Notes under the pieces: generated by a model
What the model saw: the letters and a program-made list of their open reading frames with translations, nothing else
Told to the model about the DNA's origin: nothing
The model's database searches: none
Position numbers and translations under genes: made by a program
Shown here: one piece after another, positions 1 through 64,000 of the stretch
How the letters are laid out: each line of letters opens with the position of its first letter
Numbering within the stretch: the first letter of the stretch is position 1
Source of the DNA: Utricularia gibba
Taxonomy: Eukaryota > Streptophyta > Magnoliopsida > Lamiales > Lentibulariaceae
Length of the DNA: 64,000 nucleotides
Direction: 5' to 3'
Assembly: GCA_002189035.1 (NCBI GenBank)
Contig: NEEC01000019.1
Coordinates: 2,079,093-2,143,092 of the forward strand

Positions 1-2700
1 ATCGGGAGCGGATTCGGTTCTCTAATGAAATCATTAGTGATTGATTAGCTGGTGGAAAAGATGATCAGCCAGCACAGCGTCACCCGAAGAAGAACATAGT
101 GGCCCCTGCTTTGTTTTTTTTGTGTGCTTTTCAAATTATGCATAATAAACTCATTTTAAAATTATATAAATATAATTAAGTTTGATGTTATTATATTAAT
201 GATTTATTATGGAAATATAAATATATTTTCATAATATACCCTAAATGCTAAAAACTAAATCTTAAATCCTAAATCATTTACTTCTAAATTTATGAAATTA
301 TATATTTAACTTTTCATATTATCAAAATTAATCAATTTTTCAGATGAATTATGTAAAAAATAAATATTATATCTTTTCAATTAATTTTTATTTAATAACT
401 AAAATAGAAATTCAATAAAATTTCCAATTTTTTTAAATTAGTCTTAAAATTTATTATACAACTGATAAAAATTAAATATAATCACCTGCGACAGCCCAAA
501 ATATCGTAATCCTTGTTTTCTTGAGAAATGGGTGGGCCGAAGAACAAAAGCCCCAGGGCCCACTGGTTAGTAATGAATGTGTCGAGTAACGGCATTGGGT
601 CACTAGGAAAGTAAATGCTTGTTTTTTCACAAGAGAAACCACTCATTTAATAAAATACCATATCACATTATATTAATATTTTATAATTTATTTTATTAAA
701 AAATTTTATTAGTAATTTATCCAAATTCTTTCTTCATCTTCTTGATAATTTATCTTTGTTGATATGTTCATTAACAAGTTACCTTAAATTATTCATTTTA
801 TTAGCAAGTTAGGGACAAGGAAAATTAGCTCTTGGAGGAGGCAATGAATGACCTGCTCGACAGCGTAAACTAAGTTGAGGGTCTGCTTGATAAGAGTCAA
901 TAGAGGTTGACATAATGGGTATTCATCATCACTTCACACCCTAATAGCTTGAGATTGCATCGTGTTATCACTTTCCATGTGGTTTGATGGAAGGTTTGTG
1001 ATATTATACTAGAATAAGAGAAAATCACATTTTGTAATCTACTTTTTTGCAGGTATATAAGAAAAGAGAAAGAAAGGAATAAGGATACATATTTTGGCAA
1101 AAAAATGAACCTCAATAAGGCCAAAAACGTCTTTGGAGTTCTTGTAACTTCATATGAACTTTGTTCATCTTTCAAACTATTTTTTGTGAAACCCTCCTTG
1201 GTATGGGAAAACCTCTAGTTTTTCTTATTTTTTTGGGTTATGATTTGCTGCCTTCTTATTGCTTTTCACAAATATATCTTTTATCCATTTAATACTTTAT
1301 AACATTTGATGTTGTTTGTGGGACATGACATGTCCTCCATTCAAAATCTTTTTAGTGAGCTAATGTTACAAGTTTTACTAGATTTCTTGAAGTTACTATT
1401 GCTATTGAAGTACTAAGAGACATGAACTACTCGAGTGTTGGGTCACAAAAAGAATGGATAAGGCAGAGCAATCTCCATTTACAGAGGAAGAAGATGCAAA
1501 GCAACAATCATGGGATAGGTTGAAGAACTGAATTCCTGTCATTCACGTTTCATAGGTTAGAGCAAGGAGGCCGCCAGCTTCTTCCAACAAATTAACACTA
1601 TGATGGAGGTGGGTGCAACCTTATGGAGGAGTGCCTAGGACTTGATGCAACTTGTTTGGAAGAAGCCCAAGTCAAACAAGAGTCGGAGAGGGAGTTGACA
1701 CTTCAAAGTGAGACCTAAATCTCCAAGGACCTCACCCTTATGAAACTAGAGGAGAGTTGGGATCCCATTTACTAACTTGAAGATGATGGGATGAGCACAG
1801 AGGTTAACTCTCATGAATAGAGACCTATTCTTCGTTCCTTGTGCTTACACATGAATTAAGAAGGCGAGTAGTAAACAATATCTCAACTTGCTTATTTTGA
1901 ACTACCTTATCAATCAAGATGTTCACTAGAGATTCTTTCTTTTGTTCGCACACCTTCTCAACATGGCCCAACTGATTCCATTTGGAACATTGCCCATCTT
2001 GTCTTATTTAGGCTAAACCTTGAGTAAGCGATCTTCTCTTGCAGTGTTTGCAAGGGGAACATGTTCTTTTCTTCTTCCTATTATGTTTCCCCTTTCCTTC
2101 TTTTCCACCTTTTGCATTCTTTGTGTCCTACTTCACTAGATTATGTATAGCTAGAGCTCACTCCATGACCCATTCTTGTGTTGCAACCTTGCATTGTAAT
2201 GCTTATAATGCACTATACAACTTAGCAACAATCAAATTCTGATACTTTGCACTACAATTTAAAGATGAATTTTTTGGTTCAAAACTAGGTAATACAGTAT
2301 GCACTGATCTTCTTTGAAAAAAATCACATTTCCAATTATCAAGCATCTACAACTCAATAATCATCTTCATAGACTGATTAACATACATTTTGATGATTTT
2401 AGATGATAGCATGTACATACTCTCATACTGCATCTTCAAATTTGCATTATGCACTTAGAATGTGCATCCCCTTCAAACATTCATGTGATTACAAATTTAT
2501 CGATACTAGAATAAAATAACACTTTTGATTGGGTTTCTCTGGCTTGTACTTCTTCAACAAGCTTCATTCTTTCTAGTGAGGCTTTGGCAACAAGCTGTTA
2601 TATTTGAATTGGTGAATTGCCTTGGAGCTATGCCTTCATTTGGATGGCTCAAATTGTGTAATTCTCACCACTAAATTTCCTTGCTCCATATCAAACCAAT

Positions 2701-2722
2701 GCTCTAATACCACTTGTTAGCC
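2701..2722 (-). mobile_element. LTR edge plus primer-binding site of a minus-strand retrotransposon (relic)
   Basis: Read on the minus strand, the sequence is CTAACA, two bases, then TGGTATTAGAGC. Plant Ty1/copia elements carry TGGTATCAGAGC, complementary to initiator tRNA-Met, just after an LTR that ends in CA; this copy differs at one base. The geometry puts the LTR to the right (2715 onwards) and the internal region to the left. I could not delimit the LTR or recognise gag or pol in the DNA to the left, so it is probably a decayed or non-autonomous copy. Confidence 0.45.
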
Positions 2723-4477
2723 GAAAAACTAGATAAAATCTCATGATTGATTGGGGGATAGGAATAGCAAAATGAAGACAAGGGACGTGTAAGAAAAAGT
2801 CTTGATCAAAGGAAGGGATTTTATCGTAAAACTAATCAGCATTCCTCGAATACACTCATTAACTCGTTAATAAGCAAGAAACTAGGCAACTAATGCACTA
2901 CGCCGCAGTGCTTAACTTAAATAGCTGACTTCCACAAAACCAGGTGTGATGGGTGAACGAGTTGCCCTCTTCTTGCGGTTGTGGAGATTTGATTTGACAA
3001 TATTCTGATTTTCCAATATAGGCAAGTATGAGTTCTTCGAGTTCATGCCCTTTTCTACTTCATCCGCGTAGCTGAAATCCTTGAGATGAGTCTCAAACAG
3101 TTACACTCAATCAGCTTCAGTTGAGGGAATGTTCTCAGCCTTTGTTGACAAGAAGAACTGGCGCCACCACAATACGAAGACGTTTATGTTCAACGCCACG
3201 GGGAGGAAAGCAGCTTACAGGCAGCCGAGTTTGGAGACACTCAGCAGTGACGCGGGCTTTTGCAATGAATTGCTCTTAATTTATCAAAAGCAAATGCAAA
3301 TGCAAAAGCCTTATGGGAATTGTAAAACGTGGCTCGCCATGTGTATGTCCAGGAAACTGTATCATCCACTCAACATTGCTTTCTTCTCTTAATTGCATCA
3401 ACACTCGCAACTGCCATTAACAAGAACTCAATTATTGCGCTTTCGAGCATTTTACTTTGTGTATTATACTGTTGGAAGTATGCTCAAAATCCATGCAATC
3501 TAGCATCCCATAATTGTTGTTCTCTCTTTTACGGCAATGTCCAGAATTATATGTTTGGAGAATGTATTTTTAAGTTGTTAAAAATATTCGACATATTCTC
3601 TTGTAACATGTATATTCGAATGGTTCACAGTTTGAATACTTTAATTGTGCATCATAGTTGGATTAACTGTCACCTTTGTTTATTTACTGTGTTGATAAAG
3701 TGTTTATCAAGATGTCAGAATAAACATGTGGGGGCTCATGAGATGAGCTGACCGAACATGTGACGCTGAATAACATATGCATGGTATTTTACATATATCA
3801 ATAAATGTTATTCAGATTGCTTTATGGAAATCCTTCGACTTGAGGTTTCATTGTGTCTTATATATTATTGTCTTAGATTTGTTACTATTTATGCTTGTTG
3901 AAATATACAAGTCAGCGATATTGATGGTCTAAGTTGATAGTATATGAAGATCTCTGAATAACTAAGATACGATTCATTACTCCGGGTAAACGGAGATGAG
4001 ACTTCAGATTTCCTGATTGTTTCGTCGAGTAAATTCCTGGCCAGGTTGTCGAGATATTGGAATGAGATTCCAAGTTCTCATTTTGCCGTCGAAACATGAG
4101 TTCAGGATAATCTTAATGATCTAGATGAAATGGAATTTGACTATCCATGATTCCATTCTAGATCGAAGTCTCCAATGAAGGTATATTCATAAGGATATCA
4201 ATCAAAGTTCATTATTGAATATCGGATTCAATTTTAATCGGTTGAATACAATATGCAATGTTAGGCATCTCTTGTATTTTACGAGAGACACGATATGTTG
4301 GGACAATATCGTTGTTAGAGAAATGAAATTTCTCGCCTCTCATTACTGATTAAAAATGAACCTAGTCAATCATACACACACAAAGAATTAGAAGTTGTCC
4401 GAAACGCTTGTGATTCAGGTTTTGGTAAACTCTAGCATGTCTTTATACTTGGATCATAGGTTGGTTAAATATTGATT

Positions 4478-4582
4478 ATATGGGCTCAGGCCCATATAGG
4501 TAACCAAGGCCCAAAATAATATGGGCCACGAGGCCTAGGCCCATATTCCTAAAGGTTCAAGCCCATATTTATTAGCCCGTTT
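4478..4582. promoter_or_regulatory. Cluster of GGCCCA / TGGGCC motifs
   Basis: About five GGCCCAT or AGGCCCA type words occur in roughly 100 bases, in both orientations, several followed by TAT. TGGGCY (Site II) words are known binding sites of TCP factors in plant promoters. No gene starts close by: the nearest recognised start is that of the PLATZ gene at 6234, on the other strand. It may be an old LTR promoter. Function is inference only. Confidence 0.25.
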
Positions 4583-4718
4583 TGGAAAGCATGCCGCATT
4601 AAAATGATTGTCATTGCTTGGCTATGAATAGGAGGCCACTTTCCTATGGTTTTTGGAGTTCTTCTTGTGGGAAGAGGTGTACAAGCTCCGAAAGAGGAAA
4701 AGCGTTCTAGGAAGAAAC

Positions 4719-4762
4719 GAGACCGGTGAATAGCTAGAACGAGACCGGTGAATAGCGATATG
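4719..4762. repeat. 22-bp tandem duplication
   Basis: Two adjacent copies of a unit beginning ACGAGACCGGTGAATAGC are seen, differing only at the last few bases. A second direct repeat, GTTAATATGAGATATTA, occurs near 4842 and again near 4919. These look like slippage or recombination footprints in non-coding DNA. Confidence 0.7.
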
Positions 4763-5279
4763 AAGAAGAGAACTCGACTCTGGTTTCGAGTTTGGTAATT
4801 TTCTTCGCTTATTCCATGTGTTTCTTCTGCGTAGATAGTCGGTGTTAATATGAGATATTAGCATTGACTTTACTGTGTTTTTCCCAATATATTGATTCAA
4901 TAGTTGAATCAAATCCTGATGTTAATATGAGATATTAACAAATAGATGTTTATTTCATGAGATGGTTTAAACATATTTTAGGCAAAATGTATGTGATACA
5001 TTTGTTGGTTTTAATCTAGTCGGATTAATTTGTAGTTCGTGTGGACGAGCTAGACACATCGTTGTTTCGATATTATAAACGATATAAGATATCGCTGGTT
5101 ACGAAAAGGGAAAATTTTTGTTTTTCCCACCTTCCGCTGCGCGTAACCCAACATATACTTGTGATGCTGTTTCCACAAACAAAAGCAACATAATCACACA
5201 CCTTACATTTGACATACAATTGCATCTCTCGCCACTCGTATAGGTACGTGCCACTACATTATTAGGAGACTGGCAACCC

Positions 5280-6234
5280 CTATGCTTTAAAGGGTGCTCG
5301 GCGTGGAACCCCTTTTCTTCTTCTTGCAACGCTCGTCGGAGTTGCCGGGCGCGCCCTCGATGAGCTTTCGGGCAGCTCCTCCTCCTCTTCCTTGGGTGAT
5401 GACGTGGACAGGGATACTCCTTCTCCATCCCTTTGCATAGATTGCGGAATGAACGTTACATTCATATTCCTCTTTACCCCTGAGAGCTGAGCAGCATGTG
5501 TTCAACCATGAGTTGAAAATATTACTAACACATTGTAGCAGATGGTAGAGGTGACAATGAAGGAAAACACAAAAAAAAAAAAAACACACATAAAAAGAAG
5601 ACAATGATGGGTATTGAATTGGGGCGTTACGGGTATGAAAACTTGAAAAGGATCCGGATCGCGATGGATGGTTGGAGTTGGGATCTTTTCTCCCTATTTC
5701 GGGATACAATTCGCGTAGTATGCAGTGTGGTGTTGTACCTTACATCCAAGGGAGCAGAAGCGGAATGTATCCAAGAGACTTCTACCGCAGATTTCGCAAA
5801 CGTGGGATACGGCTTTGCTTACTTTAGGCTGAGGCCTTTCGTTCAGGAACAAAACCCTGGCGCTGTTTATTACATATGTCTGTACTTCATCTATGTCCAA
5901 AACCTTCTGGATCTCCGACACCCGGACCACGTCGTGGTACGAGGATCTTCTTATCTGACAAGACAAGACAAAACAAAACAGAAAAAAAAACAACCGTTTT
6001 AATTCCTTGTTTTTTTTTACCTTGGGAGGGGTTGCAGAAGAAATGAAGCACCCGTACCTGAATGACTCGATGGTCCTCGTGCCTTGAGCTGCGGCAGTAG
6101 AAGCAGAAGGAGTCGCAGTTACAATCCAAACAGAACATGTTGCATTCGCTGCGGGATGCGTCGCCGTGAATCCGGCAGACATGGAAGAAGGAGGTTGTCA
6201 GCAACCGCTCTAGCCACGGCGGCACCGCGGCCAT
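5280..6234 (-). CDS. PLATZ-family zinc-dependent DNA-binding transcription factor
   Basis: Three exons: 6234-6058, 5954-5739 and about 5471-5280, giving about 194 residues. PLATZ proteins are plant-specific nuclear factors that bind A/T-rich DNA through two zinc sites and mostly repress transcription. Exon 1 holds PPWLERLL, then a CxxH pair, the CNMFCLDC cluster and HEDHR. Exon 2 holds [28 protein letters not shown] and the second cluster CEIC...CSLGC. The tail [11 protein letters not shown] is typical of the family. The first intron donor (GTACGG) and acceptor (CAG) are clear. The third exon's left edge is less sure: AAAG/AGGAAT keeps phase 0, while the more obvious CAG/GGG would read into a stop. 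The start at 6234 matches the usual short N-terminus. The family call is firm; the subfamily is not assigned. Confidence 0.9.
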
Positions 6235-7819
6235 GCCGAAAGGGGGTTCCGGATATCTACCTACAGCATTACGAAAAATGGGGAAGAAGAGGAGGCTTTA
6301 AAAGAACATTGGAAGATGGGGAGGGGAGGGGGGGTGGGGGTGCGGGGCTGAGGATGAAAGGGAAGATTGGGTGTCAAGACTCAAGAGGGAGAGGGACGGA
6401 AGGCAGAAGGGGTGGGTTGGTGCAACTTGGGAGTGTCTGCTGTATGTATACATGATGGTGTGGTATGTACGCTCGCGTCTCTTACCGTAGGCAGGCATTC
6501 ATTTCATTTCGTAGCACAAGTCGCCGGCTGGCCCGGCCCGATACGCCGCCGTTTCGTGTCCTTGGCCGGCCTCCTCCCTCTGACGAAAATACCCTGGCCT
6601 CTTCCCCTTTAGCGAAGGGGAGGGAGGGGAGTTATTAGGAACTAATTGGATGGCTTAAGTATCATTAAGTGCAGATTAGCGTGCAGTGTAGGGTTAGGCG
6701 TTAGCTGTAGAAAAACAAAGCAAGCTAGTAGGGATAGAGTGGCCACTGGGCAGGGCTGGGCAGACACCCTCATGTGTGCGCAAATTTCGACCCGGAAAGG
6801 GAAAGCAAGGGGTGAAATTATAATCCATCCATCCATCCATCATAATCAATATTCAATTAGTCCACCGCTCCGACCTAAAAGTAACCAACACAAATTCCAG
6901 ATTTCTTCTTAAAAATTTTTGCTCCCCAATTTTCATTTAATGCGACACCTATCCTACGTAGGGAGGGGAAATTATAAAGAAGGGAAAAAGACGGCTTGTT
7001 TTTCTTTCTCCCCGGGTCTCGCTATCGAGGCAACAATACTAACCGAACTACCACAAGAAAGAAAGAATGTCAACTCTACTGCACTCGAGTCTCGTCTCTC
7101 CTCTGCCGACACACATCAACACCACAACTACCATTAAAAACACCCACCATTGGAGTAGTGAAGGAGGAAGCGGAACCCTGGCGCAGTCCTCAATACTACT
7201 GCCTTTTAAGTTCCACAGTCCATGAGAGAGGAAGAAATTATTTGTTGTCACGATCATGGGCGCGAGCATATGGCATGTACCCGGCAGGTTCAACAAGCGG
7301 GCAATTTCCAATGATGCTCATGCTACTCAAGGTATACAACACATGCTGCGCAGCCAGCCAATAGAGATAGCAACACACCGAAGCAACAAAAACTTAGCAC
7401 ATGTACAGATCATAAAGCTGATTGCTTGACAAACCACAATCTTCCTGATCTCTTTCCTTGGTTGTTCGAGCCTTTCCTGCTACCTATGCAATGAGACTCG
7501 CTCTCGTGATTCATAGGCAGTTCAATAACACAGAAGGGATACATATATTGGGGGGGGGGGGCAGGGGGGCAGGTTAACCCATAAACCACTCAACGAAAAA
7601 AAAAAAAGAAAAAATCTCCAATGTGTTTGGATTTTTACTACAAACAAAACAGTCAATGAACCTTGTGAACATCATTTACAAAAGGAACGAAATTGTAAAT
7701 ACCATGGCAGACCAAATTACGCACAGCTTAGTTCCAGGAAAATCTGACACTCACTTTCTGGAAACAAGACACGGCTGAAAATATGGGGGCTAGTTTTTTT
7801 CTGCAAAAACCAACAGCAA
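6235..7819. other. PLATZ upstream region and helicase downstream region, no gene
   Basis: The stretch 6296-6420 is very G-rich on + (C/T-rich on the PLATZ coding strand), as many plant 5' leaders are. A G run of about 11 lies near 7551-7561. The rest is the 3' flank of the minus-strand helicase. The ORFs at 6996-7364 and 7048-7311 overlap on opposite strands and show no family motif. Confidence 0.6.
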
Positions 7820-10174
7820 TCACAGAAGGCCTGCATTCCCAAGGGCAGCTTTAAACTCCTTCTCATTATTCCATGGACCAACCTGAAAAAGAAGGAGAAG
7901 AGACCTAAGCAATGTGATAGGGAAACTCCCAGTACCCTGATTATACAAAATGTTACCTCATCAATGTGTATATTAAAGTGTCTCTCAATTTTGGCCAAGA
8001 TGGAATCATCTCTATCATCAGAAATCAAATTAAAGACAGCGCCTAAGAAAAAAAGATCGTTCAGTGATGGATGACATATGTGCTCACACCCACTACGACC
8101 TCAAGATTCTCCAAAAAAAAAAAAAAAAGCATTTGCGTGTGTTTCATTCATTAAAGTGTAATCATGGAGATGGTGGAGCATGATTGAAGCTGGAATTAGC
8201 ATGAAAATATGGTACCTTTGCGGCCAAAGCGACCTGCCCTTCCAACCCGATGCAAGTAAAGTTCACAATTAGGCTCTGAAGGCCTATCATGTATCACAGG
8301 GAGATCAAAATTGATCACCAGATTAACCTATGATGTGACACTACCAAGAGGTCACAATATAAAAAAGGAAGAGGTAATAACTTATATACAGGGAAAAAAA
8401 ACAGTAGCACGATTTAGAACCTGCTGCTGGTCAAAGCCTCGAGCAAGCAGGTCTGTTGAAATCAGCACTTGAGTCAAACCTTTCCTGAACTCATCTATAA
8501 TTTTGTCCCTTTTCTCTTGAGTCAAGGCACCTTGAATGGTGGTAACCTCATAACCTAGGTTGACAAGAGATTTATGCAAACTGATAGCACTGTTCCTGGT
8601 CTTCACAAATATAATTGTTTGTCCCACTTCTGCAAGGTCAAGTATCTGGTCTTTGATCACCATGATCTTCGTAAGTTCATCAGGGCAACGAACCTTATAC
8701 TGCTTCACAGAATCTAGTGACAGTTCTTCCTTTTTAACAAACATTTGATTATAATCACGTACAAATATCTCCTCGACTATCTTTGAGACAAAAGATTTCA
8801 CAGCATCACTGAAAGTGGCTGAGAACAAAAGGACCTAAAACACGATATTCCATATCAGGATTAACATCATGCATGTTTCTTTTTGTCATGATCGACCAAG
8901 CATGCCTATGAGAGGTACCTGGCAATTTAAGTTCCCTCTAGAAATGGCCCTCATGATGCTCACAGAACTGTCTCGAAAACCAGTCTACAGCATAGGTAAA
9001 AACAGGCAACATATTCATTTATATTGTGATAATATTAACTGAACATGATAACGTTTTAGGAAACGTTATCAACATAAAGATAAGCCCATGTAACATAATC
9101 AGGACCAGATGACCAGATAAGAAAATCATTACCTCTTCTAGCATGTGGTCAGCCTCATCGAACACTAGAATCTTCATATAACTCATGCCTAACTTCCTTG
9201 CGTCGATCCACTTCAGAATTGTCCCAGGAGTGCCGATAATTACCTGTTCTGTCACCGCAGGCATCTTTTTTGGTGGTATATAGTTTGTTGGATCTGATGG
9301 TATTGCTAATTTCGAAGTTATGCCAGTAAACTTTCCCATCCTCAACAGAACCTCAAGATTCTGTAAAATTTATCACATTACACAAATAAAACCTAGTTAG
9401 GCGGCAAGAAATACATCAACAATCAGTAGAAGACTTCGGCATACATGGAAATATTGGTCCAGAACAGTCAAACAAATATCATCCCATAATTTTACATCTG
9501 TGAATTTTATGAATTCAGGATATAAGACGAGCTTAAAAAATAACCTGAATAGCTAACTCTCTGGTGGGGCAGATGCACAAAGCTTGGGGAGCCATCAATT
9601 TTGGATCAACCCGACTCAGCATTCCAAGAGTGAAACATGTTGTCTTGCCAGAACCATTGTGAGCTTGAGCAATCAAATTCTTGAAAGGGGGAGTTAGTAT
9701 CATCGGCAGACTAATTGCTTGTATCTTGCTAGGTTTCTGGAACTTCATCTCCACGTACAAACCTTTCAGCAATTCTGGTGACAAGTTCAATTCCTCAAAT
9801 GTCCTGGCTGATGTGTATGGAGTGTCCCCAGAAGTAATCTGAAATGCAAACGTTGAAAACCTAAATACATCAACATGCAACGACACGACGGAGGCAAGGT
9901 AAGTCAAACCAGAACAAATGACAGTTCAAAAAAACCCAAACCCTAAGCATAACTATTCGTAAACTAGCTGTAAGAATAAAGAATAGAAGATTACTGCTTG
10001 GATTCTGGAATCATCAGGTTCCAAGATCTCGCTCTTTTGAGATTTAGACTCGTCCACAACTAGGTCGTCGAACTCGTCGGCAGCCTCATCACTGACGTCC
10101 GCCCAACTCTTAGATTTGGATGGCTCCGGCGGGCGTGTTGCCGTGTCGACGTGCGTGGTCGTCGAGTCGGCCAT
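7820..10174 (-). CDS. LOS4: DEAD-box ATP-dependent RNA helicase, DBP5/LOS4 (RH38) type, mRNA export
   Basis: Eight exons: 10174-9995, 9838-9545, 9360-9133, 8984-8919, 8834-8421, 8327-8216, 8042-7957 and 7882-7820, giving 480 residues in frame. DBP5 remodels mRNA-protein complexes at the cytoplasmic face of the nuclear pore; Arabidopsis LOS4 is needed for mRNA export and temperature tolerance. Visible motifs in order: FQKPSKIQ (Q motif), AHNGSGKTT (I), PTRELAIQ (Ia), GTPGT (Ib), DEAD in FDEADHM (II), FSATF (III), FVKTRNSA (IV), [10 protein letters not shown] (V) and [13 protein letters not shown] (VI). It ends NAGLL like its homologues. The N-terminus is acidic with KSWADV. The ATG at 10174 gives MADS; an in-frame ATG at 10186 is four codons upstream and cannot be excluded. 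All introns are GT-AG. Confidence 0.95.
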
Positions 10175-10352
10175 CGTAGAAAGCACTAGAACAGGAGAGT
10201 GAGACGGTGCGCGAGAATAATAGGAACGAGAGGGCGGAGAGAAGGAAGGAAGGAAGGAAAAGCAGTCGTTAATCTTCTCCTCTCTGGGTCAAATACACAG
10301 CACTGAAGCCCAATAAGCAAAACAAGTGCTTCGGTTGAAGGAACAACAATTC

Positions 10353-10464
10353 TATGGGTCCGCCCAAAGGTTTCCTCGCAGCGCAGTCTTGTCGTGGGAG
10401 CAGCTCTACAGCAATTTCCATGGGCCCAAAGGTTTCATATCAACACAATTCATGGGCCCAAAGG
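10353..10464. repeat. Three copies of an ATGGGxxxCCCAAAGG element upstream of LOS4
   Basis: The word CATGGGCCCAAAGG occurs at 10419-10432 and 10451-10464, and a related copy (ATGGGTCCGCCCAAAGG) occurs at 10354-10370. They lie about 180-290 bases upstream of the helicase start. GGGCCC/TGGGCC words resemble Site II elements of plant housekeeping promoters. A promoter role is inference. Confidence 0.4.
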
Positions 10465-10489
10465 GAACGTCTATCCAACGCAATCTATC

Positions 10490-11290
10490 TATACATATAA
10501 GTGATTTTATTTTATTCTAAAATATGTTTTTTAACACATATTAAAATTTTTTATATCTAATTTATACTCCATTTTCTCATTAATCTATATTATTTTTTAT
10601 TTTTTATACTAATTTGTTTTTTGGAAAACAATTGTTTTTTTTGTAAATAATTAAGGTATTTTTGAATAAATTTTTCCAATAGTTTATAGGTTTGAGAGTG
10701 CACAAAATTGGACATAAAAATAGATCCATCATGAAGATATGATCTAAAATTAGAATCTCAGATAAAGATTTAAAGATAAACTTAAAAATTTACATCATAT
10801 ATAGATAGAATATCTTATATAATCCTATCACAAACTAAATATAAAATTCAAATTTGCTCTTTTATAAATTTCTTACTCTTTTAGTCATTATAGATGTATT
10901 TCGAACGCTAATCTGTTAGAGTAATATGATATAATCAAGTTTATAATAATTTATTGATTAAATGTGATTTACGTTTCTTGTATAGTTGAACTTTACGAAT
11001 CACGTGCGCTCACTTGATTAATCAGATCCTTAATTTTAACATGATAACAGAGTGATTGTCTGGTAATCTAAAATGAACTTGACATGATATTGTGTATGCA
11101 ATTAGCTGCACCCGTCGGTTTTTGTCATGTCTTAAATTAATACATTGGGAGGCAGCAAAGTGGTTACTGTGATATCTAAAAGAAACAACTTATCGCCCAT
11201 TGAACTATGATTGAAAACACTAAAGCAAGTCTTGTGTTTATGTGGATTCTGATTCAGCTAGGGATATTGATTCTTGAAGATCCATGACAT
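10490..11290. other. AT-rich intergenic DNA
   Basis: Low-complexity A/T-rich sequence with no ORF, tRNA or other recognisable element, between the helicase promoter and the copia relic. Confidence 0.6.
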
Positions 11291-11297
11291 GTCTGAT

Positions 11298-11635
11298 CAA
11301 TGTCTTGGATGGAGGTGACGTCACCTGGATGCCGTCTCTTCGTATCTTCAACAATGTGTGGAACTCTCTTCTACTAACGCAAAGTACATGACCCTTATCA
11401 AGGTAGGGAAGGAGGTAATTTGGCTAGATCGATTTCCAAAAGAACTTAATTGATCAACATAGGATTACAAACTAAAACTTTTGTGTAATAACTAGAGTGT
11501 CATAAATATGAGCAAGCATGCAATTGACATACGCCGCCACTGGATTCATGAAGTATTGAAGGAGCATCTAATTGAGCTCGTGAAGGTCAGCGCAGTTGAT
11601 AATGTTGCTGATATGATGACAAAACATTAATGTTC
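11298..11635 (+). pseudogene. Degenerate Ty1/copia polyprotein fragment (end of RNase H)
   Basis: Translation in shifted frames gives LDGGDVTW, then VELSSTNAKYMTL and GKEVIWL, the counterpart of the copia RNase H block around LSTTEAEYMA. After a break come HAIDIRRHWIHEVL and NVADMMTKH, the counterparts of HIDIRYHFIRE and NxADxxTK at the end of copia pol. Frame changes and substitutions show it is dead. Its plus orientation places the 3' LTR immediately to the right. Confidence 0.75.
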
Positions 11636-11949
11636 TCTCGACATCAGATGTTGGTTCGAGAGGTAGGCCTGGTTCTACAATGATGAATCAGATGGCACCA
11701 CTTGCGCTGGGAAGTGATTGTGAGCTAAACTGTCAGCACGTTTAGTAGGCAGGCAGACGGTGTGAAGCAATGCTGGGTAGTTTGCCTGGTGGGTGGGTTT
11801 TCTCCCATTACGCACAGGAAGGTTCGTGGAATGAGTGTCTTCTGATCTACAACGGTGTGTAGTGAGGTAGAGATGTAGGTGTGTGCAAATTCTGCCTGTT
11901 TTGAGACTGATCACAACTTGGGTGATCTGAGCTGGGTTCACTTCCTGTA

Positions 11950-12090
11950 TCGTGTATTCTTTACAAAGCATAGTGAATTCGCAAGTTGAGTGATTGGGTT
12001 AGCATCAGGAGGTTTCCCCACTTGGGGTTTTACCTGGCTAAACATTGTATCTTGTTATTTCATTTATGCACATCCGATCACGAGTACACA
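11950..12090 (+). mobile_element. Possible 3' LTR segment of the copia relic
   Basis: The run TAGTGAATTCGC, then GGTTTCCCCAC and GGGGTTTTACC, then TTGTATCTTG resembles the transcribed LTR end of plant copia elements, which commonly reads ...GGTTTCCC...TTTTACC... before a T-rich stretch. It lies about 310 bases right of the pol relic, as expected. No 5' LTR partner or target-site duplication was identified, so borders are approximate. Confidence 0.45.
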
Positions 12091-13869
12091 CACTTACAAA
12101 ACCACACCATCCATCCGTAAAAGCCTCCACCAGGTTGGGTATAAGAGGTATTATTAACTAAATGATGAATAACAATAGTTGCTACTGATTTATTTGATTG
12201 TGGTATTTAAATATAATAACAAATGTTTTAATATGAGGAAATGAAATATTTTTGGATGGTAAAAAAAGGAATGTAATACATAAATTCTCTTTCATCTAAT
12301 AAAAAAAGCCAAAAGGGTAAGGTATCCCCGGTGGGTAAGTTGCCAGAGCTAGCGGGTGTGACAGTCGACGACGTCACAATCCATTGACTAGAAGTGAAAC
12401 GGGCATTTATTTATTCTTTCTTTCTTTTCTCCACCCATTCCATTTTTTGTATGTTGCAGTGTACGTGAGGTGTGGTGGTTATGGGGCGTGTGAGATGAAA
12501 GAGGATAGAAACAGAACACGGTGATGATGGTTTCCAGTCTCCATCTCCAGCGCCTATTTCTGGAATACCACCAAACCCAGCCGAGCCCAGCCGAGCCTCC
12601 GTCTGGACTGGGAGTCCGTCTCCACGCGAGGAATAGGCTGGCTGGCTGGCTGGCTGTTACCCCTATTTCATTCGACTGCGAGGCCAGGCCAGGCCAGGGG
12701 AGGAGAGGAGAGTCACTCAATGATCTAGATGGATGCCTCTAGTCTATAGGGTGACTCGCCCTCGGGGAAAGGAGCGCAACCCTGCTAATTACAATTACAT
12801 TTAATGACCATATTCATTGCCTCAACGCCAATCAAATCAATGGCTGATTTTGTAAACACATACCTTAATTACTCATTTACTCCACCCTCTTTAACCTCTT
12901 TCTTATTCTTTTTCTTTGGACTTCACCCTTGTTTACATTCTCTTTAATAATTTACTTTAATTATTCATTTAAATTATAAATTCACCTTTATTTTAATCTC
13001 TAAACTTTAAAACTAAAATTCCAACCCTAAAAATTAAACCACAAACATTAAAGTTTAAACCCTAAATTACTAAACCATAAAATTTAATCATGAATCCCCA
13101 AAGCCTAAATTATAAATACTAAACCCTAAATTGAACCCTTAAATTTTGGAGATAAAATATATTATAACACTAATGTATTAAAAAAATACGTCTATCAAAT
13201 TTATGAAAAATAAAATACAACACCAAAAAAAATATAAAAGTAAGTCTACTTTTTTTAATTTACAATTTTTTTTTAAAAAAATTACTAAAATAAAAAGTTG
13301 AGCTATTTACTCCTTTAATTAAGGTAATATAAAAATAATGACAAAAGATAAGATAAATTATCAATTATATTCAACAATTAAAGTAAAATAATAACAAATT
13401 TGAAGATTAGGGTAATATAAAAATGTTTGGGCATTTCACCTTTTTGGAATGCAAAACAGAGTGCGCCTCCGATCCACTGCGGATTTCTCAAGAAAAGAAA
13501 AGAGAGGGCGAGCGAGAGAGGAGGGGGGCAGAAGCGGAATTTGAACGAATATCAAAGAGAGTTTTGCATGCAGGATGGACTCGAAAGTAGAGAGCTGAGG
13601 CCAGGGGACGCTTGGCGAGTTTTGTTCAGACAGACGCCATCCGCTGATTGGTTGGCGGCATACTCATCTTCTTCACCGTTATCACTGTTCTGGAACCTCC
13701 TACTTCCCCTTGATGGTCAGCTCAGATGAAACCACAACGCTTCTCTCTCAAGTACTTTTATTGGCCTACGAGTTAAGGATACATGGGGAACTCTAACAAT
13801 CTCGGAGGATGATCAACATCAAAGAAACCTGAGAATCATTCGCCGTTTTGTTAGTTGTAATTGGTTTCG
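12091..13869. other. Intergenic DNA upstream of the GT47 gene
   Basis: It contains a CG-rich island (12500-12740) with short tandem repeats, including GGCT x5 at 12636-12655. An AT-rich block (12940-13330) follows with many degenerate CCCTAAA-like words. The G/A-rich 5' flank of the glycosyltransferase gene begins near 13440. No gene seen. Confidence 0.6.
12636..12655 (+). repeat. GGCT tetranucleotide repeat, 5 units
   Basis: Five perfect GGCT units within a local GC-rich patch. Confidence 0.85.
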
Positions 13870-15642
13870 ATGGGGCTTTGTTTTGTGTGGAAAACACCCT
13901 CGTATTACGTCAGGATAGTGCTGTTGATCGTTCCGCTGGTGTTTGTCTCCTTGCTGGTGCTATTGGGAACCTCCAATTCGTTGCCGCGGTGGTTTTTTCC
14001 GGTTTCTGCTGGTTTCCTGCAGGCGAATTATTCCACAGATGACGGTGAGATGGACGTTAGAGAGAGATTAGCCGTTGATTTGGAACTGCAAAACGCGGCG
14101 GCCATGGATATCGCACCCGCCCCTGACATCATACTGAATACCTTCGCCTTGGCCCCGTCGCCGGCGCCCGTGGAAGTCAGAGTTACAGCTGCTGAACCGC
14201 CGGTAAGTAGATGTTTATTTCAAAATTTGGATCTACTGTTGAACTATTTTTCACTGTTTTACGATTCCTCAAAATACAGGTTGAACCGAAGATCTCGACG
14301 GAGGAAAACGGGGAAGATCCTGGAGTAACTAGAAGATTTCGCAGTTTAAAGATTCTGGAGGCCAAGCTTCAACAATCTCGAGTTTCCATCAGAGACTCCG
14401 GAAAAGGGAGTCTCGTCAACGACCCCGATTACATCCCTTATGGTCCGGTCTACCGGAACCCCCGTGCTTTTCATAGGTTTGCGATAAAGTTTCTAACTTT
14501 CGTGAATGGAAACAGAACGGAGCTTGCTATTTCCGATTTTTGGTTGCAGGAGCTACAGAGAGATGGAAAAGAATTTCAAGGTGTTTGTTTACAACGAAGG
14601 GGAGCGCCCAATATTTCACCATGGACCTTGTGGAAGCATATATTCGGTTGAGGGAAACTTCATAAACAGATTAGAAACCTCGAGGTTTCGTACAAGGGAT
14701 CCTGGAGAGGCTAGTGTCTTCTTCCTTCCGTTCAGCATCACCGCGATGGTCCATTTCATATTCGAGAGAAATTCCCGGAATCACTGGCTTCCGATGAAGA
14801 GAACGGTGAAGGATTACATTGATCTTGTTTCCCAGAGATACCCCTTTTGGAACAGAAGCCTGGGGGCTGATCATTTCATGCTCTCTTGCCACGACTGGGT
14901 GCGTGATTGAAGTTTTAGAAAAAATTGCACCCTTGTATTTTTTTGTCTGATCCAATTATTGAAACAGGGGCCGGAGCTATCCAAGTCTCTGCCGGAGCTT
15001 TTCAACAATTCGATTCGTGCGCTGTGCAATGCCAACACAACGGAAGGATTCCGGCCTTGGAAAGACGTTTCAATCCCCGAAATCAATCTCCCCGGAGGCC
15101 GGACGAATGGTCTAATCGGTGGCCCGTCGGCCTCGAAACGGCCGATTTTGGCGTTCTTCGCGGGAGGCGTGCACGGCCCGGTCAGGCCGATTCTTCTTGA
15201 GCACTGGGAGAACAAGGATCATGAGATCAGGGTCTACAGATACCTCCCCAAGAACCTGTCCTACGCGTCGATGATGAGAAAGAGCAAGTTCTGCATATGC
15301 CCAAGCGGTTACGAAGTGGCGAGCCCGAGAATCGCGGAGGCGCTCTACACGGGGTGCGTTCCGGTGCTGGTCAACGATCACTACGTCCCTCCGTTCAGCG
15401 ACGTCCTTAACTGGAAATCGTTTGCGGTTGAGATCCGGGTGTCGGATATTCCGAATTTGAAGGATATTTTGAAGGGTATCTCGGCGCGGCAGTATATCAG
15501 GATGCAGAGGCGAGGAGTGGCGGCCCGTCGCCATTTTGAAGTCCATTCTCCGGCAAAAAGATACGACGTGTTCCACATGATAATGCATTCGGTATGGCTG
15601 CGGCGGTTGAACCTCCGACTTCGCGGCGTTCAGGATTCCTGA
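13870..15642 (+). CDS. Exostosin-domain glycosyltransferase (family GT47)
   Basis: Four exons: 13870-14202, 14280-14476, 14550-14898 and 14968-15642, giving 517 residues. GT47 proteins are Golgi type II membrane enzymes that build cell-wall polysaccharides. Residues of about 13-35 form one hydrophobic anchor (IVLLIVPLVFVSLLVLL), followed by a proline-rich stem (ALAPSPAPV). The catalytic region shows GPVYRNPRAFHRSY, MEKNFKVFVYNEGE, HHGPCGSIYSVEGNF, FFLPFS, DHFMLSCHDW and FFAGGVHGPVRP. These are followed by the sugar-nucleotide site FCICPSGYEVASPRIAEALYTGCVPV, with E and the GCVPV turn, and by PPFSDVLNW. The pattern fits the At5g03795-type group of uncharacterised exostosin-like transferases; donor and acceptor sugars cannot be told from sequence. 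The next gene is the HD-Zip I factor, the same pairing as in Arabidopsis chromosome 5. Confidence 0.93.
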
Positions 15643-17635
15643 GATCGGAAAGATGAAATGGGAGTTGAGCATTTTCAGGAAAAGACCCTCCGTCCAACAA
15701 ATTTGCGCAATCTTGTGTGATCTCTTGTATGGCAGCAGAAGTGGTTTGTTGAAAATTTAGCGGGTGTGTGTTGCGTCTGAATGAAGTGATTGGATTGGAG
15801 TTGTTCCAGAAGGGTCGGGATCCGATCTCGCCGCCTGCAACGGACACGAAGATTGTGCGTAGTGTAGCTGTAGCATCCCATCGGGGAGGCATTATTGAGC
15901 CGTGATAATGAATGAATATTAGCATCAGTTATGCAGCCTTGAATTGATGAGCATTTCATGTTGCCTCCTGGATCTCAGGAATTGAAGAAGATCCTGATCC
16001 GATCCTTCCTTCTCCAGAAACTACCCCCATTCTACCTACTGCGATCCTTAAATATTTGAATGAAAAAAAAGACCCTATCAAGCCCTCACCCACTACCGGT
16101 CCGGGCTCCCCGCCTGCTTGCTTGATTTTCATGTGAAAATGTCAAGGATTCTACAGACTTGAAGAAGAGCGTCAGTATTGTGGAAAATGCATCCAATCGA
16201 ATTAAATCTAAAACTAATTTAAAAACGATAAGTGGATTTGACGTTAATGCAGATGAATAAAAAATATCAAAATAATAAATAAATATTGTATTCATAAATA
16301 CTTGATTATTTCATTTTTTTTAAAAAAAACAATTCATAACAAATACAAATGCGTTTTATAAAAATATAAAAATTGACTCGGATCAAGGTTCCATTTTACT
16401 AAAACTCTTTTGTAAGTACATGTTCAAACCTTAATTACTTACTACCTTACACAAATTATGAAGATGTTATTTTAAAATAATGTTAATCATTAATTGTTAC
16501 AGTACTATTCTTTATTTTGTGGAATTATAAAATCAAATATGTCACCAAAATTATTTAACCTCTTTATAATTCATATTCTTCACTTCCGGTGTAGACATTG
16601 TGGCCTTGACATTTGGGTTCTTCGGGAAAACTACGGCTATCGAATGAGCAGCCTACAGCACCACTGACGTTGTTCTGGTTTTGCTCTTCACGGTTGATCT
16701 TGCTGTGGTCTGTTTTATTTTCGCCATCTTCTTCTTCCACATGGTTTTTCGTCTACAGGTTAATTCCCAATTAGAGGAAGATAATGGACGCACTACCCTC
16801 ATATTCCTATCGCACTATTCTAGGGTTTATGCCATTTCAACTTCGTTTGTTAGCATTGTGGGTGAGAACTTTTCTTCTACGATAAATAAACCCACATCTT
16901 AATTTACACTTCTCTCATGTTTGACAAAAATTTTGGAGAATGCACAAAGAAAAAAAGAAAACATAATAAATACAGAAAATAAAACTAATATTTTCTGTTT
17001 AAGAACATCATCTTAGTTTATACATTACGTTTATGTTTAAGTTCTTAGACTATTAGATTTTAAATTAAATATGACAATTGTTCTAACACCTTTTTCCCAA
17101 ACTCTTTGGATGTGATAGAATTAGGTCTAAACCTAATGACTCTTTTGAATGACATGAAAGCCAAATCCTGGTATAACCCCCAAACACAGCACCCCTTTTC
17201 TAATAATTAAATTAATTTTGTGTATTTTATTATGTTAATAAAACAGATGAGATTAGGGTTATTTTTATTAATGTTGTGTACCCCTATTGATATTCATGTC
17301 CACGGGGGACACGTGCCATGCAGCAACCCTGATCAGGCTTAACTAATGGACGCCGATCGTCAGTTGTCCGCAAAGCTGCTACTTGAATTTGTTGGGAGAT
17401 TTAGTTGCAATATCGTAGTATAACTCCGGGGCGGTCCACGTGCCACACCTCACACCCACTACTTGAGTTTATAAATTAATCTATTCCATTATTCACCCTG
17501 CCAGTGCCATCTACGCCTAGCCTACCGCTGCTGGTGTGACCGAGGACAAAATTGGGAAATTAATCACTTGATTAATATTGATGGACTGGTCTGTCAAACG
17601 CTACCCTCCCTCTCCATCCAGTTACTGAGAAAACC
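15643..17635. other. Intergenic DNA between GT47 and HD-Zip genes
   Basis: Convergent 3' flanks: the first 300 bases are probably the 3' UTR of the glycosyltransferase. The remainder is AT-rich, and the ORF at 16681-16902 has no recognisable domain. No RNA gene or repeat was detected. Confidence 0.6.
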
Positions 17636-18687
17636 CTACTTACCTGGGCGTTGTATTGGGAGTGGGAGAGCACCCCAAGTGTTGTTGTATGTTCTCATCA
17701 TCACCGGGTCGGCATACTCCTCGCCCACATTCATCACGTAATTGCATTGGTACGCCACGTCCGAGCTCGGAATCGACGTGCTCTCCACCGTCTCTTCGCC
17801 GGACACGTCGGTGTACCCTGGCGATATTTGCTTCCTCCCTACGTGATCCCTCAGTATAGCCCTCAATGCCATCACCTGCAACGCAACGGTTCTTCCTAAC
17901 TGACGACTTCTCCAAAATACCTTATTTTATACTGTCTGCCTTTTTTTACCTCCTGTTGAAGCTTCTGCTTCTCCCTAGACACGACGTCCAATTCCTGCTT
18001 AAGTGCATCGTACAGATTCTCTAGCTGCTTGGCCTTCCAACGGGCGCGACGGTTCTGAAACCAGACGGCGATTTGACGGGGTTGAAGGCCGAGATCTTTA
18101 GCGAGCTTCATTTTGCGGTCAGGGTCGAGTTTGATCTCTTCTTGAAAGCTGTTTTCAAGTGACTCCAACTGGTCACTGCTCAGACGCTTCTTCTTCATAT
18201 CCTGGCCGTAAATGTTGATGCAATTCTTTCCCATTAGTGTTGGTGGCATTTGCCCTGCTGAGATCGCTGGTTCCTTCATTTCCAAACCTGGAAATCAAGA
18301 TACAAAAGGGAGCGCCATTTGATTCTTTGTGTGAAATGGAAATCAAATCTTTTGGAAAAAATGGTAGCCATCAATTTCTTGTTTTTTTAATGGATGGAAA
18401 GAGAATTAGACGGCGAAGGGGAATACGGAATGAGCTGCCTCTGTGCACTTATCTGACAAGACACCTCCTAATCAATACAAGAAACTTGTGTTGCTGTCAA
18501 TTCAAAATTAAACCCTAGTTTGTGAAACTACAAGACAAGAAAAAGCAACAAGCAGCATTTGTGTCTGCCATCGCATTTGCTTACCAGGGAACTGATCATA
18601 AGTGTAATTGTAGAGGAAGCTGAACGAACCCTCGGGCCGAGAGGCGAAGCTACTCGGCAACCTCAAACTCTCATTGTTCCAATCCAT
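17636..18687 (-). CDS. HD-Zip class I homeodomain-leucine zipper factor (ATHB22/ATHB51, LMI1-like)
   Basis: Three exons: 18687-18585, 18287-17950 and 17875-17636, giving 226 residues. HD-Zip I proteins bind CAATNATTG-type sites as dimers; the ATHB51/LMI1 group acts in leaf and floral patterning. Exon 2 holds the homeodomain starting [14 protein letters not shown], with [20 protein letters not shown] and helix 3 [15 protein letters not shown]. It runs straight into a leucine zipper ([24 protein letters not shown]) that continues in exon 3. EEIKLD and VSGEE are features of the ATHB22/51 pair. The stop at 17636-17638 overlaps a perfect splice-donor word (CAG/GTAAGT), so a further 3' exon is possible; the visible tail ends WGALPLP and more, close to the W..LPSYP end of homologues. 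Confidence 0.92.
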
Positions 18688-18745
18688 ACTCGTCCAAGAT
18701 GGAGAAGGTAATCTCAAGCAATTCTCTGTTCTACACCGCCATACG

Positions 18746-18764
18746 CTATATAAGTATATATATC
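18746..18764 (-). promoter_or_regulatory. TATA-box region of the HD-Zip gene
   Basis: On the minus strand TATATATAC is followed by TTATATAG, about 60-75 bases upstream of the ATG at 18687. The position suits a TATA box with a short leader. No cDNA evidence. Confidence 0.4.
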
Positions 18765-20417
18765 AGTAATGAGAAGAGAAGACAGAGGACCACCAGCAAG
18801 CAGAAGCTGGAGAAGAGATAGAGAGAGACGTGATAAAAATCTTGTTTGGGGGCAGTAACTGCTTTTTTTTAATGAAAATTGAAAATGAGAGCGTCGAAGA
18901 CAATCCAGTCAGCTCTGGTGAAACATTGGGTGCAAGTAATAATAAAAACAAAGTATTGAACTTAACCATAACAGACCGAGTATACAGTAGCAATAGTGAA
19001 ACTGGAAATGGAGGATTGAAGGTTTGTGTTGGTTGGGGGAAGATTGAGGTGGCAAGCAGTAGTCGCATTCTGGTCCCCTTTCTCCATCTGACAATATGTG
19101 CCTCACGCCATCCAGTATTCAATCCATTTTTTGTTTCCCCTCCCAAGATTACTATCACATTTCGAAAGATCACCTCACCCCACACGGTAAAATGTATGGA
19201 AAGTTAAACAAAGCTGCTGCAAGTTTTCACATTTGGAAGAGGTAAAGACAACACCAGTAGGGTTTTTTGGGGTGGGGGGTTAACTAAATGACAAGTTCGA
19301 AGATGCAGGAAGAGGAAACTGTGGTGCCAGTTGTTTGTTAAATGAATGCTTTGCAACAGAGATCTCAGTCCTATTTTCCCTTCCCCTTTTTACTCTGTTA
19401 ACCTCCTCAAATCATTTGCATACAAAAGAATAAGCAGTAAAAGAGACACACATACGAGCAGAATTTTACCCAAGTTTACACATTTGGTAGTTTCTGCCTC
19501 AGCAAGCAAAAGAATGAGGAATCAAAACAAGAAGAGAAAAACATGTCGAAAAAAGTAACACGTCAATTTCCTTGCACTTTTTCAGGTTATGATTTTTCAC
19601 CGCATGAAACATAAATAGCAGGTATTATTTATTTACTTGGAAAAGTTCTCACCATCATGTATTTTTTTTCATCTCCTTCTCGAGTGCATTGAAGACATTA
19701 ATAGGTGGTTGATGGGCGTAATGAATGATCTTGTGAAACATTAAGTTGCACTATCTTTCTCAGGCCGAAAATGGGAACCGAAATAAACTCCTGGCACTAA
19801 ATTTTTGCAGCCCATCCATCAAATGACAGTAGCATACTTGGAAAAGATGGTAATAAATCCCCGTGTCGGCCATGAAGCTACGACCAGCACCCATGTATGG
19901 TTATATGTAGTTCATGGTCATATCCATATCGCAGGCCACGCATCACAGCTCTTTTGATGCGTTAGTTGCCACACCAAAAATTCATTTCAGACTATTGGAG
20001 GAAATCATCATAGTTGGTCGGGGGTGTGTTCGAGGTAAGATCGTAGTCGTTACCCACAATAATTTCCGTTTGTGTTTTGAAATATGTCCAAAAGCAGGGC
20101 TTCCTGAAAATCTCGGGGCAGCTTACCGGGTGGGGCGACTGGATTGGAGGAGCCCCCAGTGTTGGAATCAATCTGTGGATGGCGCTACTTTTATGAATGA
20201 ATCGGCTTGTTGACCGTGGCATGAGCACTCTGACAGGACACCCAAGTGCCGCTTCGCTTCGCTTCATACTACTCGATGAAGAAATCATACTTTATTTGTA
20301 CCCGAAGTGGTGTATTTTAAATGGCATCCTCGGACTGACATTGATTTTTATGGAAAATGACCCGTATATGATGGGCCTGATCTGGGAAGCCCATCGGGTT
20401 GGTTTCTAAAAAAAGAA

Positions 20418-20465
<48 letters not shown>

Positions 20466-20784
20466 CAGGCCCACAGGAATAGTAAGTAGGTTACCACTCT
20501 CCGCACAGACAAGTGGAAATTGGAATTGAAGGCGGGCAGATGGCGGTACAAATTACAATCCTGTGGGTCTCCCTTCCTTTCTTTCTTGTTCTATGGGCTA
20601 AACCGCTGCACTGCGCTCCCTAAACCAGCTGCTCCTCCGGTTGTTTTCTCCAGACCACCAAATGGGACACAAAAGTGGTTTTGGTTTTTTTCCTATTCTG
20701 AGCGCAGCCTTTAAGCAGTCAGTCCATCCATCCTTGTCGTCCATAAGTTTTCTTGTTGTTCTAGTTTCGGAAGTTTGGTTGCAC
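18765..20784. other. Intergenic region between divergent HD-Zip and trihelix genes
   Basis: The two genes point away from each other, so this roughly 2-kb stretch holds both promoters. It includes the AAT microsatellite. The ORFs at 18830-19207, 19914-20213 and their antisense partners have no family features. Confidence 0.6.
20418..20465 (+). repeat. AAT microsatellite, 16 units
   Basis: A perfect (AAT)16 run about 320 bases upstream of the trihelix start. Confidence 0.97.
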
Positions 20785-22173
20785 ATGGAATCGGATGCTG
20801 CGATCGCAATTGCAATGGCTGCTGATATGTATCACCATCCTCCTCCTCCTGACGTTCAGCCCAACACCAGCTGCAGCAACATGTTACCCCTCGAAATGTC
20901 CCTCAACCGGAACCCAAACCAGCTCGATTACCACCACCAGCTTCTCCCCCAGCAAAAGATCCAGCATGTTTTGACTCCGCACAGCGACGACGATGATCCG
21001 GCAACTCAAATCCCAATGGGTGGCCCTGAGAATGATGATGATCCCGATGGCAGGAGAAAGATCTCGCCTTGGCATCGAATGAAATGGACGGACAACATGG
21101 TCAGACTTCTCATCATGGTCGTTTACTACGTCGGCGATGAGGTTCCCGCCTCTGATCATGGAAGCAACAACAACGACACCAAGAAGAAGGGCGGTTCGGG
21201 TTCGGCTTCCGGTGCGTTGCAGAAGAAAGGGAAAGGGAAGTGGAAGTCGGTCTCCAAGGCGATGATGGAGAAAGGGTTCTTTGTTTCTCCGCAGCAGTGC
21301 GAAGACAAGTTCAATGACCTGAACAAGAGGTATAAGAGAGTCAACGACATTCTCGGCAAAGGCACTTCATGCCGAGTCGTGGAGAATCCGGCGTTGCTGG
21401 ATAAGATGGATCATTTGTCACCCAAGATGAAGGATGAAGTCAAGAAGTTGCTCAGTTCCAAGCACTTGTTCTTCAAAGAGATGTGCGCTTATCATAATAC
21501 TTGCGGCCATGCTGTTGCCAATGGAGTCGCATCTCATCAAGAACTCGACCACCACCTACCGGAAAAGCCATGTTTGCATTCGAATGATGTTGTATTAGTC
21601 CCGAATCTAAACAAGCCTGAGAATGAAGCATCCAAGTTGGCAGAAGCAGCAGCAGCAGCAGCGGTGGAAGATGAGAATGAGCACGAAGCAGATAACGAAG
21701 ACGATGAAGAGGAAGAATATGAGATTGATGCCGAAGAAGATGAGGAGATCAGGAGATCGAGGAAGAGATCCAAAAAGGGGGAGCATTCTTCTTCAGGTGT
21801 GGTGCAGCAGTTAGAAGCTGATATAATAAACATTTTGCAAGATGCGTCGAAGAGCCACACGGAGAAGAGGGAGTGGATGAAGGGGAGGATGGCGGGATTG
21901 GAAGAGCAACGAATGAGCATCGCTGCGCAGTCGTTTGAGCTTGAGAAACAGAGATTCAAGTGGCTCAAGTTCAGTAGCAAGAAGGAGAGGGAGATGGAGA
22001 GGGAGAAAGTGATGAACGAGAGATTGAATCTGGAAAATGAGAGAATGATGCTGATTCTCAGGCACAAGGAACTGGATTTGATTCATCATCAGCTTCAAGT
22101 TCAACAGCAGATGCGTCATCATCATCACTACCACCACCATCACAACAGTAATAGTCACACATCCGAGCAGTAA
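20785..22173 (+). CDS. Trihelix (Myb/SANT-like) transcription factor, GT-gamma type
   Basis: A single exon of 462 residues from the ATG at 20785. Trihelix factors bind GT-elements through a three-helix domain. The domain spans roughly residues 85-195: ISPWHRMKWTDNMVRLLIMVVYYVGDE, an insert rich in N, K, G and S, then KGKWKSVSKAMMEKGFFVSPQQCEDKFNDLNKRYKRVNDILG. This layout matches the At1g21200 / At3g10040 (HRA1) group. After it come a six-alanine run, an acidic stretch rich in D and E (about 330-370), a basic SRKRSKKGE patch and a long charged coiled coil of the E-K-R-M type (about 380-440). The tail is histidine-rich. The reading frame is open upstream, with another ATG at 20662 that would add 41 hydrophobic-leaning residues; the MESD start fits homologues better. 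Confidence 0.88.
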   Translation: MESDAAIAIAMAADMYHHPPPPDVQPNTSCSNMLPLEMSLNRNPNQLDYHHQLLPQQKIQHVLTPHSDDDDPATQIPMGGPENDDDPDGRRKISPWHRMKWTDNMVRLLIMVVYYVGDEVPASDHGSNNNDTKKKGGSGSASGALQKKGKGKWKSVSKAMMEKGFFVSPQQCEDKFNDLNKRYKRVNDILGKGTSCRVVENPALLDKMDHLSPKMKDEVKKLLSSKHLFFKEMCAYHNTCGHAVANGVASHQELDHHLPEKPCLHSNDVVLVPNLNKPENEASKLAEAAAAAAVEDENEHEADNEDDEEEEYEIDAEEDEEIRRSRKRSKKGEHSSSGVVQQLEADIINILQDASKSHTEKREWMKGRMAGLEEQRMSIAAQSFELEKQRFKWLKFSSKKEREMEREKVMNERLNLENERMMLILRHKELDLIHHQLQVQQQMRHHHHYHHHHNSNSHTSEQ

Positions 22174-22546
22174 GCTTCCATTCCCAGTGAAAAAAAAAGT
22201 AGTCGTCGCTCACCTGGGTAACTACAGCTGCCTTTCAAGAGGTGTGATGTTATGCTTTCCTCTCTGATCTGTGTTAGGATTGAAAAGCCGGTGCTTGGCT
22301 TGTCACCAATTTTCTCTAATTAATCCAAGTGCTAGTAAAAGAACACGCGGAATACTGCAAGCATCTCAGAAGTGCATGCCGTACTCTCTCCCTCGGAATG
22401 CCAAACGTCTCATGCTTAAGATGCTTCCGCTACATTTTCGTATCTTCAAATGGGGAACCCAGGAGGTTGTGGGATGACGCTAGAAGACGCGATGCACGTA
22501 TCATGAGTGTGTGCAGCTCCGTTCGGAAAAACGAGAAAAAAGTGAG
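22174..22546. other. Trihelix 3' flank
   Basis: Probable 3' untranslated region of the trihelix gene leading into the tRNA gene on the opposite strand. The ORFs at 22271-22477 and 22329-22646 run through or towards the tRNA and are not credible genes. Confidence 0.5.
22532..22541 (-). terminator. Pol III terminator of tRNA-Arg
   Basis: Read on the minus strand a TTTTTT run follows the tRNA 3' end by about 6 bases, and a second T5 run lies slightly beyond. Runs of four or more T end Pol III transcription. Confidence 0.7.
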
Positions 22547-22619
22547 CACGCCCAGTGGGATTCGAACCCACAATCGCCTGATTAGAAGTCAGACGCCTTA
22601 TCCATTAGGCCATGGGCGC
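22547..22619 (-). tRNA. tRNA-Arg, anticodon TCT (decodes AGA)
   Basis: On the minus strand, 73 nt fold into a full cloverleaf. The acceptor stem is GCGCCCA/TGGGCGT with one G-T pair at the top; the D arm is GCCT/AGGC; the anticodon stem TCTGA/TCAGG encloses CTTCTAA; the variable loop has five bases; and the T arm is GTGGG TTCGAAT CCCAC. The internal A box (TGGCCTAATGG) and B box (GGTTCGAATCC) match the Pol III consensus. A T6 run follows a few bases downstream (22533-22541 area on + as A-rich). There is no intron. Confidence 0.96.
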
Positions 22620-23639
22620 TTGATATATTGGGTTGACATGTTTTAATTTTAAAATATTAACCATAAATGATCATTCAAACCTCAATCTCCAAAAAGAAAT
22701 AACCATATATCACTATATATCATCTCAAATTAAAGATATATAAAAAAATCTATATTTATTTCAAAAAAATTGATATTTTTAGCATAAGAATGAAGAGAGT
22801 TACCGAAGAAGCGTACCGCATCCATGGGTATGAGCAGAGGGCAATGAGCTTGTGGGAGATCACTAACTCATATGGCGGAAAAGAGATGGAATCTTGGGTA
22901 GCAAGAACTCAACATAGTGGATGAGGATGGTTGTGCGTCACATCGAAACAATATGCAAGGAGAGTGAGAGGTATGTGAAAAAATGCAATCGACAATGCTA
23001 ACTACAAGGTGTGAAAAGAATAAAGGGGGAACAATTCTTAGGATTATATCAAGAAATAAACTTACAAAATGCAAGATGATTCAAGGGAGGCACAACGATG
23101 TGCCAAGTGTAATCTATGAACCTACCATATGCATTTGGAAATCTGGAGAAAGTGCTGGGGAGAGCTTTCTAGCACATTGAGATGACTGTACATATCTTTG
23201 TTTTGAGAAAATGGAATTCAATGGGGTTTAATTTGATAAGACTATGGTACACATGCATTTGCATTCTATTTTTTTTTAAAAATTAAGTAAATGTCGAACA
23301 TTTAAAAAAAAAAAAGAGAGTAGAGGCTTTTTGAAAACTGTTTAATAAAATCAATAGGTATAATCATATGTTTGTATGTAATTGATATTATCAAAATTTT
23401 AAAAAATTAGAAAAGTCATATTTAAAATAATAAAAATATATCATTAATCCTCGTGAATATTCTGAAATTATATAAGGTAAATATCTTTCAAATTTTATAA
23501 TCAAAACAATACACATCTAATCTTTATTGATAAAAAATATATATTTCAAAAAGAACATTAAAGTAAAGTATTCATCGCGTATATTGTTGGGGAAAACCAA
23601 ATCCATTAGAGTTGTGGGATTAGGAATGGTGCAGACCGC
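22620..23639. other. Intergenic DNA, AT-rich
   Basis: About 1 kb between the tRNA gene and the 3' end of pyruvate kinase. The stretch 22790-23190 is less AT-rich and has short ORFs on both strands without recognisable features. No gene is supported. Confidence 0.6.
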
Positions 23640-26600
23640 TCATTCTTCTAGTTCAATAATCTTGACAACAGAAGCATCTCCCACCTTCTGGCACACCACA
23701 ACGCGATCGTGTGACTTGATCACACCGAAGGCTTTTCCGTGGTCAAGCGCCACCTTCAGCACCGTCTCGTTGCTCACGTTATTAGAGTCCGCCTGCAGTG
23801 TGCATCGAGTGACTCTTCAAGAAAACAAGGAATTCAAAACAGCCAGCTACATTGGAGGAGCCTGCTTACAGGATGCTGAGGATCAGCCAGTACCGGAAAA
23901 AGACCCCGTACTATAAGTGATTGTCTTGCCTGAAACTCAGGAATCACCAAAAAATAATGAGACGGCGATATCAAAGAGATCCCGTGTGGATGGATGATCA
24001 GAATGTTAATAGAAAAAAAAACCTAGAGCACAAAGAAATAAATAACATGTTTATGTTCCTAAAACAAGTTCAGTTGCCTTCTTTCCCTGAGCCAGACTGG
24101 TCAACATGATCGTTCACAGGTGTCCATTATGTTGCATTCTAAAAATATGTCAACCAACTCATTTTAGGCGCGAGGAAATGCATGGAAAATGTGGTACCTC
24201 AAATGCTCCAGTGAAGCTCCATCTCAACTGATTTGTCTTGAGGCGAGGAATAACCACAGATAACACAGGCATTGTAGGCCTATACTTTGCAATCAACCTG
24301 AATTTTAACGAAAACTACATCAATTCATATCGCAACTCAAAAGTTTTGATGGCCTTCAGCTTGAGCCAACCGTACCTAGCAGCCCTACCGGATGAGGTAA
24401 AACATATTATAATAGAAGCTTTTACTTTGATGGCAGCCCGGACCTAGAAGACGTATAAATAATCAAGAAAAATACATAAATAGAAAGCAAGTAATTTTTT
24501 ATTCCTGGAACGTTGTGACTCACCGCAGAGGATGCAATGGCCTCCATATGGGTCATGGGTTCACCAACATAGTTGATGGTCATCTTGAAAAATTGATCTT
24601 GATTGAAAACCTTCTCAGCCTAAGGAAGGTGGCACAAAAATGTAAAAACACCAGCAAGGAAATTCATTATGCGAACAAGCTCATGGGAAACTGCAAGATG
24701 AGATTCAACGCCGAAGAGTGTAAACAGATGGGCGCAACCTTGAACTACAACAATCTTGTCTTATACCTCAGCACATATTTTCCCCACAGTAGAAATAGTT
24801 TCAACTGGGTATTGTCCCCGTAATGTTTCTGCTCCTAGAAGTATCGCATCACATCCTGAAACACACAATTTCAGTGCATCAGCAACCAATCCATTAAAAA
24901 AGTGTAGTAGATTGTTAGGGTTCAATATCAAACCTAACATTACTTACATAGAGTCGATATGAATTTTTTTTTTTAAAAAAAATCAAAATTTATGTGTGGA
25001 AGTTCTGGTAACTGACAATCATGGAAGCCAACCCTTTTAGCCAAGAATTTAGGATGCCAGCTCACCATCTAATACAGCATTCGCAACATCAGTTGCTTCT
25101 GCCCTTGTGGGCCTTAGATTGTCAGTCATGCCATCAACAACACGAGTTATCACTGCTGGCTTCCCAGCCATATTACATTTGTATATAGCAGACTTCTGAA
25201 ACAGAAACACCTACAAGGACACAAAAATGATCTTCAACTATGAATTGGAAGTTCATGAATGACTAAGAAATCAAGATGACATCATTCATTGACCATAGCA
25301 ATAAAAGGGACGGGGATATGATATGGCTACAACATAACTGGGGGAAGGCGGGATGTATCACCTTCTCCGGTGGGAGATCTATGCCAAGGTTTCCACGAGA
25401 GAGGATGATGCCATCCGCCTCTTTGAGGATCTCATCAAAATGTGTGAGGCCCTAACAAGGAAATTGATCAAACATAGAAATTTAGGTAAGTCCACCGAAC
25501 ATTTGACTTTTGAAATGATTAGAAAATTGAAATTAAATTTTTTTTAAAAAAAACAGCATCTCACACTCACCTCGACAGTTTCAATTTTAGCAAAGATTCG
25601 GGTTTGGCTTAGATCACCAAGCTTGGACAGAAGCTCCCTGGCCTAAAGAGCCAAGGAAGCATCAACTATAATGGCTCAGAAAGAAGTTCTATCCGAAGAA
25701 TGCTATAAAATGTTTTCAATGTACCGCACGAATATCCTCCACATGGCGTGTATAAGACAGCGATAGAAAGTCTATTCTGTTCTGGACACCCCATGAACTA
25801 ATAACCTGTCAAACTATTTTATTAGGAAAAAGACTGCGTGACAAAGAATGAAGGGAAAAAAACAGCTTTTTTTTTTCCAATATTCACCTGCTTATCTTTA
25901 TCAGATAGAGTTGGCAGATCAATTCGAACTTCAGAAGCATGGAGGGTGAACAAGGATCCAGCTAATGTCGCTGAGTTCTTGATCACACAAACTACATCCT
26001 CCCCTTTTACTTCACTTACCTGGAGAAACAAACAAAAGGTTCAGTTTAACAAGAGAAGAATATAACAGACCAGCCTGCCCAGCCAAGAAAAAGCTTGAGA
26101 AGCATGCCCGTACTTTATAAAGTAAATATATTTCTTAAAAAACAATCGGAACTTAGAAGTCAACCTCCAGCCAGACGGAAGTAGTCTCACTTCCTGTAAA
26201 TAGATATTGCCCGAGAAAAATAGTATCTCCATGCTTGACAGCCTGAGCGGCACCCGAGGAAGAAAAAACTGATTATTATATGATGAAGTGAGCATTCAAC
26301 ACTGAATCCTGCAGAGAAAGGAACGATTCTAAAAGAAAGCATCATCACCTTCCCAAATCCAGAAAAGTTGATTGGCAATAATTCAGATGAAGCTTCTTGA
26401 CCTTGATCCCGTGTCAAAATAACTTTTTCATCTAACTTAAGCGTTATAGGCTTCTCATTTTTATTAATGACTTGCAACTCAGGACCCACAGTATCCAACA
26501 TGATCTGAAAATGTTTTTAAGTGTCAAAGTCTTGAAGGCTTTGCAGGTCAAATGATAGAACATGTAGATGATTGAGCCACTGATCGTTAAACCAATAAAA

Positions 26601-27183
26601 AAGCACTCCAAAAAAGGGGACTACACTCGCAAAGACTAAACGTAGCACCTTTCCAATTTTTTTATTTTATTTTCTCTAACAAGATGAACTAGTGTAACAA
26701 GAGAAAAGGTAAGAAAAACGTTGAGAGAGAGAAGAGATGAATACAGCACAGAGTTTCCCAGAGCTCTTCACAGCAGCCCTTAAATTTTCCAGAGTTCCGT
26801 GGTGATATTCCGCATCACCCCAAGAAAAGTCAAATCTTGCCACTGCAAAGGAAGGCTTATTAACAACTTTGCAAAGCAAACCAAAGACAGGAAATAAAAA
26901 GGGAGGACTTTGCTTCGGTTACCAGACATCCCGGCCTTAAGACAACCAGAAATGACCTCAACCGATCGGGAGCGCGGACCCAGAGTCCCAACGATTTTCG
27001 TCATTGCCGGGAAAAACCCCTAGAGTTCAAAATTATCAGAAGAGTGCCGAACAGCCATTACGATCCCTACCTGCATCCAACGATACAAACAAAGAAGGAA
27101 GAGTAACTGCCAACCTCCTTGGCTGGCTCCAGAATAGAAGCCATCCGTATAGGCTCCTCGAGTAAAAGATTAGTGGAAGGCAT
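23640..27183 (-). CDS. Pyruvate kinase, cytosolic (At2g36580/At3g52990 type)
   Basis: Sixteen exons, all GT-AG: 27183-27115, 27019-26923, 26842-26745, 26504-26349, 26242-26165, 26019-25888, 25805-25725, 25642-25571, 25451-25362, 25210-25066, 24855-24767, 24619-24524, 24443-24376, 24297-24198, 23929-23870 and 23792-23640. Together they give 527 residues in frame, the length I recall for the Arabidopsis protein. The enzyme converts phosphoenolpyruvate and ADP to pyruvate and ATP in glycolysis. Seen in order: [33 protein letters not shown], the B-domain, IDFLSLSY, the active-site block [11 protein letters not shown] (catalytic K), [19 protein letters not shown], the C-terminal [17 protein letters not shown] and the end [10 protein letters not shown]. 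The typical N-terminal [15 protein letters not shown] supports the start at 27183. Confidence 0.97.
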
Positions 27184-28048
27184 TTTCAAGATGAAATCGA
27201 GCGACAGCAGGCACAAGGATATGCCGTCTGAAGCCTCAGCGTTTCTAGACCAACTCACACAGAGGGAGGCGGCGTCTCAACACACAGGGTGTGAGAACGC
27301 AGGGTAATAACCATTAATAAATAAAAAGCCTTGATTTCGCTCTGCTCTGGTGGCACCGGTTTTTGACATCCAACGGCGGAAAAACGGTTTTTTTAGTTAT
27401 TGAAGACGAAACTACACAAGAAAACGAAACCCTGCCTTGTTCGATAATTCGACGCGGAACTAAACGGTGCAGTGATGTGTTCCCTGAGACGGTAGCGTAT
27501 GAAGTGAGAAGAAGGGCCTTTGACAATCTGTTGGGTAGAACATCAACTGGTGTAGTTTTGTCTTTTCTTTTTCGTAAGCAAATCCATCTGGGGTGGGTTG
27601 TTACAACACACGAGGGAAGGTTGGCCAAGTGCTGAGTGACGCCAGCCCCAGCCCCAGCCCCGTTGAATTTGCTTGGAATTGGATCGATTTATTTTCTGTT
27701 TGTCGGCTGCGGTTGGTCTTGAAGGTTTTATTATCATTTACTCTCGGTCCAACGCATACCATGGAGGTTCGAATCAACGCATGAATTGAATCTTATTTTC
27801 ACATTTCATCAATTCGGGACACCTTCCTTGGGATTCAGAAAAATCAGAGAAAACCACGACCCACAAGGCGAAGTTGATGAAGGGAAGGCTAACCTGTTCC
27901 GGCATGTCTGTGTTGCACAGTTCCAGACGGGCACCTGAACATCCTGCAGCATCCCGTCTGCGCAATCACTACCATGGAGGTGGCGCGCTGATGCTCCGGG
28001 CACCCTATGCGTCGCACATGTTGTCATCGGGAAAAAAATACCACAAAT
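27184..28048. other. Pyruvate kinase promoter side and PSI-like 3' flank
   Basis: Both flanking genes run on the minus strand. No extra gene is supported: the ORFs at 27314-27628 and 27363-27635 overlap head-on and lack features. Confidence 0.55.
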
Positions 28049-29653
28049 TCACGATGGTACAATGGCACGCTGCTCATTAACGTCCTTGCCGAATCGAGAG
28101 AGGTAGTTGAGGCCCATTAGGAGCTCGACTATGGCAGCTTCAGTTTGCTCTTTGTCGGCATAATAAATAGTCTGGACAAGAAGAACGATTGACCCACTCT
28201 TCATTCTCTGTCGGTCAAAATTTCTCTCAGCTTGCCACTTCACCATGTTGTGTGCAAGTGGAGCTAGCCAGTCCAGTATCATTGTCACTGCCATGCTCCA
28301 CTCAGAAGCAAGGACCGCATCGTAGGCCGTAGAGAAAGAAGTTCTCGAAAATCTCACTAGCTTTGCCCTCAGATGGCTTCTGATAGATGCAGGGAACATG
28401 TTGTATAAGTCATCCCTCGCATCTGCACTGATCAAGTGAGGAGCTGAAGCTAGCTTCTCAATCGCTATGATGATATTGGCATAGTGAAATGCCAAAGCTG
28501 CATGGCCAAGAGTAGAAGGAAAAGCCATCAATAGACTTCGGTTGCGACTCATACAAGATAATTTCGTGGGAACTGTTCCATCAGGGCTCGAACACAAAAA
28601 GTCTACCACATCCCTCTGGAACCCTCCATCTGATCTGAAAGAACTGCCACAGACTGGTGGATAACTCTCCAACGCTGGACACTCGCTTGTAGGAGTCATG
28701 CATCCTGTCAATGCCACGGACATGAACCTTCTGCTTTTCATCAGATAAGGTTTCCGTGATAGAATAGACGATGGTGAACGATCAAAGGATTTCCTGTTCT
28801 TGGATCTACTCTTGTTCCATCCCAATCCAAGGTCTGAAAATGTTCTCCCTGGGCGCGGGCGCCCACCTGTTGCATTATCATCTGATGTATTCATGAAAGA
28901 TGAGCCAGAATTATCAGCATTAATTGGGATATCATCGTTAAATATGTTTCCCATCTTGGTGACCCCATAAATGTAATTCACTCTTTCAACAACAGTAAGC
29001 AGACATCTGAGGATAAGTTGAACGATGTAGTCATATGTCCTCACCCATGGTGACATCTCCTGAAGATTCTTAACTTCCTGCCGTTGCCATTCAACCTTCT
29101 GCTGAAATTCAAGTAACTTTATTGTACCTACAGTACCACCTATCTTCATTTGCCTCAAACTCTGCTCAAGCTCTGCCAAAACCTCAAGTTCTGAATGCAG
29201 CTGATCAGTCGCTACCACAAACTTCTCCATTTTTTTTATTTTTTTCTCCATCTTTTTCAACTTATAATGCCAGCCAGACCACTTGGGATCCACCTCAATA
29301 TGATCATCATAAGCAAACTCAATATTGTGGTACCTTATGTCCACACATTTATTCCCAAGCACAGCCACGGATTTCCCAACACTGATTAGATTCTCAAGTA
29401 TCTCAGAGAGAGCAAGATCCATAAGATGGTCCACATCCTCAGAGACAAGTTTATGGATACCAGCAGAGTTCATAAACTCCTCCCTCAGTCTAAGAATTTG
29501 CTTATCGCTGAGGCATTCCCATATACGCACAAGTTTAGACATCAACTTTGAAACCTCAAATGACAGAACTCCAAGAATCTGTCTTCCAGGCTCCTTGCGT
29601 GAACTCTTCCATATGCTCCCAAACCAAGTCTCCGGCAAGATCTCCCCACCCAT
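28049..29653 (-). CDS. DUF3475-DUF668 protein (PSK SIMULATOR / PSI-like)
   Basis: An intronless ORF of 534 residues; the in-frame stop TAG is two codons before the ATG at 29653, which fixes the start. PSI1-3 of Arabidopsis carry the same domain pair and promote growth linked to phytosulfokine signalling; the biochemical role is unknown. The N-terminal MGGEILPETWF and the DUF3475 region (about 29-86: LGVLSFEVSKLMSKLVRIWECL) are followed by a lysine-rich coiled coil (KLKKMEKKIKKMEKF, near 130-145). The C-terminal DUF668 region (about 400-490) has TLGHAALAFHYANIIIAIEKL, DDLYNMFPASIRSHLRAKL and the closing LLVQTIYYADKEQTEAAIVELLMGLNYLSRF. The middle is serine- and arginine-rich and likely disordered. 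The length fits the shorter At3g23160/At5g51670 group better than PSI1. Confidence 0.92.
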   Translation of the reverse strand: MGGEILPETWFGSIWKSSRKEPGRQILGVLSFEVSKLMSKLVRIWECLSDKQILRLREEFMNSAGIHKLVSEDVDHLMDLALSEILENLISVGKSVAVLGNKCVDIRYHNIEFAYDDHIEVDPKWSGWHYKLKKMEKKIKKMEKFVVATDQLHSELEVLAELEQSLRQMKIGGTVGTIKLLEFQQKVEWQRQEVKNLQEMSPWVRTYDYIVQLILRCLLTVVERVNYIYGVTKMGNIFNDDIPINADNSGSSFMNTSDDNATGGRPRPGRTFSDLGLGWNKSRSKNRKSFDRSPSSILSRKPYLMKSRRFMSVALTGCMTPTSECPALESYPPVCGSSFRSDGGFQRDVVDFLCSSPDGTVPTKLSCMSRNRSLLMAFPSTLGHAALAFHYANIIIAIEKLASAPHLISADARDDLYNMFPASIRSHLRAKLVRFSRTSFSTAYDAVLASEWSMAVTMILDWLAPLAHNMVKWQAERNFDRQRMKSGSIVLLVQTIYYADKEQTEAAIVELLMGLNYLSRFGKDVNEQRAIVPS

Positions 29654-30600
29654 TCGCTAAACGTACAGAAACGTTCTTAGTCAAGGACGGGGCACTGAGG
29701 GATGCCTGAGGATTAGGAAAGAGCAACATTAGAAAGCAGCACCAAGAAACGGAGACTACAGAACTTCATAGTTTTCACAAAGGAGCGAACTTTGAAAAAG
29801 CATTCCGACGACGTGAATTTGTTGACGGCGAAGGATTTTGACAGCAACTGAATCAGCGTACAAATGAACAGAAAAGTTTTAATTTTTACATACATATTGC
29901 ATGATCAAAGCGATCTAATGCACACACGTGATCACCCACAAATGCTCAAGAACAGAAGAGATGGGATAAACTTCAATCACGAAAATACTAAATTGGAGCC
30001 CAAACTTTTCAAGAGATCAACTTCGGTAGCCAAAACCAAAAAGATCACCTAGCCACTGAAAACTAGCTCCAACCTCGAATTCCTGCCAGCACGCATAAGT
30101 TGTTTATTCTCAGATCGCGAACAAAATTGGCTGAATGCATAACTGAAATTCCATTTCCGCATTGGATTTCGAAACAAGAGTTCAAAAAACAGGTACGGAT
30201 ACAATAAAAGGAACCCACCGTCTCATGCCCAATTGATTTGAGACTGGAATTCCCACAGTTGAGATCCGAGTGAGAATGGAAGCCCCCGAGAGCAGATACC
30301 GAGGAGGGGGAGAGATGCAAGGAGGGGAGGGGAGGGGAGGGGACCGTATGTATGCCCGGGCTGCTTGCTATCGTGCGCGTCAAATAGCATGGTTTTCGTA
30401 ATAAATAATTTCCAGAGCGAGCGGGAATTCCACGTGGTTTTAGATCATTCAATGAGCTGGGTGGGTGATTCCCTTTGTTTCATCCATCTCTCTCGTCTTC
30501 TCAACAAAGGAGGAGTTTTGTTGCTAGTGCCCGCTACGCTACGATCGACATTCCTCCTTAATAACTACTTTACGCTCCATTTCTGAACCAAATGTAACCA
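29654..30600. other. PSI-like gene upstream region
   Basis: Presumed promoter and 5' leader of the minus-strand DUF668 gene; homologues often have a 5' UTR intron, which I could not place. It contains the G-rich motif at 30324-30342. Confidence 0.5.
30324..30342 (+). promoter_or_regulatory. Potential G-quadruplex, four GGGG runs
   Basis: Four consecutive GGGG runs separated by single A bases, preceded by GGA. One-base loops would make a very stable G-quadruplex. It lies about 670 bases upstream of the DUF668 gene start, on the strand opposite to its coding strand. Any regulatory role is inference. Confidence 0.55.
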
Positions 30601-33282
30601 GCCGCTGATAAGGAACAAAAGGACTCCGACGAGTCGTGACCTGTTGTTTGTAGCTTTACTCTTGTTTGTTTTGTCTAGCCAGATAGGCAAGGGTGTGGGT
30701 GTCGACGCATCATCCATTGGCAATTGGCATTGGGCACGAGGAGGGAACCAGGAATGGATCCTGTGAGTCACTACGTATCCATAACTTGGAACGCTCCCAA
30801 TCCAACGGCAGTATCGACGCATAAAAGAAGGAAAACAAAGTTAGTCGATCCGGCTCCAGTCTGCTACGGGGAGACATCACTTCCTGTTTCTGTTCCTACG
30901 GCTGCCGCCCTGCCACAACATTGAAATTTCGTTGTATCCATCAAATTTGTATTCAGTTATTAAATTGACCATCAAATTTCTTTTTCATTTAAATCACATA
31001 CATAGTAAAATAATTTTATTTTAAATACACATAGGAGATTTTTGGAGAGATAAAATATTAGAGAGACTTTGTAAAACACGAAAAATGGATTTGGAGAAGG
31101 GGTTATGGAAAAAAATTGCATAAGAAGAACCGTGTAATATAAAACACGAATGCAAGAACTCAACTCATTTTAGAAGATTTATGTTATTCAAAAATACTAC
31201 ATTTAACTAAAATTAGATTGCAAATGATTTAGAATTTTGTATTGAATTACTTTTATTTTCGTGACACTGCTTATTTTCTCTTTATAAGATTATGACTTTA
31301 ACATGTTGTGGATAATAATTTATGTATTAGTTTTATTTTTCTTTTATATAAATAGGTAAGTACCAAGTTGGAATTTTGAAACCAAAGAGGACAAACATGC
31401 TCATTATTGATTAAACCATATTATCCATATAATGATAATATTTTCTTAACAAAGCAAAATATATATAGGAGGAGAAAATAGTTGTATGTTCATCATAAAC
31501 CAATCTTAATTAAAGGTAGATAAAAAATTAGGTAAAGACAAGAATTTAAATAAATTTGAACTTTTGTTCGTCAAATGAATGATTTTTTATTAAGATAAGA
31601 TATGATAGTGATGAGCTATTGTTTTTGGAAATCTCAAAGCATTATATTGTTTTTTTAGACATAAATATGATTTAATTGTTTATTATTTTACATTACTTTA
31701 TTGTAGAATTATATTAGTCTTAACTTAAACATAATCTTTATCGTGACATAAATGGAATGTATCAATCTCCACATAACAAGTACAATGATCGTTATGTTCG
31801 ATCCTAATCCATTATACTCATATATATTTTATAATTAATTGTAAATTAAGTTTATAAATTTATTTGATATAAAAATTCACATTTTATACAATTACTTGAA
31901 TTTCCTATTTGTTACCATATTATCTTAAAAGATTTGGATTTTATTCTTGGAGATTTGTATCTTATCTTAAAACATTCGAATTGAGAATTTAATACAATCA
32001 TATCAAGAAAGTTCAACAAATCGCTTCTTTTATATAAAAATATGAACACCAAGCTCTTAGGAAACTAGAGCCTTTGAATAATTTTAATAGTCTAGAATTA
32101 AGTCAAGCATCTTTTAATTCATTTTCTTTCGTTTTTCATTAGTTTTCATATGTTAGAATTGACCATGCATATGTAGACACTTGCAACTATGAATATGTGG
32201 TAAGACTTACTTGCACAAATCTTATGCATGTGATTGTTTTACTATGTTTTTCGATATTTAATTTAAAATTTGATTATGTTTTTCATAATATTTTTTTTCA
32301 TCAATGTATTTTTTAATATCACATAACCCTAAAAGAATATATGAGAATCTTGTATTCCTCAAATATTTAAGCAATCGGACATCACTATTAAGAAACATTC
32401 GATCTAATCTATTTGCGAGGTATGAATTATAAAGGTTAGAATTGAATGCAAGAAAAATATATGTTATCATAAGAGGTAAAATGACTGGAATGCCGTAATT
32501 AATTCTATAATCCTGCTAGATAAGTAACAGTGTTATAATGGTTATTAAGTAGTATTAATTTAGAATAATACCCTATGAATTTATGAAAATAGGTTAGTAT
32601 TTAAGGTTACACACAAATGTACGAGTTTTAATAAGATTGATGTTATATCCAAAGTCAATTATTATATTATTTTTGAAACAAATATTTTATTTTATTTTTG
32701 GCTATTTTTTATTCATAGTTCTAAGAAAATTTTAAAAATAATACCCATATGTCCTAAAAAAATTCATCATTAAAAAAAATAATTATTTTATTATGTTTCT
32801 ATACAATAAATTTTACTGAAAATGAAAAACAAAAAGTTGTTTATTTATATATTTTAATCTGAAATTTCAAATAAAAATTACAACAAAGTTGATGCACTTT
32901 TGTATTACTTAATACTCCATTGTTACATTTACGTTTTGTATTTTACTGCCATATTATTCAATGTTGTTTCATTATTATAAAACAATTCATCGTTTGTTTA
33001 TTATAGAGTGAAATGAACTCAAAATTAGTCTTGTATTAAAACTCCCGAACGTCAGGAAACCTGCTTAGCTGTTTCCCTCTGTCAGTCTTATGCTACCCAT
33101 GTGAGAATCATCAATCGGGCTCCGTCACCAGATTTCCATTTCAAATTGCTCGGTGTAGATTCCCGTCATCGTTGGCCGGCGGAAGACAGAAACCCAATCT
33201 CGCTACTGGTTCATCGCTCACGGACTTGAAGCCTGTGATTCAAAAATTAACAAGGTGAGACGGCTGGCCGAATCTGGCATTC
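30601..33282. other. Long AT-rich intergenic region
   Basis: Between 30930 and 33000 the sequence is strongly AT-rich with no ORF carrying a recognisable domain. The last 250 bases (33030-33282) are less AT-rich and probably hold the FACKEL leader. No RNA gene or tandem array was seen. Confidence 0.6.
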
Positions 33283-35645
33283 ATGGATCTCAAACCTATC
33301 ATTCAGACCCTTCCCTCGTGGTGGCATTCGGTGGGTTTCTTATCACCTCCCCTGTTGTTACTTCCTACCATCGTTTTATTTTTCCAATTCCCTCGGTGTT
33401 TCCAAGTCTGTTTTTCCATTTAGAAAGCCGCTTCACCTTGCGAATGCAGGTAGCTTTGCTGCTGAGTTTTTTTACATACTTGGCTCTTGCCGGATCTATT
33501 CTTCCGGGGAGAATTGTTCCAGGAGTCACACTATCGGATGGGACTCGCCTCTTTTACTGTTGCAATGGTCTGTGTTTTCTTCTCTCTTCTATTTCATTTG
33601 CCGTAGTTTTGGAAAAGATTTGTTCCTTTTCAGGTTTGGCATCTTTATGTTCGTTGGTTTTTTTACTTGGAATTGGCGGCTGGATGGATCTTCTATCTCT
33701 CACGGTAACAGCCTATATCTGTTTTTAAAGCTTGCCTCAATTTATCTAGTGTATCTGTTACCTTCCTAAACTTCAAATCGCCGATGACAAAAGCCACAGA
33801 TAATCCCATGCTTCTGCATTTTCGAGGTTTCTTAAAAGTCTCTTTTATATGATTTCCAGGTAATTGCTGACAATAGTATGGAGCTTTTCTCAGCAGTTCT
33901 AGCATTCAGTATACTTGTAAGAAGCCTCTGTGGTTGCTTCTTATTCATTTCCTTCTTTAGCCGGTTCAGAACCAAATGCTAAGTAGTTTTATTTCAAGGT
34001 GACCATTGCTCTATGCGTAGCCGGCTACAGATCACAAGATAAAAGTTCTTCATTGAAGCCTCGCATCTCAGGGAACCTGATTCATGATTGGTAAAGCAAT
34101 GGGTTTTTTTTTAGAGTATATGCTTAATTTTTTGATGTGGGGGTCTTGCTGGGAGAAGTCCTAACATAATACTTCCCCTGTCCATTCAAAAAAAAATTTT
34201 GATCAGTGCTTTATACGCTACTCATCTCAGTCTACCATCAGGTGGTTTGGAATACAGCTGAACCCTCAGTTCATGGGAATTGATCTCAAGTATGTACGTA
34301 GCTGTAAGATAGTGAATAGCATGAGCATGTGTGTTTAGCTGCTGTGCTAGCTTATTGCGGCCATGTTCCCTTTTCTAGGTTTTTCTTCGTTAGGGCTGGT
34401 ATGATGGGATGGCTGCTCATAAATCTCTCTGTTCTTGCAAAGTGCATAGAGGAAGCCACTCTAAGTGGATCAATGATTCTCTACCAGCTATTTTGTGCCG
34501 TTAAGTCTATATTTTGGCAACTGCCTTCTGGCGTTACATTTTGGTCTTATTTAGTTATTGAGTTGAATGTTGGTGTCATGGATGCAGGTATACATTGTCG
34601 ACTACTTTTTCTTTGAAGATTACATGACCTCCACGTGAGTAGTGCAGTTGCATTGTGGTAGTATCTGAGCCGCATGTTTGCATTCTTGAGTAACGTGGGG
34701 GCATCTTTCAGGTGGGATATCATTTCTGAAAGATTGGGATTCATGCTGGTCCTGGGAGACCTGGTTTGGATCCCATTTACCTTCAGCATTCAGGTATTTT
34801 TCTTGTATTCTTTTGTTTTTCCAGGCTTGTGGAGAAACGCGCTACGCGCTTGGCACACACCTGCAATTCGCTTATCGAGTATTGTTTTTGTCCTGTGCTT
34901 GGAAGGGCTGGTGGCTTCTAAAAAATCAGGTGGAGCTGACGACCATTGGTGCTGTGGCCACCACTCTAGTATTTCTGGCTGGGTAACATTTCATTCTCAT
35001 CTCGTTCTCCTTCTGAGTGTCGTAGCAGCTCTTGAGTTGTAGTTGCTGAGCTCTGAGTTATTGAGTTTCCTTTCCTCCGGAATTGAAGTGGGAGCACTTC
35101 AAATCATGCCTTACATCGATGATTCACATCTGACCTGCCTTTTTGTTTGATGGATCAGCTATCTCGTCTTCAGAGGTGCTAACAAGCAGAAGCATGAGTT
35201 CAAAAAGAATCCCAAAGCACTGATTTGGGGTAAGCCTCCGAGGGTCATTGGGGGAAGTTGCTGGCCTCCGGTTACTGGTAATCACCACTGATCTGAGTTA
35301 GCTCAAACTTCGATCCACAACTGCTCGTAATTATCATTCATCATTTCAGGGGCATTGCAAGGCACAGTAATTATCTCGGGGACTTACTTGTGGCTCTCTC
35401 ACTTAGCTTACCATGTGGAATAAGGTAATTTGGTCACTGAACTGGAACTGGAGGTTGAAGATACCCATGCTAACCCTCGCCTCTGACCCAGCTCCCCGAC
35501 GCCGTACTTCTATCCTGTCTACCTCTTCATTCTGCTGATATGGAGAGAGAGGAGAGACGAAGCCCGATGTGCGCACAAATACAAAGAAATATGGAGGGAG
35601 TACAAGAGACTGGTTCCCTGGAGGATATTTCCTTATGTTTATTAG
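33283..35645 (+). CDS. FK: Delta(14)-sterol reductase FACKEL, with an apparent 1-bp frameshift
   Basis: Thirteen exons: 33283-33330, 33450-33567, 33634-33704, 33860-33916, 33999-34090, 34242-34289, 34379-34499, 34588-34634, 34712-34793, 34906-34982, 35159-35277, 35350-35424 and 35492-35645. The ER membrane enzyme uses NADPH to reduce the C14-C15 double bond in sterol synthesis. Seen: LAGSILPGRIVPGV, GTRLFYCCNG, NLIHDWWFGIQLNPQF, FFFVRAGMMGWLLINLS, DYMTSTWDIISERLGFMLV, GDLVWIPFTFSIQGWWLL, FRGANKQKHEFKKNP, GIARHSNYLGD and the end LVPWRIFPYVY. Several hydrophobic segments span the membrane. Exon 11 has only five G at 35250-35254 where six are needed. As written, the frame leaves the family sequence after VIGG and soon stops. 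With one more base the total is 369 codons, the Arabidopsis length. Either a sequence error or a recent null allele. Confidence 0.92.
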
Positions 35646-37379
35646 AACCCAAAGCGCATGCCGGCTGGGACTCCTTTTCCTTTTCTACTCGAATTTATTC
35701 CAAAGGTTGCTGCTGCAGGCCGAATTTTAAATCTCGTTTCTTCTAAATGCTCCTCCCTTGTGTTTATACCATTGATACCTGAACACTTGCAAACCGCTGA
35801 GTACTTATGGGCGATTTCTTCCATTTCTGTTGCGTGTAACATCAAGGGTTCATTTGAGAAATGATCATCTTTCTCTTACATTATTTGACAAATGGTCATC
35901 ATCTTAAAAATTTCTCATACTTATTATTGAACGCAGCAACTAGATTATGCATATTTAGTTTTTAAAAAAACTAAAAAAAAAAACTATTGTGCATCAATTA
36001 TATTATTAAATGATACATAAAAAAATATTTTTGGGTTAAAAATATTAAATTGAAAGCATTTGAGATAATCATTTTAGATAAATATTTTATATATATATTT
36101 TTAACATTGATTGACTTTGAGAACATTCTTGGGATAATATGAGATATTTATATTAATGTTATTAAGTTATTTTTTTAATATTATATAATTTAAATACAAA
36201 TAATGTTAGATATATCATAAAATAAAATATTAATAACAGAATATCTATGAATATATGGAAATATACAGATAAAAAACATTTTAAAATACATACATACGTC
36301 GATTTATTTCACATTTTATACATTTATTTTAAACTAAATAAATACGAATGATCATTTCTTAAAGATTTTTCAAAAGATGTCTATTTTTTAAATAATGTGA
36401 GAGAGAGTATCATTTTTCAAATAAACTCATAAGATGGATGGATACCAGCAAGTGGGGGTTATATAAATAACAGCTGGATGGCAGTCACCGGGGTGATGCC
36501 ACAAGTGACCGCATCATGGATTGCTTCGTTGATATTAAACCCTGACGCAATATCTCTTGGTAAGGCTTCAAAATAACAAGAAATCATGGGATTCAGAGAT
36601 TATGAAACATTAAAACATACCCATGCTGGGCCTCCCAAACGGGCCGAAGGGATGGGAAATGCAGAGATTTCATTCGTTTGGGCGCCAAGGGAAGGGATGA
36701 ATGGGAAAGGTGAGATTTCTGGATTAGAGCAAGCAGCACTAACAGATTAACAGTTGAGGGTGGGTCTCCTCCGCGTGCTAAGCAGAGTATTCCTCGAATT
36801 TCGTTGTTCTTCTACCTTCTCACCTCTGTGCAAATGTGCCTTTGGATGTCATGTTCTTTTCCACCTCGTAACGGAGAACCCGGAACACAGCTTTTGCAGA
36901 CTACCGTGTCTACGGCGGCAAATTGTACTCCTGGCGGTGGACTGCAGAGGGGCAGGTGAAAATTGCATTGCATGAATTCTGCGCCCAAACCACGATTAAG
37001 ACTAAACATAGATGCATCTTCTGCACTCTAATCACGCATTTTGGGAAGCCCTGAAATTAAGAAAGTTTGGGAGGGGGGTCCCAGCAAAATAGTGGTTAAT
37101 TTGCTGAATAAGGAAGCGGCGATCTTTCTGAGATCCGTTATGACAAGTGATCTTTCCGCAGGATTAGATTTTTCTTTTTTTTTTTCACCATCTCCTTATC
37201 ATCTTTGTGTAGTTAACATCCGTAAGCTTTTGCAGCCATCTGTTTTGTTGAGAAATGAAGATCAATAGAACGGAAGGAGTTTAATAGGAAATCTACAGAA
37301 CAGAGGGCGTAAGAATATTGGCTTTACCTGTTTTACCCGAGGAAGCACAGAGAGCGCATTTCATGGTTGCTGGATTCCT
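35646..37379. other. Intergenic region and probable 5' leader of the ROS1-like gene
   Basis: The stretch 35870-36420 is very AT-rich. From 36590 to 37379 base composition is mixed and likely holds the promoter, leader and perhaps an upstream exon of the DNA glycosylase gene. No independent gene is supported; the 36754-36975 ORF lacks features. Confidence 0.55.
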
Positions 37380-40300
37380 ATGGAGGATGTGCTTCCCAAT
37401 ACCCCCAATCCTATGGAGGATCTGCCTTTGTTGGAATTCCAAAATGCTCAACATAACCAGTTCAATCAGATGAAATCATACAGCATCCCAATGTTACATG
37501 GTGGTCAAAGAAGTAATTGGCTATACAGTAAAGAAGCCAATTGCGATGGTGACATATTACAAAGAGATGCCTCCAGATTATCTTTTCAAGAACTCTTGGC
37601 TTTAGCTGAAGGAGGAAAGACATTCACCTCAACAGGATTTGATACGTCAAGAGATCAGTTTCCTGGTTTCATGAATTTCCAACAGAAAGAACTATACAGT
37701 ATGTCTCAAGTCCCGACCAATAGTGAAGAGGGTTCAATGGACACATGCAGGGCTACAAACGGTAACTTCACTTTTGTGTATGTGAATTGTACTCTGCTTC
37801 TTAATATATACGTTTTTCTTTGAAGAACTAGCTGCGGCACTTGAACTTATGATGCATACATGCTCACATTAACAGGTGGGACATGTGCGGCCAATAGATG
37901 CTTCTTTGATCTAAATTCATTACCCAGAGAAGATGCGAGTGCAGATTCCACGCATGCATTGCTGTGCCTCCCCGAGCCAATAATTCTTCAAGAGAACAAG
38001 GAGAGCGATCAGAAGAACAGATTTGACAAGAAATTTATGGGTGGAGATGAGTCAGGTACAACAAATGATGGACTAGGGCGACTTCAAGAAGCTGAGAACC
38101 CTTCCCAAATAAATGGTCCAATGTCTACTACAAGCGCATCAGCACACTTGCTAGAGAATTACAAGCTGGATAAGCGAAGTACTGAGGAACCACTATTGCT
38201 CAAATCTCCACAACAAAAGCCGAGGAAAAAGTACAGACCCAAGGTCATCACAGAAGGTCAACCTAAAAGAAGCCTGGAATCAAATTCCAAGAATACCGTG
38301 GCTCCTCTGACAAACAGAAAGGATAAATCTCTTTGGCATATAGTAGATATCGAGAAAAGCAATGAAAAGAGCCCTCCTACCTCAGTTTCACTGGTACAGA
38401 AACGGAAGTACACCAAAAGAAAAATTGATGAAGATGGAGGAACAATTCACAAGGTAGACTTAGAGAAAACATCCCCAATCACCAGAAGCTTATGTAGGAG
38501 ATCTCTGAATTTTAACATGGACCATCATGAAAGACATGATAGCTCCTCATGCTGCCCATCTTTGAATATTATTGGAGAATTTAAGGTAGCGAAAATCAGT
38601 GCACTGGAGAAGGATGAATTGGGTAAAAATGGCACGAGGGTATCTCAAGAACTTGGAAACATGTCAAGTCATGAACAGGAAGCTCATCTGAGATATAAGC
38701 AGCAATCCTCAGGCCAAATGGATGGGAAAACTATTCATGACAGCTTTTTCACAGAGGAGCAAGTTCAAAGATTAAAAAATGACAAATCCAATGAACCAGA
38801 AACCTGCAACAAAAACAAGACAGGAATATTCTATGATACATTGCAGACATATCAAAAATCCTTACAGGCAGGCCTCCCCACTCTTTCAAAGAATAATGGA
38901 GATTCCAGAGGACAGCATTCACTTCAAACCTGTAAAAGGAAGAGAACTGAAAACACACATACCTTGAAAGGATTATCAAAGACTGGATACAGACCTGACA
39001 CTCAAAGTCTGGGAGACTCTAGTGCAAACCTCATCACATCGATCATGAATCCCAAAACTTCTGGAACTCATTATGATTTGGTTGATGCTTCAGGAAAGGC
39101 AGAGCAAAAACTTCAATGTATCTATGCATCTGATTGCACTCTGATGATTAAAAGAAAGAGATCTAAATGTACAACTCGCCGGCGGGATTTAGCTTCATTA
39201 ATGTTCTGTAAGGAGCTACCAGCATTACGGTGCAGTGCAGAAAGTTCTGTAGGAGGACAAGAGATTCAAACATTGCAGTCACCACCTGCATGCATGGAAG
39301 CGATTGTGTCGCTTACTCAACCAAAAATACAGAGAAAGAAGCGAACAAGAAGGAGCATGCCCATCAAATCAACAGAACAATGTCTCAGCGGTCATGAAGG
39401 CCCTGTAATAGGCATAAAAGGTATTTTCATGCAATGAAACGACGAGATAACTTTAGCACTTGGTGCATATATCCTAGCACATGCTTGATGCGTTCAAATG
39501 CAGGTTGGCCACTTGCTCTTACATGGAATAGCATGTTTCCATGCAATACAATTATTCAGCAGGTTCGACACCTAGATCTAAAGGCAAAGGAGAGGCAAAC
39601 CTCGATTCATCAACAAGATTCACACTCCCTTGTTCCATATAAAGGATCCAGAGCAACTGTTCCTTTCAATAATTCATTTGAAGTAATGAAACAGAGACTG
39701 AGGCCAAAGGTTGATCTTGATGAAGAGACAACAAGAGTGTGGAAACTTCTGTTAGAAAACATAGACAATGAAGGGATAGATGGAAGTGACGAGGAAAAAG
39801 CAAAATGGTGGGAAGAAGAGAGAAGAATCTTTGATGGAAGAGCAAGCACATTTATTGCACGAATGCATCTCGTACAAGGTACACTGTTATAAAAATACTC
39901 AGTTTTCAATCTCCAACTATAAGGAAGAGATATGCAATGCAGTCAAAGATACATGTAACAATGTGTTGCAGATATATCTAATTCTTTCCTCTACAGGAGA
40001 CCGGCGTTTTTCTCCATGGAAGGGATCAGTTGTTGACTCAGTGGTTGGTGTTTTCCTCACCCAGAATGTTTCGGATCACCTCTCAAGGTTGGCTGGGATT
40101 CTTAATATCACATGCTGTAACCAGCTTAATTAATTGTCGACTTGGAATAAAAAACTAAGCATATTCAACAATCAATGCAGCTCTGCCTTCATGTCAATGG
40201 CTGCAAGATTCCCCATTTCACAAAGTGCAGACGTACCAGAATTACATGAGAATCACAGCAAGATCAACTTATCTGGGGCTCTTGTGTTAGATCCTGATGG

Positions 40301-43300
40301 AACATATGGCTTGACCAAAGATATTTCAGATCACTCTATTTACTGTGACGTAGCAGAAGCTCATCACCAGTCTAAAAATAAGGAAATGGGAGAACTCAGC
40401 GTCAAGTCTAATGGTCACACGTTGAATGGACTCTTTCTAGAAGAGGCAGCTGATAACTTGGAATGTGAGTGGCTTCCATCCCTCGAAGCCGTACCAAGAA
40501 AGTCCACAAATTTTATCGAGGATAATAGATACACGAATTCTTCCCAAAACTCTATGGCATCGCCAACTGGACAAGCTACAGAAAAAAATGGTCCCCTTTT
40601 TGGCAACCATGAAGGAACACATCCTGCTAAACAAGATAGAAGCCGCAGCACTGTTTCTCTAGAAAACCTTATGCAGAGGACTGAAAACATATTGCAGGGG
40701 AGCCACCTGAAAGAAAGCTGCAATGAAATCTCCAATGAAAATGGGGGATTTCTAACAGTAAGAGCAGTGAGTTTAATGAGCACAGTGACGGCCATTTCAT
40801 CAATCAGACATCTGTTGCAACAACGATTTCACTATCAAGTCAGTCCTTTTTATGTGATTATTCCACATCAGACACACAAACAAGAGAGAATTTTCAACCC
40901 GAGGAGAGGGTGAAGGATCATAAAAGGCTCATGGATAAGGAATTTAGCACAGCCGAAGCAAGTGGATTATCTTCAGCCCTTACCAGATTTGGGTCAAGGA
41001 AATCAGTTATGCCAAAACATACTGGGAGTGAAACACCAGATTTTACAGATGGCATGAGGAGTGGCAAGTACATTAATTTAGAGAACAAGGAAGTTAGGTC
41101 AATGGGGAGTACTGATCCCAATAAGGAAACCATGCCAGATAAGAGACACGCAGATGGCCGTCGTCCTAGTGCAGTTTCCAGACCTAAAGACAAACAAAAA
41201 ACAGTCAAAGAGAGAGAAATATGGGAAGCACTTCGAAAGAAGGCAATCGCCGAAAGCAAGAGGAGCGCAAGAAGATTCAATACAAATGACACAGTTGATT
41301 GGGATGCTGTGAGATGTGCAGATGTTAATGAGATTGCTCAGGCTATCAAAGCAAGAGGAATGAATAATAATCTGGCAGAGAGAATCAAGGTTTTGATGAG
41401 CTATTAGTACAACAAATGAGATTGCTCAGAGAATATGATGTCTAAAATACGTATTCACTTTATTTTGTAGGAATTTCTCAACCGTCTTGTACGAGAGCAT
41501 GGAAGCATTGACTTGGAATGGCTTAGAGACATTCCACCAGACAAAGCCAAGTAAGTTTAAAGCTTTCTCAGCTTTGGGGCTCCTAAACAAAACCCTAAAT
41601 GCTCTGCCATTGGTATCAGGGAGTATCTCTTGAGCTTTAGGGGTCTTGGCTTAAAAAGCGTGGAGTGCGTGAGGCTCTTGACTCTTCATCATCTTGCCTT
41701 TCCTGTAAGATAAATCTTTCCTCCACATCAGTAATAGACTATAAGACAAATTCACTAACATGGATGCAAATGCAATACTTAAAAAAGGTTGACACCAATG
41801 TCGGCCGGATAGCAGTCCGATTAGGATGGGTACCTCTTCAGCCATTGCCTGAATCACTCCAGCTTCACTTATTAGAACTGTGAGTAATCTTCAGCTAATG
41901 CCCACAACAAATGGCAGCAGGCATGACAACTATAACTTTTTGTGGCAGGTACCCAGTTTTGGAATCTATACAGAAGTATCTCTGGCCTAGACTCTGCAAG
42001 CTAGACCAAAAAACACTGTTAGTACACTGTAAAATCTTGCAATATGATTTTTTTTACATTAATTCATATTTTTTCATCACAGATATGAGCTACATTATCA
42101 GATGATCACCTTTGGGAAGGTAAGTCCCTGCGGTTGAATATTTTAACATTCCGGGAAAACATAAGAATTACATTTTGATTTCAAGGTATTTTGCACAAAG
42201 AGCAAGCCAAATTGCAACGCATGCCCTATGAGGGCAGAGTGCCGGCATTTTGCAAGCGCTTTCGCAAGGTTTGCATGCATTTTATTATTTTAAATATATA
42301 TTATAGCGTATTATAAAGGCAAAAGAAGACATGCACACGTATTTGAAACGGCTTAGACTAATGCGCACCACACTTTATCTTCCTAAATTACATTCAAATC
42401 ATAAACAGAGAAGTTTTTCTACCTCCTGTGCAAGATTCACATAACATTTTACACTTGTAAATATTTCACCTAATGGAAATGTGTATGCAGTGCAAGACTT
42501 GCTCTGCCACGACCAGAGAGGATCAGAGAAGTATCCTTAACAGAGAGCAAAAAGAATGAACACATGGGAAATCTGCATTTTTCTCAATTACCTTTCATTC
42601 AGTATGATCAATCAAATTGTCACTTAGGCGCATGTGAGCCTATCATTGAAGAACCACCATCTCCCGAGCCTATTGCTGAAATGTCAACCACTCCAGAACC
42701 TAACTACCATGCAGAAGTTTGTCAATATGACAATGAAAAATTTCTGGATGATGGTGCGTATGAGATCCCCATAATACAGTTGAATATAGAAGAGTTCACT
42801 CAGAATTTGCAGAAGATTGTTCAGCAAAATACAAGACTGAAAGAGGGTGAAATGTCCAGGGCATTAGCTTTGGTAGCTTTAGCCTCAGACACTGCTTCTA
42901 TTCCTATTCCAAAACTCAAAAACGTGAGAAGACTTAGAACAGAACACCGAGTGTAAGTAATAGACCTCGAGACAATGTGTCGTTGTGAAGTATACAATAC
43001 ACTTCAATAAATCGATCATGTTAACGTTTGACCCTGTACTTGTATTATTTCTCTGATTGCAGTTATGAGCTTCCAGATTCACACCCTCTTCTGCAAAAGG
43101 TTTCGTACCTTAAATTTCCAGCAGCATGTATTTAATGGATGTTTCTTACACCAGTTCTTTTCTTCTGCAGATGGACAAACGAGAACCTGATGACCCTTCA
43201 CCTTACCTACTTGCCATATGGGCTCCAGGTAGGCACAAAGGGTAAAGGTTAGCCTTGCCTAAGGCGAATAATGGGGCTTTCAACGACACACAAAGATTTC

Positions 43301-44360
43301 AAAAGAAAAGATCTAATGTGCCGAATCCTCTGCATAGGTGAAACTGCTAATTCAATTGAACAGCCACAGAAGAAGTGTAGCTCCAGAGATTCGGAGAAGC
43401 TTTGCACAGATGAAACTTGTTCATCATGCAATAGCATTCGAGAAGCAAGCACTCAGACTGTAAGGGGGACTATTCTGGTATGCAATTAATCGTCAAAACC
43501 AGGTTTAATCAATTTGATATAACAATTTAAAAAACTCTGTATGAGCCATCTCATTAATCTTAGATAACTCACGCAGATACCATGCAGAACAGCTATGAGA
43601 GGAAGCTTTCCTCTGAATGGAACATACTTTCAAGTAAATGAGGTAACACGGTCTCATAAGCCCCTTTCATAAGGAAGATCAAGAAACTTAAGTCTCGGCT
43701 TTAATGACCGCGTGCGTGCTTCTTACCCAGGTGTTTTCAGACCATGATAGTAGCCTATCTCCCATTGAGGTTCCACGAGACTGGATATGGAACTTACCAA
43801 GAAGAACAGTTTACTTTGGGACATCGGTAACTACTATATTTAGAGGTAATGCTAACCCATAACCTCAGGCACCATAGATGAAACCTTAGTCCGAACTCGA
43901 GTAATAAGTTATCTTTACCTTTCTTTCTGTATAGGCCTCTCCACAGAAGAAATTCAATACTGCTTCTGGAGAGGTACGTTTATACTGCAATTATTTTTGG
44001 AAGCAACCACGGAATTACATTAGGAGCAGCTAAATGAAACCGCATGATACACATCCACGTGAAAACGAAATATCACACCATTTAGATCAATTAGTTCATT
44101 CTGTGAATAATTATGATGTCAATAGATTACACCTTTCCAAAGTGAATCTCCATGCCTATTCGAAATACTAGTCCACTCTGCGTCATGGCATTTCCTATCA
44201 TAACTGTTATCTTATTTTCCCAGGTTTCGTATGTGTTAGAGGATTTGACAGGAAAGAAAGAGCACCACGTCCTCTGATTGCTAGACTACACTTTCCAGCA
44301 AGCAAGTTAACAAAAAGCTATAAAAAGAGCGAGGATGACCAAAAGATGGACGTAACCTAA
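37380..44360 (+). CDS. ROS1: 5-methylcytosine DNA glycosylase/lyase, ROS1/DEMETER family, with an apparent 1-bp frameshift
   Basis: Nineteen exons: 37380-37761, 37876-39420, 39504-39878, 39997-40087, 40181-41389, 41471-41550, 41620-41704, 41788-41879, 41949-42017, 42083-42119, 42186-42268, 42491-42952, 43063-43099, 43171-43228, 43338-43477, 43577-43642, 43731-43845, 43935-43973 and 44224-44360, about 1700 residues. The enzyme removes 5-methylcytosine and demethylates DNA in the nucleus. Seen: lysine-rich KKYRPKV region, RPKVDLDEETTRVWKLLL, WWEEERRIF, GDRRFSPWKGSVVDSV, FLTQNVSDHLSSSAF, helix-hairpin-helix FRGLGLKSVECVRLL (catalytic K) with VDTNVGRI (catalytic D), and the iron-sulphur cluster C-x6-C-x2-C-x5-C in FCTKSKPNCNACPMRAEC. 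The C-terminal domain has RTEHRVYELPD, GTILIPCRTAMRGSFPLNGTYFQVNEVF and RLHFPASKL. Exon 5 changes frame at the five-G run 40743-40747; one more G joins both halves. The start is uncertain (see findings). ROS1 is favoured over DME by sequence and context. Confidence 0.94.
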
Positions 44361-46399
44361 CTAGTAACAAGGTAGATGCCCCTCCTAGTTGCCGCCTGTA
44401 TCATAGAAACGAACTTCTAAGGCGGTACGAACTGTCGCTACTTTCTCAGTACCGCGTTGATCAAGGTTTTTTCATTGTATATAAATAATTTTCATTATCT
44501 CGTTGCTTCTTCAAGAGAAGGATAATGCAGGCGTTCAGATTCGATAAAGCCTAACTAACCACACAGATAGTCGCTGTGAGATTTCTCAGCTTTTAAAGAC
44601 ATAACTCGCAGAATGCATTCCCAGGTCCTCATTTAGAAGGTGATGGAATCGAAAGATAAAGAAAAGAAGCCGCATCATGCAAATGCTAATATTTAGGCGT
44701 GAAACACGATACTCGCGCGGACAAACTCAAATACATAGACAGCAGAAGAGTTGATAACTGCGCCTTCTGAAGCCGGAATACTAACCTGCTGTTCAAAGAC
44801 GCTCGAAGATGATCAAGGAAGTCGACTATTGCGGCCGCGGTGAGAATTGACTGACAGTTGGGGGGTGAAAGCCGAGGATTTTTCAAGGTTATTTGTTTAT
44901 GGAGAAGAGAGAAATAGGGGCAGAGAAAAGGAAATACCCGCCGGTGGCGGGAAGTTTTCTAAACGTTCTCTTTATTGAGATTTCGTACAAGCGCGTTCCA
45001 TGGAGCGTGGAGAAGATCGAAGATCAAGGGAAAGCAACAACGTCTCTTTCCAAGTAATTGGGGCCCAATATCAACTCAGTTGGTCGATTGGTGGATAGGG
45101 TCCAAATATAAGGGGGAACCATGGAAATGTGTAATGATAACGCATAATTTGAAATCAATGATTCATTGGTTGAATATATAAATTCAAATATCTACAGTTA
45201 TAATATTAAAACTTATCAATTATTATTTTAAATCGCATATTTTAAAATTCATCAATTATTTTGGGATAATACACCAATATCCCATAATAAGATTCATACT
45301 CAAATTGCACTGATTGAGACACTTTCTTAAAGTCTCCATCCTCTTTTTTGAAGTATGGGGTATTGGTATGCTTCTAATTGAATCTTTCTAAAAAGTTTTG
45401 TAGGGATTCTCTTTTGTATTTATATTCCAAGATCTCCAATTTCGTTTTTTATTTTGAAATATGAGTGCTCATCATGTATTAGTTGGAGAAACAAAATAAA
45501 AAATTATTGAAACAACCAATGATACTTGGGAGAATAATGTGATACCACTCTTGCATGTCCCCTTGTAGCATGTACATGAATAATCGATGCCTCCTCTTGT
45601 TAGTCATTGGTGTCATGCTCATTTGGATGTCAAAGAGGTTTAGATGCTAGCGGGGGCCGCCCCCACTGTTCAATTTGGGGAGCCCTCAAGCTCTAAATAG
45701 CAGAGCCATGGTGCATCATTAATAACTTGGAGGGAGAAGGGGTTGTAGTTCTACATGCGCGACAATCAGCTTCTCTCTTTTCCTTATTTTGGTAGGTCTT
45801 CATGGCCTATTTCGTAGACTCTAGCTTTTGAGGATAGACCTACAAGATGCATCCTCATTAGTTTTTAGGGAATTCATTGAACTACATGATAGTAATTATT
45901 GAAAACTGAATACAAAGAAGAAAAATAAAAAATTTTAGATAGGTATAACAGTGTCCTAAACAATTTCACGATTCCCTAAGATTCAAAAGACTCTTCGAAA
46001 TAAAACGTGATTTTGGGCTGCACACACATGAGATATTTTTGCTTTATGTGTGCACAAGCCCCAATTCACTATCAGGCCCATTAAAGATATTGGATTGATT
46101 TTTCATATAAATTAGTTGAATATAGGATAGAATCTTACTTTTCCAATACATATTATTCCAACGGTACCTTGGTTGCGCTTTTTGATAGCATCTAACTCGA
46201 CGACTAACTCCCTATCCCTTCAAGCATTAGAGTCATCCAGATGCTTGTAGATTCGCCAAGTGACCACAAGAAAATGGAAAATAGTCCTTGTCCTTGTGAA
46301 TTAGCCTCCAAACTTGCACCTTCATCTTCTGGGTAGTTGGCAGGATCCAAACTCTTCTCCCATTCTTTAAGCACAAGGTTCCTTGAGGTGTGGGCCTTG

Positions 46400-47450
46400 C
46401 CAGTAAGTGTCGTTGCTTCCTTTGACTACTTGGTTTGGACTCCTCGCAAGATGGTGGTATTCAATCCTAGATAAATCCTCAATGAGGTTTGGGAATGCTT
46501 CCATCACCACCTTTATTTTCTTAAAGAAAACTGGCTCATGCATCATGGGATTAAGTGTTCAGTACAACTCCTCAAGCATGAGTAACAAAGATGCAGTCCT
46601 CCGATCGGCCCTGGTGTCTGTTGTTCTATTGCTTCTTCCTCCATTAAGGCGTGAGTATGACGCAAGAGTCCTTCCTATGACCTTGCACTCAAATGCTCCA
46701 TTCCATGCAAGAGAACTCAGTTGGGGATTAGCTATGCTCAACAAATGATGCCAGACGTTATTAGGTTTGATAATTTTAGACTAGTTTAAGGAGATTTCTG
46801 TAACATCATATCCCTTTTAGGCTATTATGGAAGGAAAGTAATTAGCAAAGAGATGGGAGTCTAAAAAAACGAAAAACCGGGGGTGGCAAAAACACATTTT
46901 TTTAGCAGCCTCATACATATTTTTAGCATTCAAATCCACACCAATCATATTAACTCGAGGATCACTACTTTCCTTTATTTTTGCTTCTTGGTTGTGGGGG
47001 TGGCAATTGGAGTCGCCTTTCTTTTTCCTTTGTAGAGGATACTTGTGCAGGTTTTGATTTGAACACCTTCTTCTTCAAATTACTCTTCTTTGGGTATGCT
47101 ACCTTTATAGTCTACTTTGACAAGGATATTACACCCAATGACTTCATCGGTTGTTTAGTAGTGGTCTTGGGCTCATGATCAGCCACAAGGCTATTCACAC
47201 ATGGTTGAGCTTCATTTTTCAACTAAGATTTGGTCATCGGAGTTTTTACAGGCACCTTGATTGGAACTTTTTCCACTATTGCTGTCGTTGTTTCTTTCTC
47301 AGAACTCTTCACGACAATGTTCTTCACTATTTACTATGCAACTTTCTCCTGAGTGCTTTTCTCACATGATTTCTTTCGCTGACCGTGTCTTTATAAGGCT
47401 CTTTTTTGCTTGAATTTACTTTATTGATGCTTCTTTCACTGAAATTTTCT
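46400..47450 (-). pseudogene. Possible dead coding sequence, lysine-rich, unknown family
   Basis: On the minus strand, long stretches read through with few stops and a protein-like composition, for example KSNLKKKVFKSKPAQ, GKRKATPIATPTTKKQK and DPRVNMIGVDLNAKN, in more than one frame. This suggests an old coding sequence broken by stops and indels, perhaps from a transposon. I recognise no domain, so origin and borders are uncertain. Confidence 0.25.
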
Positions 47451-47962
47451 TCAGCAACTCTTTTTTAGATGTTGCTACTGCTGTCGATTGAGAGGGCCTC
47501 CCTTTCTCAAATGTCTTCTTTTGGCTCCCACCAATGTGAAGTTGAGGCATGGGTATTACCACCTATGGGTTTCTTGGAAAATGCTACTATCCACCAAATG
47601 AAGCTACAACTAGTATCATTGTTGGCATTGCTCCTTTGTTTTTCATAATGAGTTTTGTTGTTGTTTGCTTCATCCTTGCCATTCAAGTCTTGATTCTCAA
47701 GCTAGTTGTCCGTAAGTTAGAAACTAGAAGAAGAAAATGGGACCCAATGCACATTTGTCATAATGCGTAGGGTTTGAGCAACTTCCTCTCCCCTGATTCA
47801 AGCAAGATCTTTTGAAGGGACTTCAAAAATAGGTTGTCACCTCAAAAAAACTTTTGGTGAAGTTTCATTGTGACGCCAAAATAATGTGGCAAAATGCGAA
47901 GCCCTCTTATCATGCCTCAATATCCCAAAGCTAAGTGAAGGTGGACTCTTAGTTAGTGGCTC

Positions 47963-48225
47963 ACAGTTTAATGAAACTATTGAGGCCACAGTCTGTGGTG
48001 CACCTCGAATGCCTAAAGATGCGAGCACCATAATGGCATGTATTGAATACTTTTAAAAAAAATTAAAGATGCAAGCACTATAATTTTGTGTTTGTAGGCT
48101 TGCAGCTGGAATACCTTTAAACAAAAGAATTAAAAGCATGAACATCATAATAATGTGTTTGCAGTGCTTGCATCTTTAGGCATTCAAGTTGGTATTTACA
48201 GTTTAATGAAACCATTGAGACCCTA
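47963..48225. repeat. Paired direct and inverted repeats
   Basis: The word CAGTTTAATGAAACTATTGAGGCC near 47965 recurs with three changes near 48199. Between these copies TGCCTAAAGATGCGAGCAC (about 48010) faces its near-perfect reverse complement GTGCTTGCATCTTTAGGCA (about 48165), and further copies of AAAGATGCAAGCAC lie between them. The layout resembles a small foldback or MITE-like insertion, but no target-site duplication was established. Confidence 0.5.
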
Positions 48226-49104
48226 CTTTGGCGTGCTTACACGTGAAATGCTTCCATGTATCCAAGCAAGGGTCATGAGAAGTTTTTTTTATTGTATTAA
48301 AAATATGTACATCAACAAATTGAATGGAATTGTATTTTTTCATATCATCACACTCTTCCAAGTTTTTCCTTGTGCTTGATGCATTGCTCCAATCCTCCAA
48401 TATATTTTCATACAATTTAGACTCATTTGTTGAAAAGTTCTTCTACATCCTAGTTTTTAGCCATGATATATCCTAAGCAATATGCTCCTAAACCCATCAT
48501 GTTCCAAATTTCTACCACAAATAAGTCTGAGTTTCGTGAGATTTGTTCCAAGATTAACGAAAGTTCTCCAATAGAAATCATTTGCATAACTTGGTTGCTT
48601 TCATTATCGAGATTTTTTTAGTGATTCCTGCTGTTCCACCCTTGACTTCTCACATTTTACTGTATCGCGTACTGAAGCTTGATTCTTAGATATGTGTAGG
48701 ATAATTTCTTTCATATTGTGCGGATGTTTTTGAGGAAGATATTTGAACTAAATGCTAAGCGTTACAACCACCACCCATGGACCTTCTCCTTCGGCTGAAG
48801 AGATAAGTCTGCTCTTGTGGGCCAGTTTCCATTAATCATTCTGGGGAAAAAAAAACATTTCCCCTTCCTAATCAACGACGGAGAGGAGGAATGCGTGGAT
48901 CTGTACGTGTGGACCTCATCGCCACTCCCATGCAATGTTCTTTAGCGTCCAGAGCTACAACCAATCGCGGACAGTCACCCAAATGAATTCTTGGATGTGG
49001 TGTGGACAGTCACCAAAATGAATTCCCAGTAATGATATTTATTAGGTATTGAAAAGAGTAAAACCTTTCCAATAACAGAAAAAAGGTGGGATCTTGGGAG
49101 GAAA

Positions 49105-52100
49105 ATGGTCTATACACTGCCTGAGCTGAGGCTCTCCATTTTGCCATCGCTTTATGGAAGAGGGAACAACGGATTGAACCCACATAGTGGCCAAGGGAAT
49201 TCCTTGATTGCTTTGCTCGTGAAGAATAAATCCGATTCAGGTAATCGAAGGCCACCTCTGTATGGGTTTTTATACTCGCTGTTTAGTTTTCTTTGTGGCA
49301 CTATCCTTTCAAACCATCGAATGTTTGCTCTCCACGGCTTTTTTTGTTTAATTCGCTCTGTGTATTTCACGTTCTTGTTGATGGAAATTGGAAATCTAGA
49401 ATGCCTTGAAAGCTACAAGTTGACGATATTATACTGAGGTTATTGAAAAAGGTTTCATTGATTAAACGAATGTAAAAGCCATTTTGATCACAAATAGAGG
49501 TGTATGTCATTGGTTTCTGTTGGATATGAATTGTCATCACCAACCGGTTTGGCAGAAGGCCTGGCATTCTCAAAACAAGATTTCATGAGTTGCGCACATT
49601 CTATGTAAACATGGATTGTGTAAACTTCATTAAATACACAATGGGAAAGCTGTTACACCAACCAAGCGCATAGAGTTTGATTGGGGAAGGGCACTTGGCA
49701 CCCTAGTTTTTGGATTTTTCATGGCTTACATTTAAGGAAGTATCACAAGTGGGAAAATGTTGGCTGAATCAGCTGATATGTTCCTTGTAGGGAAGATTTT
49801 TTGTGGGAAGCCTAATGAACCCAGATCACCGTTTTCAAGAGCAACCAGAGGAGAGAAAATCATTATTCCTGGATCCAACAATGCTGACTCCGAAGAGCTG
49901 GACATCCCTCAGATAGTTTCTGATAATACTCAGGTATGAATGTCAGAATTGTCAATATGTGATAATGTAAAATTGAACGCAATAGAAAGATCTGAGAATC
50001 TACCAGTTAAAAAGATGAAGCAGTGGTTTCGTTTTTTCTTTTTTGTGTCTGTGAGAGTGCATTCTGATTTCTACAATCATATTGTTTGTGCTCTTTGATT
50101 TTTATGTTTCCAATCGTTTTTCATTCTAGATATTTGACGATAAACAAAGATCAGATATGGAAAATGGAAAGGAAGTTCAAGGTCAAGAGGTCTTGGTCGA
50201 ACAAATCAGTTCAGACGAAGTAATGAAACTAGATGATCCTACCTTGATACAACCAGTAGATGGACATGCGGAAACTACTGTTGAAGGAATGCCAGGTATT
50301 ACAGAAAAGCCACGAAATGAGGGTTCCTCAAAAATTAAACTGGCCATCCCTCCTCCTGGAAATGGGCAGAGGATATATGAAATAGATTCAATGTTAAGGA
50401 ACCATCATGATCATCTTGATTATCGGTAAACTTTTTCACCTTATTCATTAGCAGAATATACATTTACTTTCCATATATCTAGAGAATTTGAAAATGTTGA
50501 CCATTGTATCATGAGCGGAGTTAATCTATAAGTATTATTGTTATTTTAACAGATTTAGTCAATATCGAAGACTACGTGAAACCATTGACAAGTTTGAGGG
50601 TGGGTTGGAAGTGTTTTCACGTGGTTATGAGAAATTTGGGTTTACTCGGAGGTATGCAGATTATGACATATATCTCTCCTTAAATCAAATCTCAGCCTTG
50701 AAACTGAGAAATCTTAATCTATATTTCTTTGTGTGTTACTTTGCATTTTTCTGTGCATTAAATACTATTCTGGGCCCAAAGTACAGCCTTTGTCTGCAAC
50801 TTTTGAATGTTTATGTGTTTGCAAATAATACTGCCGCTAAGGCATGCATTTCTCTTTATTAGTCCTTTGCAAGAAATATGATAAGGACTTCATGAATGTT
50901 TGCTCTAGGTTCTTTTGTAAGCCACTTAACAAAACAAGCATGTTTTACCCATCCATTAGTATTTATTTGGTACTATTTTTGTGGTTAAGAAAGACATTAG
51001 AATGATTCGCTGACAAGGCTAGTAGTTTGCCTTGATCGACCTTGATATGTTGATGATGGTTTTGATCTTCCTTGATAAACTGCTCTTCGTTTTATTTACA
51101 TGCTGCTGGTTCTTTCTGGAATATGATACTTTTTAGTCATCATTTGATTCTATATTATCACATGGTTGGAGAAGTACTTTACTTTGTCCTTATCACTGAG
51201 TGAGTTCTTATATTGTTAGTGAGGCAGGCATCACTTACAGGGAGTGGGCGCCTGGAGCAAAGGTCAGACGCAACCTATCCTTTTGGTTCCATGTGTCAAT
51301 GTAGCTTTTGTAGAAAAATGGTCATCACCTTTTCATTCAAGTAGCAGTTTTTGCTTCATGCCTCAAACTGTTCTTAGGCTTTCTTTGTGAAGTCAAGAAG
51401 TTGCTATATATGTTACTGCCAATCTTGGTAGAGTTGTTTATTGTGGTCCATCAACTTCAGACTTCTTTCCTTTTCTGATGTATATCATTACAATTCTTGC
51501 AGTCTGCAACTCTTATTGGTGATTTCAACAATTGGAATCCTAACACCGATGTCATGACTTGTGTAAGATTAAATTTTTCGTCAAACTTTAAAGCTTTTGT
51601 GCCTATATTTGTTACCGTCCTGTTTTTTTGTTGGAATGTTGCTTGGCTATCATTCTTATTTGCTGATAAGATAATAACAGAATGAGTTTGGCGTTTGGGA
51701 GATCTTCTTACCAAATAATGCAGACGGGTCTCCTGCAATTCCCCATGGATCTTATGTAAAGGTAAATGTATTCTACTGGAGTAGCTTCCATGTATTTTCT
51801 TCCTAAAATCAAAGCTTTATGATATTTTCCTTGAGAGCTTGAACCACTTTGCTCACTTCATTGTATGCAGATTCGCATGGAGACTTCATCAGGCATCAAG
51901 GACTCAATTCCAGCTTGGATAAAGTTTTGTGTTCAAGCTCCAGGAGAAATTCCTTATAATGGGGTTTATTATGATCCACCAGAAGACGTGAGTGTTATGT
52001 CTCTGCTGTTCGTAAATTGCACTTTGGAACAAATACAAGGTCTATGTATATTGGAATGAGGCATCAAAATTAAAAATTAGAAAAAGTTTATTTATCTTTG

Positions 52101-55100
52101 TTTTCTTCTCCTTTGTAGGAAACTTACACCTTTAAATACCCGCGTCCAAAAAAACCAAAGTCACTCAGAATATACGAGTGTCATGTTGGAATGAGTAGTA
52201 CGGTATGTGTCTTTCCTCTCATGCGATTTACTGAAAGTTTTTGTCATTGATTTGTTAGCAGCTTCTCAGATGCTTCTTAAGTTGTTTCCAGCATTTCCAT
52301 GTTCAATGCATATGGGCAGCTTGTTTTGCTTTAAATAAACATTTCCTATTTAGTTTTGTAAAATATGTTGATATACATCTATATGTCTTCATCGTGAATC
52401 TTGTAATTCAGGAGCCCGTTATCAATACATATGCCAACTTTCGTGATGAAGTGCTTCCACGTATCAAGAAACTTGGCTACAATGCTGTTCAAATTATGGC
52501 AATTCAGGAGCATTCATATTATGCCAGTTTTGGGTAATTTATTTATTCATGAATATCATTTTTTTTTTGTTGGTCATGCTTGAGGTCTCATTCTTTTTTA
52601 TATGCATGCTACTCACACAGCTGTTATGCAGCTTGCCATTTTCTGCATAACAGGAAGAAAGCGAATTTTTACATTTCCTTGTCATATTTTTTTAGATCTT
52701 CCACGCTATATCTAGCTGCAAAAAGGAAAATCATTTTTATTGCATTTGGTGCAGTTACCATGTGACAAATTTCTTTGCGCCAAGCAGTCGCTTTGGGACT
52801 CCTGACGATCTTAAGTCATTAATTGATAGAGCGCATGAGATGGGCTTGGTTGTTCTCATGGACATTGTGCATAGGTTAGCATAATTTGAAAAATGGAAGC
52901 ATATTTTTGCTTCCCAATATTCACCTTTTTTGTGAATATTTTATGTGACTAATTTGTCATGTATCTAGCGAATGAATTAATGCTTTTGATATTTTCAGTC
53001 ATGCTTCAAACAACACTTTGGATGGCTTGAATATGTTTGATGGTACCGATAGCTGTTATTTTCATTCTGGACCACGGGGTTACCATTGGATATGGGATTC
53101 ACGGACTTTCAACTATGGACAATGGGAAGTATGTGCTTTACACACTGGATTTGAGGTTGTTCAACAAATTTTCATTATTACTGAATTTCGTAATTGCAGG
53201 TTCTAAGGTTTCTTCTCTCGAATACAAGATGGTGGTTGGAAGAATACAAGTTTGATGGTTTCAGATTTGATGGTGTTACATCTATGATGTATACACACCA
53301 TGGTTTGCAGGTATTAAATCCCTGTGCAGATGAAGTTTCAAGTTTCTTCTAACCACATCTGGTTGAAGATTGTATCCATGTCTACTGTTTGAACTTCGAG
53401 TTTGCAAAACAAAATTGTGCCTGCTGTAATATTTTCTTTGATTGTACAAAGATGGCATTTACGGGAAACTACAATGAGTACTTTGGATTTGCAACTGATG
53501 TTGACGCTGTAGTCTACCTGATGCTGGCCAATGATCTCATCCATGGGCTCTTTCCTGATGCTATAACAATTGGTGAAGATGTAAGCTTCAATGAGATTTT
53601 ATATATATAGCTCCTACCATTTGATGTTTTTTTAACTTGTTTATATCCATTACTGTTCAGAAACTTGTGACCAGGGTAACTAAATAACACTTGTAATCTC
53701 AGGTCAGCGGCATGCCAACCTTTTGTATTCCTGTTCAAGATGGCGGAGTTGGGTTTGATTTCCGTTTACACATGGCAATTGCAGACAAGTGGATCGAATT
53801 GCTCAAGTGCTGTCTCGTTTACTGTGATAATTAATACACCAGAAGCAATAACTAATATAATGAGATCATTTCTATTGCAGAAAGAGAGATGAGGATTGGA
53901 AAATGGGAGATATCGTGCACACTCTTACTAACAGAAGGTGGCTTGAAAAGTGTGTTGCTTATGCCGAAAGTCATGACCAGGCACTCGTTGGAGATAAAAC
54001 TATCGCATTCTGGTTGATGGACAAGGTAGCTTAGATATGTTACTCCAAACTAGACTACTCCTTGCTGATGGATCTTTTTCTAGGATATGTATGACTTCAT
54101 GTCATTGGATAGACCATCTACACCTGCCCTAGACCGTGGAATAGCCTTACACAAAATGATCAGGCTTATTACAATGGGTTTAGGTGGGGAAGGATACCTA
54201 AATTTCATGGGAAATGAATTCGGCCATCCAGGTATTGCATATTTTGCAAGATTCCAGAGCATCTCACACCAGTTTCCAGAAAGTGGTCGTACTCTGTCAA
54301 GAATGAATTGCCATTTGCTTCTTTATGTATCAGAGTGGATTGATTTTCCAAGAGCCGATCAGCGTCTTCCTGATGGCAGATTCATTCCTGGAAATAACAA
54401 TAGCTTTGATAAATGCAGGCGTAGATTTGATCTGGCAAGTTGTGATATTTGTGTTGTAGTTAGCTTTTTTTACTGTTACTGTTTACTCGGGGCTTTTTTT
54501 TATGTGTTTTCTTGTTGTCCATTCAGGGTGATGCACCTTATTTAAGGTATCATGGAATGCAAGAGTTCGACAGAGCAATGCAGTATCTCGAAGAAAAATA
54601 TAATGTGTGAATTTCAATATCTCAACTCAAGGAATAATTGTTGTTCAAGACTTCTGTTGGCACTCATATAACTTCTTCATGTATTTGTTCTTGCAACAGT
54701 TCATGACATCAGAACATCAGTACATATCAAAGAAGGATGAAGAAGATAGAATTATAGTGTTTGAAAGGGGCAACTTAGTTTTTGTGTTCAATTTCCATTG
54801 GAATAATAGCTATTCAGATTATCGTGTGGGCTGCTTAAAGCCTGGAAGATACGAGGTATGGCTTATATTAAGAAATCATCTCTGATTTGATCCAAAATTT
54901 TCACCATTCGCTTGCAGATTGTCATGGACTCAGATGATGCTCTTTTTGGAGGCTTTGGTAGAATCGGTCATGATGTAGAGTACTGCACCAGCGTAAGTGC
55001 CTGTAGGAGGTTCAAATGAAACTGCTGTATCATCTAACCGTTTTTTTGGTTACGGCATTAATCGTAGCTCATGTGTCTACATATTTGATTTAGAGTGTGG

Positions 55101-55216
55101 TCTCATGAATGAATGTGATGCGTGTACAGGAAGGGTGGTACAATGACCGGCCTCTGTCATTCATGGTTTATGCACCCTGTAGAACAGCAGTAGTGTATGC
55201 CTTGGCTGATGAATGA
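49105..55216 (+). CDS. SBE2: 1,4-alpha-glucan (starch) branching enzyme, class A / SBEII, chloroplastic
   Basis: Twenty-two exons: 49105-49240, 49791-49933, 50130-50425, 50553-50651, 51220-51262, 51503-51562, 51681-51761, 51871-51987, 52119-52202, 52412-52533, 52755-52874, 52999-53128, 53200-53310, 53452-53580, 53703-53806, 53881-54025, 54084-54231, 54334-54434, 54527-54604, 54700-54855, 54918-54992 and 55130-55216, 854 residues. It makes alpha-1,6 branches in amylopectin. The N-terminus (about 1-50) looks like a plastid transit peptide. Seen: CBM48-like YREWAPGAK and [11 protein letters not shown]13 motifs [23 protein letters not shown] (nucleophile D), [11 protein letters not shown] (acid E) and AESHDQ; then NEFGHPEWIDFPR and CRRRFDLGDA. 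It ends AVVYALADE. The intron after 54434 starts with GC (CTG/GCAAGT); all others I placed are GT-AG. The frame is open throughout. Confidence 0.96.
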
Positions 55217-56311
55217 AGAGAGATAGCGAGAACTCTCTACTCGGGCCTCGCAGTCTGCATATCTGTCGTCGATGGTTGAACTCACTGTAGGGCGGCCAGC
55301 ACCTACAGAGAGGAATCAAATGAGGGGGATTCATTCTCCACATCCCCTCGTCGCAGGTTTTTGTTCAGACAGCCTTTTCCAACTCCATTTAAGTTCTGGT
55401 CTGGGGTGTCTCAAGTTGTCCTTGAATGTATCTCCGTATGCTTTCAAATAATGTGGCGACAGTTGGCCATTAGGGATTGAAGGTTTTGCGTATGATTTAG
55501 CTTCATCGAAGCCGCTGATTCCCTTGAACATGCTTGCAAAAAAAAAAAAAAAAAAAAACTACAGAAACAATGATTAATGGTGTCGTGATGAAGTGCATTG
55601 GTAGGATCAGCTCGTGAGCGGGTGGATCCTTGTGCATGTCCTAACGTCGGTAACCGAGGCCGCTGCGATACAACATTTCACTCTTCCCCTACAAGTAATG
55701 GTATCCCTATCATCATGGTCTCAACGCAACTGTGGTTATGTTTTGCATGCGTTCTTACTCTTATTCTTACAAAACATCATTATTTTTCATTTTACAGAAT
55801 CACAAAATAAAATTTTTATTAATGATATTTCAATGGAACATGGGTTACTTGTTAATTTTAGATTTTTATTCTTACTCTAACAAAATTACTTTCATAATAC
55901 TCCTTTTCCTTTGTTCATTTCAACTCATTTCTTCAAATTACTTTACTCGTTTTTCGTTTCTAGCATTTCTAGGTTAATCAATTCATCAGTTCGTTGGGAT
56001 ATTTTAATTGTTGCTGATTCATTTTTTTATTGTGTGAATTATTTTCATTTTTTATCAAGATGTTGATAGTCGTTCATAAAAATACCCACTCTTTATTTAT
56101 GTTTCACACACTAAGTACACAAAATTACGCACACCATGATTAATTTTTTAACATAACCTTCTAAAAGTGAGTATTTTTCAAAATCACCACATGTTTGAAT
56201 GGTTAATAAATATTGAATATTATGCCGGCCGGCCTATGCATTTAGGACCCTAAATGCAACAACTCGGAGCTTCTGGAGATAAGGTAGGTACACCATGCCC
56301 CTAGCCTGCTA
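55217..56311. other. SBE2 3' flank and ZPR 3' flank
   Basis: Convergent gene ends. A run of about 20 A lies at 55538-55558. The stretch 55740-56220 is A/T-rich with chance ORFs in overlapping frames. No gene is supported. Confidence 0.55.
55538..55558 (+). repeat. Poly(A) tract of about 20
   Basis: A homopolymer A run about 320 bases beyond the branching enzyme stop codon. It could be simple slippage or the tail of a retroposed sequence; no flanking target-site duplication was recognised. Confidence 0.8.
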
Positions 56312-56554
56312 CTACCTTATCTCTTTAATATCAGTCATCGATTGTTTTCTGGTGTGGGGTTTTTTGGGAACCGATGAAGAGCCGGAGAGGATGAGATCGG
56401 GAATGGGGTTTCCCGCTGCAGCAAGGCGCTGTTTGAGCTCGTTGAGAAGGGTCTGATTCTCCTCGTTCAGCATCCGCGCCTTCTTTTTAAGCCTCTCATT
56501 CTCGTGCATGATGTAGCAGTTTGACAAGTACAGCTTCGAGTTAAACTTCTCCAT
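56312..56554 (-). CDS. ZPR3: LITTLE ZIPPER (ZPR) microprotein, ZPR3/ZPR4-like
   Basis: An 80-residue ORF from the ATG at 56554. It begins MEKFNSKLYLSNCYIMHENE and continues RLKKKARMLNEENQTLLNELKQRL, a leucine zipper of about 30 residues very like Arabidopsis ZPR3 (MERLNSKLY start). Little zippers lack a DNA-binding domain and pair with the zippers of HD-ZIP III factors, forming inactive dimers; HD-ZIP III in turn activates ZPR genes, giving a feedback loop in meristem and leaf polarity control. The C-terminal extension (LSGSSSVPKKPHTRKQSM) is serine-rich and basic, with no recognised domain. An intron acceptor (TTATTGCAG) sits two bases before the ATG, so the leader is spliced and the whole protein lies in the last exon. 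Confidence 0.9.
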   Translation of the reverse strand: MEKFNSKLYLSNCYIMHENERLKKKARMLNEENQTLLNELKQRLAAAGNPIPDLILSGSSSVPKKPHTRKQSMTDIKEIR

Positions 56555-57037
56555 ATCTGCAATAACAATTCCAAACAAACAAATAAGGATCCCATTCTCA
56601 ACTGCATATTAAGCTTCTGCTCACAAGAGCCTGAGGGATAAACTGGGGGTGACCAAATTGGAAAACAAATTCGGTACACGCGAATTTTTAAATAAGTGCG
56701 CTCTGAAAAACAATAAAGAGACCAAGCAAATATAATATAGAAGGTTCCATATTCAGAGAAATGAGAACAACGTTATTTTTCAAAAGACAGAGAAAACCCT
56801 CTGTCCAGAGGAAAATCTCAGGGTATGCATTTAGCACTGTTCAGAAGGCAGGGGAACCCAACTGCCGCCTTATCTTCTTCTATCTTTGTTGGGTTACAAA
56901 GAAGTATCACCTTTTCTAAGAGAAGGTGACGACCACCCGATCAACCGAAGGTGAATCAGTGGAAGCGTTAAATTTAAGTACAGGAGTGTGTGTGTGTCAT
57001 GTGATGATACAGGCGCGGAAGAGCAGGGGGTTGGCCT

Positions 57038-57047
57038 GTTTATATAG
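57038..57047 (-). promoter_or_regulatory. TATA box of the ZPR gene
   Basis: The minus strand reads CTATATAAAC, an excellent plant TATA box, about 490 bases upstream of the ZPR ATG. This leaves room for a leader of about 60-150 nt, an intron ending at the acceptor next to the ATG, and no other start. Confidence 0.55.
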
Positions 57048-60000
57048 CGCATAAAGCTGGAATATCACATAGAACACGCGCACATGCACGGTGCTATTAT
57101 GTGTTTTAAGTACATACATATGCTTCATTGGATGCACTACCACGCCCACAGTTACAATTAGTGTCACATGGAGGACAAAAGAAGAGGAAGCGCAAGATGG
57201 AAAAAGGTGGGGAAATCTGCAAAATCATGCATGCGTACGCATGTAACGGAAGGGGGCGGGGATGTTCATGTTTTGGAAGTCCCACCTTTACTCTGTATGT
57301 CATGATGAGCCGTGGCTTTTTTTAGGAGAGAATGGTGGCCGTGAAGGGTGTTATCGGTGTTTCGTCATGCGCCTTAGTGTAGCCTCGGCAAGCGTCGGCC
57401 GGGCATAGTTCGGTAATGATGGTTCGTGTCGGTCGGAGCCAACAGAAGTGGGCCCTCCTAATGGATTCTTTTTTGTTTTATCCATCGACTATCTGGACGT
57501 CCACATTGCCTATATTTTTATCAGTTTTTTAATCGCATATTCAATCAAAAAATAAGTATAAAAAAATGGTGAGCTGCAAATCATTAGTTGGATCCCATCC
57601 ATTCCCCATTGTGTATTCAATACAGGAAAATGCGGTACCCCTGCCCTCTGTTAGTGATCCATTGTATTGTCATAATTCGATTGGATACGTTGCTTGTGCA
57701 TTGCTTAACACCGACTTAACTATTGATCCATCAGACAATCAGACAGGCTGAATACGTCTGCCCTCTCCTGTTGATTAATGATACGCCGTGATTTCTCGTT
57801 ATACTTCCCATATGAAACTTCTCTCCACAAGATCGATCGATGTCCATGCAATTGCTCTGCCCCTGCCTTGTGTGAGCGGTGGCGTTTATGCCAGCTCACT
57901 AGTGTTTTGGGTAAAAATATCAGAGGAAACGGAAAAGAAGTCGTGAGTTGAGCATGCCATTTATCATGCTCGCCTTTTGGAAATAATTCACATCCATTGC
58001 GTTGCCAGCACCATCATCACTATCAACGTGACCAAAGCAAGGCTGTTGGAAGGATGTGCTTTAAACGGAAGCGATGGGAAGGGAATGAGGACATAACACG
58101 TATAACTAACTGGAGTCTGTTGATAATGTATGGGTTAAATGTCTCATGAAATCACTAAAGAGGTGCTATCCCCTTCACAGCCTCCATTTGATTGAAGCCT
58201 ATTTATACTTTTCATTTTAATTCCCCTATCTTATATTGTTTGGTAGCTATAAATCTACAGTTTTTATTTAATTGAATCATTGAAAAAATAATAGTTTATG
58301 TCATTATTTTCTCTTTCACTTCAATTCTTTAAATTCAAATTAGGATCATCACTCCCATTATCATTTTCACTTGATACTTCATCTATATAATATACTTCAT
58401 TAATTCACATGTCATCAATACCATAATCGTTATTAATATCCTTAATATGATTATTATATTGTAAAATATCCATTATAATTTCAATATTATTTTGCAATTC
58501 TTTTCATCGTTTTTGCAGCAGAAATTTGTTAAGATTTTGGGCCTGTTCCATGTACATAATTTATGAATTAATTCTGTTTAATTTTTTAAAATTCTAATCT
58601 TTAACAATTATATAATAAAATAAAAATTATGATTGTATGATTAAATTGAAAAATTATTGAATTTATTAAATGTCTTTTTTAATGATTAAAAATTAATTAA
58701 AATTTTTTATTTTAAGGATAGGAGCATTATGATTATGTCTAATTGCACCTTCCCCAATTACGACACGTTGTTCTATTTCCCATCATTTAAATGGAGGAAG
58801 TTGGGAACATTTCTATTCTTCTTCATACAAATTCTTCAAACTCTATGACACTCTTGTGAGGCTTCTGGAAATTTTGAATTTCCAGTTCTAAGGATTTTTG
58901 TTCTTTATTTTTCAATCCCCATATTTCCTCGAGGCATTCTCAATTCCTTCCTAGCATTCATCTTATGGTGCCTCAATATATATATTTTTATTTTTTTTAA
59001 TGTAATTTAAAAATATATTTATCTTATAATATTACATTATTAAATATATAAATATAAATATAAATATATTCTATTTTATTAAAAAATATAATAATCTATA
59101 AAAATAGTTTTAAAATCTTAAAATTAATTTTATTTTAAAAAATTCGAAGCATGATTTTACACAGCAATCGTTACATAACACACCCTTCTTTTGGCCTTTG
59201 GTTGCAAACATTTCGTTATTCAGTTCTATCTCCAGTTGTTTGAATTTCATTTGATTGGTATTGCTAGGTGTTACAGGGAATTGTGTTGGTGTTGTCAGTT
59301 ACTCCAACCACATTGGGTGTTCATGCATTCTCTGTTCGTGAAATGCTTGCGGCTGCGTTTTTATTTAAAATTGAGTTATTAGTGAAATGCACATTTCTTC
59401 TTCCACTGCGTTACTAATTTCTTGCTCTACTATCTATGTCAGATTTTCTGCCGGAAACAATTTCAGTCCATGGTGATTTTTCTGATGCGCGCTGTCGTTT
59501 ATCGTGTGAAACTAGTTTTCGATTGAGATTCTCTTACCTATGGCGCAGTTGATATTCTCTTACCTATGCCTCTATCCTTCATTTTTTCTTTTCTCTTATG
59601 TATATATATATTTCTCAATTTGGTTGTTCCATCTTAACAACATTAGAAAATGCGTTTTCCGTTCCTTCAAAACCACACAATTTCTTCGTTTTCTTTTAAC
59701 TGTGCAGGGACTGTACGGATTCATAATATGTCAACATCACTGAAAATGACGAAAGAACAAAGCACTAGTGGGTCGACTCACGGGACATTAAATATTTATG
59801 AAATTTTAGTTAATGCCTACATTGTTTTATAAACCAAGATTCAATCATGTTAAATCACTTTGATTTATGAGCGGTTTTAGATAATGGTTACATTAAGTTT
59901 CAATTGTTTTAAAATTAAAAATTCTAATTATAATTTACTCAAATTCAACTATAATTTAATTATGATAATATTTTTAAAAAAAATTGTGAAAAAAAATATG

Positions 60001-60255
60001 AATCATGGTTTAATCCTTACAACTATGAAACCTTAGTTTTTTTTCACAAATTAAAACATGGAATTGCTAAAAAAAAAAAAACGTTCTTGGTGAATGTGAG
60101 ATGCGTGCGTTTGATGTATTAAAAAAATGTTCTTGGTGAATGTGAGATGCGTGGCGTTAGATGTATTAAAAAAACGAATCTGTGAGGTAGCGAGTTCGGC
60201 CACGCAACCGTCTATTTATTGAAGACAAGCGTCCTGCTGATTGCAGATAAAAGAG
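57048..60255. other. Intergenic region between divergent ZPR and P450 genes
   Basis: The stretch 58150-59160 is strongly AT-rich. ORFs at 57106-57325 overlap on opposite strands, and 59191-59832 have no family features. A 46-bp tandem duplication lies just before the P450 gene. No gene or RNA supported. Confidence 0.55.
60083..60174 (+). repeat. 46-bp tandem duplication upstream of the P450 gene
   Basis: Two adjacent copies starting GTTCTTGGTGAATGTGAGAT at 60083 and 60129, each ending in GATGTATT plus an A run. They differ by one inserted base (GCGTGCGTTT against GCGTGGCGTTA) and few others. The duplication ends about 80 bases before the P450 start. Confidence 0.85.
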
Positions 60256-62133
60256 ATGTCGAATTTTGCGATAGTCTCCTTGCTCACCCTGTTCCTGGTG
60301 TGGTTATGGCAAGTTTTCAAGTTCACTTGGCTGGAGCCAAAGCGCGTGGAGGCGCTGCTTCGGAAGCAAGGCTTCAAGGGAAACAAATACAAGTTCTTGT
60401 TCGGAGACACTGAAGAGATCAAACAGATGTACGCCGACGCTCACTCCAAGCCTCTCGGACTCAAATCTGACGTCGTCCCTCGAGTCATGCCTTTTGTTCT
60501 GAAAACAATCAACAAATATGGCAAGCTTTTTACCTGAAAACATTTGCTTTTTTTGAAATTTCGCTCTGGAGTGAGTGATGTCGTTCTTTTATTTCTTTTT
60601 GGTGTTGTCCTAACAACACACGCAGGCAAGAACTCGTTCGGATGGATCGGAGTGAGGCCGAGAGTCTACATATCAGACGCTGATCTTATGAGGGAAGCTT
60701 TGACGAAGCATATGAATTTCCAGAAGAATTTCAGGGTCACCAACAAGGTATACAAGCTTCTCGTTGGTGGAATTGTGGAGTTCGAGGAGGAAAAATGGTC
60801 CCGTCATCGAACCAAACTGAACCCAGCTTTTCACCTCGACCGCCTTAAGGTGCTCTGTTCTTCTATCCAATCATGATCAAAATTGAGTGATAGGGTTAAC
60901 TTAACAACAACGACTGATTGCAGCATATGTGCCCAATAGTAGTTTCTTGCTGCGAAGACATTCTCTCTGACTGGAAGAAGAAGATGAAAGACGGGTCTGG
61001 CGTCGTTGACATTTTCCACTACCTCGAGGCCTACACCGGGTCAGCCGTGACGAGAGCTCTCTTCTCCCATCCATACGACGCAGAGATGAAGAACTGTTTC
61101 CATCTTCTCAGAGACCTCTCCCTCATGGCCAACATCGCCGTTAGGACCTTCGATATTCCGGGAACAGGGTAAGCAAACTTGGCATATGCAATAATAGAAG
61201 CAAAATAGCGGCTGACATTTACTTTTTCGCTTTTAGGCTGCTGCCGACACCGTTGCACAGAAAGGCGAAGAAAATGGAAGCTGAGGTGAGGGCAAGTTTC
61301 AGAAGGATGATTGACGAAAGGATAGCGAAGAGAAGAGGAGGAATATTTGACGGTAAGGGAGACTTGTTTGATCTTTTCATAGACGACTTGTATGACGAGA
61401 GCAGATCCAAGGAGGCTGATGTCGCCGGAATCATCGACGACGCCATCGGCAATTGCAAGCTCATGTACTTCGCCGGCTACGAAACGACATCAAATCTCCT
61501 TGTCTGGACCATGGTGAATCTCGCCATTTACCCTGAATGGCAGGATCGTGCCAGAGAAGAAGTTTACCGCGTCATCGGGAGGAAGAAAAAAATCCAGCCT
61601 GATGAAGTCAGCCAGCTCAAAATCGTGAGTTTCTAATTCAATGTGATAGCATAATATAGCCCCAAATCGCGAGATTGTTGTAGTTGGCTTCTGATGGTGC
61701 AGATTAACATGATTCTCCACGAAGTGCTACGTCTCTTCCCGCCGATATTTGAGCTTTCCCGCGTGGTGGAGGAAGACACGAAACTGGGTCCTTATGTAAT
61801 TCCAAAGGGGATACTGATCCAGCTTCCAATTGCGATGCTTCATCGTCAGAAGGAGATTTGGGGGAAGACGCGGGAGAGTTTAAGCCTGAGAGATTTGCAG
61901 AGGGGATTCTTAAGGCGGCGAACGGGCAAGCTGCACTGATGCCGTTTGGATGGGGCCCGAGGATTTGCTTAGGACAGAACTTCGCTATGATGGAGTCAAA
62001 GATATTTGTGGCAACGCTGCTTCAAACCTTCCGATGGGAGTTTTCGCCGGAGTACATCCACGCGCCTTACGCTGCTTTTACAATTCAGCCCCAGCACGGT
62101 GCACCCCTTATCCTCCATGAAATTGAAGCCTGA
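60256..62133 (+). CDS. Cytochrome P450, CYP72 clan (CYP72A-like), with an apparent 1-bp frameshift
   Basis: Five exons: 60256-60520, 60626-60849, 60924-61168, 61237-61624 and 61703-62133, about 517 residues. It is a membrane-anchored haem monooxygenase; CYP72A enzymes act on terpenoids and hormones, substrate unknown here. Seen: N-terminal anchor (FAIVSLLTLFLVWLW), NKYGKNSFGWIGVRP, FQKNF, the I-helix FAGYETTSNLLVW (usually AGQETT), EVLRLFPP (ExxR), FKPERF and the haem loop FGWGPRICLGQNF with the cysteine ligand. Intron 1 uses a GC donor (TATG/GCAAGC). In exon 5 a five-G run at 61860-61864 shifts the frame between KEIWG and EDAGEFKPERF; one more G restores it. Read literally the protein would lose PERF and the haem loop, so it is either a sequence error or a dead copy. 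It is the last recognised gene before the telomere. Confidence 0.9.
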
Positions 62134-62853
62134 ATGCAATTTGATTCAACAGCACTTCACCCGCATGTGGCGCTGTGCTGCATTTTCTGTATTTTCTGTG
62201 TTGCTCAGCCCTCAGGTGAAGCTTTTTCAACATCAAAAGGGAATAAACTATGACTGGTAACATTTAGTGATGGAGGCAAAGCTTTTGTCGGTGGCACAAA
62301 TGAAGGGATCGAAGAGTTTAAGAAAATAATGAAAGATCAGGGTTAAGAAACAGTACTCCTGATTCGAACGTCTTCATTTTCTACGACCATAAATTCCGTA
62401 TAATCATACTTTGGAGAAAGGTTGCTGCCAATTAAGTTAGACCATGTAATCCCAACTTGTGGAGCTTTGAGAAGAAGTAGATTACATATTATTAGGCTCT
62501 TAGAAAAGCCCTGGTCATATAACCCTTGTCGAGTGGAATTTTTGGTATATACCACCTTATCAGGCCGATTCATATCTCCCTTAAGCATTTCAAATGGTTG
62601 ATTTCAATGCATAGATTTTGCAAAAGCTGTTTATAAGGAAGTATGGTTATCTTCGACCTAAGTAGCTCTGGATGAGTCAAATTCTAAGCCAAGTTATGCG
62701 AATATTGAGAGGTCCGATCTATGGAAGGATGTCGAAGTCAACACGATTGAGATGATCGCCCTACTGCCGTGTAGATCAATCCAAGCCAATGCTGAATTCG
62801 GCAGAGTCAACCATTCAGACTTTTCAACTCATTGATTCATTCAACTCTGGAGG
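62134..62853. other. P450 3' flank
   Basis: A minus-strand ORF at 62343-62588 and a plus-strand stretch near 62271-62345 read as protein-like but match no family I know. They may be old gene fragments. Nothing firm. Confidence 0.4.
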
Positions 62854-63345
62854 GTGGGAAGTTTCATTCTCAGGGATGAAATGTGCGTGATGCTTGTGAA
62901 TATGCCTATATATAGAATAAAACCTCATCCGGGCATGAACATAAGCAGATTTCTGAGCAACAACTTCCAGGAGATGGAAAGATACGAACAGGAAATTGAA
63001 TCGCAAGCCGTGGATGAGCTAACCAAGATTCTTGTCGAGTGCCTGGGGAGGATGGATGTCAAACGCCGAGAAGTTCTACTCAGGAAATTCTTCCAGGAGA
63101 TTGAGAAGGATTCTCCATTGGAATCTTTCCTTGTAGACAGGATCAAGTACTCGAAAATAATATGTCTTTTGCAGCAGCAGCGGCGGCCGCACCTGAAGGA
63201 GGAAGATACCAATCAACACCGGTTCTCCGGCAAACAACCCGGACGGGAACTTGGGGGCTTCCCGGCGGAGATGGCGCCGACAGAATGGAAAGATTTCAGG
63301 GTGCGAGTTTCATCATCAAAAAGGAAGGCGACGGAGTATCTGTAA
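62854..63345 (+). CDS. Hypothetical ORF, charged helical N-terminal part
   Basis: An ORF of 163 residues. Residues about 30-100 are rich in E, K, R and L with a pattern expected of amphipathic helices (FQEMERYEQEIESQAVDELT, then KILVECLGRMDVKRREVLLR). I recognise no domain. From about 63162 onwards the +1 neighbouring frame (next entry) looks more like real protein, so the true product may switch frame there by an unseen intron or an indel. Expression is unknown. Confidence 0.3.
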   Translation: MGSFILRDEMCVMLVNMPIYRIKPHPGMNISRFLSNNFQEMERYEQEIESQAVDELTKILVECLGRMDVKRREVLLRKFFQEIEKDSPLESFLVDRIKYSKIICLLQQQRRPHLKEEDTNQHRFSGKQPGRELGGFPAEMAPTEWKDFRVRVSSSKRKATEYL

Positions 63346-63464
63346 GCCGGGACCTGGGGGAGGTTCCCGGCGGAAATGGCGGGGCCAGAATGGAGAGATT
63401 TAAAGTAAAAAATTTTATAGTAAAAGAGGAAGAAGACGACAGCGGAATATCGGTTCCTGAGTGA
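63162..63464 (+). CDS. Hypothetical ORF with an internal duplicated motif
   Basis: A 100-residue ORF opening with MSF and seven alanines. It contains two related units of about 32 residues: PGGDGADRMERFQ...FIIKKEGDGVSV and PGGNGGARMERFK...FIVKEEEDDSGISV. Many differences between the DNA copies are at third positions in this frame (GAA/GAG, TTC/TTT, ATC/ATA), and the one length change is a multiple of three, which suggests the duplication evolved as coding sequence. No family is recognised. It may be the C-terminal part of the ORF starting at 62854. Confidence 0.4.
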   Translation: MSFAAAAAAAPEGGRYQSTPVLRQTTRTGTWGLPGGDGADRMERFQGASFIIKKEGDGVSVSRDLGEVPGGNGGARMERFKVKNFIVKEEEDDSGISVPE

Positions 63465-63809
63465 CGGAAGAACGTTTGATTTCTCTACTCCCTCCCTCCC
63501 TCCTTGGAGACGTAATTAGGCTTCCATTTCAGTGCGTGAGCCCAAGAAATTTTCCATGTTTTTCAACAGCCCATTCGTTCATTGCTCTATATTTTCCATA
63601 TTATACTGTACACATTTCGTAAAAATGAAGGTTGTTAATGTTATGGCCCTAAAATATTCAATATTTGAAAAAGACCAGCCTTCAACCTCAACAATGCATA
63701 AGAAAAAAAGAATTTGGAATTCATCAACAAGGATTAAGAAGCTTCAATATTTAGGTGGTAATTGATCTACAGTACCACGCTTTAGAATGCAAGATGTAGG
63801 GTACATGGT

Positions 63810-63939
63810 TCACAAGGGTTTTAGGGTTCTAGGATTAAGGGTTCAGGGTTCTAGGGTTCAGGTTTGAGGGTTGAGGGTTCAGGATTTAGGGTTGAGGGTT
63901 GAGGCTTGAGGGATCATTATGGTTCATGGTTCATTATGG
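63810..63939 (+). repeat. Degenerate telomere-like repeats
   Basis: A run of variant units such as TTCAGGG, TTCTAGGG, TTGAGGG and TTTTAGGG, all G-rich on the plus strand. Variant arrays of this kind commonly lie at the inner border of plant telomeres. Confidence 0.8.
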
Positions 63940-64000
63940 TTTAGGGTTTAGGGTTTAGGGTTTAGGGTTTAGGTTTAGGGTTTAGGGTTTAGGGTTTAGG
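63940..64000 (+). repeat. Canonical plant telomere repeat (TTTAGGG)n at the window edge
   Basis: Nine head-to-tail units: four TTTAGGG, one TTTAGG missing a G, three TTTAGGG and a last partial TTTAGG cut by the window edge. The G-rich strand runs 5' to 3' towards the right, as at a right-hand chromosome end. Confidence 0.93.

Follow-up and report, generated by a model that had tools for sequence, protein, structure and literature searches.

Three genes at the end of one Utricularia gibba contig lose their reading frame at a GGGGG run on the plus strand, and the question this raises is whether the genes are broken in the plant or only in its assembled sequence. The window, by which we mean the whole 64,000-nt stretch analysed, is the end of contig C142 in an assembly of 100.09 Mb and 516 contigs, and it is closed by TTTAGGG telomere repeats. 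The first-pass annotation had ascribed the three breaks to a systematic undercall of six G as five. The runs are indeed present at 35250-35254 in an FK-like Delta(14)-sterol reductase gene, at 40743-40747 in a ROS1/DEMETER-like glycosylase gene and at 61860-61864 in a P450 gene, and the frame change in each amounts to one missing base (with an intron as the alternative in the ROS1-like gene). We regard it as very likely that all three arose as errors in the consensus of an assembly made from long reads only, in which a G or C run called one base short would throw an intact gene out of frame.

The P450 carries this argument, as the same sequence was assembled twice. In the window its translation runs to ...HRQKEIWG and continues as DAGEFKPERF in the next frame, and the match to the P450 family profile (Pfam PF00067) follows one frame to profile position 378 and the other from position 379, with the switch exactly at the five G of the W-G-E-D motif (61860..61864, plus strand). 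When the last exon was used as a protein query, we obtained two broken pieces in the window and one unbroken match of 99% identity in C169, a small redundant contig of 17,222 bp. C169 repeats the telomere-proximal end of C142, window 51016-63016 and probably more. Over the stretch duplicated by C169:4200-16200 (51016..63016, plus strand), the two copies differ by 0 substitutions and 8 indels in 12,006 aligned columns. Where the P450 of the window has five G and a broken frame, C169 has six G and an unbroken translation, KEIWGEDAGEFKPERF. The only other difference between the two copies of this gene lies in the preceding exon, where the window has seven A and is in frame (61586..61592, plus strand), and C169 has eight A and is broken. 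Moreover, in a neighbouring starch-branching-enzyme-like gene, two exons that are in frame in the window, near positions 52412 and 53881, are broken in C169; in a stretch of no recognised coding sequence, a G4 run of the window (57258..57261, plus strand) is read as G5 in C169. Consensus error is expected to break the copies of one sequence at different places, as seen here, and that the P450 lacks a base through such an error is, in our judgement, practically certain.

A second redundant pair behaves in the same way. C376, of 29,640 bp, is redundant with a part of C413 (C413:5384000-5413999), and a comparison of some 24.8 kb gave six substitutions and 17 indels, each of one base in a homopolymer; 13 of the 17 are in G/C runs, yet A/T runs are far commoner there. 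One P450 has five G and an open frame in C413, and four G and a broken frame in C376. Thus a longer run with an open frame is found in an independent consensus in both pairs (C169 for the window, C413 for C376). Separately, we observed that 8 of the 17 indels fall within the terminal 2.8 kb of C376, which is the shorter copy each time, as would be expected if coverage is low near the end of a contig. It might be argued that the redundant contigs are haplotypes differing in homopolymer indels, with the broken P450 as a true allele, since homopolymers mutate faster than single bases and the C376/C413 pair does contain six substitutions. However, this would leave 0 substitutions against 8 indels in the 12 kb shared by C169 and the window, P450 breaks at different runs in the two copies, and two additional breaks in the starch-branching-enzyme-like gene of C169, and we consider two real alleles very improbable.

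At the FK-like gene the position of the break is equally well defined. The exon that contains the run (35159..35277, plus strand) is unbroken through ...KPPRVIG at the five G (35250..35254), and the next frame then gives KLLASGYWGIARHSNYLGD, the translation after the run reading KLLASGYWG; the following exons (35350-35424 and about 35490-35645, plus strand) continue in that post-run frame, as judged from translations and alignment. If a single unknown residue is placed where the two frames meet, the last 167 residues of the protein can be aligned throughout to 4quv, a Delta(14)-sterol reductase (E 4e-52), and we looked for further breaks in these 167 residues and found none besides the G5 run. 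A search of the assembly for a second FK copy found only this one. The error class, the conservation on both sides of the run and the sole copy found together make it highly likely that a base is missing here too through assembly error, and we infer strongly that the break has the same cause as that in the P450.

The ROS1-like gene is the least certain of the three, and less certain than the first-pass annotation believed. Its domain A lies in frame 0 and its glycosylase domain in frame 2 of a single long exon, a difference that calls for either a missing base or an intron. Stop codons bound the frame change to 40739-40913, a variable linker between the domains that the alignment to solved ROS1 chains stops short of, and codon scores favour about 40743-40800, the first third of this interval, beginning at the G5. 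The run at 40743..40747 (plus strand) is therefore, by stops and codon log-odds, the likeliest site. As G5/C5 runs are frequent (40 in the 64 kb window), a G5 within a 175-nt interval is weak evidence by itself. The claims that the frame is lost at the five G and that a sixth G restores conserved family sequence thus stand for the FK-like gene and the P450, where conserved sequence pins the codon, and reach no further than the 175-nt interval and its variable linker for the ROS1-like gene. A second copy of the linker was searched for in the assembly and was not found.

The intron would be an unrecognised one of 86 nt at about 40758-40843 (plus strand), and the gene would then lack no base at all. 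It has a strong donor (ACA|GTAAGA), a length of 2 mod 3, an AG acceptor at 40843 and a neutral composition log-odds that expresses no preference. On the other side, 40758-40843 is open with a coding-like score in the downstream frame, the pyrimidine tract before the candidate acceptor is poor, and all eight of the eight reference introns tested have a more intron-like composition. We therefore do not favour the intron, which we consider unlikely though more plausible than the other alternatives weighed here. A base missing through assembly error remains the probable explanation, and we infer it with moderate confidence for this gene, whose break may share its cause with that in the P450. Should the break in the FK-like or the ROS1-like gene be real, the plant would have lost or truncated the only sterol C-14 reductase found, or a DNA demethylase gene; that at least one of these two breaks is real seems to us quite improbable.

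How often such errors arise could be measured without reads, because small redundant contigs such as C169 and C376 supply a second consensus. Pooled over both redundant pairs (36.9 kb), G/C runs differed between copies in 1 of 2108 cases at length 2, 6 of 478 at length 3, 4 of 113 at length 4 and 4 of 23 at length 5, or about 1% per pair of copies at three, 4% at four and 17% at five, rates that are possibly too high for primary contigs as redundant contigs may be below average in quality. A/T runs of length 3-7 differed in 2 of 1521 cases. The errors in these pairs are mostly of one base and lie in homopolymers, chiefly of G/C; they become more frequent as runs lengthen, and substitutions are few. 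If half of each redundant-contig rate is assigned to either copy, the roughly 18 kb of coding sequence (an estimated length) should contain about three one-base G/C losses, and three observed breaks are therefore ordinary for this assembly. Their shared assembled length of five and their shared location in plus-strand genes reflect chance together with the higher error rate of longer runs.

The same lesion was found elsewhere in the genome. We surveyed P450 genes at 30 loci from a Pfam search and in twelve further regions, mostly picked for a truncated match, and counted a frame switch only where it left no room for an intron. Twelve clear frameshifts were identified on other contigs (one each on C505, C244, C1, C4 and C413, two each on C2 and C412, and those at loci L017, L019 and L021), and all twelve were the loss of one base, on both strands, at assembled runs of one to six. 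For eleven of them a G/C run of at least 2 stands at or next to the break; the second break on C412 has a single G there. Where conservation located the break, the missing base is mostly a third codon position, so that its identity as G or C is taken from the run; in the C505 break A is as possible as C, and in the C4 break C is as possible as G. On C412, C413 and C4 the broken genes lie on the minus strand, and the contig shows the complementary runs. Two of these P450s, at C412:1908500-1911500 (L056) and C413:1826500-1829500 (L058), are broken at the W-G-D/E (W-G-x-D) motif like that of the window, and an intact P450 on C1 (L024) has six G at the same motif; being encoded by a G-rich run, the motif is a recurrent spot for undercalls. 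In addition, among BAHD acyltransferase and UGT genes, 9 of 10 frame switches that leave no space for an intron belong to the minus-one class, as read from match coordinates only and not from the bases themselves. Unrelated genes are therefore affected genome-wide, the P450s on both strands and the BAHD and UGT genes by sign of the switch. The frame switch of one P450 (L012) was ambiguous and was left out of the count, and a gap at another (L052) was rejected as a frameshift, being a proper intron.

These results change the scope of the undercall originally proposed. It stands as an artefact, given the six G and the open P450 in C169, and it does not stand as one specific to G6 read as G5, since short G/C runs of other lengths are hit as well. 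A run length of five is not general, as the lesion elsewhere strikes assembled runs of 1-6; nor is the plus strand, as minus-strand genes elsewhere carry it. The statement that the minus-strand genes of the window are all in frame was examined for one of them, the DUF3475/DUF668 gene at 28049-29656. The remark that longer G runs occur in the window was correct (32 G5, five G6, one G7 and one G12 on the plus strand), and the existence of G6, G7 and G12 runs means that shortening of longer runs is not universal. In general, short G/C runs lose one base in this assembly, the more often the longer the run and irrespective of strand.

Two biological explanations of the breaks have to be weighed against this. 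At least one of the three genes may truly have lost a G and become a pseudogene, as G runs mutate by slippage and the P450 family is large, with many paralogues, so that loss there is cheap; true frameshift pseudogenes likewise show a single-base frame loss in a gene that is otherwise conserved. However, such a pseudogene would carry its lesion in every copy, and the P450 is open in C169; it would be expected to decay further, and no further decay was seen in the P450 or in the C-terminal 167 residues of the FK-like gene, whose examined coding sequence is intact apart from the run. Sterol synthesis requires this gene, of which no other copy was found. Moreover, every other P450 break removes a single base at a G/C run, unlike real decay, which mixes signs, lengths and bases. 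Nearly every resolved case here is a one-base loss in a G/C run, with the other contig's copy unbroken, and real pseudogenes are accordingly most doubtful. Programmed frameshifting or transcript slippage could in principle restore the proteins from genuine five-G genes, as runs of at least 5 G can be slippery. Breaks elsewhere at assembled runs of only one to three bases argue against this, as does the second P450 copy in C169, which simply has the extra G, and we find it hardly credible.

Consensus error in G/C runs, which we prefer to all of these, is a known feature of such assemblies. The window probably belongs to the PacBio genome of Utricularia gibba that was assembled with HGAP, for which a review gives 88x PacBio coverage and a contig N50 of 3.4 Mb (PMC5793159). 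For the bacterium Streptomyces albus SM254, assembled with HGAP and Quiver at 262x, short reads fixed 205 leftover indels, and G or C homopolymers accounted for nearly all of them (PMC4832174). The two genomes are alike in one-base length errors concentrated in G/C runs of a PacBio assembly; those of Streptomyces albus SM254 were fixed with Illumina reads, whereas those of U. gibba remain and are revealed by its own redundant contigs. The breaks are thus biologically ordinary, and their error class has already been reported for HGAP/Quiver PacBio assemblies. Even so, single-base losses in G/C runs can falsify gene-loss, pseudogene and annotation claims made from this assembly, in which twelve P450 loci carry such a break (eleven and that of the window).

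When the composition of the window was characterized, we observed an excess of G over C runs of at least 5 on its plus strand (39 vs 8, two-sided binomial p 6e-6, clustering ignored), compared with 64 vs 80 in 168 kb from elsewhere. The C169 copy has no C-run differences, and the excess therefore does not look like a strand-specific error. Genome-wide pattern counts of exact G5 and G6 runs were set aside, as nearly all G5 places listed fell on one strand, whereas four slices of the same contig, read directly, were unbiased. The sole Rfam match in the window is a tRNA gene at 22547-22619 on the minus strand.
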